A stretch of DNA of 52,857 nt, taken from the IMG/VR virus record IMGVR_UViG_3300020220_000072, positions 1 to 52,857 of that record; one strand, given 5' to 3'. A model generated the notes under the pieces. It searched no databases and had not been told where the DNA came from. It was given only the letters and a program-made list of their open reading frames with translations. How positions within the stretch are numbered: the first letter of the stretch is position 1; each line of letters starts with the position of its first letter. This DNA comes from a virus. Positions 1-52,857 of this stretch are shown piece after piece. The position numbers were made by a program, and so were the translations under genes.

Positions 1-140
1 CTCAAAATCCAGGTTATGAGATTGATTTGACCGAATATTCAGTTGAAAATCGTAGAAAAATTGAGACTTCAGACGATTTTATGTACGAAATCAAAGAAAT
101 TCGGGATAGCAACCCCGTAAAAAGTTCTGATTTTCACTAA
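1..140 (+). CDS. 3' end of an unidentified gene, truncated by the window edge
   Basis: An open frame (third frame of the window) runs in from the left edge and stops with TAA at 138-140, giving about 45 visible residues that end in VKSSDFH. The visible part is charged and hydrophilic, with no transmembrane segment. It lies directly upstream of a small gene and gp25, so a baseplate wedge or hub protein such as a gp53 or gp5 homologue would fit by position. I do not recognise the residues and cannot assign it. The stop is 12 bases before the next start, which suggests cotranscription. Confidence 0.55.
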   Translation, partial: QNPGYEIDLTEYSVENRRKIETSDDFMYEIKEIRDSNPVKSSDFH

Positions 141-152
141 TCAGGAGAAAAA

Positions 153-317
153 ATGGACGAAAAATTGATCTTATCGGAAATTTTACATGATAATTTGACA
201 GAAAAGAAGCACGATCTCAAAAAACAGACTGAGTTGCATGAAAGAATTCGCAATGATGAGGATTATGATGATTGGGAGTATGGAACAGAACCTTATTACG
301 GTAAAATAACCATGTAA
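153..317 (+). CDS. small hypothetical protein, 54 residues
   Basis: The ATG at 153 follows a strong ribosome binding site (AGGAG at 143-147, six bases upstream), and the frame stops with TAA at 315-317. The product is very acidic towards its C-terminus (a DEDYDDWEYG stretch) and starts MDEKLILSE, with no cysteines and no hydrophobic segment. It fills the gap between the truncated upstream gene and gp25. It is shorter than common ORF cut-offs and is easily missed. Small acidic proteins next to baseplate genes are common in marine T4-like phages, but I cannot name a family. Expression is supported mainly by the ribosome binding site and tight packing. Confidence 0.7.
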   Translation: MDEKLILSEILHDNLTEKKHDLKKQTELHERIRNDEDYDDWEYGTEPYYGKITM

Positions 318-356
318 TTGGAGTATAAATACAAAAAGATTTGTGGAGAATAGTAA

Positions 357-755
357 TTGGCATCTATTTCTAGAGCATTTAAAGACATTAATTTGTCTTT
401 TAAAAAGCATCCAGTTACTAAAGATCTTTTAACGATTCGAAATGAAGATGCGATTAAACGATCTGTCAAAAATATTATTTTCACAAAACTCGGTGAAAAA
501 TTTTTTGATCCTGATTTTGGTTCAAGAGTCACTGATGCACTATTTGAGTTAGATACAACATTTCCAGAGATACCTTTGGAGAATGAAATTAAATCAGTTT
601 TAGAAGCATATGAACCACGTATTGATAACATTAATGTAGAAGTAACTGTAAACGGAGAAGATCACGAATTGTTAGCAGTTATTCAATACGACATTGTTGG
701 TCTTCCCGTTGACACACAAATTATAGAGGTTGTTCTTTTACCTACTAGGGCATAA
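357..755 (+). CDS. gp25: baseplate wedge subunit gp25
   Basis: The 132 residues match T4 gp25 (132 residues), a lysozyme-like-fold wedge protein of the GPW/gp25 family that sits at the sheath-proximal face of the baseplate and primes sheath assembly. The N-terminal half has the family pattern: RAFKDINLSF, then a stretch around residues 28-55 with RNEDAIKRSVKNI and LGEKFFDPDFGS, the conserved F-x-P-x-F-G-S loop. The C-terminus is a beta segment ending in EVVLLPTRA. The start is a TTG at 357 with GGAG at 345-348 at good spacing; no in-frame ATG fits the family N-terminus better. gp6 follows after two bases, as in other cyanomyoviruses, and the two proteins touch in the wedge. Confidence 0.93.
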   Translation: MASISRAFKDINLSFKKHPVTKDLLTIRNEDAIKRSVKNIIFTKLGEKFFDPDFGSRVTDALFELDTTFPEIPLENEIKSVLEAYEPRIDNINVEVTVNGEDHELLAVIQYDIVGLPVDTQIIEVVLLPTRA

Positions 756-757
756 TA

Positions 758-2638
758 ATGGCATTCGGTCAGTACACAAATCTAGATTTTGATCAGATAA
801 AAGTTTCGATTCAGGATTACCTGAGAGCAAATAGCAATTTTACTGATTTTGATTTTGAAGGTTCGAATCTTTCGGTCCTGATTAATACCCTAGCTTATAA
901 TACATACATCACAGCGTACAATACAAATCTTGCAGTTAATGAATCATTTCTCGATTCTGCAATTCTAAGAGAAAATGTCGTCTCTCTTGTTAGGGGTATC
1001 GGATATGTTCCAAGATCAAGAAGATCGGCAATTGCAAAAATTTCATTCAGAGTCAATAACTTAACATCTCTTACTGCAACATTAAAGGCAGGAGTTGTTT
1101 GTAATGGTTCAGCAAATAATACTAATTTTATTTTTTCAATTCCTGAAGATGTAACCACAAATGTTATAAATGGAATTGCAAGATTTGATAATGTTGAAAT
1201 TTATGAAGGAACATTTGTTCAAACGAAATTCACAGTCAGTCAATCAGTTTACGATCAAAAATACATTTTACCAAACTCTTTTGTAGACACAAGTACAATC
1301 AGAGTCCTAATTAAATTATCCGAAAATTCTTCAGTATCTTCTGAATATAAGCAAGTTGATAATATTTTAAAGATTGATGGTCGATCAGACATTTATCTAA
1401 TTCAGGAAGTTTCTGACGAAAGATATGAATTATTATTTGGTGATGGAATCATCGGCAAAAAACTAGAGAATGGAAATGTTATTGATGTTTCATACATTAC
1501 AACATCTGGTAGAGGTGGAAATGGTGCCACTCAATTTAATTTGGTAGGAATTTTGAGAGATGAAAATAATACTATAATTGATCCAACAAATGTATCAAGA
1601 ATTACTACATCTCAATCATCAAGAAATGGTGATGAATCGGAATCAATTAATTCAATCAAACATTTTGCTCCAAGAATTTATTCCTCGCAGTATAGAGCAG
1701 TTACTGCATCTGATTATGAGTCAATTATCGGATACATCTATCCAAATGTAGATTCTGTGACTGCTTATGGTGGAGAAGAATTAAGTCCTCCACAATACGG
1801 AAAAGTTTTTATTTCAGTTAAACCAAGAAATGGTGATAAACTTCCAAATTCTACAAAAAGAGATCTTCTGTTAAAATTAAAAAATTATTCAATTGCAGGA
1901 ATTATTCCCCAATTTATTGATGCCAAGTATCTTTATGTTGAAATAGTTTCTTCAGTTTATTTTGACTATAATAAAAATAATAGAGTTTCTGATTTAAGAA
2001 CATTGATTTTAAGTTCATTGACGCAATATTCGCAGTCTATTGATTTGAATAAATTTGGAGGTAGATTTAAATATAGCAAAGTTTCATCATTAATTGATAA
2101 TGTTAATTATTCAATTACTTCTAACATAACAAGTGTTCTTATTCGCAGAGATTTAATTGCCGAAATTGATTCAAATGCTCAGTATGAAATTTGTTTTGGA
2201 AACGCATTTCATACATCAAAGGACACATACAACATTAATTCAACATCATTTAAAATTGTAGGAATTAATGATGATGTCTATTTGGCAGATAGAAGAGTTT
2301 CATCGACAACCGGTGAAATTTTCTTTTTTACTTATAAAGATTTAAAACCAAAAATTATTAAAAGAAATGCTGGAACTGTTAACTATGATACTGGAGAAAT
2401 TATTATAGATACTGTAAACATATCTTCAACAGCAGCACCAAATAATGTTATAGAAATTCAAGCCGTTCCACTTTCCAATGATGTCATTGGATTAAAAGAT
2501 TTATATGTTAGATTTGACGTTGGATCATCTAAAATTAATTTAATTCGTGACGTAATTTCTTCTGGAGAAAATACCTCTGGAACAAGATTGACCACACAAA
2601 CAAGTTACTATCAACCAGGATTTATAAGAGAACTCTAA
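758..2638 (+). CDS. gp6: baseplate wedge subunit gp6
   Basis: The 626 residues compare with 660 for T4 gp6, which forms the ring of dimers that holds the wedges together in the baseplate. The N-terminal third carries the typical FDFEGSNLSVLINTLAYNTY and NESFLDSA segments of the family; the region around residues 300-330 has FAPRIYSSQYRAVTASDYE, the baseplate J-like signature near the core of gp6. No signal peptide or membrane segment is visible. The ATG at 758 lies two bases after gp25, and the stop is four bases before the next gene, so gp25, gp6 and the following giant gene are translationally linked. The protein has none of the repeat modules seen in its neighbours, in keeping with a conserved inner-wedge role. 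Confidence 0.94.
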   Translation: MAFGQYTNLDFDQIKVSIQDYLRANSNFTDFDFEGSNLSVLINTLAYNTYITAYNTNLAVNESFLDSAILRENVVSLVRGIGYVPRSRRSAIAKISFRVNNLTSLTATLKAGVVCNGSANNTNFIFSIPEDVTTNVINGIARFDNVEIYEGTFVQTKFTVSQSVYDQKYILPNSFVDTSTIRVLIKLSENSSVSSEYKQVDNILKIDGRSDIYLIQEVSDERYELLFGDGIIGKKLENGNVIDVSYITTSGRGGNGATQFNLVGILRDENNTIIDPTNVSRITTSQSSRNGDESESINSIKHFAPRIYSSQYRAVTASDYESIIGYIYPNVDSVTAYGGEELSPPQYGKVFISVKPRNGDKLPNSTKRDLLLKLKNYSIAGIIPQFIDAKYLYVEIVSSVYFDYNKNNRVSDLRTLILSSLTQYSQSIDLNKFGGRFKYSKVSSLIDNVNYSITSNITSVLIRRDLIAEIDSNAQYEICFGNAFHTSKDTYNINSTSFKIVGINDDVYLADRRVSSTTGEIFFFTYKDLKPKIIKRNAGTVNYDTGEIIIDTVNISSTAAPNNVIEIQAVPLSNDVIGLKDLYVRFDVGSSKINLIRDVISSGENTSGTRLTTQTSYYQPGFIREL

Positions 2639-2642
2639 AGAT

Positions 2643-5600
2643 ATGATAAGCACCTCATCACAAAGAGTCAAGATTAGTCAGGTAGTTCAAAACCAACTAC
2701 CAGAATTTATTTTAAATGAAAATCCACTGTTTTCTGATTTTTTAAAAAGTTATTATACATCGCAAGATCATCCAGGTGGTCCAGCAGATCTTGCTGAAAA
2801 TTTAGATTATTACACAAAACTTGATTCTTTGGTTGGATCTGCTTTAAGTAGTTACACTAGATTAAGTTATAGAATAGAACCATATACTAAAACGATTGTA
2901 GTTAATAGTACAGCAGGATTTCCAGAATCTTATGGATTAATTAAAATTAATAATGAGATTATCACTTATACTGGATTGTCAGCGACTAATCCAAATCAAA
3001 CATTTAAAATTACTGTAGAAGGAAGTGAATTATCAAATGAAGATGTTAAATTTTTTGTTAATGGTGTAGAGTCTGGTGAATTGAATTTAAAGAAGGGTGG
3101 AACTTATATCTTTGATCAATCTGATTCAAGCAATGATGGATATGATCTCAAAATTTCAACAACTCAAGATGGAACTTGGAATGCCGGAATTGCTTATACT
3201 ACAGGAATTACAGTTACTGGTGTTCTTGGTGCAAACAGAAAAACAACATTTATTGTTCCAGAATCTGCTCCTAATAATTTTTACTTATACAGTCCTACAA
3301 TTTCCAACATGTATGGAAATTCCGCAATTAATGTTGAGGTATTGCGAAAAAACACTTTTACTGGATGTATAAGAGGATTCAGTGGAATTGAAAAATTATC
3401 CAGAACCAATGTACCAGAATCTTTATCTTTTACAAAAACTTCTGCTCAATCTCATACAGAAAATTCACTTGTACAAAACTTAAGTAGTTTATTTGCCAGG
3501 GAATTCTTTAAAAAATTAAAATCACTTTATGCTCCAGATTTTCAGGGAGTTGAATTTGATTCAGATTTAAATCATGTTCAATTTATAAAGCAAATCAAAG
3601 ATTTTTATTCTTCTAAAGGAACTAATGAAGCAATTAAAATTTTGTTTAGAGTTCTTTATGGTGTAGAATCTGATGTAATTAAGCCTCAAGACTTTTTAAT
3701 TAAAGCATCTGATGCTGATTATTTGACAACTAAAAAAATGGTTGTTCAACATGCGAATCCTCTTTATAGAGAAAGATCTGCAAGAGAATTAGTAAATGTT
3801 CCTGATATTAAAAGAATAGAAGGATCCTCGTTAATACAATCTGATCCTAGAGCTACAACTTCTATTTCTAGAGTTGATGAATTTAGATATAAAAATCAAA
3901 GTTATTATCTGCTCTCACTACCAAATGATGAAAATTTAAGTCAATTTAGAATTACAAAAAAAACTAGATTAACTTCACCATTATCTATAAATTCAAAAAC
4001 AATAACTGTAGATTCTACATTAGGATTTCCAAATAAAGGAAGTTTAATCGTCAATGGGCAAGATGTTGTTTCTTACACGGACAAAACATTTAATCAATTT
4101 TTAAATATTTCAAAAATAAGTAGATCGTATACAAATGGTGATGAAGTTTCTGAAATTATTGATACGTATGCTTATGCAGCAGATGATTCTTCATTAAAAA
4201 TTAATGTTCACATTACTGGAGTATTATCTGATTTTGACATTCCTTCAGATTATTCTTTATTGAGACCTGGAGATACAATCAAAGCAGGATCTCAAGGATT
4301 TATAAAAAATGAAAAAGATGTTCTATTTAATAGTTGGTTAGTTAATACCAGTGTTAATTATCAAATTAAAGAAATTGAATCTACAACATCTTTTGGAATT
4401 TATAATGTGATTACAAAATCAAGTCACACATTCAATGAAAAGGATGCTGTGGAAATTGTTTTTACAGATTTAACTACAAAATCATGTATTATTAACACAA
4501 TTACAAATTCAAATTCATTTTCTATTTCAGAAGCAGGAACTCTAAATTTAAATAAAATTTTATATATTAGAAGAAAAATTGCATTTGCAAATAGCAACAT
4601 TTATGAAAATGTCAAATCTTTTTCTGCGGATGTTCAAAATGTTTACGACAGTAATGGTGATGCATATGTTGCCTCTGGATCTATACCATCTTTAGGTGGA
4701 AAAATAATCTCAGCAAAGAATAGATCTGTATCTTGGACTGGAACAACTGTTGATGTAAATATTCAAGTTACAACAGGATCAGTTGATCATGGGTTTTATA
4801 GTGGGGAAATTGTCAAATATACATCAATCAATGGATCTTTAGGTAATTTGATAAGTGATAAAAATTATTATGTGAGAAGAATTAATTCAAATGAAATTAA
4901 TCTTGCAAATAGTCTTGTAGATCTTGCTAACGATAGATTTGTAAATGCTTCTGGATCTGGTACATTTAAATTACAAATTCCAAAATTTGTTGATAAACAA
5001 ATACAAACACAAAGATTTTTAAAAAAAATTCCACAAAATCCAAATTTTGATGGTGGATTTTATGAAACTACTCCAGGAACCATTGGAATTTTGATTAATG
5101 GTGTAGAAATCAAAAACTATAAATCATCTGATAAAGTTTATTTTGGGTCAATAAATTCTATAGAAGTTTTGGGTGGTGGAAAAGATTACGACGTAATCAA
5201 TCCACCAAAAGTAATTTTTGAAAGTGAAAATGGAGTTGATGCGTCAGCTATTTGTTGTGTTAAAGGAGAATTGAAGGAAATAGAAATTCTTGATCCAGGA
5301 TTTGATTATGTTTCCGAACCAAAAATTTCTATTTCTGGTGGAAATGGATTTGGAGCAACTGCTGAAGTTAGACTCGAATCATTTTCACATTCCATGAATT
5401 TTAATGCAGGATCAATTGATTTAACTAATAACTTAATAGGATTTTCTACATTTCATAAATTTGAAAATGGAGAGGATGTTATTTATAGATCATTTGGTCA
5501 GCAAGAAATTGGTATTGGAACGACAGGCACTTTAATAAACAATACAATTTATTATGTTTCTAGAGTTGGTCCAAGTAGTATTGCGTTATCAAATAATTCT

Positions 5601-8600
5601 ACTGATGCTATAAATCAAACAAATTTAATTGATTTGAGAGAGGTTGGAAGTGGCATACAAAGATTTGATAGCGTTTCATTAAAGAAAAGAATTGGAGAAA
5701 TTATTGTTACTAATTCTGGCAGTGGGTATGCAAATAAAAAAAGACTCATTGCATCTTCTGGAATTATAACTTCAACCAATACATTATTTTATAAAAATCA
5801 CAACTATAATGATGGAGATTTAGTTTTATACAAAACTACGGGTATTCCAATTGGAGGATTATCAAACAATAATTATTATCATGTAATTAAAATTAATGAA
5901 AATAATTTTAGATTATCTTTTGCAGGATCCACAGAACTCGATGTTTCTAGAACTAATTATATTACAAATCAATTCATTGGCATCTCATCAATTGGGTCCG
6001 GATCACACATATTTAATTATCCACCAATTTCAGTTTTAGTGTCTGGAGAAATTGGAATTAAAAAGTCAGATACAGAAGATTATTCATCTAAAATAAGACC
6101 AATATTCGGAGGATCAATTACATCAATTGATTTGGAAAATGTTGGAAAAGGATATGGATATAGTACGATTATAAACAACTCTAAAGCAGTAAATGTAAGA
6201 GTTTCTGCTGCAGGAACTCAAAGTTTTTATAAAGCAATTTTAGATAAAACTGGATCAATTGTAGATGTCATTATTACAAAAAAAGGTGCTGATTACACAT
6301 CAGCACCAAAACTTAAAGTCATTGGTGATGGAGTGGGTGCAGAATTAGTTGCAGTTTCTTCTGGTAGTAGCGTTACTGGAGTAAAAATTAAGAATGGTGG
6401 TGTTGGATATTCTACATCAAATTTTGTTATACAAGAAATTCTTCCTGGATCTGGCGCAAAATTTTTAGTTAACTTAAAATCTTGGACAGTCAATGATGTT
6501 AAAAGGTACGAAAATAGTTTTAATGAGGATGATTTATTTTTAGAAGAAGGTGATGAGGGAAGAGGAATTAAATTAACTGCTTTGTATTCTCCAAGGGAAC
6601 TTAGAAAAAATTTAAAGCAAAAAAATAGCGATGGCAGCATTAATTACACACAAAATGATCTTATTTTTAAAAATAATACAGAAAAAATATCAAATTCACA
6701 TTCACCAATTATAGGATGGGCATATGACGGAAATCCAATTTATGGTCCATATGGATATTCTAACAAAAATGGCGGTAATATAAAATTAATGGTATCTGGA
6801 TATTCATTGAAATCTGCTCGTATAGATGGTCCTCCAACTTCAACATTTCCTCTTGGGTTTTTTATAGAAGATTATGAATTTTTAAATAATGCAGATCTGG
6901 ATGAAAAAAATGGTAGATTCTGTATTACTCCAGATTTTCCAAATGGAACCTACGCATATTTTGCAACAGTTAATCAATCTTTAAGTACTAAAGGTGTTTT
7001 TAAAAACTATAGAGAACCTCAGTTTCCTTATTTAATAGGTGATAAATATGCAGCAAATCCTGATGAGTTTAATTTCTCTAAAAAAAATTCGCAATATTCA
7101 AACATAAATTTAAACAATTATCATAGAAATACCTATCACTATAAACTAAATGATAAATTTACTTTTTATGATGGAATTTATCAAAATAATTTAGAGGAGG
7201 AATCTGATGTTATATTCACTTCACTTGGAGAAATTGATAAAGTTAAGATTTTAAATTCAGGTGAAAATTATCAAATTAATGACAGACTAGTTTTGGATGA
7301 AAAAAGTATCAATAGTGGATCTGATTTTTCTGCAAAAGTAAAGGAAGTTATTGGTGCAAAAACAATCTCTATAGGATATACTGCAGTTGATGTTGAAAAC
7401 GTCGTCTTCACGTACGATAATTTTAGTGGTAATGTGACTGGGCATTCACAGTCTCCACATAATTTATCGAATGGTGATGTAATTTCTATTAGTGGTGTAT
7501 CAACGAATTCTTTAGATAATTTAAATGGACAGCATTTGATTAATGTGTCTGATTTAAACTATTCGCTTTCAATTGGAATCGGAACTACTGGACAAACAGG
7601 AATCGTAACATCAATTTCAGTAGTAGGTCCAAGTATAACAGACTTAAATAATGTATCTCCAAATGATGTATTATCATTTGGAAATGAACAAATGTTGGTA
7701 TTAAATATAGATGCTGCTAATAGTAAATTAAGAGTTTTAAGAAGATATAGTGGAACTGGAGGAACTTCTATTTCTGCTGGAAATAAATTAAAAGTTTCAT
7801 CCAAAAAAATTAATTTTAATTTAGGAATTAGCACTAATGTTGAAACATTTAGAAATCTTTCATATTATTTTAATCCAAAGGAACATGTAGCAATTGGCAC
7901 TGCTTTTGGTGTTGGAATTGGATCAACTATTGTATACACTCTTAATGTTCCAGGTAACATCGGAAGAGAAAGATTTATACCAACAAGAACGATCTACTTA
8001 GAAAATCATCAATTTACAACAGGACAAGCATTAACATATTCAAATGGGTCGGGATCATCAATAGTTGTATCAAATGGATCTACAACATTCTCTCTTCAAG
8101 ATAATTCAACAGTTTATGCAATTAAAGTTAGTTCAGATCTGTTAGGAATTTCTACAACCACTGTTGGAATTGGTTCAAGCGGAAAGGTAGAGGGCATTGG
8201 TGCTCCCGGAGTTCAATTAAGATTTACTTCTATTGGTTCTGGTCAATACCACAGTTTTACTCCTCTTAAACCAGAATTCAAAGGAACTGTAAAAAAAGTT
8301 GTTGCAACGGTTGTTTGTGATGAAGATCATAATCTTTCATTAAATGAAGATGTAAAAATTTCTTTAACTCCTGGGATATCGACAACATTTTATGTTAAAT
8401 ACGATCAAGATACAAAATTAACTACATTTAATGAAATTACATTCAATTCGTCAGCAATTAGTTTGGATCAAGGTAAAATAACAATTAATAGTCACAATTT
8501 AAATACGGGAGATAAAATTTTATATACAAGTGCAAATGAAGCATCTCCATTAAAAACTAAAAAGTCTTACTATGTCGTAAAAATTGATAAAAATAATTTT

Positions 8601-10448
8601 AAATTATGTGAAAACTATTATAAGGCAACAAAACAATTTCCAGAATTTATCAACTTTACTTCAATTGGAGGATCTAATCAAAAAATTTCTAAAATTAATC
8701 CACAATTAATAGCAGTTAAAGGAAATACCGTAGTATTTGATTTATCAGATTCATCACTGAGTCAATCATTATCTGGCAAAAAGATTGAGGTTTTTGATTT
8801 TAACTTATATAAAGATAAAAATTTCACAATTCCATATTATTCAAATAATACCGAAAATGAGAAGAATTTCAATGTGATTAAATTTGGACAAGTTGGTATT
8901 GGGTCTGCTAAAGTCAAGTTAGAAATTACTGAAAGTACACCAGAGCAATTATTTTATAGATTAGAACCAAAATCTATCAATCTAATCCAAGACTTATTTA
9001 AATCTCCATTGGTTGATAGAGATGTTATTAATTACTCATGTCTACAGTCAAAGCAAATTAGTTATTTCAATGTATTGGGAAAAGTCGTTGGAATTGGTTC
9101 TACAACATTCAAAATAAATCTTTTGGATGAACCAGAAAAAAATTCATACAGTCAAAATGAAGCTACTGTACTTAAATTTTCCACAAATTCTCCAAACATA
9201 AAGGGTCCTATAGAAAAAATTGAAATAGTTTCAAAAGGAAGAAATTATTTTTATCCTCCAGTGGTAGTTTCTGCTGGAAGTTCAAATAACAACACTGCTT
9301 TGATTGAACTTTTTGGATCTAATATTGGATTGTTAAAAAAATATAACTTAAAAAACGTTGGATTTAATTATTCAGCAGATTTAACTTTGAGACCATTTGC
9401 TATTTTTCCACAAGCAATAAAATTAAAATCTTTGTTAAAAGTTGTTGACGTATCTTTACTAAATGGTGGATCTAAATATACAGTTTCTCCAGACTTAATT
9501 GTTGTAGATTCTATAACAAATCAATCTATACCTGGATTTTTATTTCAAACTTCTCTGAATGGAACATCCATTACAGATGTAAAGATTTTACAGATTCCAC
9601 AAAATCTTTTTTCAATTCCTCCAAAAATTATAGCAACAAACAATTCAAATGGAGTGGGAGTTCAAACAGTATCATTTAATTCTTCATTGAGAAGAGTAAC
9701 ATTAAAACTTAATGAAACTTTTTCTAATACTAATTTTCCATTTTTTGTTGGAGATAAAATTTTTGTAGAAAACATTGGTATTGTGTCTACAGGAAATGGA
9801 TATAATTCATCAGATTATAACTATAATCTATTTTCAATCGTTGGTGTAAATACATCAAATAGTGAAATTTCATATATAATAAACAATCAATCACCAGGAA
9901 CTTTTAAATTTAGTGGTTCTTTTCCAAAAGTAATTTTGGAAGAAGATTTGCCAATAATTACTCCTATCACAGAAAAAACTAAATTTAATAAACAGGAAGA
10001 AATTTATGTAGGATCTTCAAACTATGGAAAAATAATTTCCATAGATGAAGATAACAATGTCGCTAAAGTGATTATGGAAGTTGCTCCTATAAAATCTGGT
10101 GATGTGTTAATAGGTCAATCTTCAAAATCTTCAGCAATCGTTAGTGATGCTAATTATATAGAATCTTTCTTTAAAGTGTCTTCATCGTCAAAAACTGTTG
10201 ATGGATGGCAAAGAGACACTGGAAAATTGAGTGATGAAGTGCAAAAAATACATGATAGCGATTATTATCAATTTTTCTCATACTCAATTAAAAGTTCAAT
10301 TCCAAAGTCAAAATGGCAAAATATTGTTGATGCTACAACACACTCTGTCGGATTTAAAAATTTTGCAGATCTTGAAATTATTTCTGTTCCGGAAAATAAA
10401 GCAACAATACAATCTGCACTTATTAAACAAGAACCGACTATTTTTTAG
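2643..10448 (+). CDS. giant modular baseplate/fibre protein with YHYH domain, 2601 residues
   Basis: This gene lies between gp6 and gp8, the slot of T4 gp7 (1032 residues), but is 2.5 times longer. Visible parts in order: an N-terminal anchor (about 1-330) with an early E-x-RG module near residue 100; repeated H-x4-G-[DE]-x-[VI]-x-Y units near 714, 936, 1051, 1787 and 1949; about nine GxGY units near 835, 878, 1018, 1157, 1206, 1246, 1531, 2189 and 2264; and a YHYH-type domain at about 1350-1450 (GWAYDGNPIYGPYGY, then NGRF and PNGTYAYF). A C-terminal segment (about 2510-2601) contains DSDYYQFFSYSIKSS, an ending I associate from memory with large cyanophage baseplate proteins. Virion location is inferred from synteny. 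It may combine gp7 scaffolding with receptor- or surface-contact modules. No frameshift interrupts the 7.8 kb frame. Confidence 0.8.
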   Translation: MISTSSQRVKISQVVQNQLPEFILNENPLFSDFLKSYYTSQDHPGGPADLAENLDYYTKLDSLVGSALSSYTRLSYRIEPYTKTIVVNSTAGFPESYGLIKINNEIITYTGLSATNPNQTFKITVEGSELSNEDVKFFVNGVESGELNLKKGGTYIFDQSDSSNDGYDLKISTTQDGTWNAGIAYTTGITVTGVLGANRKTTFIVPESAPNNFYLYSPTISNMYGNSAINVEVLRKNTFTGCIRGFSGIEKLSRTNVPESLSFTKTSAQSHTENSLVQNLSSLFAREFFKKLKSLYAPDFQGVEFDSDLNHVQFIKQIKDFYSSKGTNEAIKILFRVLYGVESDVIKPQDFLIKASDADYLTTKKMVVQHANPLYRERSARELVNVPDIKRIEGSSLIQSDPRATTSISRVDEFRYKNQSYYLLSLPNDENLSQFRITKKTRLTSPLSINSKTITVDSTLGFPNKGSLIVNGQDVVSYTDKTFNQFLNISKISRSYTNGDEVSEIIDTYAYAADDSSLKINVHITGVLSDFDIPSDYSLLRPGDTIKAGSQGFIKNEKDVLFNSWLVNTSVNYQIKEIESTTSFGIYNVITKSSHTFNEKDAVEIVFTDLTTKSCIINTITNSNSFSISEAGTLNLNKILYIRRKIAFANSNIYENVKSFSADVQNVYDSNGDAYVASGSIPSLGGKIISAKNRSVSWTGTTVDVNIQVTTGSVDHGFYSGEIVKYTSINGSLGNLISDKNYYVRRINSNEINLANSLVDLANDRFVNASGSGTFKLQIPKFVDKQIQTQRFLKKIPQNPNFDGGFYETTPGTIGILINGVEIKNYKSSDKVYFGSINSIEVLGGGKDYDVINPPKVIFESENGVDASAICCVKGELKEIEILDPGFDYVSEPKISISGGNGFGATAEVRLESFSHSMNFNAGSIDLTNNLIGFSTFHKFENGEDVIYRSFGQQEIGIGTTGTLINNTIYYVSRVGPSSIALSNNSTDAINQTNLIDLREVGSGIQRFDSVSLKKRIGEIIVTNSGSGYANKKRLIASSGIITSTNTLFYKNHNYNDGDLVLYKTTGIPIGGLSNNNYYHVIKINENNFRLSFAGSTELDVSRTNYITNQFIGISSIGSGSHIFNYPPISVLVSGEIGIKKSDTEDYSSKIRPIFGGSITSIDLENVGKGYGYSTIINNSKAVNVRVSAAGTQSFYKAILDKTGSIVDVIITKKGADYTSAPKLKVIGDGVGAELVAVSSGSSVTGVKIKNGGVGYSTSNFVIQEILPGSGAKFLVNLKSWTVNDVKRYENSFNEDDLFLEEGDEGRGIKLTALYSPRELRKNLKQKNSDGSINYTQNDLIFKNNTEKISNSHSPIIGWAYDGNPIYGPYGYSNKNGGNIKLMVSGYSLKSARIDGPPTSTFPLGFFIEDYEFLNNADLDEKNGRFCITPDFPNGTYAYFATVNQSLSTKGVFKNYREPQFPYLIGDKYAANPDEFNFSKKNSQYSNINLNNYHRNTYHYKLNDKFTFYDGIYQNNLEEESDVIFTSLGEIDKVKILNSGENYQINDRLVLDEKSINSGSDFSAKVKEVIGAKTISIGYTAVDVENVVFTYDNFSGNVTGHSQSPHNLSNGDVISISGVSTNSLDNLNGQHLINVSDLNYSLSIGIGTTGQTGIVTSISVVGPSITDLNNVSPNDVLSFGNEQMLVLNIDAANSKLRVLRRYSGTGGTSISAGNKLKVSSKKINFNLGISTNVETFRNLSYYFNPKEHVAIGTAFGVGIGSTIVYTLNVPGNIGRERFIPTRTIYLENHQFTTGQALTYSNGSGSSIVVSNGSTTFSLQDNSTVYAIKVSSDLLGISTTTVGIGSSGKVEGIGAPGVQLRFTSIGSGQYHSFTPLKPEFKGTVKKVVATVVCDEDHNLSLNEDVKISLTPGISTTFYVKYDQDTKLTTFNEITFNSSAISLDQGKITINSHNLNTGDKILYTSANEASPLKTKKSYYVVKIDKNNFKLCENYYKATKQFPEFINFTSIGGSNQKISKINPQLIAVKGNTVVFDLSDSSLSQSLSGKKIEVFDFNLYKDKNFTIPYYSNNTENEKNFNVIKFGQVGIGSAKVKLEITESTPEQLFYRLEPKSINLIQDLFKSPLVDRDVINYSCLQSKQISYFNVLGKVVGIGSTTFKINLLDEPEKNSYSQNEATVLKFSTNSPNIKGPIEKIEIVSKGRNYFYPPVVVSAGSSNNNTALIELFGSNIGLLKKYNLKNVGFNYSADLTLRPFAIFPQAIKLKSLLKVVDVSLLNGGSKYTVSPDLIVVDSITNQSIPGFLFQTSLNGTSITDVKILQIPQNLFSIPPKIIATNNSNGVGVQTVSFNSSLRRVTLKLNETFSNTNFPFFVGDKIFVENIGIVSTGNGYNSSDYNYNLFSIVGVNTSNSEISYIINNQSPGTFKFSGSFPKVILEEDLPIITPITEKTKFNKQEEIYVGSSNYGKIISIDEDNNVAKVIMEVAPIKSGDVLIGQSSKSSAIVSDANYIESFFKVSSSSKTVDGWQRDTGKLSDEVQKIHDSDYYQFFSYSIKSSIPKSKWQNIVDATTHSVGFKNFADLEIISVPENKATIQSALIKQEPTIF

Positions 10449-10449
10449 T

Positions 10450-10457
10450 AATAAATA
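10450..10457 (+). promoter_or_regulatory. late promoter-like site AATAAATA
   Basis: One mismatch from the T4 late consensus TATAAATA. It begins directly after the stop of the 2601-residue gene and lies 20-27 bases before the small gene at 10477, the usual distance for a gp55-dependent late start. No -35 element is expected for this class. Confidence 0.55.
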
Positions 10458-10476
10458 ATTAAAAGTCGGCGGTTCA

Positions 10477-10620
10477 ATGGAAGAAGACATTTTTATTATA
10501 GAAGAAAATACTCAAGTTAGTAGTAAAATTGAACTTGATACTGTTATTTCAGTCAATCACCGTATTGACTTTGATTTTTGTGCTGAAAATACTATAAACA
10601 TTTTGACTCAAAATCAGTGA
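10477..10620 (+). CDS. small acidic hypothetical protein, 47 residues
   Basis: ATG at 10477 and TGA at 10618-10620 give 47 residues beginning MEEDIFIIEEN and rich in Glu, Asp and Ile. It fills the only gap between the two giant genes, sits just behind a late promoter-like site, and ends 11 bases before the next ATG. The ribosome binding site is weak (GGCGGTT upstream). No family is recognised. The alternative is that the stretch is only a 5' leader of the 1489-residue gene; the unbroken frame filling exactly the gap makes coding more likely. Confidence 0.5.
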   Translation: MEEDIFIIEENTQVSSKIELDTVISVNHRIDFDFCAENTINILTQNQ

Positions 10621-10631
10621 GGTAAATTTCA

Positions 10632-13600
10632 ATGTCATTTAAAAAAATTTCAAATGAAATTTATCTAGAAAATAAAGTTGTTAGTGATTATATAGAATGT
10701 ATTACTAATAGAGTTATTCCTATTGATGACATAAGTTTTGCCTTTAGGGATGAATCCAGACTTACAAATTTTTCTATTTTAGATAGTATAGATTTAAATT
10801 TATTTGATTCTATTAAGTATTATTTTTTAATTTATAACGTTAGATTTACTGGAGAAAGTCAATTAATTCAAATAAATTTTACCCATGATGGAGTAAATGG
10901 ATTTTTAGTTCCATTCGGAAGAATAGAATCGTTATATGATCTAGGAAATTTCGAATTTAGTCTTTCAGAAACATCATCAAATACCGGACAATTACTTTTT
11001 TATCCATCAAATCCAATTTTCAGTAGTTATTCAATTCGATCTGTAAAAATACCATTTTTAAGCAATGTTGGAGTTGGCACTACTGGAATAACTATTGGAA
11101 ATTCGTTTAGTATTCAATCAACCAATACTGGTATCACTTCTTCAGTTTCTCCAACTCCAGTTGGAATTGTATCATTCTCTGCATCCGAATTTACATCTTC
11201 AAAATTTTCTATTCAAGTTAAAGATTTAGAAAACACATCAATAAAACAATTTAATGAATTTATTTTAGTTCAAGATGGTGCATCATCGATTCTCCATAAT
11301 TTAGATTATGGGACAATTAATACAGATAATCCACTGTTTGAATCATCATCAATTGGTCTCGGAACATTTGGATCATCTATTTCTGGTGGAAATGTATTTT
11401 TAGAATTTACTCCAATTGAAAATAAAACCCTCAGTGTAAGCGTTTTTCAAACATCAATTGATAGTTCTAAAACTGGAATAAGTAGTTTAGCAATTGGTGA
11501 AGCAAAGTACTTAACCTCATATACATCAATAGCATCCACCTCATCACCTATACCAACAAGATTAAGTGGATTTAGCAGTTCAATTTATAATGCTGCCGAT
11601 TATTTCATAGAAATTAAAAATGTAACCGATAGTACATTTGAATCATCTCAGATTTTACTATTGCATAATACATCTAATATTTTTTATAGTGAATTTGCTA
11701 ATGTATCTACTTCATCTGGAATTGGATCTTTTTCAGCACAATTTAATGGATCTGAGGTCGAACTTTTATTTACACCACCACAAAATAAAGCAGTAGAAGC
11801 AAGAATAATTCAATTAAATTTACCCAATCAATCATCAGTAGGAATTACATCCTTTCAAAATAATCAAATACAAAGTTTTGATGCAACATACCTCGCATCA
11901 AATGATGATACTTCAAGAACATTTAATTTAAAACATAAAGGAGATGACCTTTTTTATAAGGAATTTGTAGGATCTAGTTCAACCGTAGTTGATACCACAA
12001 ATGATGTAATCACGATCAAAAATCACTTTTTTACTACCGGAGAACCAATTTTATATTTGCCACCAAAAGATATTGCTACTGCATCTTTAATTCAAAATGC
12101 TAGAATAGGTATAGCAACGACATCAATTGCTGGTATAGGAACAACAGATAAACTTCCTTCAAATTTATATGCTGTAAAAATTTCCGAAACTAAGTTCAAA
12201 GTTGCAGACACTGCAGAAAAGGCACTTGCTATTCCACCAATAACAATTGATATTTCAAATTTAGCACCAATCACAGATTTAAAGCATTCATTTGAAAGCT
12301 CAGTAAACGCTACAACAAAATCAATAATTTCTATTGATAATACAATTCAGTCTCCACTTACCAAAACAAATTTATCATTTAGTTTGGGTGAAAATATTAC
12401 TGATTTCCAACCATCATTTTCTGTTGTTGGTGTGGTATCATTTTTTGCAGGTGATTTGTTAAGAATTGAAGAAGAATACATGAGAGTTAAAACCATTTTT
12501 GAAAATGTCGTAAATGTTGATAGAGGATGGCTTAATTCCACATATTCACCACATTCAATTGGTTCAACCATAACAAAATACATCGGTGACTATCTAATTG
12601 CTAAAAATAAAATTTCATTTTCAGATCCTCCCAAAGGATTAAAAGGATTTTCTGGCATTCAAACATCTTCTTCATTTGCTGGTAGAGTATTTTTTAGGCA
12701 AAATTCTGAGGATTCATCAACACAATCATACGCAGAAAATTATCTTTTTGATAATATTGCTGAGCAATTTAATGGAGTTACTAAAATTTTCAATTTGACA
12801 GAAGATCAACAAAATGTAACTGGAATTTCAACTTATGGTGGAATTATTTTAATTAATCAAGTTCTACAACATTCTCCAGAAAATTATGTTTTGGGTGAAA
12901 ATAGTGGAATCACTACAATAACATTTGTTGGCACAGCTTCCTCAACAAACTACGATGTAAATACAGCAAGCATTCCAAAAGGTGGAATTATAGTATCTGT
13001 GGCAAGTAGTGTTTCTTATGGATATCAATCATTAGTTGCAGCTGGTGGCACGGCAATTATTTCTGGCATTGGATCAATTTCATCTATTTCGATAGGAAAT
13101 AGTGGATCTGGTTATAGATCTGGTATACAAACTAGTGTCATAGTAAAAGCAATAACAAATTCTGGTATTATTACTGTTGGAAATGCAAACGTTTCATCCG
13201 GTATAGTTACTTCAGTAACTATAACAAATGCAGGAAGTGGATATACATCTTCAAATCCACCAAAAATTGTAATAGATGATCCTCTTCCATATGCAAATTT
13301 ACCTTTAATAGGCAGTGCAACAGGAATTGGTGGTTCAGTGTCTATTGTTGTCGGATCTGCTTCAAGTATTGTTAATTTCGAAATAACAAACTATGGAAGT
13401 AATTATAAAGTTGGAGATGAATTAACCATAGAATCTGGAGGATCTGTTGGTGTTCCAACAGATCCTATAGTTGGAGTTGCTTTCTCTTCATTTAGATTGT
13501 CTGTAACCAGAACTTATGATGATTCATTTAGTGGATGGAGTCTTGGAGAACTTTTAAGATTAGATTCAATTTCTGATCAATTTGATGGAATGGAAACTGT

Positions 13601-15101
13601 ATTTAAAATCACAGAACAAAATGGAATTCCATTTTCATATGCAGCAACAAAAGGTTCTCAAATTTTCATAGATCAAAATTTCTTAGTTTTTGTAAATGAT
13701 GTATTACAAATACCAATAGAAAGTTATAAAATTATTGGTGGATTAATACGATTTACTGAGGCACCAGTTGCAGATGATACCTGTCAGATTTATTTTTATA
13801 AAGGTTCTGATTCTGATGTAAAGTCTAAAAAAATAATTTCTCCTATAAAAATTGGAGATAACATAAAAATTTCAAATTTTCCGGAGTCTAATAATTTTGA
13901 AGACTATCAAACTGAAAGAACTATTGTTGGTATAGAAACTAGAACTACAAATATTTTTAACACAAATACTTATGGTGGAGATGGAATTTCAAATTCCAAG
14001 GATTATTTGAGACCTTTAGATTTATTAAAGCAATCATCAGACTTAATTATAAATGGTATTGAATTGCCAAAGGATAGACCTTTGATATCTTCTAGAATTT
14101 ATCCAGTTTGCTATTTAATTAATAATGTTAGCTCTGCTTCAACTGAAATTTTTGTAAATTATCTTGTGCCTCTTTTTAATGAATATGATGATTATCCAAA
14201 AAATTTATCAAAAATAAAAATAATCAAACAGCAAGAAAAATCTGGAGCAATTGCAACTGCGATTGTATCAGGAATTGGTTCAATTTCATCAATTAAAATT
14301 AATGACGGTGGAATTGGTTTCAGCACTTCACCAGTTGTATCAATCGCTTCAACAATTGGAGTAGGAACTGTTAATGACGGTATTGTTGTTTATACTTCTA
14401 ACGCATCAGCAACGGCAATTATTTCTGGAGTTGGAACAGTTTCGTCAGTACAAATAGTAAATGGTGGTCTTGGATATACTTCATCAAATCCACCAAAAGT
14501 TTTAATAGAGTCCGAAGCACAATTTTCAGAGTCAATTAGAAATCTAAGTTACGAAGGAGATTTTGGAATTATTACGGGTATTGCTTCCACATCAATCGTA
14601 GGTATTGCTACAACCGGTATTAATTTTGATTTGTTTGTACCAATTGATTCACCTCTTAGAGATTCTTCTCTTATGACAACTGCTATTGAATATAGCGGTA
14701 TCAAAACTGGGTATTACTTTGTGGTTACTGATTCAAATTTAAATTCTCCAAACATTTCATATTCTTCAGCATCTGGATCATCTGGAACAATTGTTGGAGT
14801 TGGAACTACTTTTATTGATAACATTTATGAAGTTGTTGGAGTTTCTACTATCATTGGAGATGCTATTGGTATTGGATCCACAGTATTGACAAGAGTTACT
14901 GTTAGTGTTAATGATAATAGTTTAATTTCAACTGGAACTAGCGATTTCTACGGTAATTATTCTTGGGGTAGAATTTATGACTATAAACGAGAAAATCCAA
15001 AATCATTCGAATCTTATACAACTAACGGATCTATTGGAATAGAAACTGGACCATTAGTAATTAGAACAGTTGAGTTGTTAGATTCTTATGACCTATATTA
15101 G
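10632..15101 (+). CDS. large modular fibre-like virion protein, 1489 residues
   Basis: This lies between the 2601-residue protein and gp8. The N-terminal 430 residues contain about three divergent tandem beta units (near 60-150, 180-290 and 310-410), each with F-x-I-x-[VI] strands, a D or H followed by G or N, and an ending like LEFTPIENK or LLFTPPQNK. The middle has an H-x4-G-E module near 462 and an E-x-RG module near 610-645 (EEEYMRVKTI, then VDRGW). The later part has five GxGY units near 816, 858, 912, 1216 and 1269. Short G-I-G-[TS]-T peptides recur throughout. No Cys-rich or membrane segment is seen. GAGG at 10619-10622 gives a good ribosome binding site for the ATG at 10632. The likely role is a fibre or baseplate appendage; the receptor or ligand is unknown. 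Confidence 0.78.
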   Translation: MSFKKISNEIYLENKVVSDYIECITNRVIPIDDISFAFRDESRLTNFSILDSIDLNLFDSIKYYFLIYNVRFTGESQLIQINFTHDGVNGFLVPFGRIESLYDLGNFEFSLSETSSNTGQLLFYPSNPIFSSYSIRSVKIPFLSNVGVGTTGITIGNSFSIQSTNTGITSSVSPTPVGIVSFSASEFTSSKFSIQVKDLENTSIKQFNEFILVQDGASSILHNLDYGTINTDNPLFESSSIGLGTFGSSISGGNVFLEFTPIENKTLSVSVFQTSIDSSKTGISSLAIGEAKYLTSYTSIASTSSPIPTRLSGFSSSIYNAADYFIEIKNVTDSTFESSQILLLHNTSNIFYSEFANVSTSSGIGSFSAQFNGSEVELLFTPPQNKAVEARIIQLNLPNQSSVGITSFQNNQIQSFDATYLASNDDTSRTFNLKHKGDDLFYKEFVGSSSTVVDTTNDVITIKNHFFTTGEPILYLPPKDIATASLIQNARIGIATTSIAGIGTTDKLPSNLYAVKISETKFKVADTAEKALAIPPITIDISNLAPITDLKHSFESSVNATTKSIISIDNTIQSPLTKTNLSFSLGENITDFQPSFSVVGVVSFFAGDLLRIEEEYMRVKTIFENVVNVDRGWLNSTYSPHSIGSTITKYIGDYLIAKNKISFSDPPKGLKGFSGIQTSSSFAGRVFFRQNSEDSSTQSYAENYLFDNIAEQFNGVTKIFNLTEDQQNVTGISTYGGIILINQVLQHSPENYVLGENSGITTITFVGTASSTNYDVNTASIPKGGIIVSVASSVSYGYQSLVAAGGTAIISGIGSISSISIGNSGSGYRSGIQTSVIVKAITNSGIITVGNANVSSGIVTSVTITNAGSGYTSSNPPKIVIDDPLPYANLPLIGSATGIGGSVSIVVGSASSIVNFEITNYGSNYKVGDELTIESGGSVGVPTDPIVGVAFSSFRLSVTRTYDDSFSGWSLGELLRLDSISDQFDGMETVFKITEQNGIPFSYAATKGSQIFIDQNFLVFVNDVLQIPIESYKIIGGLIRFTEAPVADDTCQIYFYKGSDSDVKSKKIISPIKIGDNIKISNFPESNNFEDYQTERTIVGIETRTTNIFNTNTYGGDGISNSKDYLRPLDLLKQSSDLIINGIELPKDRPLISSRIYPVCYLINNVSSASTEIFVNYLVPLFNEYDDYPKNLSKIKIIKQQEKSGAIATAIVSGIGSISSIKINDGGIGFSTSPVVSIASTIGVGTVNDGIVVYTSNASATAIISGVGTVSSVQIVNGGLGYTSSNPPKVLIESEAQFSESIRNLSYEGDFGIITGIASTSIVGIATTGINFDLFVPIDSPLRDSSLMTTAIEYSGIKTGYYFVVTDSNLNSPNISYSSASGSSGTIVGVGTTFIDNIYEVVGVSTIIGDAIGIGSTVLTRVTVSVNDNSLISTGTSDFYGNYSWGRIYDYKRENPKSFESYTTNGSIGIETGPLVIRTVELLDSYDLY

Positions 15102-15107
15102 ATAGAG

Positions 15108-15115
15108 CATAAATA
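15108..15115 (+). promoter_or_regulatory. late promoter-like site CATAAATA
   Basis: One mismatch from TATAAATA, seven bases after the stop of the 1489-residue gene and 21 bases before the gp8 start. gp8 has no visible Shine-Dalgarno sequence, only an A-rich leader. Confidence 0.6.
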
Positions 15116-15136
15116 AAAACAAAAAGTATAATTAAA

Positions 15137-16693
15137 ATGCCTGCAATTATTACTGATCAATTTCGTATTAAAAGTGCAGAATCTTTTGTTTCAGGTATCA
15201 CTGGAATAGGTTCTACTTCTAATAATTATTATTTGTGGATTGGGTTGCCAAATTCCTCAGAAATTTCAGCAACATGGGACGATAATCCACCAGCACCAAA
15301 GGATGCAATTGCTGAAGAAAATGATTATTGGGATACAATGATGGCATTAAAAAAAATTAATGCCGATGATGTAGTCAGAGTAGTAAGAAAGAATGTTTGG
15401 AGGTCTGGAACATTTTATGACTATTATAGACATGATTATAGTAGAACAAACTTATCCAATGTGACCTCGGCAACAAATTTGTATAGTGCAAATTATTATG
15501 TTGTAAACTCCGACTATAGAGTATATATTTGTCTACAGAATGGGACTGATCCAGAAAATCCTCTTGGCAGACCTTCTTTAGATGAACCAACATTCACTGA
15601 TTTAGAACCAAGGTCTGCTGGAACTAGCGGTGATGGATACATTTGGAAATATCTTTATACTATTAAGCCGAGTGAAATTATAAAGTTTGATTCAACAAAT
15701 TTTATGCCAGTTCCAAATAATTGGGAAACTGGGGCACAATATCAAGCAGTAAGGAATAATGCTTTAGATAGTGGTCAAATTAAAATTATTACAATTAAAA
15801 ACCGTGGAGTTGGATATGGAACTGCTGCAACATACAATAATGTGCCTATTAGTGGAGATGGTAAAGATGCCACATGTTCAGTTATTGTTAATAGCGCAGG
15901 AACCATTGATGCAGTAGAAATTACAAATGGTGGAGTTGATTATACATTTGGAACCGTTGATTTAGATGTTGCAGGAATTACTAATGGTGGATCTACTGAT
16001 GCTGAGATGGAAGTTATTATTCCACCATCTCAAGGGCATGGATATGATGTTTACAAAGAACTCGGAGCATATCGGGTTTTAATTTATTCTAGATTGGAGA
16101 ATGATACTTTAAATCCAGATTTTATTGTTGGAAATCAATTTTCAAGAGTAGGAATAGTGAAAAATCCTATTGCATATAATTCTACCGAATTATTAAATTT
16201 ATCAAAGGCAAGTTCTGTCTATGCATTAAAGTTAAGTGGATCAAATGTTACTACAACATCTTTCACTCCAGACTCATACATTCGTCAAACAGTTGGATCT
16301 GGAGTTACTGCTGTTGGTAGAGTTATTTCATGGACATCATCTACAGGTATTTTAAAATATTGGCAAGATAAAAAATTGGCAAGTGGTGCTACGGCAACAT
16401 ATGGGTATAAATTACAAAGATTTACATCTTCACCAGAATCTGGTGGAAATACTACAATTTTAGGTGGATCTAATAGTTTAACAATTGACACAAATTTTGG
16501 AACAACATCAGAACCAGGTATTAAAACTACAATAAATAGTAAGACATATTATTTGGGTCAAGGTTTTGTTAATGGAATTGCAAATCCAGAAGTTAAAAAG
16601 TATAATGGTGAAATTGTTTATGTTGACAATCGTGCAGCAGTAACTAGATCTTCCACACAAAAAGAAGACATCAAAATTGTATTGGAATTTTAA
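15137..16693 (+). CDS. gp8: baseplate wedge subunit gp8, enlarged
   Basis: The 518 residues compare with 334 for T4 gp8, a wedge protein that bridges gp6, gp7 and gp10 as a dimer. The N-terminal 200 residues look like the family: WIGLPNSSEIS, WDDNPPAPKDA, an R-[KN]-x-W region, then YICLQNG and SGDGYIWKYLYTIKPSE, which is highly conserved in cyanophage gp8. Residues about 213-290 are extra and contain two GxGY units (IKNRGVGYG and ITNGGVDYT), and the C-terminal part has a V-x-SWTSSTG segment like one in gp14. The end, REDIKIVLEF-like, returns to the gp8 pattern. No Shine-Dalgarno is visible; the start was chosen by the conserved MPAIITDQFRIKSA N-terminus. The next gene begins six bases downstream. 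Confidence 0.9.
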   Translation: MPAIITDQFRIKSAESFVSGITGIGSTSNNYYLWIGLPNSSEISATWDDNPPAPKDAIAEENDYWDTMMALKKINADDVVRVVRKNVWRSGTFYDYYRHDYSRTNLSNVTSATNLYSANYYVVNSDYRVYICLQNGTDPENPLGRPSLDEPTFTDLEPRSAGTSGDGYIWKYLYTIKPSEIIKFDSTNFMPVPNNWETGAQYQAVRNNALDSGQIKIITIKNRGVGYGTAATYNNVPISGDGKDATCSVIVNSAGTIDAVEITNGGVDYTFGTVDLDVAGITNGGSTDAEMEVIIPPSQGHGYDVYKELGAYRVLIYSRLENDTLNPDFIVGNQFSRVGIVKNPIAYNSTELLNLSKASSVYALKLSGSNVTTTSFTPDSYIRQTVGSGVTAVGRVISWTSSTGILKYWQDKKLASGATATYGYKLQRFTSSPESGGNTTILGGSNSLTIDTNFGTTSEPGIKTTINSKTYYLGQGFVNGIANPEVKKYNGEIVYVDNRAAVTRSSTQKEDIKIVLEF

Positions 16694-16699
16694 ACTACC

Positions 16700-19600
16700 A
16701 TGCCACAGGAAACTAATCTTAACAATAGTCCTTATTTTGACGATTTTAATCGTGACAATGAATACTATAGGGTTCTGTTTAAGCCCGGACTTCCAGTACA
16801 ATCTAGAGAATTAACAACTCTTCAATCTATTCTTCAAAATCAAATTGAACAATTTGGAAAACATTTCTTCAAGGAAGGTTCAAAAATTATTCCAGGAAAT
16901 TTGACATATGACAATGAATTTTATGCTGTTCAAATAGAACCAACTTCTTCTGGAATTGATGTTGAATTATATTTAAATCAACTCGTTGGCAAACAAATAC
17001 AAGGGTTGTCATCGGGTGTAACTGCCACTGTAAGAAAAGTCTTGTCATCTGCCGATTCTGAAAGAGGGACGAATACCCTTTACATTCAGTATCGTGGTTC
17101 TAATTCAACAAATCAATCAATTAGAGAATTTTCAAATGCTGAGCAGTTAGTCTGCACTTCTTTGATTCGTTTTGGATTAAGATCAATTCCAGCAAATCAA
17201 CCATTTGCGACTACTATTTCATCAAATGCAACGTCGATTGCTTCAGCAATGTCTGTTGGTGATGGTGTTTATTTTGTTAGAGGAACTTTTGTTGAAGTTC
17301 AAAAACAAACAATTTTATTAGATCAATATTCCCCAAATCCATCCTATAGAGTTGGATTTGATGTAGTTGAAAGAATTGTAACTGCAGATGAAGACCCAAA
17401 ATTAAATGATAACGCACAAGGATTTTCAAATTATACTGCCCCTGGAGCGGATAGATTAAAAATTAGTTTGATTTTTTCAAAAAGATCTTTAGAATCTTTT
17501 GAAGACAAAGATTTTGTTGAGATTGCTAGAGTAGAAGATGGCATACTTCAATCGTTCAAAAAAGATACTCAATATAGTTTAATTCGAGATGAATTAGCCA
17601 AAAGAACTTTTGATGAATCTGGTGATTATTATATAAAACCATTTGACGTATTTGTTAAAGAATCTCTTAATGATAGAGAAGGTAGTAGAGGAGTATATTT
17701 ACCATCACAAAAGACAGATCAAGGAAATACTCCATCAGACAATTTATTAGCAGTTGAAATTTCTCCAGGAAAAGCATACGTAAAAGGATATGATATTGAA
17801 AAAATAGCATCTTCAATTTTAGATGTTCCGAAAGCAAGAGATACGAAACAAGTTAAAAATTTAACGGTAGGTATAAATTGTGGTACTGATATTTTATTAA
17901 ATAATGTTTATGGATCTGCTTCAATAGGAATAGGAACTACTGCAAAAGTAGAGTTATTAAGCAATAGAATGGTGGGATCATCTTATCATTCTACAGGAAT
18001 TCCAATAGGTGAGGCAAGAGTTTATGATTTTAATTTAAATAAAGTTTCATATTTAAATCAAGCAACACCATTTAAAATTTCTTTATTTGATATTGAAGTT
18101 TATACACAACTTGAATTAAATTCAAATATTTCTCTTAATGAATCCGATTTTATTGAAGGGAATCGAAGTGGTGCTAGTGGGTTTGTTGTGTCTGCAACAT
18201 CAAATTCAAAAACGGTAAAGTTAACAAGCACCGTTGGTGAATTTTATAGAAATGAACAGATAAAAATTAATGGAATTATTAATTCAAGAATTATTCTTAA
18301 AGCAATAGATTATAACATTAATGATGTTAAAGCACTCAGAAGTTCTGTAGGTATAGTAACTTTTTCTGCAGACACTTCATTATCCAAGGAAAAATCATTA
18401 AACATTCAAAATTCTTCTACATATTTTATTACAAAAACAGGATCAAATTCTGGAATAATTACTGCACCAACTAGAGTTTTTAGTGGCATTGTAACTTCAG
18501 GAGACATTCTTTCATATAGAATTTCTGGATTAAAAGTTCCAACCTTTAATGTTGTAACTGGAATCTCAACAGATGGAGATACAATCAATGTTAGTGGTGT
18601 TTCAACTATTGCCAATGTGTGCGATGGAGCAGTTCAGGCAGGAACAATAAACAATTTGGTTTTATCATCACCCTTAATTGATGAGGGAGATAATAGTTTA
18701 ACAACTCCACTTCCACACAATAACATTAAAGATGTTGATATTACATCATCGCAAATTCAAATCAGAAAAAGATTTGACAATCTTACAATTTCTTTAAGTT
18801 CATTTACAACTCCTTCTGCAGGAACCGATTTACTTTTTCAACCATTCACAATAGATAGATACTTCATTAGCTATGATGATGGAACTATTGAAAATTTAAC
18901 TCCAGACAAATTTTCAATCTCTGAAAATAAAAAAACAGTCACATTTAAAGGTTTATCAAAATCAACCGGTAAAGCAGATTTACTTGCAACTTTACTTAAG
19001 AATAAAATTAGATTAAAAGAAAAAACTTTACAAAAAGCATCAACTTTAGTCCTTACAAGATCCCAGTTAACTTCATCAAAAAATAGTGTTGATGGATTAA
19101 CTTTTAATAGAATCTACGGAACTAGAATTCAAGATCAAAAAATTAGTTTAAATGTTTGTGATGCTGTAGAACTTCTTGGAGTTTTTGAATCTGATAGTAA
19201 TTCAAATCCAGATTTACCAGGTTGTGTTCTAACATCGTTTACTGGTCCAACGGCGAATACATCTGGAGTTTTAATTGGAGAAAAAATTATTGGTGAAAAT
19301 AGTGATGCTGTAGCAATAATTGCAGAAAAACCAAGTTTAAGTTCAGTGGGATTTGTCTATTTAAATAATAATGTTTTTTCTGTTGGTGAAAAAGTTACAT
19401 TTGAAAATTCAGGAATAACTGCTTTAGTTTCCTCCTGCTCCAAAGGAGATAAAAACATAACAAACTATTATTCTTTATCAACTGGTATTCAACCAACATT
19501 CTATGATTACAGTTATATAACTAGAAAAAAAGATTCTCCAATTCCATCCAGAAGACTAAAAATTGTATTCAATCATTTTATTGTTGAACAATCTGATAAT

Positions 19601-22600
19601 GGTGACTTTTTTACAGCATCAAGTTATGCAGAAAGTGATAGAAAGTATCTTGCTCTCGAAACGGTTCTTCCAAAAAAACAAGATTCTTTAATAGACATTA
19701 GACCTAGAGTATCTGATTATTCATTATCATCTTCATTCTCACCATTCGATTTTGATGGAAGATCTTTTACTTCTCCTGGAGCAAGCATTTCAGATCCTCT
19801 CTCAAACGATGAATATTTAATTTTAGACTATGATTACTATCTTTCTAGAATTGATAAAGTATACATTGATAAAGACGGAAAATTTTTACATCAAAAAGGT
19901 AGTTCTGGATTAAATCCTTCTGCACCAAAAAGTCTAGATGAAGCATTAGAATTAGCAACATTGGAAATTCCTGCTTACACTTATTCTGCATCTGATGTTG
20001 TAGTATCAAAAACTCCACATAAACGATATAGAATGTCAGATATTGCTAAGTTGGAGGATAGAATTTCAAACATTGAATACTATACACAATTAAGTTTGCT
20101 AGAAACTGAGACTGCAAATTTAAAAATAACTGATGCATCTGGATTAGACAGATTTAAATCAGGATTTTTTGTAGATAACTTTAGATCTCATGAGAGTCAT
20201 GATTTATCACATCCAGATTTTGAGGCATCCATTGATAAAACAAATGGAGAATTGAGACCATCACACTATACTACTGCTATTGACTTATTAGTTGGATCAG
20301 AGTCTTTAATAGGAATAGGAAGCACTGCAAATCCAGATGTAGATGCCAACTTTATTAATGACATTGATGGATCAAATATTAAAAAGAGTGGAAGAATTTT
20401 AACACTTAATTATACTGAAGTTCCTGTAGTTACTCAAAGATATGCATCAAGAGTTGAAAATGTAAATCCATTTTTGATTGTCTTCTATCAAGGAACATTA
20501 GAATTAAGTCCCCAATCTGATGTATGGATTGATCAAAAACGAATTTCTGCATTAAATCCACAGTTAACTAAATTTTATGACGATACAATTAAGGAATTAG
20601 GAGTAAATCCACAAACTGGATTTGCTCCTACGGAATGGGGATCATGGGAAACTTATTGGTCTTCAACAAAAGTAACTAACACAAGAGAAGTACCAGGATC
20701 TAGACTAACTTCAACCAGTACTTTTGAATGGGCTAATGACCGGGGCTCAGGGATTACGCGAACGGAAGCTATTGATCTCATGAAACAAAGTGGAATTCTT
20801 CTCCCTATTTCTAATAACACTTTTATTCCATGGGTTGGAAGACGTGGTGAAACTGACATAAGAACTACCACAGCATTAATTGAAACTACAAATACTACAA
20901 CGACCAAACAATCAAGAGATGGAATTCAAACTCAAGTAACACCTTCTATAGAAACAGTAAATCTTGGAGACAGAATCGTAAGTAGAGATATTATACCATA
21001 CATGCGTTCTAGAAATATTGAATTTAGAATTAGTAGATTAAAACCAAGTACAAGATTTTATGTATTTTTTGATGGCATTGATGTTACAAAGTATTGTACT
21101 CCCAAATTTATAGAAATTTCAATGAGATCTGGAAGTTCTCCTTTCAGAATTGGTGAAATTGTGGAAGCAAAATTAGACATTGATGGAGATAAAAAATTAG
21201 ATTTGATGACTTTTAGAGTTGCTCATCCTCAGCATCTTGAAGGTCGTTATAATTCACCAACAGATTTTGTTGGAGATAATCCCTACAATGATGGAACTTC
21301 AATTGGCAATGTTTATACATCAACATCAAATGTTTTGAATGTAGACATTTTCAGTCTTTCTAGTCAAATTACAGAATTTAATGGATATTTGGTAAAAGGT
21401 ATAAAATTAAGAGGTAAAACAAGTGGTGCTGAAGCAACTGTTAGAAATTTAAGATTGATTAGTGATGATGTTGGGGATTTGTATGGAAGCTTATTCATTC
21501 CAAATCCAAATTTACCAGGAAATCCAAGATGGGAAACTGGATCAAAAACAATAAGATTTACAACAAGTCCCACAAATTCAAAAGTTGGTGGAATTGTTCA
21601 AAGTTCTGCTGAAGCAACTTTCTATTCTCAGGGAGAGCAGGATACTGTTCAGCAGACAACTTTGAGCGTTAAATTGCCAATTGTAGAGCAGATTCAAAGA
21701 CAAGATACTAGAACAATAACTACAACTGATAAGAAAGTAGAAAGAGACATTGTAGCACAATCATCAACGACTTACTATGATCCCCTTGCACAATCATTTG
21801 CAGTTGATGAAGCAACTGGAATATTTGTAACATCTGTTGATGTTTACTTCAGAACAAAAGATACTAAATTACCTGTATCTTTACAAATTAGGGAAATGAG
21901 AGGTGGTACTCCAACCACTACAATTTTACCATTCTCGGTGGTAAAAATGATGCCAAATAAAATAAATGTTTCTGAGAATGCATCTGTTCCAACTAAATTT
22001 ACATTTAGTTCTCCAGTTTATCTCAAAGGACCAAATGTTGAATATGCGGTTGTTTTAGTATCACCATCAGATAAGTATGAAGCTTGGATTTCTAGAATGG
22101 GGGAAATTGACATCTCCACACTTAATCAACCAAATAGAGGTCAGTTGGTTATTACTCAACAACCTTATCTTGGATCTTTATTCAAATCTCAAAATGGATC
22201 TACTTGGGATCCAAGTCAATTGGAAGATTTGAAATTAACAATTTATAAAGCTCAATTCGACATTACACCAGGAATTGTTAGATTCTATAACCCAAAGTTG
22301 CACAAAGGAAATAAGCAACTAATTCAATTAGACAATAATCCAATTCAAACTTTATCAAGAAGAGCAGTTGTTGGATTAGGAACAACTTTTATAAATGGAG
22401 ATTTAGTTCCTGGTGTAACGGTTTCTCAACAGGGAAATACAACTGCTAAAGGTATTTTGGTTTCAACTGCGAGTGCTGTTGCCACTGGATCTACATCTTT
22501 AATCATAACCAATGCTGGAATTGGTTATACACCATCATCTGGAACAGAAACCTTTAATAATATTTCTTTAGTTGTAGTCAGAAATGCAAATGAAGAATCT

Positions 22601-24268
22601 ACAACTTCAGAAAGAGGATCTAATTTGGTTGGAATTGTCACGGTAACTAATGGTATTGTGAGTGGAGTTACAGTAACTGAAGGTGGTAAAAACTTTGTTA
22701 TTGGAGACGTTGTTGGAATTTCATCAATAGGTGATGGTAATGGATCTGGAGCAAGATTTTCTGTTGGAATTATTTCCGCATCAAATGCAATTGTTCTCAA
22801 AGACATTCAAGGTGAATTTAACATAGGAATTAATACAGTTAGTTTTACTGATCCTGATACTTTAGTGAGTTCTGCTGTCACCACAAATTGCTTAATACAG
22901 ACAATTGATTATAGCAGTAATTCTGACGGATTACATTTCAAGGTTAAGCATAGATCTCATGCAATGCATTCCTTTGCAAATTTAGTTGAAATTTCTGACA
23001 TTGATTCTGATGTTCCATCAACTAGAGTAACTCAAGAATACTCTATTAATTCTACAGAAAGTTTAAATGTAACTTCAACTTCAAATTTCACTACATTTGA
23101 AGGAATCGGAGTTGGTGCTACAAATCCAGGATACGTTTTTGTGGATGGTGAAATCATAAGTTATACTGGGACAACAGCAACATCTCTCACTGGAATTACT
23201 AGAGGAATTGATTCGTCTTCTAGAGCAACACACGAGGTAAATTCAACCGTCTTTAAATATCAATTTAGAGGTGTTTCTTTAAGAAGAATTAATAAAACTC
23301 ATAACATGACTTTTACTACTGTTCCAGATGCAATAGATCTTGATTTTTATCATGTAAAAGTTGACATGTCAACAAATGGAACTAATAGATCTTCTGGTGT
23401 TGGTTTTCCAAAACTTTACTTTACAAGAACTGGATCTGGTGGTGGAAATACTGTTTATGCATCTCAAAACATGCAGTTTGAAACCTTGACTCCCAATATT
23501 CAAACGATGCTTCCATCTGGAACAAATATTTCAGGAAGAGTTAGAACTATTAGTGCAACAAGTGTTGATGGAATTGAAGAATCATTTGTTGATCAAGGAT
23601 TTACAGAAATAAATCTCACATCACAAAATAATTTCCCAACACCAAGAATGATTGCATCAAGAGTAAATGAAGATTTTCACCTATCATCTCTTCCTGCAAA
23701 TAAATCAATAACTATGGAATTAATTATGACTTCTAATAATAGGAACATTTCTCCAGTTATAGACTTAGATCGAGTAAGTGTTATAACAACAACAAATAGA
23801 TTAAATGATCCAATAGTTGATTTCGCATCAAATGAATTGATTAGACTTAATGGACAAGATCCATGCATAGCTTCTTATGTTAGCAAAATTATAACTTTGG
23901 AAAATCCAGCATCGTCCCTAAAAGTATTACTTTCTGCAGTTTGTCCTGCAACAAGTGATATTAGAGTGATGTACAAAATTCAAAGAGTTGGATCTACAAC
24001 ACCATTTGATAATGAAATTTTTAGATTATTCCCAGGATATGACAATCTTAATTTTGAAGGAAACATTGAAAGAATTGAAAAATCTGATGGATTGCCAGAT
24101 TTACGTCCACGTTCTACTGGTTTACAGGGTGTGAGATATACTGATCATGCCTATAGTGCGAATCCACTTCCACCTTTTACAAAATTCCAAATTAAAATTG
24201 ACATGACTGGAACAAATCAAGCTGCTCCACCAAAGATTAAAGATCTTAGAACAATCGCATTGGCATAA
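16700..24268 (+). CDS. giant DUF4815-type tail/baseplate protein, 2522 residues
   Basis: The N-terminus (NLNNSPYFDDFN, then GLPVQSRELTTLQSILQNQ) is that of the DUF4815 family of phage tail proteins, and this domain with its insertions covers roughly residues 1-560. Repeated segments with a G-E-x-[IV]-x-G and SGA-T/A-x-V pattern follow. Near 1680-1850 comes a block with YYDPLAQSF, shared by many large tail proteins. Two GxGY units lie near 1932 and 1987 and an E-x-RG module near 2150 (DGEIISYTG, then GITRGID). The last 250 residues form a compact domain with NPLPPFTKFQIKIDMTG. The gene follows gp8 directly and overlaps the next gene by one base (TAATG). It occupies the gp9-gp12 position of T4; a fibre-bearing baseplate role is inferred. 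Confidence 0.82.
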   Translation: MPQETNLNNSPYFDDFNRDNEYYRVLFKPGLPVQSRELTTLQSILQNQIEQFGKHFFKEGSKIIPGNLTYDNEFYAVQIEPTSSGIDVELYLNQLVGKQIQGLSSGVTATVRKVLSSADSERGTNTLYIQYRGSNSTNQSIREFSNAEQLVCTSLIRFGLRSIPANQPFATTISSNATSIASAMSVGDGVYFVRGTFVEVQKQTILLDQYSPNPSYRVGFDVVERIVTADEDPKLNDNAQGFSNYTAPGADRLKISLIFSKRSLESFEDKDFVEIARVEDGILQSFKKDTQYSLIRDELAKRTFDESGDYYIKPFDVFVKESLNDREGSRGVYLPSQKTDQGNTPSDNLLAVEISPGKAYVKGYDIEKIASSILDVPKARDTKQVKNLTVGINCGTDILLNNVYGSASIGIGTTAKVELLSNRMVGSSYHSTGIPIGEARVYDFNLNKVSYLNQATPFKISLFDIEVYTQLELNSNISLNESDFIEGNRSGASGFVVSATSNSKTVKLTSTVGEFYRNEQIKINGIINSRIILKAIDYNINDVKALRSSVGIVTFSADTSLSKEKSLNIQNSSTYFITKTGSNSGIITAPTRVFSGIVTSGDILSYRISGLKVPTFNVVTGISTDGDTINVSGVSTIANVCDGAVQAGTINNLVLSSPLIDEGDNSLTTPLPHNNIKDVDITSSQIQIRKRFDNLTISLSSFTTPSAGTDLLFQPFTIDRYFISYDDGTIENLTPDKFSISENKKTVTFKGLSKSTGKADLLATLLKNKIRLKEKTLQKASTLVLTRSQLTSSKNSVDGLTFNRIYGTRIQDQKISLNVCDAVELLGVFESDSNSNPDLPGCVLTSFTGPTANTSGVLIGEKIIGENSDAVAIIAEKPSLSSVGFVYLNNNVFSVGEKVTFENSGITALVSSCSKGDKNITNYYSLSTGIQPTFYDYSYITRKKDSPIPSRRLKIVFNHFIVEQSDNGDFFTASSYAESDRKYLALETVLPKKQDSLIDIRPRVSDYSLSSSFSPFDFDGRSFTSPGASISDPLSNDEYLILDYDYYLSRIDKVYIDKDGKFLHQKGSSGLNPSAPKSLDEALELATLEIPAYTYSASDVVVSKTPHKRYRMSDIAKLEDRISNIEYYTQLSLLETETANLKITDASGLDRFKSGFFVDNFRSHESHDLSHPDFEASIDKTNGELRPSHYTTAIDLLVGSESLIGIGSTANPDVDANFINDIDGSNIKKSGRILTLNYTEVPVVTQRYASRVENVNPFLIVFYQGTLELSPQSDVWIDQKRISALNPQLTKFYDDTIKELGVNPQTGFAPTEWGSWETYWSSTKVTNTREVPGSRLTSTSTFEWANDRGSGITRTEAIDLMKQSGILLPISNNTFIPWVGRRGETDIRTTTALIETTNTTTTKQSRDGIQTQVTPSIETVNLGDRIVSRDIIPYMRSRNIEFRISRLKPSTRFYVFFDGIDVTKYCTPKFIEISMRSGSSPFRIGEIVEAKLDIDGDKKLDLMTFRVAHPQHLEGRYNSPTDFVGDNPYNDGTSIGNVYTSTSNVLNVDIFSLSSQITEFNGYLVKGIKLRGKTSGAEATVRNLRLISDDVGDLYGSLFIPNPNLPGNPRWETGSKTIRFTTSPTNSKVGGIVQSSAEATFYSQGEQDTVQQTTLSVKLPIVEQIQRQDTRTITTTDKKVERDIVAQSSTTYYDPLAQSFAVDEATGIFVTSVDVYFRTKDTKLPVSLQIREMRGGTPTTTILPFSVVKMMPNKINVSENASVPTKFTFSSPVYLKGPNVEYAVVLVSPSDKYEAWISRMGEIDISTLNQPNRGQLVITQQPYLGSLFKSQNGSTWDPSQLEDLKLTIYKAQFDITPGIVRFYNPKLHKGNKQLIQLDNNPIQTLSRRAVVGLGTTFINGDLVPGVTVSQQGNTTAKGILVSTASAVATGSTSLIITNAGIGYTPSSGTETFNNISLVVVRNANEESTTSERGSNLVGIVTVTNGIVSGVTVTEGGKNFVIGDVVGISSIGDGNGSGARFSVGIISASNAIVLKDIQGEFNIGINTVSFTDPDTLVSSAVTTNCLIQTIDYSSNSDGLHFKVKHRSHAMHSFANLVEISDIDSDVPSTRVTQEYSINSTESLNVTSTSNFTTFEGIGVGATNPGYVFVDGEIISYTGTTATSLTGITRGIDSSSRATHEVNSTVFKYQFRGVSLRRINKTHNMTFTTVPDAIDLDFYHVKVDMSTNGTNRSSGVGFPKLYFTRTGSGGGNTVYASQNMQFETLTPNIQTMLPSGTNISGRVRTISATSVDGIEESFVDQGFTEINLTSQNNFPTPRMIASRVNEDFHLSSLPANKSITMELIMTSNNRNISPVIDLDRVSVITTTNRLNDPIVDFASNELIRLNGQDPCIASYVSKIITLENPASSLKVLLSAVCPATSDIRVMYKIQRVGSTTPFDNEIFRLFPGYDNLNFEGNIERIEKSDGLPDLRPRSTGLQGVRYTDHAYSANPLPPFTKFQIKIDMTGTNQAAPPKIKDLRTIALA

Positions 24269-24534
24269 TGAATAACTTTTATGATAGAGAATTGATTCCC
24301 GTCGAAGGGAAACTTGGAATGTTTAGAGATTCTGAAAATTGTGCCATTGTAAATACAAATAACATGGAATATAACGAATACATAAAAAGAAAAAATCTTC
24401 TTTCAAAAAAAGAAGAAATAGTAAAAAATACTTCTTTAGAGGTCAAAAACCTTAAAGATGATGTTGACGGTATAAAAAATGAATTGGGTGAAATTAAATC
24501 TTTGATTAAAGAATTAATTCAACAATCTAAATAA
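24268..24534 (+). CDS. coiled-coil protein between the DUF4815 protein and gp13, 88 residues
   Basis: The ATG shares its A with the preceding stop (TAATG), so translation is probably coupled. The first 45 residues are mixed (MNNFYDRELIPVEGKLG, one Cys), and residues about 50-86 form a heptad-like helix with I/L/V spaced by three and four (VKNLKDDVDGIKNELGEI). The size, coiled coil and position suggest a small connector, chaperone or fibre-assembly factor for the giant protein, although no family can be named. The next gene starts 12 bases downstream. Confidence 0.75.
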   Translation: MNNFYDRELIPVEGKLGMFRDSENCAIVNTNNMEYNEYIKRKNLLSKKEEIVKNTSLEVKNLKDDVDGIKNELGEIKSLIKELIQQSK

Positions 24535-24545
24535 TTTAAAAAACG

Positions 24546-25379
24546 ATGGCACAACCAAACAGTAGATCTGGTCTGATAGATTATGTAAAGAGGCAACTTG
24601 GTTATCCAGTTTTGGAAATCAATATTGCTGACGAACAGTTTGATGATTTGTTGGATGATGCCATTCAATTTTTCCAAGAAAGACACTTTGATGGTGTCGA
24701 ATTAATGTATTTAAAACATGTTCTCACTGAAGGAGACATTGTTAGGGGTAGAGGTTCTGGAAATGCTGGTATTACTACAACAACAGCAACATCAACAATT
24801 GTTGGCACTGCTACAACATTTTCCTTTCAAGAAAATTCCAATTACATTGAAGTTCCACCATCAGTAATAGGAATTAATAGAATTTTTAAAGTTGACACAA
24901 GTACAGTATCGGATGGATTATTCAATATTCGATATCAATTATTTTTAAATGATCTCTACTACTTTAGTTCAGTAGATTTATTGCATTATTCAATGGTTAA
25001 AACTTATCTATCAGACATTGAGTGGTTACTAACTCCTGAAAAACAAATAAGATTCAATAAAAGACAAGATAGATTATATATTGATACCGATTGGGAAAGA
25101 TTGAAAGCAGGGGATTACTTAGTCATTGAATGTTATAGAATTTTAGATCCTGCAGACTTTACTAGAGTTTATAATGATTCATTTTTAAAACGATATTTAA
25201 CTGCAACCGCAAAAAGACAATGGGGGCAAAATCTTATTAAGTTTAATAACGTTTCTCTTCCTGGAGGAATTACATTGAATGGAAGACAAATTTATGAGGA
25301 TGGACAAAGAGAACTTGATGCTCTTATGGAAAAAATGTCTTCTACCTATGAATTACCACCACTTGACATGATCGGATAA
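24546..25379 (+). CDS. gp13: neck protein gp13 (head completion)
   Basis: The 277 residues compare with 309 for T4 gp13. gp13 and gp14 form the neck below the portal and are needed to seal filled heads before tail joining. The N-terminus (SRSGLIDYVKRQLGYPVLEI, then FDDLLDDAIQFFQERH) is the strongly conserved gp13 segment; a second conserved block, LKRYLTATAKRQWGQNLIKF, is near residues 215-235, followed by GGITLNGRQIYEDG. A short Thr-rich insertion (about 76-92) with a GTATT pattern resembles peptides in the giant proteins. No Shine-Dalgarno is visible (TTTAAAAAACG upstream). gp14 starts five bases after the stop. Confidence 0.93.
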   Translation: MAQPNSRSGLIDYVKRQLGYPVLEINIADEQFDDLLDDAIQFFQERHFDGVELMYLKHVLTEGDIVRGRGSGNAGITTTTATSTIVGTATTFSFQENSNYIEVPPSVIGINRIFKVDTSTVSDGLFNIRYQLFLNDLYYFSSVDLLHYSMVKTYLSDIEWLLTPEKQIRFNKRQDRLYIDTDWERLKAGDYLVIECYRILDPADFTRVYNDSFLKRYLTATAKRQWGQNLIKFNNVSLPGGITLNGRQIYEDGQRELDALMEKMSSTYELPPLDMIG

Positions 25380-25383
25380 TAAA

Positions 25384-26745
25384 ATGTTAAATCCATTTTT
25401 TACGCAGACTAGTCAAACAGAACAAGGTTTAGTTCAGGATCTGGTAAATGAACAGATTAAAATGTTTGGAATTGAGTGTCTTTACATTCCAAGAAAATTT
25501 ATTACTACAAAAACTATAATTGAAGAGGTTATTCAATCAAAATTTGAACAAGCATTTCCGATTGAAGCCTACGTAAATACTTTTGATGGATTTTCTGGTC
25601 AAGGAGATATTCTTTCCAAATTTGGATTAATGCAAAAAGATGAATTGGTATTAACAATCTCAAGAGAAAGATTTGAAATGGTTGTCGGTCCTTTTTTGGA
25701 TGAAAGCATTGACAAATATATTAGAGTTAGACCAAAAGAAGGTGACATAATTTATTTTCCACTATCTAAAAATTTCTTCGAAATAAAATTTGTAGAACAT
25801 GAAAAACCATTTTATCAATTAGGAAAACTTTACACTTATGAATTAAAATGCGAATTATTTGAATACGAGGATGAACTTATTGATACTGGAAATGAAGAAA
25901 TTGACACTGTAGTTAAAGATGAAGGATATGTTGCAAAACTAATTTTAACTGGAATTGGAAGCACTGCAACAGCATTCACTGGAATAGTAAATGGTGCAAT
26001 TCGTAATTTATTTGTTCAATATAGTGGTTATGGATATAGATCTTCACCAAATGTTTCAATCGGAACTGCTCCATCTGGAGGAATTAATGCGACAGCTATT
26101 GGAATAATTACTTCAAAATCATCTGGCATCAGCACATCCTCATCTATTCATAAAGCATTTTTAATCAATCCAGGTAGAGGATACGTTGGAATTCCAACAG
26201 TTACTGTTTCTGGAACTGGTATTATAACCGCAGGAATTTCAACACAAGGTTCAATTGGAATTGTTACAATTTCATCTGGAGGTAATAGTTACGTGACTGC
26301 ACCCACAGTAACTTTCTCGTCACCAAATGTTGGGTGGGGTATAACTGCAACCGGAGAAGCAGTTGTTAGTAGTGCAGGAACGATAAATCAAATTCGTATT
26401 CTTAATTCTGGACTGGGATATTCATCTGCTCCAACAATTACAATTGGTGCTGCTACTACTGTAGGAGTTGGAACGTTTATTATAAATGAAAAAATTATTG
26501 CTCAAACTTCTGGAGCAACTGCAAGAGTAAAATCTTGGACAAAATCATCAGGAATTTTAGAAATTGGGATTGTGAGCGATCATAAATTTAAACTTGGAGA
26601 ACTTATTAAAGGAGAAAAATCTGGTTCTTTATATTCTGTTAAACAAATTGTTTATGATAATGTAGAGGAAGATAACGACGATATTGAAACTGCAGCAGAT
26701 GAAATTTTAGATTTTTCCGAAAAAAATCCTTTTGGAACTTACTAA
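25384..26745 (+). CDS. gp14: neck protein gp14 with a GxGY-repeat insertion
   Basis: The 453 residues compare with 256 for T4 gp14. The first 185 residues follow the family (NPFFTQTSQTEQGLVQDLVN, IPRKF, FGLMQKDEL, then YQLGKLYTYELKCELFEYED). Residues about 195-400 are an insertion with four consecutive GxGY units (near 205, 257, 295 and 335), each shaped like hydrophobic-x-hydrophobic-x3-G-x-G-Y-x3-P-x3-I. The C-terminal 75 residues return to a conserved tail ending FSEKNPFGTY. The insertion lies between two conserved parts in one intact frame, so it is a domain gained by a neck protein and not a fusion error. It could project from the neck like collar whiskers; that is inference. Confidence 0.9.
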   Translation: MLNPFFTQTSQTEQGLVQDLVNEQIKMFGIECLYIPRKFITTKTIIEEVIQSKFEQAFPIEAYVNTFDGFSGQGDILSKFGLMQKDELVLTISRERFEMVVGPFLDESIDKYIRVRPKEGDIIYFPLSKNFFEIKFVEHEKPFYQLGKLYTYELKCELFEYEDELIDTGNEEIDTVVKDEGYVAKLILTGIGSTATAFTGIVNGAIRNLFVQYSGYGYRSSPNVSIGTAPSGGINATAIGIITSKSSGISTSSSIHKAFLINPGRGYVGIPTVTVSGTGIITAGISTQGSIGIVTISSGGNSYVTAPTVTFSSPNVGWGITATGEAVVSSAGTINQIRILNSGLGYSSAPTITIGAATTVGVGTFIINEKIIAQTSGATARVKSWTKSSGILEIGIVSDHKFKLGELIKGEKSGSLYSVKQIVYDNVEEDNDDIETAADEILDFSEKNPFGTY

Positions 26746-26765
26746 ATAGATAAAAATGTTTTGAA

Positions 26766-27797
26766 ATGGATACTTATTTTTATCACCAAATTATAAGAAA
26801 AACCGTTATTGGATTCGGAACATTATTCAATGATATTGAAGTAAGACATCAAGATTCAAACAACGAAAGTTTTAGTATTATTAAAGTGCCTTTGTCTTAT
26901 GGACCTTCCCAAAAATATTTACAAAGAGCAAGACAAGAAGAACTCAATAAAAAGGTTGAAATTACTTTTCCAAGAATGTCATTTGAAATGGCAGGAATAT
27001 CTTATGATCCCTCAAGAAAAGCAAGCGTAACTCAATCATTTAAAGCGATTTTATCCTCAGATGGCAAGACCATGAGGAAAGTATACTTGCCAGTTCCATA
27101 TAACTTATCGTTTGAACTTAATGTTTTTTCAAAGTTAAACGATGATTCTTTACAAATTTTAGAACAAATATTACCATTTTTTCAACCGGCAATTAATGTA
27201 ACTATTGATTTAGTTTCCTCTATCGGTGAAAAAAAAGATGTTCCAATCGTATTAGAAAGTATTTCGCAAAGTGATGACTATGAAGGTGATTTCAACTCAA
27301 GAAGAATTCTTATTCACACTTTAAGATTTACTGCAAAAACTTATCTATTTGGTCCAGTTGCAGATACAACCGATGGTCTTATCAAGAAGGTTCAAGTTGA
27401 TTATTATACAAACACCAACATCAAAACAGCACAAAGAGCAGTAAGGTATACGGCAACTCCAAGAGCAATTAAAGATTATAATGATGATAATACAACTATT
27501 TTAAATGGGCAGATAAATGATGAGATTGGAAAAATTGTTGTGGCAGATGCATCAAATTTGACCACAAATACTATTATTAGAATAGATGAAGAAAACATGA
27601 GAATCATTTCTATTAATGAAAATGTTCTCACTGTAACTAGAGGATATGATAATACTACTAAGAAGGAACATGCACACGAATCTTCTATTGATGTTATAAA
27701 CTATTTGGATGATGCTCTAGTTCAACCAGAAGATGATTTTGGATTTAATGACGAAAAACTTTTTTTTGACATTGGTGGAAACTTTACTTCAATCTAA
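26766..27797 (+). CDS. gp15: tail terminator / sheath stabiliser gp15, with C-terminal extension
   Basis: The 343 residues compare with 272 for T4 gp15, the hexameric cap of the tail that locks the last sheath ring and binds the neck. The N-terminus (MDTYFYHQIIRKTVIGFGTL) and the blocks KYLQRARQEE, FPRMSFEM and YDPSRKAS are typical gp15. From about residue 245 on the protein carries a domain not in T4: GQINDEIGKIVV, then DEENMRIISI and VTRGYDNTTKKEHAHES, which is the E-x-RG module also found in three giant virion proteins here. A CTAAATA motif at 26742-26748 overlapping the gp14 stop may act as a weak late promoter. No clear Shine-Dalgarno is seen. Confidence 0.9.
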   Translation: MDTYFYHQIIRKTVIGFGTLFNDIEVRHQDSNNESFSIIKVPLSYGPSQKYLQRARQEELNKKVEITFPRMSFEMAGISYDPSRKASVTQSFKAILSSDGKTMRKVYLPVPYNLSFELNVFSKLNDDSLQILEQILPFFQPAINVTIDLVSSIGEKKDVPIVLESISQSDDYEGDFNSRRILIHTLRFTAKTYLFGPVADTTDGLIKKVQVDYYTNTNIKTAQRAVRYTATPRAIKDYNDDNTTILNGQINDEIGKIVVADASNLTTNTIIRIDEENMRIISINENVLTVTRGYDNTTKKEHAHESSIDVINYLDDALVQPEDDFGFNDEKLFFDIGGNFTSI

Positions 27798-27800
27798 ATT

Positions 27801-28241
27801 ATGTCAAAAAATAATTCAAAAAATTCAATGAATCCAATAGCAGAATCTTTAGAAATGGATTCTGTATCTTCTTCCATTGTTTCTAATAATTTGGAAGTAA
27901 TCCCAAAAAATTTATCATCTGCAGATTTAGATCAAATTGACAAAGACTACGAATATACTAGAGGAAATCTTTATTCTTTAGTTGAAAAGGGTCAAGAAGC
28001 AATAAATGGAATTTTAGAATTGGCTCATGAAAGTGATAGCCCAAGAGCATATGAAGTTGCTGGGCAGTTAATTAAAAATGTTGCAGATACTACAGATAAA
28101 TTAATTGATCTGCAAAAGAAAATGAAAGATTTGAAGGATACATCTCAAAAGGGTCCAACAAGTGTTACTAATGCGTTGTTTATTGGTTCAACCACAGAAC
28201 TTTCTAAAATTTTAAAGAATCAAGAGCAAAACCATAAATAA
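27801..28241 (+). CDS. gp16: small terminase subunit gp16
   Basis: The 146 residues compare with 164 for T4 gp16. Small terminase forms rings that recognise DNA and stimulate gp17 in packaging. After a variable Ser/Asn-rich N-terminus, the conserved core is a long helical pair, DKDYEYTRGNLYSLVEKGQE followed by ELAHESDSPRAYEVAGQ and a charged helix LIDLQKKMKDLKD, exactly the central-domain pattern of gp16. It sits three bases after gp15, in the T4 order gp15-gp16. Unlike T4, gp17 does not follow directly: 4.9 kb of accessory genes separate the two subunits. A late promoter-like motif overlaps the stop codon. Confidence 0.9.
   Translation: MSKNNSKNSMNPIAESLEMDSVSSSIVSNNLEVIPKNLSSADLDQIDKDYEYTRGNLYSLVEKGQEAINGILELAHESDSPRAYEVAGQLIKNVADTTDKLIDLQKKMKDLKDTSQKGPTSVTNALFIGSTTELSKILKNQEQNHK
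28233..28240 (+). promoter_or_regulatory. late promoter-like site CATAAATA
   Basis: One mismatch from TATAAATA. The TAA within it is the stop codon of gp16 (28239-28241 with the next A), and the motif lies 16 bases before the next ATG at 28256, so the following small genes could be transcribed separately from the neck genes. Confidence 0.55.
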
Positions 28242-28255
28242 AATAAAAAAGAATA

Positions 28256-28588
28256 ATGGCAGCAGTAGTTAATTTAATTATTGAGAAGGGAACTGATTTT
28301 GAAGAATCATTTGATGTTACAAACCCCGATGGCACTGTAGTTCCCTTAACTGGATTTTCTGCAGTATCTAAGATTAAAAAATATCCAGAATCTTCAACTT
28401 CTACATCATTTTCTGTTGGTATAACATCGGAAACGGGAAAAATTGCTATTTCAATTGCCAATACAGTCACTGCAGCATTATCTCCAGGTAGATATTACTA
28501 TGATGTAATCATTATATCTCCAGAATCTAAAAAAACAAAAATAGTTGAAGGAATGGCTTTAGTAACATCTTCTCCATCAAACCAATGA
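28256..28588 (+). CDS. small beta-rich virion-like protein, 110 residues
   Basis: The sequence starts AVVNLIIEKGTDFEESFDVT and continues with PDGTVVPLTGFSAVSKIKK, a layout (early F-E-x-x-F, G-T/P-L-G-x-x-A-x-x-K-I) that I associate with the N-terminal Ig-like domain of phage baseplate upper proteins and related small tail proteins. No cysteines or membrane segments are seen. The stop overlaps the next start by four bases (ATGA), so the two are translationally coupled. The first gene of the accessory island between gp16 and gp17, it is probably a fibre attachment or decoration protein; the exact role is unknown. Confidence 0.7.
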   Translation: MAAVVNLIIEKGTDFEESFDVTNPDGTVVPLTGFSAVSKIKKYPESSTSTSFSVGITSETGKIAISIANTVTAALSPGRYYYDVIIISPESKKTKIVEGMALVTSSPSNQ

Positions 28589-28911
28589 GTTATAAAGTAG
28601 TAACAACAGCAACCACAATTTATGCATCTAGAGCAGGTATCACCACATATTCTGATACTGCTGGAATTTCTACTAGTGTAATTGGTGGTATCGGATCCGT
28701 AACAAATTTCATAGTATCTGGGATAGCAACATTAGGAGTAACATCTACAACTCAATTTACATCAAAATCTATAAATGTTTCGGGTATTATAACTTCTACT
28801 GGTGGATTTATAAGTGTAGCAAATACAACCCCAGTCACAATTAAGATAGAAAACGGATTATTGGTTTTTTCTGCAGTTGGAATTGGATCTACAAGTTTTA
28901 CTCTTGCATAA
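28585..28911 (+). CDS. small repetitive fibre-like protein, 108 residues
   Basis: The ATG overlaps the preceding TGA (ATGA). The product is almost free of charged residues and rich in Ser, Thr, Gly and Ile, with VGIGSTSF near the C-terminus, an S-G-I-A-T-L-G-V-T-S-T-T-type segment near 47-58, and an N-terminal TTATTIYAS. It resembles the repeat shafts of cyanophage fibres such as the 413-residue protein nearby. The C-terminus, TIKIENGLLVFSAVGIGSTS, is a compact beta segment. It is likely a virion surface or fibre subunit; no named family. Confidence 0.7.
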   Translation: MSYKVVTTATTIYASRAGITTYSDTAGISTSVIGGIGSVTNFIVSGIATLGVTSTTQFTSKSINVSGIITSTGGFISVANTTPVTIKIENGLLVFSAVGIGSTSFTLA

Positions 28912-28912
28912 T

Positions 28913-28920
28913 AATAAATA
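28913..28920 (+). promoter_or_regulatory. late promoter-like site AATAAATA
   Basis: One mismatch from TATAAATA, directly after the stop of the 108-residue gene and 20 bases before the ATG at 28940. It suggests that the short gene at 28940 or the fibre gene at 29183 is transcribed from here. Confidence 0.5.
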
Positions 28921-28939
28921 AACTTATTGCCAGAAGATC

Positions 28940-29176
28940 ATGCAAATGAAGAGGAATGTCGTAAGGTGGATGGAAAAAGATTGCGGTTGTGCCCATCAAA
29001 AGTGTAATAATACACCAAAGTCACCTTTCAGTGAAATGAATAATCCTCGCATTCCAAAAAAACCAGGACAACCAGATAAGTCTGATAAACACTCTAATCT
29101 CTGTACAGATGAAGATCCGAAGGGAACAATTCACGGATTGGGATTTAAGGATGTTGCAACTGCAAAACAAAAATGA
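28940..29176 (+). CDS. short Cys-containing protein, partial copy of the 844-residue mosaic, 78 residues
   Basis: Residues 1-32 contain a Cys cluster (EKDCGCAHQKC). Residues about 33-76 are nearly identical to residues 42-85 of the 844-residue protein downstream (EMNNPRIPKKPGQPDKSDKH, then PKGTIHGLGFKDVATAK), with Tyr replaced by Cys once. The frame ends where the full domain would continue (the longer copy goes on with ESVSKIKNSGRSHAHKIQ), so this is a truncated domain. The start is uncertain: ATG 28940, 28946 and 28970 are all in frame, and a second overlapping frame starting TTG at 28927 (PEDHANEEECRKVDGKRLRL, stop at 29005-29007) also looks protein-like. It may be a functional short paralogue or the debris of a duplication. 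Confidence 0.55.
   Translation: MQMKRNVVRWMEKDCGCAHQKCNNTPKSPFSEMNNPRIPKKPGQPDKSDKHSNLCTDEDPKGTIHGLGFKDVATAKQK
29033..29166 (+). repeat. direct repeat, copy 1 (partner at 30547)
   Basis: About 134 bases are shared with 30547-30680. The first 63 bases (29033-29095 and 30547-30609) are identical base for base; the rest differ at about ten positions. The copies are 1514 bases apart in the same orientation and flank the fibre gene at 29183-30424. Confidence 0.9.
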
Positions 29177-29182
29177 TAAAAA

Positions 29183-30424
29183 ATGGACACAGAACTCAAA
29201 GAATTTTTCTCACTTATAGGTAAAGCCAAAAAAGAAAAAGAGGATGAGTTTAAGTCACTTGTTGGAGAAATTAATATTGATTCCCTTTTTACGCAAGTCA
29301 AAGAATCAGTAAAAGAGGAAAAAGAAAAGAAAAAGAAAAAAGAAAAAGAAATTCAAAAGCAAGTTAAAGCTTTAGAATCTTGGTTGTATGCTGAACCTCT
29401 AAAAATTAAAAAAGAAGAAATTATTAAAGAGATTTCAGTTAAACAAGTAGAGTTACTATCTGATCAAATTACTGAAGAAGAACAAATAATTGAAACAACA
29501 GAGCAAGAAATTTTGCAGGTAGAGGTAGATGTAAAAAAAGAAAGCACCGTAGATAATGCTCTTAAAATTTTGGAGCAAATAAAGTCAAAAGAAGAAGTGC
29601 AGGAAAATATAAAAGATCCAGAAATTGCGAGAATAAGAAAAGAACTTGAATATTTAAAAAATCTTATAAGCACTCAGGGAGGTGGTGGTGAGGTTCGACT
29701 TGAGTTTTTAGATGATATTGATAGAAGCACTGCAAAAACAAATGACTTTTATTTGAGATATAACTCATCTTTAGATAAGTGGGTTGGAGCTGCAGTAACA
29801 AGTAGTGGTGGAGGGGGAACACAAACTTTAGATCAAACACTTGGATATGGAAATACCTCAAATATTGGAATGTCTGTTGGTGTTGTCACGGCAACATCAT
29901 TTGTTGGACCTCTAACAGGTAATGCAACAGGTCTTTCAGGCACACCAAATATTAATGTTGGGTCAATTATTGCCTCCAGTGCGACAATCTCGGGCAATGT
30001 TTCTATAGGAGGAACTCTTATCTATGAAGATGTAACAAATGTAGACTCCATTGGAATTGTAACAGCTAGATCTGGTATTGAAATTGGAGCAGGTAGTGCT
30101 ATTTCGTTGGTTTCTTTGGAAGCTGCATCATCATCAACAACTACAACATCATCTACAAGTATTGATACTTTTGATATTACTAAATATCGCTCTGCTCAAT
30201 ATCAAATTCAAATAACAAGAGGATCACTTTATCATTTAACCACGTTAAATGTTTTACATGATGGAACAGATGTTTATATTAATGAATTTGGAACAATTAG
30301 AACTTCAGAGTCTTTAGCGTCTTTTGATGCTGATATTAATTCTGGGAATGTAAGAATTTTGGTTATTCCAACATCAAACACTTCAACAACTTTTAAAATG
30401 TCTAAAGTACTTACAAAAATCTAA
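29183..30424 (+). CDS. tail-fibre-like protein with coiled-coil N-terminus, 413 residues
   Basis: Residues 1-165 are highly charged and helical (ELKEFFSLIGKAKKEKEDEF, then a Lys/Glu tract), with strong coiled-coil character. A glycine hinge follows at about 167-171. Next comes LEFLDDIDRSTAKTNDFYL-like sequence and then fibre-shaft repeats: GVVTATSFVGPLTGNATGLS, SGNVSIGGTLIYEDVTNVDS and IGIVTARSGIEIG. These are hallmark repeats of cyanophage fibres. The last 90 residues (YRSAQYQIQITRG, then VLHDGTDVYINEFGTIRTS) form a beta domain like the tandem units of the 1489-residue protein. It lies between two direct repeats, and its stop overlaps the next ATG by one base (TAATG). Probably an attachment fibre or whisker; ligand unknown. 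Confidence 0.8.
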   Translation: MDTELKEFFSLIGKAKKEKEDEFKSLVGEINIDSLFTQVKESVKEEKEKKKKKEKEIQKQVKALESWLYAEPLKIKKEEIIKEISVKQVELLSDQITEEEQIIETTEQEILQVEVDVKKESTVDNALKILEQIKSKEEVQENIKDPEIARIRKELEYLKNLISTQGGGGEVRLEFLDDIDRSTAKTNDFYLRYNSSLDKWVGAAVTSSGGGGTQTLDQTLGYGNTSNIGMSVGVVTATSFVGPLTGNATGLSGTPNINVGSIIASSATISGNVSIGGTLIYEDVTNVDSIGIVTARSGIEIGAGSAISLVSLEAASSSTTTTSSTSIDTFDITKYRSAQYQIQITRGSLYHLTTLNVLHDGTDVYINEFGTIRTSESLASFDADINSGNVRILVIPTSNTSTTFKMSKVLTKI

Positions 30425-32958
30425 TGAAAACCTTTAAACAATTTCAAGAAGACTGGACGAATAAATATAAAAAGAGTATTGATTGCTCTAATCCGAAAGG
30501 ATTTTCTCAGAAAGCTCATTGTGCGGGAAAAAAGAAGTCTATGTCTGAAATGAATAATCCTCGCATTCCAAAAAAACCAGGACAACCAGATAAGTCTGAT
30601 AAACACTCTGATCTTTACACAGACGAAGATCCAAAAGGAACAATTCACGGATTGGGATTTAAGGATGTTGCTACTGCCAAAGAGAGTGTTTCTAAGATTA
30701 AAAATTCTGGTAGATCACATGCTCACAAAATTCAAGCAGCAATTGCCATGGAACAAAGAGCAAAGGTAATGGGTAAAAGTTCAGAGTCTGCAATTTTTAG
30801 GAGTTTTATTAATTCAATGAAAGAAAAAACAAAAAAAATAAACGAAGAATCTAAATCCAAAAAGTGTAAACCTGGATATTATTACTGTAATACCAACAAA
30901 GAGTGTAAACCTCTTCCAAGTGGATTTAATACTCCTGGACAAACAATAAAACCAACAGAGGTGGGCATCGGTGTGCCGGTAGAGGTCTCTTGCAATCATA
31001 CAAAAAAAGGGAAAATGTGTCCTAAGCATGGTATGAAAGATTGTACGCTCATAGGAGAAACATTAAATAGTGTAACAGAAGAAGGACTTCGTGATTGGTT
31101 TGGCAAATCCAAATCAAAAGAAGGAAAATCTGGGTGGGTTAATGTAGTTACTGGTGGAACTTGTGCAAGTGATGAACCTGGAGAAGGAACGCCGAAGTGC
31201 GTCTCTTCTGCAAAGAGAGCAAGTATGACAAAGGCAGAAAGACTATCTGCCGCAAGAAGAAAGAAGGCAGCAGATCCTGGACAACAGGCAAAAACTGGTG
31301 CTGCAAAACCAACTTATGTTTCAACCGATGTCAAAGAGGGTTGGAGTGATAAATATAAGAAGTCAATTAATTGTGATAATCCAAAAGGGTTTTCTCAAAG
31401 AGCACACTGCCAAGGAAGGAAAAAGAAAATGGATGAACAAAGTTTTCAGATTAATACTTCGGCACATAACTCTGCACAGAAGCAACAGAAGATTAGAAAT
31501 CTTGCTACTGGAACAAACAATCCCAATGAAAAATCTGCTGCTATGAGAAAACTCTCTGGTCCTTCTTTACCTCTGGTAGATGAATACATTAATGAGGTAA
31601 AAGATAAAAAAGGTAAAGGCAGTGGAACTAAAGATGCCTGTTATCATAAAGTCAAGTCTCGTTATGACGTTTGGCCAAGTGCTTATGCTTCTGGTGCCCT
31701 CGTAAAGTGTCGCAAAGTAGGTGCTGCTAACTGGGGAACAAAATCAGAGGAAACAGTGGTTGATGAAGCACAGAAGTGTTGGCCAGGTTATAAAAAGAAA
31801 GGAACCAAAAAGATGTTTGGTAAAACTTATAATAATTGCGTAAAAGAATCAGAAGAGGTGAGATACTGCCCATTATGTAAGAAAAATGAGTCAAAGACAG
31901 ATTGTAGTTTTGGACCTGCTCTGTGGGAAAAGTATTCTATTGCAAAAGTTCATCCTGCAAATGAAGAAATGAGCATGAATGAGGCACTTCGTTCCAGAGA
32001 AGAAAGAATGGCACGAATGGCAACACCTAAAACAAAAAAAGAGCAGGAGAAAAAAAGAGTATTAAGAAGCAAAGCAGAAGAAATTTTATCCGACATTCAG
32101 GCATTGAAAAAAGGTAAAACTAAATCTTCAACGAAATCACAAAAATTTACCACACCAGAAGCAGAAATTAGAAAATTAAAACCAGGACAAAGAAAAGATA
32201 CTCTTGCATTAAAGGCATCAAAAGCAATGCATGAAGAATCTAATCTTATGAGATATAATGAATATGGACAAACTTATGTGATTAGATTCACTTGGAGAGG
32301 TTTGATGTATAAAGTTCAAATTTTTATTCCATCTCTCAAAAGACCCAGTGCTCAAGAAATTAAAACACAGTTAAATAAAATTTATCCAGGTGCTCAATTA
32401 CTTCTTTTTCAACCAAAAGAAAATGATCCCGTAGATCCTACAATTGTTTTTGCAAAAGAAGATCGTGATTTAGATGAAGGTAAAGCAGATAAAAAACTTC
32501 CTGAGCATGAAAGATCTGCAGCAAGACTTAAGAGATACTCAAATCCAAGTGGTGCTTTAGCATTGGGTGGTGGTCAACAAAGAGCACGTAGAGCAGAGCA
32601 TGAGGCACGTAGAGGTAAATCAAAACGTTGGTGGGATGACGATGGAGATGGAATTGGTTATGAAAAAGGTGAGGTGTCTGGAAAATTCAAGGAAGATTTA
32701 GACATCAATGAAGTTGCAGCATGGCAACGTAGAGAAGGAAAAAATAGGAGCGGAGGCCTTAATGAGAAGGGCAGGAAGTCCTATGAAAGGGATAATCCAG
32801 GGTCAGATCTCAAAGCACCTTCAAAGAAGGTTGGAAACCCACGCAGAGCATCATTCTGTGCCAGAATGAGTGGTATGAAAAGAAAACTTACTTCTGCAAA
32901 AACTGCAAATGATCCCAATAGCAGAATTAATAAAAGTCTGAGAGCTTGGAATTGTTGA
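30424..32958 (+). CDS. 844-residue Cys-rich, Lys-rich mosaic protein, possible internal head protein
   Basis: The start MKTFKQFQEDW resembles the T4 internal-protein leader. Segments in order: 11-43 KYKKSIDCSNPKGFSQKAHC; 42-135 an SDLYTDEDPKGTIHGLGF domain with GRSHAHKIQAAIAMEQRAK; 148-210 Cys clusters (CKPGYYYC, CNHTKKGKMCPKHGMKDC); 235-300 WVNVVTGGTCASDEPGEGTP plus a basic tail; 306-338 a second copy of the first motif; 402-440 DACYHKVKSRYDVWPSAYAS; 482-497 CPLCKKNESKTDC; 610-685 a beta domain (YVIRFTWRGLMYKVQIF); 763-844 AAWQRREGKNRSGG to RASFCARMSGMKRKLTS and RAWNC. Several of these are DUF domains found singly in other marine T4-like phages; the last recalls DUF6321 (from memory). Sequences fitting [IL]-x-E occur after residues 141, 212, 391, 685 and 763, mostly between domains. 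It may be a DNA-binding head protein processed by gp21; this is inference. Confidence 0.7.
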   Translation: MKTFKQFQEDWTNKYKKSIDCSNPKGFSQKAHCAGKKKSMSEMNNPRIPKKPGQPDKSDKHSDLYTDEDPKGTIHGLGFKDVATAKESVSKIKNSGRSHAHKIQAAIAMEQRAKVMGKSSESAIFRSFINSMKEKTKKINEESKSKKCKPGYYYCNTNKECKPLPSGFNTPGQTIKPTEVGIGVPVEVSCNHTKKGKMCPKHGMKDCTLIGETLNSVTEEGLRDWFGKSKSKEGKSGWVNVVTGGTCASDEPGEGTPKCVSSAKRASMTKAERLSAARRKKAADPGQQAKTGAAKPTYVSTDVKEGWSDKYKKSINCDNPKGFSQRAHCQGRKKKMDEQSFQINTSAHNSAQKQQKIRNLATGTNNPNEKSAAMRKLSGPSLPLVDEYINEVKDKKGKGSGTKDACYHKVKSRYDVWPSAYASGALVKCRKVGAANWGTKSEETVVDEAQKCWPGYKKKGTKKMFGKTYNNCVKESEEVRYCPLCKKNESKTDCSFGPALWEKYSIAKVHPANEEMSMNEALRSREERMARMATPKTKKEQEKKRVLRSKAEEILSDIQALKKGKTKSSTKSQKFTTPEAEIRKLKPGQRKDTLALKASKAMHEESNLMRYNEYGQTYVIRFTWRGLMYKVQIFIPSLKRPSAQEIKTQLNKIYPGAQLLLFQPKENDPVDPTIVFAKEDRDLDEGKADKKLPEHERSAARLKRYSNPSGALALGGGQQRARRAEHEARRGKSKRWWDDDGDGIGYEKGEVSGKFKEDLDINEVAAWQRREGKNRSGGLNEKGRKSYERDNPGSDLKAPSKKVGNPRRASFCARMSGMKRKLTSAKTANDPNSRINKSLRAWNC
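30547..30680 (+). repeat. direct repeat, copy 2 (inside the mosaic gene)
   Basis: Partner of 29033-29166. Here the sequence is part of a complete domain that continues downstream, so this is probably the parent copy and the upstream one the truncated derivative. Confidence 0.9.
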
Positions 32959-32960
32959 TT

Positions 32961-33134
32961 ATGAATCCTTCCGAAATTCAATTGGAAAACATTAGCAAAA
33001 TGTTTGAGTATGAAAAAATGGTAAGAACTATAGACGAATTATCAGAAACTCAGGCAAAGGATTTTGCAAAAGTATATCTTAAATTATATCTAAAACAGCA
33101 AGAAGTTCTTTCAACTATTGCTACCAACTTTTAA
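32961..33134 (+). CDS. small helical protein before gp17, 57 residues
   Basis: The ATG at 32961 is two bases after the stop of the 844-residue gene; an in-frame TTG at 32946 would extend the frame into that gene and is less likely. The product (MNPSEIQLENISKMFEYEKM, then a helix with DFAKVYLKLYLKQQEV) is predicted all-helical and has no Cys or membrane segment. A small gene of this size just before the large terminase is a familiar arrangement in cyanomyoviruses, but I know no function. It ends six bases before gp17, so a role in packaging or as a terminase partner is possible. Confidence 0.7.
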   Translation: MNPSEIQLENISKMFEYEKMVRTIDELSETQAKDFAKVYLKLYLKQQEVLSTIATNF

Positions 33135-33140
33135 TGATTT

Positions 33141-34817
33141 ATGAATGAAATTATAATAGATTTTCAACTCAAACATACTGAGGCATATCTTTCCAATCCT
33201 AATTTAAAAAAAGCAAACGTATCTGTAGAATTTACTCAGGAGCAAATTCAGGAATTTATTACATGTAAAAATGATCCCGTTTACTTTGCTAATAATTATG
33301 TAAAGATTGTTTCTCTCGATGAAGGTCTTGTTCCTTTTGACATGTATCCATTTCAAGAAAAAATGATTGAACGATTTCATAAAAATCGTTTTAACATTTG
33401 TAAAATGCCTCGTCAGACTGGTAAATCCACTACTGTGGTATCTTACCTTCTTCACTATGCTGTTTTTAATGATAATGTAAATATTGCTATTTTGGCAAAC
33501 AAAGCAAGCACTGCAAGAGATCTTCTTGGTAGATTGCAACTTGCCTATGAGAATCTACCAAAGTGGATGCAGCAAGGTGTTATAAACTGGAATAAACTTT
33601 CTTTGGAACTTGAAAATGGTTCTAAAGTGTCAGCAAACTCAACATCCAGTTCGGCAGTTAGGGGTGGATCTTATAATGTTATCTTTTTGGATGAATTTGC
33701 ATTTATTCCAAACAACATCGCTGATCAGTTTTTTGCATCAGTTTATCCTACTATTTCTTCAGGTAAAAAAACAAAAGTTATTATAGTTTCTACTCCACAT
33801 GGTATGAATCATTTCTACCGAATGTGGCATGATGCAGAACGTGGACAAAATGAATATGTACCAACTGATGTTCATTGGTCAGAAGTTCCTGGTAGAGATG
33901 AAGATTGGAAGAGGCAAACAATTGCCAACACAAGTGAGCAGCAGTTTAAGGTAGAATTTGAAACAGAATTTCTAGGGTCAGTTGATACTCTGATTGCTCC
34001 GAGTAAACTTAGAAATATGGTTTATGATGCTCCAAAGTCAAATGGTGAAGGAATGGATGTTTATGAAGAACCAGAAGATGATCACGATTACTTAATAACT
34101 GTAGATGTTGCTCGTGGAGTTGGTATTGATTATTCTGCTTTTCTTGTAATCGACATTACATCATTTCCACATAAAGTAGTTGCAAAATATAGAAATAATG
34201 AAATAAAACCAATGCTATTTCCAAGTATTATTTGTGATATGGCAAAAGCTTATAATGGTGCTTACATTTTATGTGAGGTTAATGATATTGGAGATCAAGT
34301 AGCATCAATTTTAAATTATGATTTGGAATATCCAAATGTTCTCATGTGTTCTATGAGAGGTAGAGCTGGACAAATTGTTGGACAAGGATTTTCGGGAAAG
34401 AAAACACAATTGGGTGTAAAGATGTCCAAAACTGTTAAAAAAGTTGGATGTTCTAACTTAAAAACACTAGTAGAGGAGGATAAAGTTACATTTAAAGATT
34501 ATCAGATTATTAGTGAACTTACAACGTTTATTCAAAAAAATAATTCATTTGAAGCAGAAGAAGGTTGTAATGACGACTTAGCAATGTGTATGGTTATCTA
34601 TGCTTGGTTAGTTGCACAAGACTATTTTAAAGAACTTACTGACCAAGATGTTAGAAAGAGATTATATGAAGAACAAAAAAATCAACTAGAACAAGACATG
34701 GCACCTTTTGGTTTTGTGGTCGATGGAACAGAGGAAACATTTTTTGTTGATAATCAAGGAGATCGTTGGTATACCGATGAGTATGGTGACATGAGTTACA
34801 TGTGGGAATATAGTTAA
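33141..34817 (+). CDS. gp17: large terminase subunit gp17
   Basis: The 558 residues compare with 610 for T4 gp17, the ATP-driven packaging motor and headful nuclease. The ATPase domain has Walker A RQTGKST (91-97), Walker B VIFLDEF (Asp184, Glu185) and the coupling motif region VSTPHGMNHFYRMWHDAE. The RNase H-like nuclease domain has its first catalytic Asp in TVDVARG (Asp322), a Glu in CEVNDIGDQVA, and the last acidic cluster in CNDDLAMCMV (Asp478/479). All key residues are present. It is separated from gp16 by the accessory island. The stop is followed by an A7-TA-T7 palindrome and a late promoter for gp18. Confidence 0.97.
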   Translation: MNEIIIDFQLKHTEAYLSNPNLKKANVSVEFTQEQIQEFITCKNDPVYFANNYVKIVSLDEGLVPFDMYPFQEKMIERFHKNRFNICKMPRQTGKSTTVVSYLLHYAVFNDNVNIAILANKASTARDLLGRLQLAYENLPKWMQQGVINWNKLSLELENGSKVSANSTSSSAVRGGSYNVIFLDEFAFIPNNIADQFFASVYPTISSGKKTKVIIVSTPHGMNHFYRMWHDAERGQNEYVPTDVHWSEVPGRDEDWKRQTIANTSEQQFKVEFETEFLGSVDTLIAPSKLRNMVYDAPKSNGEGMDVYEEPEDDHDYLITVDVARGVGIDYSAFLVIDITSFPHKVVAKYRNNEIKPMLFPSIICDMAKAYNGAYILCEVNDIGDQVASILNYDLEYPNVLMCSMRGRAGQIVGQGFSGKKTQLGVKMSKTVKKVGCSNLKTLVEEDKVTFKDYQIISELTTFIQKNNSFEAEEGCNDDLAMCMVIYAWLVAQDYFKELTDQDVRKRLYEEQKNQLEQDMAPFGFVVDGTEETFFVDNQGDRWYTDEYGDMSYMWEYS

Positions 34818-34830
34818 AAAAATATTTTTT

Positions 34831-34838
34831 TATAAATA
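34831..34838 (+). promoter_or_regulatory. late promoter TATAAATA upstream of gp18
   Basis: Exact match to the T4 late consensus, 36 bases before the gp18 ATG. The 16-base palindrome A7-TA-T7 (34816-34831) ends in its first T. It drives the very abundant sheath protein and probably gp19 and gp20. Confidence 0.8.
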
Positions 34839-34874
34839 ATCTTAGAAACATGAGATTACCGCAAGGAGAATTAA

Positions 34875-37106
34875 ATGGCAAACTTAGGATTGGTATCTCC
34901 AGGAGTATTGGTCAGAGAAGTTGATCTGACTCGGGGTGGCATTACTGCAGAAATTGATAATATTGGTATTATGGGAATGCCCTCCGAAAAGGGTCCAATT
35001 GAACAAATTTTTGAAGTAAGAAACGAAAATGATCTGATTAAATATTTTGGTCAGCCAAGATCATCTTTTGATGAATATGAATATTGGTTCACCGCATCAA
35101 GTTTTCTTTCTTACGGTGGAAGATTAAAAATTATTAGATGCGATGATAAAGATTTAAGAAATGCTAATGTAGTTGGATTAGGAACAACTAATTTAACAAC
35201 ATTAAAAATTAAAAATGATCGTGATTATGAGGATAATTTTAGCACCAATACGACATTTTCATACGCTGCCAAAAACCCTGGGTCATGGGCTAATAATTTA
35301 AAAGTTTGTGTAATTGATAATGCTGCGGATCAAATTTTAACAGTTGGTGCTGCTGCTACGGGAGCAATTGCAGTAGGATATGCTGTAACCCAAGCTTTTC
35401 CATCTGGTGCAGTAATTGCTGGAGTTGGAACAACATCTGTTCTTAATGGTTATCTGCAAGGTATTGTTACAGGAATTGGTTTTAGTACAATTGATGTTAA
35501 AATTACCAACAGAGTTTCAGCTGCTGGAACCATTTTCCCAGCATATTATAATCCTGCGTTAGATTCACATTTTAATTTTAGAGTTGGAACAGCAAGCAAT
35601 GTTGGATTTGGAACTACTGCTATTCCAGGAACAGGGATTGCAGTTCTTAGTTCAACTTCAACAAATACAAACCCATCTGCAGGTTTAGTTACTGCATTTT
35701 CAATTGCACAAAATCAAATTCAAGATTGGTACTCAGAACAACAATTGAATCTGGTTAATATTGACGTTAACTGGAAAACAATCGCACCAAAACCAGGTAC
35801 ATCAAGATTCTCTTCACAAAGAAGTTCTGAAAATGATGTAATGCATGTTGTTATTGTTGATGATAACGGTAGAGTTACTGGAACTCCTGGAACGATTCTT
35901 GAGAAGTTTTTAGATCTAAGTAAAGCATCCGATCCTGGAGTTTCTTTTTACAAGAGAGTATTAAACAATAGATCAAATTATCTTTTTGTTGGTGGATCTC
36001 CAGAAGGAGATTCTTCAAACTTCCAAGGAACTTTAAAAACTACTTTAATAGATTCTCCAGAATTCGATGAAATTGCGGGATTACAATTTACTCCAACTGA
36101 TACATCAAGCAATGTTGCTCAACAATTAACTCAAGATGTAACATTTAACGTTTTTGGAAATACAAATTACACACTGAAGGGTGGTGCTGACTACGGAGAA
36201 CAAGTAGATCTTGGTGGAATTATACAAGCATATCAAATCATCTCAGATAATAATGATGAATCGGTTGATTTTATTTTAGGTGGTCCTGGTTTAGGAAGTT
36301 CTATCAAATCAGCAGCAAAAGCAAATTTCTTAATTTCACTTGCAGAACAAAGAAAAGATTGCATTGTAACAATTTCTCCAACAAAACAAGCAGTTATTGA
36401 TACTGTAGACTCAAATAAACAAACTGAAAATGTTGTTGGGTTCTTTGATACAATTTCTGCATCATCTTATGCAGTATTTGATAGTGGTTGGAAGTACATG
36501 TATGACAGATTTAATGACACTTTCCGTTGGGTTCCTTGCAATGGAGACATTGCTGGAATCATGGTAAGATCTGCTGATCAATCGTATCCTTGGTTTTCTC
36601 CTGCAGGTTCTCAAAGAGGTCAACTTTTAAATCTAGTAAAACTTGCATACAATCCAAATCAATCTCAAAGAGATGATCTTTATACAAACCGAATTAATCC
36701 AATTATCTTTAGTTCTGGTCAAGGAACAATTTTATTTGGTGATAAGACAGCTCTTAACTATGTAAGTGCTTTTGATAGAATTAACGTCAGAAGATTGTTC
36801 TTATTTATTGAGTCTCAAATTGAAAAATTTGCTAGAACGATTCTTTTCGAATTTAACGATGAAATTACAAGAGCAAACTTTAGAAATGTTACCGAACCAT
36901 TCCTTCGTGATGTTCAAGCGAAGAGAGGTATTATTGATTTTGTAGTAGTTTGCGACGATACAAACAATACTCCAGAAGTAATAGATGCTAATGAATTTAG
37001 AGCTGACATCTTCATCAAACCTGCACGTAGCATTAACTTCATTGGTCTTACCTTTGTTGCTACAAGAACCGGAGTTTCGTTTGAAGAAATTTTAGGTACT
37101 GTTTGA
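34875..37106 (+). CDS. gp18: contractile tail sheath protein gp18
   Basis: The 743 residues compare with 659 for T4 gp18. The N-terminus SPGVLVREVDLTRGGITAEI and GMPSEKGP is the conserved sheath handshake strand and loop. The C-terminal third (FDRINVRRLFLFIESQIEKF, then LFEFNDEITRANF and FRADIFIKPARSINFI) is the best conserved sheath core. Residues about 95-290 form a surface insertion rich in Gly, Thr and Ala with V-G-L-G-T-T and G-V-G-T-T peptides like those in the giant proteins. A strong ribosome binding site (AAGGAG at 34863-34868) and an exact late promoter precede it, in line with high expression. Confidence 0.97.
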   Translation: MANLGLVSPGVLVREVDLTRGGITAEIDNIGIMGMPSEKGPIEQIFEVRNENDLIKYFGQPRSSFDEYEYWFTASSFLSYGGRLKIIRCDDKDLRNANVVGLGTTNLTTLKIKNDRDYEDNFSTNTTFSYAAKNPGSWANNLKVCVIDNAADQILTVGAAATGAIAVGYAVTQAFPSGAVIAGVGTTSVLNGYLQGIVTGIGFSTIDVKITNRVSAAGTIFPAYYNPALDSHFNFRVGTASNVGFGTTAIPGTGIAVLSSTSTNTNPSAGLVTAFSIAQNQIQDWYSEQQLNLVNIDVNWKTIAPKPGTSRFSSQRSSENDVMHVVIVDDNGRVTGTPGTILEKFLDLSKASDPGVSFYKRVLNNRSNYLFVGGSPEGDSSNFQGTLKTTLIDSPEFDEIAGLQFTPTDTSSNVAQQLTQDVTFNVFGNTNYTLKGGADYGEQVDLGGIIQAYQIISDNNDESVDFILGGPGLGSSIKSAAKANFLISLAEQRKDCIVTISPTKQAVIDTVDSNKQTENVVGFFDTISASSYAVFDSGWKYMYDRFNDTFRWVPCNGDIAGIMVRSADQSYPWFSPAGSQRGQLLNLVKLAYNPNQSQRDDLYTNRINPIIFSSGQGTILFGDKTALNYVSAFDRINVRRLFLFIESQIEKFARTILFEFNDEITRANFRNVTEPFLRDVQAKRGIIDFVVVCDDTNNTPEVIDANEFRADIFIKPARSINFIGLTFVATRTGVSFEEILGTV

Positions 37107-37141
37107 TCTATTCAATTACAAAAACTAAGGAGTAAAGAACA

Positions 37142-37747
37142 ATGGCAATCACGAAACCTACAATTCAATATTCAACCAGAACGATTGATTCCTTTAAGGG
37201 TCAGTTAACTGGAGGTGGAGCTAGATCAAACCTATTTGAAGTTGAACTTCCATTAATTAATGGCACCGCTGCTGATGGAAATACTGAAACTTCAATTGAA
37301 GCATTGATGAGATTTATGATTAAAGCAACTAATCTTCCAGCATCAACAGTAGCTGCAATTCCAGTTCCCTTTAGAGGAAGACAACTTCAAGTTGCTGGTG
37401 ATAGAACATTTGACGATTGGAATGTTACTGTTATTAATGATTCAGACTTTACTATTCGTGCTGCAATGGAGAGATGGATGAATCAACTCAATCGTCATTC
37501 CAATACTACTGGTTTGATTAACCCAACATCGTATCAAAAAGATGCAACAGTTCATCAACTTGGAAGAGGTGCATTTGATGCCACACAAGTTCCTGTTCTG
37601 AGGAGTTACAAATTTTATGGTATTTGGCCAACAGCTGTTGATGCAATTGCACTTGATTATGGGTCAGATAATCAAATTGAAGAGTTTAATGTTACGTTTA
37701 AGGTGCATTGGTGGGAAGCAGCAGGTAATGGTGGAAATGTGGTCTAA
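37142..37747 (+). CDS. gp19: tail tube protein gp19
   Basis: The 201 residues compare with 163 for T4 gp19; hexameric rings of it form the DNA conduit inside the sheath. Features are the N-terminal GGARSNLFEVELP, the ATNLPASTVAAIPVPFRGRQ loop, DRTFDDWNVTVINDSDF, and the C-terminal EFNVTFKVHWWEAAG, all as in cyanophage gp19. AAGGAG at 37129-37134 is a strong ribosome binding site. The TAA stop lies within a TCTAAATA motif that resembles a weak late promoter for gp20. Confidence 0.96.
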   Translation: MAITKPTIQYSTRTIDSFKGQLTGGGARSNLFEVELPLINGTAADGNTETSIEALMRFMIKATNLPASTVAAIPVPFRGRQLQVAGDRTFDDWNVTVINDSDFTIRAAMERWMNQLNRHSNTTGLINPTSYQKDATVHQLGRGAFDATQVPVLRSYKFYGIWPTAVDAIALDYGSDNQIEEFNVTFKVHWWEAAGNGGNVV

Positions 37748-37775
37748 ATAGAACATAGTCTTCTATTTTTTAATA

Positions 37776-39464
37776 ATGGCATCACTTTTTGGTTTTTCTA
37801 TTGATGATTCATATAAATCTAAAGCAAAAGGAGTAGTCTCTCCAGTCCCCGAAAATAATGAGGACGGAGCAGACTACTTTTTGTCTAGTGGTTTTTATGG
37901 ACAGTATCTTGACATTGAAGGTGTTTTTAAGACTGAATACGATCTCATTCGTAGATACAGAGAAATGGCATTGCACCCAGAAGTGGATGGTGCGATCGAA
38001 GACATTATTAGTGAAGCCATTGTATCAGATTTAAATGATTCTCCAGTTCAAGTTGAACTTTCAAATTTAAATGCAAGTGATAAAGTAAAAGAAATTATTC
38101 GAAGTGAATTTCAATATATCAAAGATATGATGGACTTTGATAAGAAAGCGCACGAAATTTTCAGAAATTGGTATGTAGATGGACGAATTCATTATCATAA
38201 AGTCATTGATTTGGATAATCCCCAGGAAGGAATTAAAGAACTTCGTTACATTGATGCACTTAAAATTAAATTTGTGAGAGAGCAAAAAAAGGAAAGCAAT
38301 AATGTTGCTCAATTCTCAGCATCCGTTCTTTCAACAAATTCAAAGTCTTATCAATTTTCAGGTTTAGAAGAATATTTTGTTTTTAATCAAAATGCTACAA
38401 ATACCTCAAGAAATCTTGGGGGAATTCAATTTGGTCTTCAACAAAAAGATAGTGTAAAAATTGCCAAGGATGCAATTGCATACTGTACCTCTGGATTAGT
38501 AGATAGAAATAAATATACTGTTTTATCATACTTACACAAATCAATTAAAGCACTTAATCAACTTCGTATGATTGAGGATGCTCTGGTTATCTATCGTCTG
38601 TCTCGTGCTCCAGAGCGTCGTATTTTTTATATTGATGTGGGCAATCTTCCTAAAGTAAAGGCAGAGCAATACCTCAGAGAAGTAATGTCACGATATCGTA
38701 ATAAGTTGAGTTATGATGCAGGAACTGGTGAGATACGTGATGATAAAAAGTACATGAGTATGCTTGAGGATTTCTGGCTACCACGCAGAGAGGGTGGTAG
38801 AGGTACAGAAATTACAACTTTACCCGGTGGTCAAAATCTTGGAGAATTGACGGATGTTGAGTATTTTCAAAAGAAACTTTATCGTGCTCTTGGAGTTCCT
38901 GAATCAAGACTGAACTCAAATGATGGATTTAATCTTGGTCGTTCTTCTGACATCTTAAGAGATGAACTTAAGTTCAGCAAATTTGTTGGAAGAATGAGAA
39001 AAAGATTTAGTAATCTTTTTCACGATATTCTCAGATCTCAACTGATTCTAAAAAATGTAGTTACTCCAGAAGAATGGGATCAAATGAGTGATCACATTCA
39101 ATATAATTATCTGTATGACAATCATTTTGCAGAACTTAAAAATGTTGAGATTATGCAGGAGCGTATGGGTGTTCTTGCTGCAGTGGATCCTTATGTTGGA
39201 AAGTATTTCTCACTGAAGTATGTCAGACAAAATGTTCTCAGACAAACTGATAGTGAAATGTTAGAGATTGATTCTGACATTGATGTAGAAAGACAGGCAG
39301 GATTAATTCCTCCAACTGAAGCAGAAATGATGCAGATGCAAATGGATCAGCAAGCAGCAGCAGAAAGTGGTGGAGCAATGGGGCAAATTCCTCAAGATCC
39401 TGGAATTTCTGATGCAAAGACAGGAACAGAAGCACCATCAATTCCAAAGGGTGGAGAAATTTAA
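37776..39464 (+). CDS. gp20: portal vertex protein gp20
   Basis: The 562 residues compare with 524 for T4 gp20, the dodecameric portal through which DNA is packaged and to which gp13 binds. Conserved pieces visible are LIRRYREMALHPEVDGAIED, VDGRIHYHKVID, SRAPERRIFYIDVGNLPK, FWLPRREGGRGTEITTLPGG near residue 335, and ALGVPESRL. The C-terminus (about 505-562) is Gln/Ala/Met-rich and low-complexity (QMQMDQQAAAESGG), as is common in cyanophage portals. gp20 is widely used as a marker gene for marine myoviruses. It has no clear Shine-Dalgarno (TTTTTTAATAATG). Confidence 0.97.
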   Translation: MASLFGFSIDDSYKSKAKGVVSPVPENNEDGADYFLSSGFYGQYLDIEGVFKTEYDLIRRYREMALHPEVDGAIEDIISEAIVSDLNDSPVQVELSNLNASDKVKEIIRSEFQYIKDMMDFDKKAHEIFRNWYVDGRIHYHKVIDLDNPQEGIKELRYIDALKIKFVREQKKESNNVAQFSASVLSTNSKSYQFSGLEEYFVFNQNATNTSRNLGGIQFGLQQKDSVKIAKDAIAYCTSGLVDRNKYTVLSYLHKSIKALNQLRMIEDALVIYRLSRAPERRIFYIDVGNLPKVKAEQYLREVMSRYRNKLSYDAGTGEIRDDKKYMSMLEDFWLPRREGGRGTEITTLPGGQNLGELTDVEYFQKKLYRALGVPESRLNSNDGFNLGRSSDILRDELKFSKFVGRMRKRFSNLFHDILRSQLILKNVVTPEEWDQMSDHIQYNYLYDNHFAELKNVEIMQERMGVLAAVDPYVGKYFSLKYVRQNVLRQTDSEMLEIDSDIDVERQAGLIPPTEAEMMQMQMDQQAAAESGGAMGQIPQDPGISDAKTGTEAPSIPKGGEI

Positions 39465-39470
39465 TAAATA
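39463..39470 (+). promoter_or_regulatory. late promoter-like site AATAAATA
   Basis: One mismatch from TATAAATA. It overlaps the last bases of gp20 (stop TAA at 39462-39464) and lies 24 bases before the gp67-like start. Confidence 0.55.
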
Positions 39471-39493
39471 GTATAGTTAATTAAATAATACTT

Positions 39494-39691
39494 ATGGACG
39501 AATTAATGGATTTTATTGTTGGTGGTGAGTCTGCTGAAGCAAGTGATAAAATTAAAGAAATTCTTTTTGCAAAATCCGCAGAAAGAATTGATGCAGCTAG
39601 ACCAATTGTTGCAAATGTAATGTTCGATAACGGAAGTTATGAAGATTATGATGAATATTTTAATTCTTATGTAGAATCCGAAGAGGAATGA
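39494..39691 (+). CDS. gp67: prohead core protein, gp67-like
   Basis: The 65 residues compare with 80 for T4 gp67 (PIP). The pattern fits: a short helical N-terminus (MDELMDFIVGGES), a central helix with IKEILFAKSAERIDAARPIV, and an acidic tail (NGSYEDYDEYFNSYVESEEE). It sits immediately after gp20 and shortly before gp21 and gp22, as in T4, where gp67 is a minor component of the scaffold core that is degraded by gp21 and helps set head shape. The acidic tail is much shorter than in T4. Assignment rests on position and pattern. Confidence 0.75.
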   Translation: MDELMDFIVGGESAEASDKIKEILFAKSAERIDAARPIVANVMFDNGSYEDYDEYFNSYVESEEE

Positions 39692-39694
39692 TAG

Positions 39695-39772
39695 GTGTCT
39701 GATTTATCAGATTTTTTTCAAACAATCAGTATAGCAAAAAAACAACAAAAGGAAGAACTCAATCAAAGGTGA
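39695..39772 (+). pseudogene. 25-codon frame resembling a fibre-protein N-terminus
   Basis: GTG at 39695, three bases after the gp67-like stop, opens a frame of 25 codons (SDLSDFFQTISIAKKQQKEE) ending TGA at 770-772. The pattern, two acidic residues, FF, an I-x-x-AKK core and a charged run, matches the start of the 413-residue fibre protein (TELKEFFSLIGKAKKEKEDE). Because it stops there, it may be a remnant of a deleted fibre gene. The alternative is a short functional peptide, since the GTG of the next frame overlaps its stop. Confidence 0.4.
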
Positions 39773-39858
39773 GTGAAGTATATACACTTGCAGTAAGAGT
39801 TGTTGACGGAACCACAACAGATTTCATAGGATCTACACAATTTTTTGACTTAACATAG
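39769..39858 (+). CDS. possible 29-residue peptide or fibre-gene remnant
   Basis: A GTG at 39769 overlaps the stop of the preceding frame (GTGA) and reads SEVYTLAVRVVDGTTTDFIG and STQFFDLT to TAG at 856-858. The overlap is the type used for coupled translation. The content is beta-like and protein-like, not random AT-rich sequence. With the preceding short frame it fills the gap between the gp67-like gene and the next late promoter. It may be the end of a decayed gene or a genuine very small protein. Confidence 0.35.
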   Translation: MSEVYTLAVRVVDGTTTDFIGSTQFFDLT

Positions 39859-39864
39859 GTAAAT

Positions 39865-39872
39865 AATAAATA
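39865..39872 (+). promoter_or_regulatory. late promoter-like site AATAAATA
   Basis: One mismatch from TATAAATA, 24 bases before the ATG of the 173-residue protein and after the TAG that closes the small frames. Confidence 0.6.
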
Positions 39873-39895
39873 ACATATAAAGAGTTTTAATAGCA

Positions 39896-40417
39896 ATGTC
39901 AGTTTTAAAAATTGTTCAAAGTGTGAATACATTAGCTGTTACTGGAACAGCTGCAACAACTAATGGAATTACACTTCAAAGTGGTATCTTAAGAGTTTCT
40001 GCTGCCTCTACTGGTTGCCACATAGTAATTGATGGAAATCCAATTGCGACAACAAATAATTTTTATGTAAGCCCTAATCAACCAGAAATGATTAAGGAAA
40101 GAGTTGCAAGACAAAGAATTGGTGCTGCAACTACTGGAACATCAACTTTAATTACTTTTCAAGAAAATGCTGGTAATCCTTTTGTAGTTGGTGATTATGT
40201 AACAATTGAAAATACCAGTGCAGCAGGATTTAATACATCACATAATCAAGTAACTGCTACTACAGATAGTTCAATTACTATTGCATTTAATAGTGCAGCA
40301 ATTACTGGTATTGGTATTACCAATGCAACAGTAGCAAAAAGTGTAAGAATTTCTGCTATTGCTGCAGGCACCGCAACGAATCTTCATGTTTCTGAAGTTC
40401 AAATTGCAGGTGGATAA
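39896..40417 (+). CDS. virion structural protein, 173 residues
   Basis: This beta-rich protein has two similar-looking parts: SILRVSAASTGCHIVIDGNP near 30-50, which resembles a small jelly-roll or Ig unit, and GNPFVVGDYVTIENTSAAGF near 100-120, whose G-D-x-[VI] pattern recalls the H-x4-G-D modules of the giant proteins (it is followed by TSHNQVTATT). The C-terminus is Ala/Gly-rich. It has its own late promoter and lies between core genes, where cyanomyoviruses often carry a structural protein of this size; T4 has gp68 here, but no similarity to gp68 is evident. A head decoration or internal head role is possible. Confidence 0.65.
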   Translation: MSVLKIVQSVNTLAVTGTAATTNGITLQSGILRVSAASTGCHIVIDGNPIATTNNFYVSPNQPEMIKERVARQRIGAATTGTSTLITFQENAGNPFVVGDYVTIENTSAAGFNTSHNQVTATTDSSITIAFNSAAITGIGITNATVAKSVRISAIAAGTATNLHVSEVQIAGG

Positions 40418-40420
40418 TTG

Positions 40421-40428
40421 CATAAATA
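40421..40428 (+). promoter_or_regulatory. late promoter-like site CATAAATA
   Basis: One mismatch from TATAAATA, just after the stop of the 173-residue gene and 29 bases before the probable gp21 start. Confidence 0.6.
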
Positions 40429-40456
40429 AAACTATGTTGAGCTGGCGGAAAGAGCA

Positions 40457-41110
40457 ATTAAATTAATCACAGAAGAAATTGAAAATGTAGAAGTTATCGT
40501 TGAAAACCGTAACGGTAAAAGATCTTTGTACATTGAAGGTGTTTTTCTTCAAGGAAACATTTGCAACCGTAATGGTAGAATGTATCCAATAAACATCCTT
40601 TCTCGTGAGGTTGGTCGTTACAACGAAAACTTCATTCAAAAAGGACGTGCTTTAGGAGAACTCGGTCATCCAGATGGTCCAACCGTCAATCTTGACCGTG
40701 TTTCTCATAAGATTGTTTCTCTTCGTCAAGAAGGAAACAATTATATTGGTAAAGCAAAGATTCTCGAATCCACCCCAATGGGTAAAATTGCATCTTCACT
40801 TTTAAGTGAGGGTGTAAAACTTGGTGTTTCTTCTCGTGGTGTTGGTTCTCTCAGACAAAGCAATGAAGGTTATAGTATGGTAGGAGAAGATTTTACTCTT
40901 GCCACCGCTGCTGACATTGTTGCTGATCCTTCTGCTCCTGACGCTTTTGTTTCAGGAATTATGGAAGGCAAAGATTGGGTTTGGGATAATGGAGTTTTAC
41001 GTGAAAGAATGGCAGCAAAGACATATAAAAGAATAAATACATTGGTTGATCAAAAAAGGTTAGATGAACAGAAATTAAATCTGTTTGACGACTTTTTAGC
41101 AAATCTTTAA
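40457..41110 (+). CDS. gp21: prohead core protease gp21, probable ATT start
   Basis: From 40457 the product has 217 residues, close to T4 gp21 (212). It is the serine protease that matures the prohead by cutting gp23, gp22 and internal proteins after [IL]-x-E. Visible are NRNGRMYPINILSREV, the catalytic-His region ALGELGHPDGPTVNLDRVSH (His71), and the Ser region GVKLGVSSRGVGSL (Ser125 or 126). The frame is open back to 40430, but contains no ATG or GTG before the conserved core; the first TTG (40526) would remove about 23 residues. From memory, cyanophage gp21 starts MKLITEE, matching IKLITEE at ATT 40457, with GGAAAGAG upstream as ribosome binding site. An ATG at 40434 is in another frame and stops after ten codons. 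Confidence 0.88.
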   Translation: MKLITEEIENVEVIVENRNGKRSLYIEGVFLQGNICNRNGRMYPINILSREVGRYNENFIQKGRALGELGHPDGPTVNLDRVSHKIVSLRQEGNNYIGKAKILESTPMGKIASSLLSEGVKLGVSSRGVGSLRQSNEGYSMVGEDFTLATAADIVADPSAPDAFVSGIMEGKDWVWDNGVLRERMAAKTYKRINTLVDQKRLDEQKLNLFDDFLANL

Positions 41111-41112
41111 AT

Positions 41113-41120
41113 TATAAATA
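41113..41120 (+). promoter_or_regulatory. late promoter TATAAATA upstream of gp22
   Basis: Exact T4 late consensus, two bases after the gp21 stop and 36 bases before the gp22 ATG, the same spacing as at gp18. Confidence 0.8.
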
Positions 41121-41156
41121 AATATAGATTTTAATAGGAAAAATCGGAGAGTTCAA

Positions 41157-42212
41157 ATGTCCCGTGGTAAAAATTTACAAGAGATGGAAATAGGCACTGT
41201 TCAATCCAAGTCCGCAGTGAATGCATCGGCAAGTGCGCCAGATCAAATGCAAACTATGGCTGGTGTTAGTTATGAGGACTTAGGTGGTCCTGATCCATCA
41301 AACTACAGACCAGATGACGATTCAGCAAAGTTGAGAGACGCTGGTGGCGGTCTCAAAAAGGTTTCTCTTGTCGCTGCTCAACAAGTAGCAAAAGAAGAGT
41401 ATGAAGAGGTTGAAGAAGAGGATTTTGAAACCGAAGAAGAGTATGAGGAAGAAGTTTTTGAAGAAGAAGCACTTCCCGAAATCAACGACGATGTTGACAT
41501 CGAAGATGATGTCAATGCTCTTCTTGTAGGTGAAGAACTCTCTGAAGGTTTTAAAGATAAAGCAAAAACTATTTTTGAAGCTGCTCTCAAATCAAAAGTT
41601 ATTGAAGTGAGAGAAGCTTTTGAAGCACATTATGAAGCAAAACTTGTTGAGGAAGTAGAAGTCCTCAAAGAAGAATTAGTTGAGAGAGTAGATTCATATC
41701 TTGAGTATGTTGCAGATGAGTGGTTCGCTGAGAACACTCTTGCGATTGAAAAAGGTCTCAAGTCAGAACTCACAGAGTCATTCCTTGAGGGTCTCAAGGG
41801 ACTTTTTGAAGAAAATTATGTATCAATCCCTGAAGATAAGTATGATGTTGTTGAGAATATGGCAGATAAACTTGACGAAATGGAGACAAAACTCAACGAG
41901 CAGATTGAGAAAAACATTTTCCTAAACAAACGTCTCGCAGAGTCGGTTGCAGATGGAATCCTTTTTGATGTTTCTGAGGGTCTTGCGATTACTCAGAAAG
42001 AGAAGCTTGCTTCACTTGCCGAAAGTGTTGAGTTTGAGAGTGAAGAATCTTATAGAGAGAAGCTTGAAGTATTGAGAGAATCATACTTCCAACAAGCTGC
42101 TCCATACAGAAGTGAATCTGAAACACTTAACGAATCAGCACAAACAGGCATAGATTACTCTGATGCTATGAGCGCATACGTTAACGTGCTTTCTAAATCA
42201 GTTCAGAAGTGA
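41157..42212 (+). CDS. gp22: prohead scaffold core protein gp22
   Basis: The 351 residues compare with 269 for T4 gp22, the main scaffold of the prohead, later cut to small peptides by gp21. The N-terminal 80 residues are flexible (KNLQEMEIGTVQSKSAVNAS). A run of almost pure Glu/Asp/Tyr follows at about 78-125, and then 200 residues of acidic coiled coil (EVREAFEAHYEAKLVEEVEV and similar). Many [IL]-x-E tripeptides are present, as expected for a gp21 substrate. The C-terminus, GIDYSDAMSAYVNVLSKSVQ, is the conserved segment that contacts the capsid lattice in this family. AATCGGAGAG upstream gives a good ribosome binding site. Confidence 0.93.
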   Translation: MSRGKNLQEMEIGTVQSKSAVNASASAPDQMQTMAGVSYEDLGGPDPSNYRPDDDSAKLRDAGGGLKKVSLVAAQQVAKEEYEEVEEEDFETEEEYEEEVFEEEALPEINDDVDIEDDVNALLVGEELSEGFKDKAKTIFEAALKSKVIEVREAFEAHYEAKLVEEVEVLKEELVERVDSYLEYVADEWFAENTLAIEKGLKSELTESFLEGLKGLFEENYVSIPEDKYDVVENMADKLDEMETKLNEQIEKNIFLNKRLAESVADGILFDVSEGLAITQKEKLASLAESVEFESEESYREKLEVLRESYFQQAAPYRSESETLNESAQTGIDYSDAMSAYVNVLSKSVQK

Positions 42213-42221
42213 TTTTAATAT

Positions 42222-42229
42222 TATAAATT
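42222..42229 (+). promoter_or_regulatory. late promoter-like site TATAAATT upstream of gp23
   Basis: One mismatch (last base) from TATAAATA, 33 bases before the gp23 ATG, similar to the spacing at gp18 and gp22. Confidence 0.6.
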
Positions 42230-42262
42230 GTAAAACCAAAACACAACAAGAGGTAAACGCAA

Positions 42263-43663
42263 ATGTTCAACGCAGAACATCTGCAGGAAAAGTGGGCACC
42301 ACTCTTAGACCATAATGGTCTGGATCACATCAAAGATTCCCATCGTAGAGCCGTAACCGCTGTCCTGTTAGAGAACCAAGAAAGATTCCTCCGTGAGGAA
42401 AGATCATTCCTTTCGGAAGCTCCAACTGTCAATACAAATACTGGAGCAAATGCTGGTTTCAGTGCTAATGCAACTGCAACTGGTCCTGTAGCTGGTTTTG
42501 ATCCAGTTCTGATCTCTCTGATCAGACGTTCAATGCCTAATCTGGTTGCTTATGATCTGGCTGGTGTTCAACCAATGAACGCACCTACTGGTCTGATCTT
42601 TGCAATGCGTTCACGCTATAATAATCAGTCTGGAACTGAATCATTCTTCAACGAAGTTGATACTGCATTCTCTGGTATTGGTACTACCAACGGAGCAATG
42701 GGTTCAACCACTCCTGGAATGGTTAATGCTGCGGTTGGTCTCGGTACTACTGGTCAAGGTGGAAGCAATCCTGGACTTCTGAATCCTTCAACAACTGCTA
42801 CCCAAGCTGCTTACAGCGTTGGTGAAGGCATGAGAACGGATGATGCAGAGAATCTGGGTGCTCCTGGTGGTCAGGCATTCAACGAGATGGCATTCTCAAT
42901 CGAGAAAGTCACCGTTACTGCAAAGTCAAGAGCTCTGAAAGCTGAATACTCGTTGGAACTCGCACAAGACCTGAAAGCAATTCATGGTCTGAATGCTGAG
43001 GCAGAACTGGCGAACATTCTCTCGACTGAGATTTTGGCTGAGATCAACCGTGAAGTTATCAGAACCATCTATAAGGTTGCTGAAACTGGTGCTCAAGTCA
43101 ACACCCAAACCGCTGGTACTTTCAACCTTGACGTTGACTCCAACGGTCGTTGGTCGGTTGAGAAGTTCAAGGGTCTGCTCTTCCAAATTGAGCGTGATGC
43201 AAACGCAATTGCACAAAGAACTCGTAGAGGAAAGGGTAACATCATCCTGTGTTCTGCTGACGTTGCTTCAGCACTGACCATGGCTGGTGTTCTCGATTAC
43301 ACCCCTGCACTCAATGCTAACCTGAACGTTGATGATACTGGCAACACCTTTGCTGGTGTTATCAATGGTAAGTATAGAGTCTACATTGATCCTTATTCGG
43401 CAAACGTTGCTGCTACCCAGTACTACGTTATCGGTTATAAGGGCACCTCACCTTATGATGCAGGTCTATTCTATTGCCCATACGTTCCTCTCCAAATGGT
43501 TCGTGCCGTTGGTCAGGACACCTTCCAGCCCAAGATTGGCTTCAAGACCCGTTACGGAATGGTTGAGAATCCATTCTCGCAGGGTACTACACAAGGTTCG
43601 GGTACACTCACTGTTAATAGCAACCGCTACTACAGAAGAGTATCTGTCACCAACCTTATGTGA
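42263..43663 (+). CDS. gp23: major capsid protein gp23
   Basis: The 466 residues compare with 521 for T4 gp23. The N-terminal region (residues 1-52) reads like the T4 delta domain, with RRAVTAVLLENQERFLREER, and ends FLSE followed by A; cleavage by gp21 after Glu52 would fit the [IL]-x-E rule. The HK97-fold body includes PNLVAYDLAGVQPMNAPTGL, YSLELAQDLKAIHGL, ILCSADVASALTMAG, and VGQDTFQPKIGFKTRYGMV near the C-terminus. Base composition is clearly richer in G+C than in the neighbours, with CGT for Arg and CTG for Leu, as expected for the most highly expressed gene. AGAGGTAA upstream is a strong ribosome binding site, and a terminator follows. Confidence 0.98.
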   Translation: MFNAEHLQEKWAPLLDHNGLDHIKDSHRRAVTAVLLENQERFLREERSFLSEAPTVNTNTGANAGFSANATATGPVAGFDPVLISLIRRSMPNLVAYDLAGVQPMNAPTGLIFAMRSRYNNQSGTESFFNEVDTAFSGIGTTNGAMGSTTPGMVNAAVGLGTTGQGGSNPGLLNPSTTATQAAYSVGEGMRTDDAENLGAPGGQAFNEMAFSIEKVTVTAKSRALKAEYSLELAQDLKAIHGLNAEAELANILSTEILAEINREVIRTIYKVAETGAQVNTQTAGTFNLDVDSNGRWSVEKFKGLLFQIERDANAIAQRTRRGKGNIILCSADVASALTMAGVLDYTPALNANLNVDDTGNTFAGVINGKYRVYIDPYSANVAATQYYVIGYKGTSPYDAGLFYCPYVPLQMVRAVGQDTFQPKIGFKTRYGMVENPFSQGTTQGSGTLTVNSNRYYRRVSVTNLM

Positions 43664-43685
43664 TCTAAACTTACAAGATCATACA

Positions 43686-43711
43686 AAGACCCCTTTGAGG
43701 GGTCTTTTTTT
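43686..43711 (+). terminator. intrinsic terminator after gp23
   Basis: AAGACCCC (43686-43693), loop TTTGA, GGGGTCTT (43699-43706), then a T run to 43711. An eight-pair perfect stem with U tract, 22 bases after the gp23 stop. It ends the head-gene transcript and protects the gp23 mRNA end. Confidence 0.95.
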
Positions 43712-43716
43712 ATGTT

Positions 43717-43724
43717 CATAAATA
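43717..43724 (+). promoter_or_regulatory. late promoter-like site CATAAATA
   Basis: One mismatch from TATAAATA, five bases after the terminator T run and 23 bases before the ATG at 43748, so a new transcript starts at once. Confidence 0.65.
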
Positions 43725-43747
43725 ATAATAGCAAGCTAATTTAGATT

Positions 43748-44347
43748 ATGACTCAAGAACCTCCATTGTCATCACCTCTTTTTAAGCAGGTAACTAATAG
43801 AAATTTATTGTCTCCAATTGCATTTAAGTTTATTTTAACAAAGACTCCTAAAGTAGATTTTTATTGTCAAACAGCAGCAATTCCATCAATCACAATGGGA
43901 ACTGCTCAACAAGGTTCTTGGTTAAAAGATATTCCAGTTCCAGGGGATAAAGCAGTTTTTGAAGACTTATCTCTTCGTTTTTTAATTGATGAAGAAATGG
44001 AAAATTATGTTCAGATTTATAATTGGTTGATTGGTCTTGCTTATCCAGAAAGCATGGAACAATTTGCAAATCTAAGAGAATTGGATCCAATTAAATATCC
44101 AAGAGATGACAGAAATAGATTTGCTGAATACTCAGATGGAACTTTGCAAATTTTAAATAGCAATTTAAACGTAGTCAGACAAATAAAGTTCAAAGATCTT
44201 TTTCCAATTTCACTTTCAACATTAGACTTTGATTGCACTGCTAGAGATTATACGTATTTTACAGCTAATGTAAGTTTTAAATATACAAATTATGAAATAC
44301 AAGATAGTAAAGGGATTAGAATAGAAAATCGTCCATCAAGACCATAA
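43748..44347 (+). CDS. tail-tube-superfamily protein (gp3 or gp54-like candidate), 199 residues
   Basis: The sequence NRNLLSPIAFKFILTKTPKV, DFYCQTAAIPSITMGTAQQG, then WLKDIPVPGDKAVFEDLSLR and FLIDEEMENYVQIYNWLIGL follows the order of strands seen in tube and tube-cap proteins: a hydrophobic strand, the A-I-P-x-I-x-x-G loop, P-G-D-K and F-E-D-x-x-L-x-F. This gene lies between gp23 and uvsY, a slot I remember as often being annotated gp3 (tail completion) in cyanomyoviruses. The sequence itself cannot tell gp3 from a gp54 (tube initiator) homologue. No signal or membrane segment. The start has no clear Shine-Dalgarno. Confidence 0.7.
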   Translation: MTQEPPLSSPLFKQVTNRNLLSPIAFKFILTKTPKVDFYCQTAAIPSITMGTAQQGSWLKDIPVPGDKAVFEDLSLRFLIDEEMENYVQIYNWLIGLAYPESMEQFANLRELDPIKYPRDDRNRFAEYSDGTLQILNSNLNVVRQIKFKDLFPISLSTLDFDCTARDYTYFTANVSFKYTNYEIQDSKGIRIENRPSRP

Positions 44348-44363
44348 CTTATCTTAAATTATT

Positions 44364-44798
44364 ATGAATTTAGAAATGATACAAAGTATGTGGGAAAAAG
44401 ATTCTCACATAGATGTTGATGACATGCATCTTGAATCTTTAAATACACCAAAACTTCATGCAAAATATTATGACATTTTAAATAATTTGATTCTTTTAAG
44501 AGCAAAAGCAAAACAGCAAGAAAAAAACATTCGTCACGAAAGATATGAGTATTTTACTGGAAAAGCAGATCCTAATGTTTATGTGGAAAATCCATTCCCT
44601 AAAAAAATACGTGATAAAGAAACTCTTCAAAAATACTTAGATGCCGATGAAAAACTCTCAGAGGCATGTCTAAAATTAGAGTATTATGATGTAATGATTA
44701 ATTACGTAGAGAGTATTATAAAACAAATCTTTAACAGAACTTATCAAATTAAAAATAGCATTGAATGGCATAGATTTCAGGCAGGAATGACTACATGA
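44364..44798 (+). CDS. uvsY: recombination mediator UvsY
   Basis: The 144 residues compare with 137 for T4 UvsY, which loads the UvsX recombinase onto gp32-coated single-stranded DNA. The layout agrees: an N-terminal helix with MIQSMWEKDSHIDVDDMHLE, a central basic helix LRAKAKQQEKNIRHERYEYF followed by TGKADP (the LDxY-x-G-x-[AG]-D pattern), then LQKYLDADEKLSEACLKLEY and the C-terminal IKNSIEWHRFQAGM, which is strongly conserved. The stop overlaps the uvsW start by four bases (ATGA). UvsX is not in the window and must lie elsewhere. Confidence 0.93.
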   Translation: MNLEMIQSMWEKDSHIDVDDMHLESLNTPKLHAKYYDILNNLILLRAKAKQQEKNIRHERYEYFTGKADPNVYVENPFPKKIRDKETLQKYLDADEKLSEACLKLEYYDVMINYVESIIKQIFNRTYQIKNSIEWHRFQAGMTT

Positions 44799-46258
44799 CA
44801 AATTTGATTATCAAGAAGAAAAACGAAGTATTTTTAACAATTGAATCAGAACCTCATGTTTACTATGAACTTTCAGATTATTTTACATTTGATGTTCCTG
44901 GTGCAAAGTTTATGCCTCAATATAGAGGTAAATACTGGGATGGAAAAATACGTCTTTTTGATCTTCGATTAAATCAAATCTATGTTGGTTTATTGGATAA
45001 AGTTATTTCTTTTTGCAAAAACCACGACTATTCATACGAGTTTGAAAATAATAAATTTTATGGTCTTCCATTTGAAGTGAATGATAACATTTCGTTAGAA
45101 GGGATTAAAGATTATGTAAAATCTATTAGTACACATCTTCCAAGAGATTATCAAATTCAAGGTGTTTACGATGCATTAAAACATAATAGGAAACTTTTAA
45201 TTTCACCAACGGCATCTGGTAAATCGTTAATGATTTATTCTATTGTAAGATATTTTGTTTCTCAGCAAAAAAAGATTTTAATTGTGGTTCCAACCACATC
45301 ACTGGTGGAGCAAATGTATAAAGACTTTCAAGATTACGGATGGGATGCTGAAAATTATTGTCATAAAATTTATCAAGGAAAAGAAAAAAGTACGGAAAGT
45401 TTTGTAGTAATTACAACTTGGCAATCAATCTACAAACTAAGTAAATCATTTTTTGAAGATTTTGATGTAGTAATTGGAGACGAGGCTCATTTATTTAAAT
45501 CAAAGTCACTAATCACAATTATGTCTCATTTGCATAATACAAAGTATCGTTTTGGATTTACTGGTACATTGGATGGAACTCAAACTCATAAATGGGTATT
45601 AGAAGGATTATTTGGTCCATCTTATAAAATAATTAGAACTGATGAGTTAATTGAAAAGGGTTATCTTTCAAAATTTAACATCAAAGTTTTAACTCTTAAA
45701 CATCCTTTTAAAAGATTTGAATCTTATGAAGATGAAATCCAATATTTAATCAGTCATGAAAAAAGAAATAATTTTATTAAAAATTTAACTCTAAATCTTA
45801 AAGGAAACACTTTAGTTTTGTATAGCAGAGTCGAAAGTCATGGACAAATACTTTATGATTTAATAAATAAGGATAAGAATGAAAACAGAAAATGTTTTTT
45901 CATTCATGGTTCTGTAGATGTGAAAGAAAGAGAATTAGTTAGAGAAATTACTGAGAGAGAAACAGATGCAATCATTGTGGCTTCCTACGGTACTTTTTCC
46001 ACTGGCATTAATATTCGAAATCTTCATAATGTTATTTTTGCTTCACCGAGTAAATCAAGAATTCGAAATCTCCAATCAATCGGAAGAGTGCTTAGAAAAG
46101 GAGAAGGTAAAATAAAAGCAACACTTTATGATATTGCCGATGATGTATCAAAAAATTCTCAACGAAATTATACACTCAATCATTTAATTGAAAGAATTAA
46201 AATCTACAACGAAGAAAATTTTAACTATGAGATTATAACAATCAACTTAAAACAATGA
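44795..46258 (+). CDS. uvsW: superfamily 2 helicase UvsW
   Basis: The 487 residues compare with 503 for T4 UvsW, which unwinds R-loops and branch-migrates recombination and replication forks. The N-terminal 110 residues form the double-stranded-DNA-binding domain (AKFMPQYRGKYWDGKIRLFD). Motifs present are the Q-type LPRDYQIQG, Walker A SPTASGKS (137-144), DEAH (229-232), motif III GFTGTLDG, and motif VI QSIGRVLRKG near 427-436. All catalytic residues are intact. The ATG overlaps the uvsY stop and the stop overlaps the next ATG (both ATGA), so three genes form one translationally coupled unit. Confidence 0.96.
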   Translation: MTNLIIKKKNEVFLTIESEPHVYYELSDYFTFDVPGAKFMPQYRGKYWDGKIRLFDLRLNQIYVGLLDKVISFCKNHDYSYEFENNKFYGLPFEVNDNISLEGIKDYVKSISTHLPRDYQIQGVYDALKHNRKLLISPTASGKSLMIYSIVRYFVSQQKKILIVVPTTSLVEQMYKDFQDYGWDAENYCHKIYQGKEKSTESFVVITTWQSIYKLSKSFFEDFDVVIGDEAHLFKSKSLITIMSHLHNTKYRFGFTGTLDGTQTHKWVLEGLFGPSYKIIRTDELIEKGYLSKFNIKVLTLKHPFKRFESYEDEIQYLISHEKRNNFIKNLTLNLKGNTLVLYSRVESHGQILYDLINKDKNENRKCFFIHGSVDVKERELVREITERETDAIIVASYGTFSTGINIRNLHNVIFASPSKSRIRNLQSIGRVLRKGEGKIKATLYDIADDVSKNSQRNYTLNHLIERIKIYNEENFNYEIITINLKQ

Positions 46259-46650
46259 ACGAAGACTTTCTAGCAATTTTAAAATTAGTATCTGGTGAAG
46301 AAGTTCTTTCAATAGTAAATTACATTGATGATGAGAAACTTCTCATCTTAGATTGTCCTGTTTTAATGAACTCTAATGATCATGAACAAATGGGAATAAA
46401 TGTTGTTAGAGTAGAACCTTGGATAAAAACAGGAAATGAATCTTTATACATGATGTCAATGGATAAAATTATTACCATTAGTGAAGTTACAGACTCTAAA
46501 ATTATGAAAATTTATAATAAATTTATAAGTTGTTATTTTTACAAAAAAAATACTGATTACATTGACAACTCCAAACTAACAAAAGATCAAGGGTACATCA
46601 GTACAGTTGAAGAAGCAAGAGCTACTCTAGAGAAACTCTATAATAGTTAG
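46255..46650 (+). CDS. Sm-like-fold hypothetical protein, 131 residues
   Basis: Overlaps uvsW by four bases. The N-terminal 80 residues have the Sm/LSm-like strand order: LAILKLVSGEEVLSIVNY, LLILDCPVLM, a loop, then VVRVEPWIKTG and YMMSMDKIITISEV. Similar short proteins near uvsW are known to me from cyanomyoviruses, where they carry LSm-like annotation. The C-terminal 45 residues are helical and charged (EEARATLEKLYNS). A role in RNA binding or regulation is only a guess from the fold. It ends the uvsY-uvsW unit; a promoter region follows. Confidence 0.7.
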   Translation: MNEDFLAILKLVSGEEVLSIVNYIDDEKLLILDCPVLMNSNDHEQMGINVVRVEPWIKTGNESLYMMSMDKIITISEVTDSKIMKIYNKFISCYFYKKNTDYIDNSKLTKDQGYISTVEEARATLEKLYNS

Positions 46651-46711
46651 TATATATTATTCATCAACCTCCACAGAGTTATTATAACAAGAATTGATAC
46701 TCTTGTCAAGT

Positions 46712-46740
46712 TTGTCAAAATCATTATTTTATGTTATCAT
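46712..46740 (+). promoter_or_regulatory. sigma70-type promoter upstream of gp55
   Basis: A -35 box TTGTCA (46712-46717), exact 17-base spacer and -10 box TATCAT (46735-46740) lie in the 114-base gap before gp55. An additional TTGTCA lies at 46703-46708. Each box has one mismatch to the bacterial consensus. This is the type expected for early or middle transcription by host polymerase of the late sigma factor. Confidence 0.7.
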
Positions 46741-46749
46741 TTTGATAAC
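46733..46749 (+). promoter_or_regulatory. palindromic operator candidate over the gp55 -10 box
   Basis: GTTATCA-TTT-TGATAAC is a perfect seven-base inverted repeat with a three-base spacer. It covers the -10 box and the expected start point (about 46747). It could be a repressor or activator site, or a hairpin at the 5' end of the mRNA. Confidence 0.5.
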
Positions 46750-46764
46750 GAAATATAAGTAAAA

Positions 46765-47262
46765 ATGTCAAAAGTATTTTTGCCGATGCCAAAGAAGAAA
46801 AAACCAGAGCATTATGTCAATAACAGCGACTTTCTTCAGGCAATTATTGTCTATAAAAGAGAAGTTGCTCAAGCAGAACAGTTAGGTCTTCCAAAACCTT
46901 TACTTACTAATTACATTGGTGAGTGTTTTTATAAGATGGCAAATCACCTTGCCTATAAACCAAATTTTGTAAATTACATGTTTAAAGACGACATGATTGG
47001 TGATGGAATTGAAAATTGCGTTCAATGTGTCACAAATTTTAATCCAGAGAAATCTACAAATCCTTTTGCTTATTTTACTCAAGTTATTTACTATGCGTTT
47101 CTTCGTAGAATACAAAAGGAGAAGAAGCAATTAGAAATTAAATCTAAAATTATAGAAAGATCGGGATATGATGAGGTTTTTTCTGTAGATGACTTGACAT
47201 CTGGTATGGGTGGAGATTATAATACTATAAAGGATAATGTTCATAACAGACTAAACCGTTAA
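46765..47262 (+). CDS. gp55: late-transcription sigma factor gp55
   Basis: The 165 residues compare with 185 for T4 gp55, a minimal sigma-like factor that recognises only the -10-type TATAAATA element and needs the gp33 coactivator and gp45 clamp. The core shows the region-2-like helices: LPKPLLTNYIGECFYKMANH, DMIGDGIENCVQCVTNFNPE, then NPFAYFTQVIYYAFLRRIQK, where the A-Y-F-T/x-Q-x-x-x-x-A-F-x-R-R-I pattern is the conserved DNA-melting segment. The N-terminus is Lys-rich (MPKKKKPEHYVNN), as typical for cyanophage gp55. It shares one base with gp47 (TAATG). It has its own sigma70-type promoter, unlike the late genes it controls. Confidence 0.94.
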   Translation: MSKVFLPMPKKKKPEHYVNNSDFLQAIIVYKREVAQAEQLGLPKPLLTNYIGECFYKMANHLAYKPNFVNYMFKDDMIGDGIENCVQCVTNFNPEKSTNPFAYFTQVIYYAFLRRIQKEKKQLEIKSKIIERSGYDEVFSVDDLTSGMGGDYNTIKDNVHNRLNR

Positions 47263-48302
47263 TGAAAGTCGCAATTATTACCGACCAGCATTTTGGAGCA
47301 AGAAAAAATTCTAAAGTGTTTCATGATTATTTTTTACAGTTTTATAATGATGTCTTTTTCCCAACATTAGAAAAAGAAAATATTAATACAGTGATTGACA
47401 TGGGAGATACCTTTGATAGTCGCAAAGGTATTGATTTCTCGGCACTTTCGTGGGCAAAAAATAATTATTACGATAGACTCCAAAAAATGGGAGTTAAAGT
47501 TCATACAATTGTTGGCAATCATACAGCGTATTATAAAAATACAAACGAAGTAAATGCGGTAGATTTATTACTTCGGGAATATAAAAATGTTACTGTGTAT
47601 TCAGATCCTAAAGAAATTGAATTAGATAATCTTAAGGTTCTTTTAATACCGTGGATTAATGCGTCTAATGAACAAAAAACTTTTCGCAAAATTAAAAATA
47701 CCACTGCTTTGGTTGCGATGGGTCATTTGGAACTAAACGGATTCTATGCTCATCGGGGACATGTCATGGATTGTGGAATGGAAACACAAATCTATGATAA
47801 ATTTGAAAAAGTTTTTTCTGGTCATTATCACACACGATCAAGTAATGGTAAAATTTTTTATCTTGGAAATCCTTATGAAATTTATTGGAACGATTTAAAT
47901 GATAAAAGAGGATTTCATCTCTTTGACACAGAAACGTTAGATCATCTTCCAATTAATAATCCTCACAGAATGTTTTATAGTCTTTATTATGAAGATACTC
48001 CGCATCAAACATTTAATAGTTCACCTTTTGAAGGCAAAATTGTAAAAATAGTTGTTAGAAAAAAAACCGATTCAAAACAATTTGAAAAATTTGTTGATAA
48101 ACTTTTTGAATCTAACGTTCAAGATTTAAAAATTGTTGAAACAATGGAACTTCCATCGGATGATAAATTTGAAGCAGAAGAGTGTGAAGATACTCTTTCA
48201 ATTTTAAATCGTTATGTAAATGAGTCAGAAACTCAAATGGATAAATCTAAAATTGTAAATCTTCTTCAAACTATATACAAAGAGGCTTGTGAAATGGTAT
48301 AA
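47262..48302 (+). CDS. gp47: recombination endonuclease subunit gp47 (Mre11-like)
   Basis: The 346 residues compare with 339 for T4 gp47, the nuclease subunit that with gp46 resects DNA ends. All metallophosphoesterase motifs are present: Asp8 and His10 (ITDQHFGARKN), Gly48-Asp49 to Asp52 (MGDTFD), Gly85-Asn86-His87 (IVGNHTAYY), the H in MGHLELNGF, and GHYH at 187-190. The C-terminal 100 residues hold the gp46-contact region, ending KIVNLLQTIYKEACEMV. It overlaps both neighbours by one base (TAATG at each side). Confidence 0.96.
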   Translation: MKVAIITDQHFGARKNSKVFHDYFLQFYNDVFFPTLEKENINTVIDMGDTFDSRKGIDFSALSWAKNNYYDRLQKMGVKVHTIVGNHTAYYKNTNEVNAVDLLLREYKNVTVYSDPKEIELDNLKVLLIPWINASNEQKTFRKIKNTTALVAMGHLELNGFYAHRGHVMDCGMETQIYDKFEKVFSGHYHTRSSNGKIFYLGNPYEIYWNDLNDKRGFHLFDTETLDHLPINNPHRMFYSLYYEDTPHQTFNSSPFEGKIVKIVVRKKTDSKQFEKFVDKLFESNVQDLKIVETMELPSDDKFEAEECEDTLSILNRYVNESETQMDKSKIVNLLQTIYKEACEMV

Positions 48303-48571
48303 TGTTCATCTTAACAGTAAAAGGAATGGAAGATGATGGTGCCTATGCTTTAGAAGCACGAGATGGTGAAAAAATGTTACTTTTGTTTGAAGAGGAAGAT
48401 GATGCTGAAAGGTATGCATTGTTGCTCGAAGAAGAAGATGAAGAGTATCCAGAAATGAGAGTTATTGAAGTAGACGATAAAATTGCAATTAAAACTTGCG
48501 AGATGTATAATTATGACTATAGTGTAATTACCCCAGAAGACATAATAATTCCACCCAGAAAAAGAATGTGA
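48302..48571 (+). CDS. DUF3110 protein, cyanobacterial-type
   Basis: The 89 residues begin MFILTVKGMEDDGAYALEAR, continue with EEEDDAERYALLLEEEDEEY, and end ITPEDIIIPPRKRM: the full pattern of DUF3110, a small family found mainly in cyanobacteria and plastid lineages and in their phages. Very acidic in the middle. It sits between the gp47 and gp46 subunit genes, sharing one base with gp47 and ending ten bases before gp46. The function is unknown. Its position, conserved to my knowledge in cyanomyoviruses, suggests expression with the recombination nuclease. It is the best single clue for a cyanobacterial host. Confidence 0.88.
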   Translation: MFILTVKGMEDDGAYALEARDGEKMLLLFEEEDDAERYALLLEEEDEEYPEMRVIEVDDKIAIKTCEMYNYDYSVITPEDIIIPPRKRM

Positions 48572-48580
48572 GGTAAATTT

Positions 48581-50293
48581 GTGATTTTGTTTAAAAAAAT
48601 TCGTTGGAAAAATCTCCTAAGCACAGGAAACCAATGGACTGAAATTGATTTTCAAAAAAACAATAATACTTTGATCGTTGGTACAAATGGTGCTGGAAAA
48701 TCAACGGTTCTTGATGCTCTAACATTTTCACTTTTTGGAAAACCTTTTCGTAAAATTAATAAACCTCAATTAGTCAATACCACAAACGAAAGAGAATGTG
48801 TTGTTGAAATTGAATTTTCTATTAGTTCAACCGAATGGAAAGTAATACGTGGAATTAGGCCAGCAGTTTTTGAAGTTCATAGAAATGGAGTTTTATTGGA
48901 TCAATCTGCATCATCTATAGATCAACAAAAATGGTTTGAACAAACTGTTTTAAAAATGAATTATAGATCTTTCACTCAGATTGTAATTTTAGGATCTAGT
49001 ACTTTTGTACCTTTCATGCAACTTTCTGCTGCAAATCGTAGAGAAGTTATTGAAGATTTACTGGACATTAAAATTTTCTCTTCGATGAGTATTCTTATTA
49101 AAGATAAAATTCGTTCGTTGAAAGAAGAAATTAGAACTTTAGAGTTAAAAAAAGATTCTCTAAAGGATAAAATGAAAATGCAAAAAAACTTTATTGAGGA
49201 ACTTGAAAATCGTGGAAATGCCAACATAAATGCCAACCAAGATAAGATTGCCAAGTTAATGGACGAAGTTGGTGTTTATATGCTTGAAAATTCTAAAACC
49301 GAAGAAGATATTTTCCGATACACCAAAGATCAGGAAGAGGTTACTGGTGCCGCCGAAAAGTTAGGGAAACTTAACAATCTTAAGGGTAAAATCTCTCAGA
49401 AAGTATCCAGCACTACCAAAGAGCATAAGTTCTTTACGGAAAATACGGTATGTCCGACTTGCACTCAAACGATTGAAGAAGAGTTTAGGTTAAATAGAAT
49501 TGATGATGCTCAAAATAAAATAAAGGAACTTCAAAAAGGTTTTCAAGAACTTGAAAATACCATAAAGTTTGAACAAGAAAGAGAGCGTCAGTTCACAGTT
49601 CTATCTAAGGAGATTACTAAATTCAATCATGAGATTTCTCAAAACAACACTCGCATTTCTCTTAATCAAAGACAAATACGAGATCTTGAATCTGAAATTC
49701 AAACTCTTACCGAACAACTTGAAAACAGAAATTCTGAACATGAGAAATTAGAACAATTCAGAGAAAATCTCCAAAAAACATTTGAAGAACTTTCTGACAA
49801 AAAAGATGAAATCGTTTATTATGACTTTTCATACTCTTTACTTAAAGATGACGGTGTTAAGACCAAGATTATCAAAAAGTATCTACCATTGATCAATCAA
49901 CAAGTCAATCGTTATCTTCAAATGATGGACTTCTACATCAATTTTAAACTCGATGAAGAGTTTAATGAAACAGTCCAGTCTCCAATTCACGAAGACTTTT
50001 CTTATTCTTCTTTTAGTGAAGGTGAAAAACAAAGAATCGACTTGGCACTTCTTTTTACTTGGAGAGAAGTTGCTAGATATAAAAATTCAACAAACACAAA
50101 TCTTTTAATTCTTGATGAGGTATTTGATAGTTCTCTTGATGGATTTGGAACAGATGATTTTTTAAAAATCATTCGTTATGTAATCAAGGATGCTAACATT
50201 TTTGTGATTTCTCATAAAACTGGACTTGAGGACAGATTTGAAAGTGTCCTAAAGTTTTCTAAGGTAAAGGGTTTTAGTCGTATGGTGGTCTGA
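48581..50293 (+). CDS. gp46: recombination endonuclease subunit gp46 (Rad50-like)
   Basis: The 570 residues compare with 560 for T4 gp46, the SMC-like ATPase partner of gp47. Walker A GTNGAGKST is at 34-42. The Q-loop region is near SFTQIVILGSSTFVPFMQL. A long coiled coil runs from about 170 to 400 and is interrupted by the zinc hook CPTC (291-294). The ABC signature FSEGEKQRIDLALLF begins near 478, and Walker B ILDEVFDSSLDGF has Asp512-Glu513. The switch His is in VISHKTGLEDRF. The start is GTG at 48581 after GAGGTAAATTT, the same ribosome-binding leader as at the 1489-residue gene. Confidence 0.96.
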   Translation: MILFKKIRWKNLLSTGNQWTEIDFQKNNNTLIVGTNGAGKSTVLDALTFSLFGKPFRKINKPQLVNTTNERECVVEIEFSISSTEWKVIRGIRPAVFEVHRNGVLLDQSASSIDQQKWFEQTVLKMNYRSFTQIVILGSSTFVPFMQLSAANRREVIEDLLDIKIFSSMSILIKDKIRSLKEEIRTLELKKDSLKDKMKMQKNFIEELENRGNANINANQDKIAKLMDEVGVYMLENSKTEEDIFRYTKDQEEVTGAAEKLGKLNNLKGKISQKVSSTTKEHKFFTENTVCPTCTQTIEEEFRLNRIDDAQNKIKELQKGFQELENTIKFEQERERQFTVLSKEITKFNHEISQNNTRISLNQRQIRDLESEIQTLTEQLENRNSEHEKLEQFRENLQKTFEELSDKKDEIVYYDFSYSLLKDDGVKTKIIKKYLPLINQQVNRYLQMMDFYINFKLDEEFNETVQSPIHEDFSYSSFSEGEKQRIDLALLFTWREVARYKNSTNTNLLILDEVFDSSLDGFGTDDFLKIIRYVIKDANIFVISHKTGLEDRFESVLKFSKVKGFSRMVV

Positions 50294-50307
50294 ACCACTC
50301 AAGAACA

Positions 50308-50529
50308 ATGCAAGTCCCAAACTGGAAGCACAATTCTGGGAAACCTCAGAAACGAAAACTTAAACCGCAAGCACTGAGGCAAGCAAAAGCACGACTTGCC
50401 CAGTTCAAGAAGTGTCACATGGGTCGTCCAAAAGGCGACCTTTCGTTTTATAATGGGTTCATACGAAAGGAAATCAATGCCTGTCTCTCACGAAATCAAA
50501 TCTCAACTTGCCAAACTGCTTGCTACTGA
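50308..50529 (+). CDS. small basic hypothetical protein, 73 residues, overlapping the next gene
   Basis: ATG at 50308, 14 bases after gp46. The first 36 residues are strongly basic and look coding (MQVPNWKHNSGKPQKRKLKP, then a helix with Ala, Arg and Lys). The second half runs through an intrinsic terminator-like stem-loop (50422-50449) and into the start of the next gene, and it has five Cys in an irregular pattern, so it may be read-through of non-coding sequence. The gene may be real but with an unusual end; an earlier end cannot be placed because no stop exists before 50527. It could be a nucleic-acid-binding peptide. Confidence 0.4.
   Translation: MQVPNWKHNSGKPQKRKLKPQALRQAKARLAQFKKCHMGRPKGDLSFYNGFIRKEINACLSRNQISTCQTACY
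50422..50449 (+). terminator. intrinsic terminator candidate after gp46
   Basis: GGTCG-T-CC, loop AAAA, GGCGACC (50422-50440), then TTTCGTTTT. Seven pairs with one bulged T, and a T tract interrupted by CG. Together with the TATAAT just downstream it marks a transcript boundary before the protease gene. Confidence 0.65.
50449..50454 (+). promoter_or_regulatory. -10 box TATAAT before the protease/VWA gene
   Basis: A perfect TATAAT directly behind the terminator stem, 22 bases before the ATG at 50477. No good -35 box is seen at 16-18 bases upstream, because that position is occupied by the stem-loop. An activator-dependent (middle) or extended promoter is possible. Confidence 0.45.
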
Positions 50530-52663
50530 AGATCTGGTGGTTGAGCACAAGAAAGTTTCTACTGCTTGCTTTAATGTTCATACTCGTGTTCTTACGCTTC
50601 CTCTGTGGGAGAAGGCAAGTAATCTTGTGTATGACCTTCTCGTGGGTCATGAAGTGGGTCATGCTCTCTTCACTCCCGATGAGGATTGGTTGGAGACTGT
50701 AAAAGTTCCTCAGCAGTTTGTGAATGTGGTCGAAGACGCACGTATTGAGAAACTGATGAAACGCAAGTACATGGGTCTTGCCAAAACGTTTTTCAACGGT
50801 TATAAAGAACTGAATGAAGAGGACTTCTTTCAACTTGCGGATGAAAACATTTCAAAATTTAATCTTGCAGATCGTGCTAATCTTTACTTCAAGGTTGGAA
50901 ACTTTGTAACTCTTGATTTCAATCCAGAAGAGAAAGAAATCATTGATCTAATCGCTGCAACTGAAACCTTTGCAGATGTTCTGGTTGCTGCCGAAGAACT
51001 GTATAAGTATTGTAAGAAAGAAAAAGAACAGCAACAGAAAGTTTTTGACTTTGATTCTCATCAACAACAAGGTGACTCTAATTCTTCTGCGAATGAGATG
51101 TCGGAAGAACAACCAAATGATGAGCAAGAAGATCAATCTGATTCTTCACAACCAGAACAATCTGACGAAACTGGATCTTCTTCTGGAGATCAAACGCAAG
51201 ATAATTCTCAAGTTCCTGATAAGGATCCAGAGATTCGTACTGCTGAATCTCTTCAGGATAAAATTCGTGATCTTGTCGGTATGAACGATCAAGAGAATGT
51301 TTATGTGGAAATTCCTCAAGTAAATCTTGATACTGTGATTGCAAGTAATTCTGAAGTTCATGAAGAAATTGATAATTCTTTTAAGATGCAGCAAAAAAAT
51401 AATAATGAAATTGCAACTGAACGTAACATTTCTTCCTGCAATCTATTTGCGAAACCAGACTCGGAGTATCGCAAGTTTAAAGTTGCTGCACAGAAGGAAG
51501 TCAATTATCTGGTGAAGGAGTTTGAGTGTCGTAAGGCAGCAGATGCTTATTCCCGTGCTTCTACTGCTCGCACTGGAGTTCTTGATACCGCTCGTCTTCA
51601 TTCGTACAAGTATAATGAAGATCTCTTTAAGAAAGTTACTGTAATTCCTGATGGAAAGAATCATGGACTAGTTTTTATTCTGGACTGGTCTGGATCTATG
51701 CAAAATGTTCTTCTCGATACTTGCAAACAACTTTTTAATTTGATTTGGTTCTGCAAAAAAGTTGCGATTCCGTTTGAGGTTTATGCCTTTACAAATGAAT
51801 GGAGTCGTTGTCGGTATGATTATGATGAGCAACGTTATGTTCCTGCAGATTTTGATTGTCATTATCAAAAAAAGGAAGGTTTGCTTTGTGTAGAAGATCA
51901 ATTTTCACTCATGAATCTTTTTACCAGTAAGGTTTCTGGTAGAGAACTGGAGCATCAGATGATGAACATTTGGAGGCTTGCTATGTGTTTTATCAACACT
52001 TATACTTGCGAATACACTTACCCATCCCGTTTGTGTCTGTCTGGCACTCCTTTGAATGAAGCACTGATTTGTCTTCATCAGATTCTTCCCAAGTTTCAAC
52101 GTGAGAATAAACTTCAAAAGGTTCAATGTATTGTTTTGACTGATGGTGAAGCATCTTACATTCCTTATCATCAAGAAGTTAAACGTGCTTGGGAAAAAGA
52201 ATCTCATCTTGGAACTCGTCACGTAAATCCCAATAGTGCGTTTCTTCGTGATCGCAAACTTGGAACCACTTATAAGTTTGGTTATGGGTATCATGAATTT
52301 ACCGATATTCTTCTTCGTAACCTAAAAGATAAGTTTCCTACCACTAATTTTATTGGTATTCGTGTTCTTTCTGGTCGTGATGTAAATCGTTTTATTGGTC
52401 TTTATCATTCTCTTTCTGATAAGGACTACAAACAATACATTAAAATTCAAGAAGATTGGAAAAAACTGAAGAGTTTTACCATCACCAAATCTGGTTATCA
52501 TGCATACTTCGGTCTCTCTTCATCGGCACTTTCGCAGGATGCTGACTTTGAAGTTGCTGAATGTGCAACCAAGGCACAGATCAAATCTGCATTTGTTAAA
52601 TCACTTAAAGTCAAAAAGTTTAACAAAAAAGTTCTTGGTGAGTTCATTTCTCTTGTTGCCTAA
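50477..52663 (+). CDS. zinc-metalloprotease-like plus VWA domain protein (CobT-like, cyanophage 'peptidase')
   Basis: From ATG 50477 (AAAGGAAA before it) the product has 728 residues; an in-frame ATG 81 bases upstream lies in the terminator region and is rejected. The N-terminal part has H-E-V-G-H at 58-62 (LVGHEVGHALFTPDEDW), a zincin motif, and a downstream VNVVEDARIEKLMKRKY that could supply the third ligand. An acidic Gln/Ser-rich linker spans about 195-265. The C-terminal half has a MIDAS-type VWA domain: Asp403-Trp-Ser405-Gly-Ser407 (LDWSGSM), then SGTPLNEAL and LTDGEAS. The VWA arrangement resembles CobT, the partner of the AAA protein CobS, which cyanomyoviruses also carry. The substrate is unknown; an AAA-VWA unfolding or proteolysis machine in infection is inferred. 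Confidence 0.85.
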   Translation: MPVSHEIKSQLAKLLATEDLVVEHKKVSTACFNVHTRVLTLPLWEKASNLVYDLLVGHEVGHALFTPDEDWLETVKVPQQFVNVVEDARIEKLMKRKYMGLAKTFFNGYKELNEEDFFQLADENISKFNLADRANLYFKVGNFVTLDFNPEEKEIIDLIAATETFADVLVAAEELYKYCKKEKEQQQKVFDFDSHQQQGDSNSSANEMSEEQPNDEQEDQSDSSQPEQSDETGSSSGDQTQDNSQVPDKDPEIRTAESLQDKIRDLVGMNDQENVYVEIPQVNLDTVIASNSEVHEEIDNSFKMQQKNNNEIATERNISSCNLFAKPDSEYRKFKVAAQKEVNYLVKEFECRKAADAYSRASTARTGVLDTARLHSYKYNEDLFKKVTVIPDGKNHGLVFILDWSGSMQNVLLDTCKQLFNLIWFCKKVAIPFEVYAFTNEWSRCRYDYDEQRYVPADFDCHYQKKEGLLCVEDQFSLMNLFTSKVSGRELEHQMMNIWRLAMCFINTYTCEYTYPSRLCLSGTPLNEALICLHQILPKFQRENKLQKVQCIVLTDGEASYIPYHQEVKRAWEKESHLGTRHVNPNSAFLRDRKLGTTYKFGYGYHEFTDILLRNLKDKFPTTNFIGIRVLSGRDVNRFIGLYHSLSDKDYKQYIKIQEDWKKLKSFTITKSGYHAYFGLSSSALSQDADFEVAECATKAQIKSAFVKSLKVKKFNKKVLGEFISLVA

Positions 52664-52666
52664 ATA
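52659..52666 (+). promoter_or_regulatory. weak late promoter-like site CCTAAATA overlapping the stop codon
   Basis: Two mismatches from TATAAATA. The TAA stop of the protease/VWA gene (52661-52663) is part of it, and the next ATG is 19 bases further on. The same CTAAATA heptamer overlaps the stops of gp14 and gp19. Confidence 0.35.
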
Positions 52667-52685
52667 CCTAAAAAAGTTCATACAA

Positions 52686-52857
52686 ATGAAGACCTTTAAG
52701 GAATTTATCTCTGAAGCAAGAGACTTAAATGAAACCTCACTTACTCGTGTAATGAGTAAATCAAAAAAGGGTGGCATGGCAATTATGTCAGCTCAACGTG
52801 GTGACAAATCCAAAGCAGAAAACAAAGCACGTTCACGGCAACTTGAACGTGATATTA
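52686..52857 (+). CDS. 5' part of a gene with a capsid-targeting-like leader, truncated by the window edge
   Basis: ATG at 52686, open to the end of the window (57 codons visible). The start MKTFKEFISEARD closely resembles the leaders of T4 internal head proteins, which I recall as MKTYQEFIAEA, and has the gp21 rule [IL]-x-E followed by Ala (I-S-E, A) at residue 10. The following residues are strongly basic (SKSKKGG, RGDKSKAENKARSRQLERD), like DNA-packaged internal proteins. It may be an internal protein ejected with the DNA. The rest of the gene is outside the window. Confidence 0.6.
   Translation, partial: MKTFKEFISEARDLNETSLTRVMSKSKKGGMAIMSAQRGDKSKAENKARSRQLERDI

Follow-up and report, generated by a model that had tools for sequence, protein, structure and literature searches.

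A GxGY unit of about 39 residues inserted in variable numbers into phage neck and tail proteins

Several Ig-like domains have been described as additions to phage structural proteins. The Big_1, Big_2 and FN3 domains found on the tail tube proteins of YSD1, T5, lambda and SPP1 are often dispensable, and weak carbohydrate contacts have been proposed for them (PMC8718954); for phage Ig-like domains such contact is called unverified by the review itself (PMC8718954). A further case is Dpo31, the tailspike depolymerase of Cobetia phage Carin-1 (PDB 28lx, 28mg, 8ck1). Whole Dpo31 is trimeric, and its domain D3* (residues 434-536) is described as Ig-like, protruding from the beta-helix, monomeric when alone in solution and distantly similar to sugar-binding domains (PMC13317679). 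In T4, gp7 is a monomer and gp8 a dimer, and gp13 and gp14 form hexameric neck rings (PMC3004832).

Here we describe a block of about 39 residues, the GxGY unit, of which varying numbers have been inserted into several proteins of the tail and neck in phages of marine and freshwater bacteria. It was analysed in "the window", the complete 52,857-nucleotide stretch of IMG/VR virus record IMGVR_UViG_3300020220_000072.

Definition of the GxGY unit

After profile iteration the unit has 39 columns, with the consensus AAttaivsssGsIssititNgGsGYtstPtVtIsgppgg, and the unit family is defined here by this searchable profile. The shorter motif proposed in the first-pass annotation is real in its core: the pattern [ILV]x[ILV]xxxGx[GD][YF] has 16 matches in the five proteins concerned, where 500 composition-preserving shuffles gave 0.40 on average and 5 at most, and none across the window's other 9221 residues. 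The full unit is longer than that motif.

Glycine, serine and threonine are abundant in these proteins, and the resemblance might reflect convergent low complexity. This was addressed with a first profile of 42 columns, built from the gp14 units and gp14 homologues alone. It scores 19.3 and 10.6 bits on the units of gp8, 26.0, 20.5, 16.3 and 14.5 bits on those of the 1489-aa ORF, and 18.1, 10.5, 9.8 and 9.3 bits on those of the 2601-aa ORF, whereas the top score over 100 shuffled windows is 8.3 bits and reversed proteins reach at most 1.7 bits. Convergence to low complexity is rejected by this shuffle test, and we regard it as extremely improbable. Because these cross-protein matches exceed those in all shuffled windows, the proposal that a single repeat type occurs in wedge and neck proteins stands. 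When the gp14 repeat region is searched against the window's own record, gp8 (1e-7), the 1489-aa ORF (7e-7) and the 2601-aa ORF (1e-4) are found.

With the 39-column profile, matches above the shuffled maximum (>9.7 bits) number four in gp14, two in gp8, five in the 1489-aa ORF and four in the 2601-aa ORF; in the 2522-aa ORF none exceeds it. Across 50 diverse units, conservation is seen at the GxGY and proline positions. The unit falls within no Pfam or NCBIfam family, and no Pfam Ig-like family is matched at E values up to 1. The profiles of PHROG families 460, 438, 2885 and 701 include the unit region and cross-match one another's proteins, but these families are whole-protein descriptions, and none of them isolates or names the unit. 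No description of the repeat was found in the literature searched, subscription papers being outside that search.

Units and adjoining domains in gp7, gp8 and gp14

The 2601-aa and 1489-aa ORFs correspond to positions 114-2459 and 2512-3360 of phrog_2885, respectively. Because they fill successive parts of this family, which in P-SSM2 is represented by one ORF of 5195 aa, they are gp7 in two pieces. The split is common to the close relatives L086, L087 and L099 and is not seen in L088, L104 or P-SSM2. The gap between the halves (10449-10631) contains a 47-codon ORF (10477-10620); it has no Rfam match and no unusual fold, and the idea of an intron or RNA element was therefore dropped. A YHYH domain (PF14240, E 4.5e-26) is located at 6681-6980 (residues 1347-1446 of the N-terminal half).

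Each unit position was scored in homologues, which were counted if above background. The units of gp7 are as follows, with bit scores and homologue counts.

5145..5222, plus strand: N-terminal half, residues 835-860, moderate unit (7.8 bits; 7 of 24 homologues)
5244..5348, plus strand: N-terminal half, residues 868-902, strong unit (26.9 bits; 24 of 25)
5688..5732, plus strand: N-terminal half, residues 1016-1030, partial unit (11.6 bits; 6 of 26)
6111..6170, plus strand: N-terminal half, unit at residues 1157-1176 (11.9 bits with a pair profile derived from gp8; 13 of 34)
6249..6323, plus strand: N-terminal half, unit at residues 1203-1227 (15.8 bits, pair profile 23.2 bits; 32 of 37)
6348..6419, plus strand: N-terminal half, unit at residues 1236-1259 (11.8 bits; 24 of 42)
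9441..9500, plus strand: N-terminal half, residues 2267-2286, moderate unit (7.0 bits; 20 of 54)
13041..13121, plus strand: C-terminal half, unit at residues 804-830 (18.6 bits; 45 of 55)
13191..13283, plus strand: C-terminal half, unit at residues 854-884 (24.3 bits; 36 of 57)
13344..13445, plus strand: C-terminal half, unit at residues 905-938 (17.2 bits; 29 of 72)
14247..14360, plus strand: C-terminal half, unit at residues 1206-1243 (28.7 bits; 65 of 71)
14403..14510, plus strand: C-terminal half, unit at residues 1258-1293 (31.0 bits; 51 of 60)

The corresponding features of gp8 and of the 2522-aa ORF are listed next.

15752..16027, plus strand: gp8, two-unit module, residues 206-297 (units 212-230 and 245-270; 12.2 and 24.0 bits; profile match to Dpo31 D3*)
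16199..16471, plus strand: gp8, small beta-barrel, residues 355-445 (F1-ATPase-barrel-like with a weak Z of about 4; hhalign to the gp14 barrel 94%)
22493..22732, plus strand: 2522-aa ORF, two doubtful units, residues 1932-2011 (6.3 bits, below the shuffle maximum; 4 of 94 and 15 of 95 homologues above background)

The 2522-aa ORF (16700-24268) carries DUF4815 (E 1.3e-67) and lies between gp8 and gp13, where P-SSM2 has PSSM2_113.

For gp14, the features are:

25384..25896, plus strand: head-closure core, residues 1-171 (PDB 9mkb and 9lu4, E 3e-26; Z 10.1)
25924..25950, plus strand: first strand of a small barrel, residues 181-189 (AlphaFold model; 9f4a_A0 residues 761-846, Z 8.1)
25963..26079, plus strand: unit 1, residues 194-232 (34.2 bits; strands 196-202, 205-213, 223-226)
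26128..26223, plus strand: unit 2, residues 249-280 (27.6 bits; strands 237-247, 250-262, 273-275)
26224..26334, plus strand: unit 3, residues 281-317 (27.4 bits; strands 280-286, 290-298, 309-311)
26347..26457, plus strand: unit 4, residues 322-358 (38.9 bits; strands 323-328, 334-341, 352-354)
26470..26655, plus strand: remainder of the small barrel, residues 363-424 (kept in the unit-free gp14 of S-PM2 and P-SSM4)

Approximately 22 units in five different proteins had been proposed for the window, and about 18 to 20 of them stand. All four in gp14, both in gp8 and all five in the 1489-aa ORF are backed by homologues. For the 2601-aa ORF, about seven positions are firm or moderate, and there is poor or no support for those at residues 1540, 2199, 2240 and 2384. 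Both in the 2522-aa ORF are weak. As two of the five ORFs are halves of gp7 and the 2522-aa case is weak, the proteins concerned are gp7, gp8 and gp14.

The core of gp14 matches T4_neck-protein (PF11649, E 1.8e-34). In an AlphaFold2 model made with 48 gp14 homologues, residues 190-420 have pLDDT values of about 75-92, similar to the unit region of gp8. Each of the four gp14 units is modelled as two successive strands, the GxGY turn and a short strand, and we read the two strands as a predicted hairpin. The second gp8 unit is modelled with the full hairpin, the turn and the short strand in the order seen in gp14; the first is modelled without the first strand. Local structure is thus predicted to be alike in both proteins. 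Fold searches with the gp14 repeat region alone gave no convincing PDB match. Those with gp8 residues 216-297 returned the T4 sheath protein gp18 (Z 5.9), a likeness which we treat as a common arrangement.

The gp14 unit array interrupts the small barrel (residues 181-189 and 363-424). This barrel resembles the small barrels of eIF2-gamma and F1-ATPase with middling Z values, and a domain of 9f4a chain A0 with Z 8.1; to judge from its length (1031 residues), that chain is probably the gp7 counterpart. In gp8, residues 360-445 show a weaker likeness to these barrels, and a profile alignment of the gp14 barrel with that of gp8 has a probability of 94%. The small beta-barrel is a second module common to gp14 (25924-26655) and gp8 (16199-16471). 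The barrel of Kyanoviridae gp14 is not matched by profile in T4 gp14.

Copy number in gp14 and distribution among phages

Among 351 gp14 sequences (97 non-redundant), collected with chosen queries so that class frequencies are not natural frequencies, the unit count is 0, 2 or 4; lone cases of one and three are truncated contigs. The gp14s of S-PM2 and P-SSM4 consist of core and barrel with zero units, and those of T4, KVP40 and Vi01 also have none. Syn9 gp14 has two units, placed between GEEIVG and AEVKSW, and in the window and in P-SSM2 the four units are found ahead of GTF.xNE, which is another loop. When the tree is built from the core only, the four-unit gp14s form one clade (support 100/97), across which the array is maintained (51 non-redundant gp14s), and the P-SSM4-type zero-unit gp14s are nested inside the two-unit group (support 87/96). 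At least three class changes are needed. Because the count varies between 0, 2 and 4, two loops are used and a zero-unit group lies inside a two-unit group, this comparison of sequences shows that the units are accessory in the neck. It also upholds the proposal that they were inserted, as relatives within the cyanophage family differ in number and site.

The variation bears on two alternatives. Under the first, the units would be near-neutral, promiscuous domains spread by recombination among surface loops and having no single function. The variable number, the two insertion sites and the patchy spread over unrelated phages and protein types are in line with this, but the conserved GxGY and proline positions and the retention of four units throughout their clade speak against it, and we consider it rather improbable.

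Under the second, which is a serious rival, the units would be structural staples which let gp7, gp8 and gp14 reach neighbouring virion proteins and stabilize a neck and baseplate of larger size; the host would not be contacted. In favour of this, most of the units are in wedge and neck proteins and not in receptor-binding tips. The gp7 of cyanophages is very large (5195 aa in P-SSM2, with unit-bearing ORFs of 6076 aa in Syn9 and 7312 aa in P-SSM4), and the profile of the unit-bearing gp8 aligns with every Kyanoviridae gp8 tested. Ring contacts are contributed by certain Ig-like or inserted beta-sandwich domains of phages (YSD1 domain2, lambda gpV; PMC8718954). Yet the gp14s of S-PM2 and P-SSM4 work without units, the latter in a clade nested among two-unit relatives, the insertion site varies between clades, and isolated D3* is a monomer (PMC13317679). 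Staples therefore seem unlikely to us, though a good deal less so than near-neutral spread.

Searches with the unit profile, with E limits differing between searches, gave 16 matches in P-SSM2, 13 in S-PM2, 26 in P-SSM4, 21 in Syn9 and 27 in Syn30, and further ones in pelagiphage HTVC008M (3), Sinorhizobium phage phiM12 (2), Carin-1 (1), Carin-5 (2) and Syn5 (1). The single unit of Syn5, a T7-like cyanophage, is in a 170-aa open frame (NC_009531, 42649-42762, E 2.8e-5). There was no match in T4, KVP40, RB49, Vi01, PAU, P-SSP7, HTVC010P, Nostoc A1 or lambda. In a tblastn search of phages, the gp14 repeat region reaches E 1e-3 only with gp14s of Synechococcus and marine phages. The expectation that the repeat is present in cyanophages but not in T4 holds for T4, the whole genome of which has zero unit matches, but is not supported as a clean rule: many cyanophage gp14s are devoid of units, and a Sinorhizobium phage and Cobetia phages have them. 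The matches in P-SSM2 include two genes annotated as tail fibres and the gene of the hub lysozyme. Other carriers are tail fibres and tailspikes.

The unit-carrying tail fibres and tailspikes are in general trimers. Dpo31 is a trimer as well, and a common trimer-building job had been suggested. As gp7, gp8 and gp14 of T4 are monomeric, dimeric and part of hexameric rings, respectively (PMC3004832), and isolated D3* is monomeric (PMC13317679), such a job is disfavoured and we judge it very unlikely.

A solved relative and the possible role of the units

In a search of 177,635 PDB sequences, Dpo31 is matched independently by the gp8 profile (residues 445-505, E 0.019) and the gp14 profile (residues 444-544, E 0.038). 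It receives 19.2 bits from the unit profile and 21.3 bits from the pair profile, whereas the best of 1000 shuffled proteins reach 6.2 and 8.5 bits, respectively. Although each match is marginal singly, the two profiles agree and 19-21 bits compare with at most 8.5 in shuffled sequence, so we accept the relationship as one between sequences. The link comes from the longer gp8 and gp14 profiles and not from the 39-column unit profile alone, which gave only short chance matches to glutathione reductase among PDB sequences. When the complete models of gp8 and gp14 were used in fold searches, D3* was not among the matches at the unit regions; the Ig-like assignment therefore rests on the sequence profiles and on the Dpo31 paper (PMC13317679).

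Because the unit matches a surface domain in a solved structure from another marine virus, it suggests a removable surface add-on rather than a part of the basic machine. Our preferred, still tentative reading is that the units are exposed, exchangeable Ig-like decoration domains, probably with weak surface contacts. One GxGY unit would be half of a small beta-sandwich domain, and a pair would probably form one Ig-like domain, as in D3*. Such domains would have been inserted into exposed loops of virion proteins that were functional beforehand. They would have entered gp7, gp8 and the gp14 small barrel, and in P-SSM2 the hub lysozyme protein and tail fibres as well. Most likely they would serve to add beta surface to the exterior of the neck and baseplate, and this surface may contact the host envelope, or other parts of the virion, weakly and with low specificity, as proposed for other phage Ig-like domains. 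A surface or ligand role, as raised in the first-pass annotation, is possible.

Several points weigh against decoration domains. Contact with the host is not usually made by neck and wedge proteins, and the D3* matches are individually marginal. In addition, a strict pair rule fits complete gp14s (0, 2, 4) and gp8 but fails in gp7, where runs of one and three units are frequent. A bolder version, in which one mobile surface module colonized the neck, wedge, hub and fibre proteins of Kyanoviridae and turned the outside into an adhesive coat with its density tuned by unit number, is speculative, and we give it slightly less credence than near-neutral spread.

Cyanophages have neck and baseplate proteins far larger than their T4 counterparts, and the unit and the small barrel explain a visible part of the extra mass in gp14 and, partly, in gp7 and gp8. 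The unit's profile can be used in searches, a homologue has been solved, and the natural relatives carrying 0, 2 or 4 units lend themselves to a comparison of adsorption and stability.

The window's gp14 and gp8 are T4-type proteins, their cores being orthologous to those of T4, and the T4 versions are without units. As with Big_1, Big_2 and FN3, beta domains have been added to working structural proteins, and gp14 with its 0, 2 or 4 units shows the variable presence among relatives that marks dispensable decoration domains. Unlike those domains, the units are tandem GxGY elements without a Pfam Ig-like match, and they are internal to neck and wedge proteins instead of C-terminal on tube proteins. 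Dpo31 D3* differs in that it sits on a podovirus beta-helix tailspike and has a single pair; the available part of its description neither names the repeat nor draws a cyanophage link (PMC13317679). It resembles gp8 in having two GxGY units of equal order and spacing within an inserted, protruding domain of a virion protein.

Follow-up and report, generated by a model that had tools for sequence, protein, structure and literature searches.

The mosaic gene and its modules

The window analysed here is a 52,857-nucleotide stretch of DNA from a marine T4-like cyanophage. On its plus strand, at 30424–32958, lies a real open reading frame encoding an 844-residue protein, P0001, exactly as the first-pass annotation had described it. 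The protein is basic (pI 9.8, net charge +75) and contains 21 Cys residues. PHROG 727 matches it at E 4e-129 over most of the sequence, its homologues carry the annotation T4-GC 119, and a sequence search of the PDB returned zero matches. AlphaFold gave no global fold for the full-length protein (mean pLDDT 48.5), at which confidence a fold search from the whole model was unusable. The gene occupies the g16–g17 hot spot, with neck, fibre, and terminase genes as neighbours.

About 14 shuffled modules make up the P0001 mosaic. This confirms the string of small, basic, often Cys-containing domains reported earlier and exceeds its count of "at least seven". The modules and junction sites, like the gp21, gp22, and gp23 features given below, are on the plus strand. 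The leader (30424–30453) is followed by module A1 (YKKSIDCSNPKGFSQ; 30454–30537), which in relatives mostly has its own leader-plus-A reading frame directly upstream of the mosaic, and by the mostly helical module B (NPRIPKKPGQP...; 30550–30837). Module C (CKPGYYYCNTNKECKP; 30853–30981) is rich in Cys, and module D (CNHTKKGKMCPKHGMKDC; 30985–31047) has zinc-knuckle-like spacing. Next come module E (LRDWFGKSKSKEGKSGWVNVVTGGTCASD...; 31069–31323), a second copy of A (A2; 31339–31428), module F (31447–31581), and module G (KDACYHKVKSRYDVWPSAYASGALVKCRKVGAANWG; 31615–31746), which resembles DUF5872 at a sub-threshold 15.8 bits (Pfam cut-off 27.5). Modules H (CWPGYKKKGTKKMFGKTYNNC; 31774–31845) and I (YCPLCKKNESKTDC...; 31858–31968) precede the helical, strongly basic module J (31984–32241). 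Module K (32260–32445) is a predicted beta-beta-alpha-beta mini-domain, and its fold search placed YkzG and T7 Gp2 in the top three with weak scores (E 0.18–0.34; T7 Gp2/RNAP epsilon-like fold). Module L (32482–32694) and the C-terminal module M (32713–32955) complete the protein. The latter is DUF6321 (PF19846; 75.9 bits against a cut-off of 28.5, E 3.8e-21), the only match to exceed the cut-off in the Pfam search of the modules. A truncated D/B copy lies outside the gene, at 28940–29176. Across mosaics the modules are basic and the linkers acidic (pI 4.1).

Relatives of P0001 carry the modules in about 55 different arrangements. As the first-pass annotation had stated, the domains also occur singly in other phages: proteins made of the leader plus only A, H, K, B, or DUF6321 exist, and podophages encode DUF6321 alone in short proteins without the leader. 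In P-SSM4 the mosaic gene lies away from g16–g17, near the leader-bearing T4-GC190 gene. Cellular homologues turned up at 14 loci, almost all of them on contigs from metagenome assemblies, and were rejected as probable phage contamination.

A gp21-type signal at the module junctions

The genome also encodes a cognate gp21 prohead protease of matching specificity. Its reading frame spans 40430–41110, with a probable ATT start at 40457, and the gp23 cleavage site SF-LSE↓A (42410–42418) aligns with T4 SF-LTE↓A. The gp22 scaffold (41157–42212), with 16 [IL]-x-E sites, served as a positive control. T4 gp21 has a documented specificity for L/I-x-E.

Hydrophobic-x-Glu motifs lie at eight module junctions of P0001: INE ending at Glu141 (30838–30846), IGE at Glu212 (31051–31059), VKE at Glu305 (31330–31338), INE at Glu391 (31588–31596), VDE at Glu448 (31759–31767), MNE at Glu520 (31975–31983), LDE at Glu685 (32470–32478), and INE at Glu763 (32704–32712). 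Ala follows Glu448 and Glu520. The five [IL]-x-E sites listed by the first-pass annotation (Glu 141, 212, 391, 685, and 763) are real, though that list omitted three within modules (502, 694, and 781). Its statement that such sites fall mostly between domains was not significant on P0001 alone, where 5/8 of the [IL]-x-E Glu residues lie in linkers compared with 14/53 of the other Glu residues (Fisher p=0.09); with the broader motif [ILVMF]-x-E the proportion was 12/20 (p=0.001). Since the narrower test was not significant, the analysis was extended to the family.

In 45 non-redundant mosaics, 112 of 158 modules had [ILVMF]-x-E within the 12 residues upstream, against 53.5±5.2 expected, and the corresponding count for [IL]-x-E was 46 against 20.8±3.8, so that across the family the placement of sites between domains is far above chance. 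Control motifs before modules gave 0.97x for D, 0.95x for Q, 0.53x for K, and 0.90x for [KR]-x-E, and the signal was specific to Glu at +2, other spacings showing none. Within the same linkers, 89% of the 12-residue stretches immediately preceding modules contained hydrophobic-x-Glu, versus 22% of the remaining 12-mers. Ala was more common after [ILVM]-x-E than after other Glu residues (OR 3.4, p=4e-4), an effect not seen in control ORFs. The junction sites fall mostly at AlphaFold pLDDT<50. The +2 Glu peak also appears in gp22 (1.70x), as in the mosaic, and other genes of the window gave 1.03x.

Shuffling the linkers, a control proposed with the original count, left only a 1.14x excess of [IL]-x-E (z 1.7), because the contrast between linkers and modules is mostly one of composition; hence the need for offset, junction, and neighbour controls. 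When boundaries were taken from alignments alone, the pre-module enrichment was lower (0.46 vs 0.24). The test boundaries were defined on P0001, and the junction enrichment may therefore be partly inherited with each module. Much of the signal also consists of V/M-x-E, outside the documented T4 specificity. Taken with the positive and negative controls, the family sequence statistics support gp21 cutting between modules as a predicted activity.

Two other readings of the mosaic bear directly on this signal. One, which we consider improbable, is a scaffold-type protein of the prohead core that gp21 would cut and whose fragments would mostly be lost before DNA packaging, like T4 gp67/gp68, so that it would aid assembly and deliver nothing. 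The acidic, site-rich linkers do resemble gp22, but the modules are basic and Cys-rich where core proteins are acidic, and module content varies strongly among phages, unlike that of a core assembly factor. The other, a recombination scrapyard in the hyperplastic g16–g17 region whose modules recombine at conserved linkers and carry the motif as a by-product of shared junctions, would account for the roughly 55 architectures, the duplicated A, and the truncated D/B copy at a known hot spot, but is more improbable still, since the motif is retained where the neighbouring linker diverges (de-duplicated windows), the reading frames remain open, and virions contain expressed homologues.

The N-terminal leader

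The leader, MKTFKQFQED, is of the capsid-targeting type. Its start, MKTFKQF, matches that of T4 IPI (MKTFKEF) and is close to IPII/III (MKTYQEFIAE), in keeping with the internal-protein likeness proposed at first. The aromatic residues at positions 4 and 7 that mark targeting are present (F4 and F7), but the [IL]8-x-E10 that marks processing is replaced by Q8 and D10. In the T4 leader, D10 allows targeting and blocks processing (PMC9026906). With these two replacements the P0001 leader is predicted to stay uncut, and in this respect it departs from a processed internal-protein leader.

The same leader stands on at least 77 otherwise unrelated aquatic-phage protein clusters. Among these leader proteins [IL]-x-E ends at residue 10, the T4 position, in 25 clusters, whereas residues 11–40 have a mean of 0.8 and a maximum of 5. 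Its bearers include a cytidylyltransferase/NMNAT, a SAM hydrolase, a kinase, and an ADP-ribosyltransferase. No description of this leader in cyanophages was found in the literature searched.

Only 3 of 102 relatives have the leader and the mosaic in one protein; elsewhere the leader is usually a separate upstream ORF and is sometimes absent. The two mosaic homologues detected by mass spectrometry, SSCSM1_29 and S-CREM2 gp137, also lack it. We therefore rejected the leader as the packaging signal of all mosaics; it does not account for the packaging of most. Even among near-identical sequences it is not constant: a 99.8%-identical relative (L122) has a stop codon at leader codon 9, and in a 99%-identical one (L123) the leader is lost and replaced, which weakens the case for an essential in-frame leader in this population.

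Detection in virions

SSCSM1_29 (from S-SCSM1) and S-CREM2 gp137 were both found in virions, the latter with four peptides and 4.1% coverage, near the lowest among 52 detected proteins. Such low coverage could fit a core protein whose fragments are mostly lost, but the S-SCSM1 homologue was found in mature virions. Strict-leader annotated genes appeared in the virion proteomes in 5 of 6 cases from two phages (p=0.002), including 4/4 in S-CREM2 and a cytidylyltransferase/NMNAT, although CsCl-purified proteomes may include contaminants. The P-SSM4 homologue of this enzyme begins MKKFSAFLKE↓A and belongs to family T4-GC190, which has been found in virions of S-SM1. Together with the capsid-targeting-type leader, the detected homologues support the earlier expectation of a packed protein: packaging of such mosaics in the virion is well supported through these homologues and is probable for P0001 itself.

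The leading competitor, to which we assign a lesser though appreciable probability, is a mosaic that stays intact in the virion as a flexible string of basic beads, condensing DNA or linking neck, fibre, and head, with hydrophobic-x-Glu before modules being only a linker habit. Leaderless homologues in virions, a gene amid neck, fibre, and terminase genes, and an AlphaFold model lacking a global fold all suit such a string. A linker habit does not readily explain why the motif needs Glu at +2, with D, K, Q, and other spacings failing, or why it is concentrated beside modules and shared with gp22 but lacking in other genes.

A putative head-cargo precursor

We give about even chances to the reading that P0001 is a gp21-cut precursor of head cargo, with a leader that targets but is itself uncut, and with basic products that would be retained alongside the DNA and probably accompany it into the cell. 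The precursor would comprise some 14 basic modules, exchanged among phages and joined by acidic linkers bearing hydrophobic-x-Glu for the phage's own gp21. Leader residues F4 and F7 would carry it into the prohead core, while Q8 and D10 would leave the leader uncut. Many junctions would be cut by gp21 at head maturation, and the freed basic peptides would remain with the DNA, probably entering the cell alongside it, where they might act as effectors. Overall, the first-pass proposal of a packed, gp21-cut, and ejected precursor is partly supported.

More tentatively, and with a probability that we place somewhat below even, P0001 may be a phage polyprotein with an uncleavable targeting leader and most junctions cut, yielding about a dozen basic mini-proteins ejected with the genome and exchanged like cassettes, as part of a wider, unnamed leader-tag delivery system in aquatic T4-like phages. 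If so, one phage gene would encode an entire complement of injected proteins, and the exchange of modules would account for how variable the g16–g17 hot spot is. The leader would then serve as a sequence rule predicting cyanophage head cargo, which agrees with mass spectrometry of two phages and would explain the cytidylyltransferase/NMNAT, SAM hydrolase, and kinase in cyanophage virions.

Comparison with known systems

P0001 is like the T4-GC119/PHROG 727/DUF6321 cyanophage hypothetical proteins in family and in g16–g17 position; the literature searched yielded neither a function for these nor any account of their processing or modules. With T4 IPI, IPII, and IPIII, which are packed with DNA, it has in common the MKT[FY]xxF capsid-targeting leader and a basic character. 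Each of these is one protein whose leader can be cleaved off, whereas P0001 has about 14 modules and a Q8/D10 leader, and most of its relatives have no fused leader. T4 gp22, gp67, and gp68 likewise contain many hydrophobic-x-Glu sites in acidic sequence, and gp21 cutting into several fragments, as in these proteins, is predicted for P0001; they are acidic and for the most part do not remain in the head, while the predicted P0001 fragments are basic and modular. Repeated cutting of one head-packed protein by a phage protease has been described for SPN3US gp53/gp54 and the phiKZ inner-body proteins (PMC10052503, PMC9026906). There the additional cuts strip a propeptide and leave one mature protein, whereas in P0001 each module is predicted to be a product.

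Mosaic architecture and genomic context

The 844-residue mosaic protein P0001 is encoded by an ORF at 30424–32958 (+), exactly where the first-pass annotation placed it. Genes in this 52.9-kb virus fragment (IMG/VR) were named from the resemblance of their translations and from order in annotated relatives, and follow a T4-like arrangement of gp13, gp14, gp15, gp16, small ORFs, the mosaic, gp17, gp18, gp19, gp20, gp21, gp22, and gp23. Relatives of P0001 occur in 495 phage records, with Synechococcus and Prochlorococcus phages predominating, and are annotated as T4-GC 119 between g16 and g17, a known hot spot (PMC3037559). In P-SSM4, the mosaic gene (L205 1445-5953) lies away from g16–g17, near a leader-bearing cytidylyltransferase (T4-GC190) gene. 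The sole Pfam match of P0001 is DUF6321 at the C-terminus, and its PHROGs matches (families 727, 3477, and others) are all of unknown function.

Local alignment ends form discrete pile-ups at residues 38, 190, 214, 302/303, 335, 389, 474, 615, 674, and 757–767, and profiles of the 13 module types (A–M, A twice in P0001) indicated approximately 55 architectures among relatives. Nearly all modules are basic (pI 9.4–11.2), the exception being module I (7.9); the pooled linkers have a pI of 4.1 and a net charge of –19. Several modules also follow the leader, the N-terminal MKTFKQFQED of P0001, as single-module proteins: DUF6321 (L062, L118), H (L022, L039), B (L010), A (a 51-aa ORF), and K (SSCSM1_30). 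In podophages, DUF6321 stands by itself without a leader. A 78-aa ORF at 28940-29176 is a duplication remnant that repeats a D-like piece and module B in truncated form. The model of whole P0001 is of low confidence and has no global fold. Module K has a confident beta-beta-alpha-beta core; its PDB matches are weak, and its likeness to YkzG (RNAP epsilon) and T7 Gp2, both in the top three (E 0.18–0.34), is a lead only.

Virion packaging and the leader

Packing into the virion is well supported by homologues detected by mass spectrometry. SSCSM1_29 (517 aa) carries a virion-protein label in the S-SCSM1 genome, which has a measured proteome (PMC9602691). S-CREM2 gp137, a shorter relative assigned by eye as module K plus a DUF6321-like C-terminus, was found in virions with 4 peptides at 4.1% coverage (PMC10665884). 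The leader is absent from both, so at least these mosaics enter the virion by another route.

The leader itself is very probably a capsid-targeting sequence, based on T4 internal protein starts, a peak at residue 10, virion proteome matches, and a T4 scan. The first residues are MKTFKEF in T4 IPI and MKTYQEFIAE↓A in IPII/III (arrow, cut point in T4 or its counterpart elsewhere). Scanning DNA for the pattern MKTFK[QE]F gave at least 120 stretches, and the proteins listed from these matches form at least 77 clusters unrelated beyond residue 12. Among the matches listed, at least 25 clusters have an [IL]-x-E whose Glu is residue 10, against an average of 0.8 for each position from 11 to 40, and Ala is the commonest residue 11. 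In S-CREM2, the strict pattern M..[FYW]..[FYW][ILMVF].E occurs in four annotated genes, and the published virion proteome (52 proteins from 219 genes) contains the products of all four: SAM hydrolase, APH-like kinase, cytidylyltransferase, and gp136 (p=0.003). Applied to 49.5 kb of T4 sequence, the strict pattern picked out ipII and ipIII only. The MS-detected S-SCSM1 NMNAT starts MKSFLQFLKE↓A, and its P-SSM4 cytidylyltransferase/NMNAT homologue (T4-GC190, a family found in S-SM1 virions; PMC3037559) starts MKKFSAFLKE↓A. SSCSM1_30 fits the strict pattern, yet has no detection label in S-SCSM1.

A second leader ORF in the window (MKTFKEFISEAR...; 52686-52857), which ends at the contig edge, is a textbook cleavable capsid-targeting sequence. 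Elsewhere, the leader occurs on a protein with an ART-PolyVal ADP-ribosyltransferase domain (L085 6037-6813; E 1e-23), recalling T4 Alt. A leader-like MKTFKQFLES starts a phage major capsid protein (PF05065; L060 4567-5838), which places the pattern outside T4-like cargo as well. The Cas9-like, virion-detected S-CREM2 gp12 (L216 7704-10313) has a shifted leader-like motif, FASFMAE↓AAVD, near its N-terminus.

In T4 IPIII, residues 4 and 7 set targeting and residues 8 and 10 set processing, and Asp at residue 10 still allows targeting while blocking processing (PMC9026906). Since the P0001 leader has F4, F7, Q8, and D10, it is predicted by analogy to target without being removed, and its reading as a cleavable internal-protein leader is not supported. 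A general role for the leader also failed to hold: besides its absence from the MS-detected homologues, only 3 of 102 relatives have it fused to the mosaic, while in 68 it lies on an upstream ORF of its own and 31 lack it. Of 74 loci with both flanks present, 47 have a leader + A ORF of its own ahead of the mosaic, nearly always MKTFKQFQE[DE]W, and 12 have a leader ORF directly downstream, nearly always with [LIM]SE at residues 8–10. In the 99.8% identical L122, GAA to TAA turns leader codon 9 into a stop (L122 548-580); in L123, the leader is wholly replaced.

Junction sites and gp21

The five proposed gp21 sites ([IL]-x-E) are present in P0001, with four at pLDDT<50 in the model and Glu141 near a helix end. 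In all, [IL]-x-E occurs eight times in P0001, five times in linkers, and the linker excess is not significant in this protein alone (Fisher p=0.09 versus other Glu). The linkers of 45 non-redundant mosaics carry [IL]-x-E at an 11-fold higher density than the modules do, and their high Glu content accounts for most of this difference; against shuffled controls, the excess beyond composition is just 1.14x. More stringent tests took composition out of the comparison. In similarity-collapsed linkers, Glu at +2 from a hydrophobic residue is the top offset (141 vs 91, z 6.1), and Ala is commoner after linker hydrophobic-x-Glu than after other Glu (OR 3.4, p=4e-4). The +2 peak is 1.70x in gp22 and 1.03x in the remaining window genes; control Glu/Lys-rich pieces of other ORFs gave 1.25x at +2 and –2 alike, without the Ala preference.

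Using boundaries first drawn on P0001, [ILVMF]-x-E falls in the 12 residues ahead of modules in 112/158 cases versus 53.5±5.2, and, with close relatives of P0001 left out, in 89% of these last 12 residues versus 22% of other 12-mers from the same linkers. In the first of these counts, placing D, Q, or K in the Glu position of the motif gave 0.97x, 0.95x, and 0.53x. With homology-end boundaries only, the motif lies within 6 residues in 46% versus 24%. Two caveats apply: the 12-residue counts use the boundaries taken from P0001, and the junction site may have been passed down within each module family, so that part of the enrichment may reflect descent.

The window gp23 has SFLSE↓A aligned with T4 SFLTE↓A, so protease specificity appears to be conserved with T4. 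The gp21 frame (40430-41110) has ATT at 40457 in place of the homologues' ATG start (MKLI[RT]EEIE), which could reflect initiation at a non-canonical AUU, an error in the sequencing, or loss of the start. Putative gp21 cutting between domains is supported at the level of sequence statistics across the family.

Comparison with T4

The sites and basic idea of the first-pass annotation stand; the cleavable-leader reading and a general role of the leader do not. Ejection and effector action of the mosaic products would follow by analogy with T4 internal proteins. P0001 MKTFKQF is like IPI MKTFKEF, whereas its FQED is unlike the FIAE↓A of IPII/III. The hydrophobic-x-Glu +2 peak of the mosaic linkers is shared with the T4 gp22-type scaffold encoded in the window.
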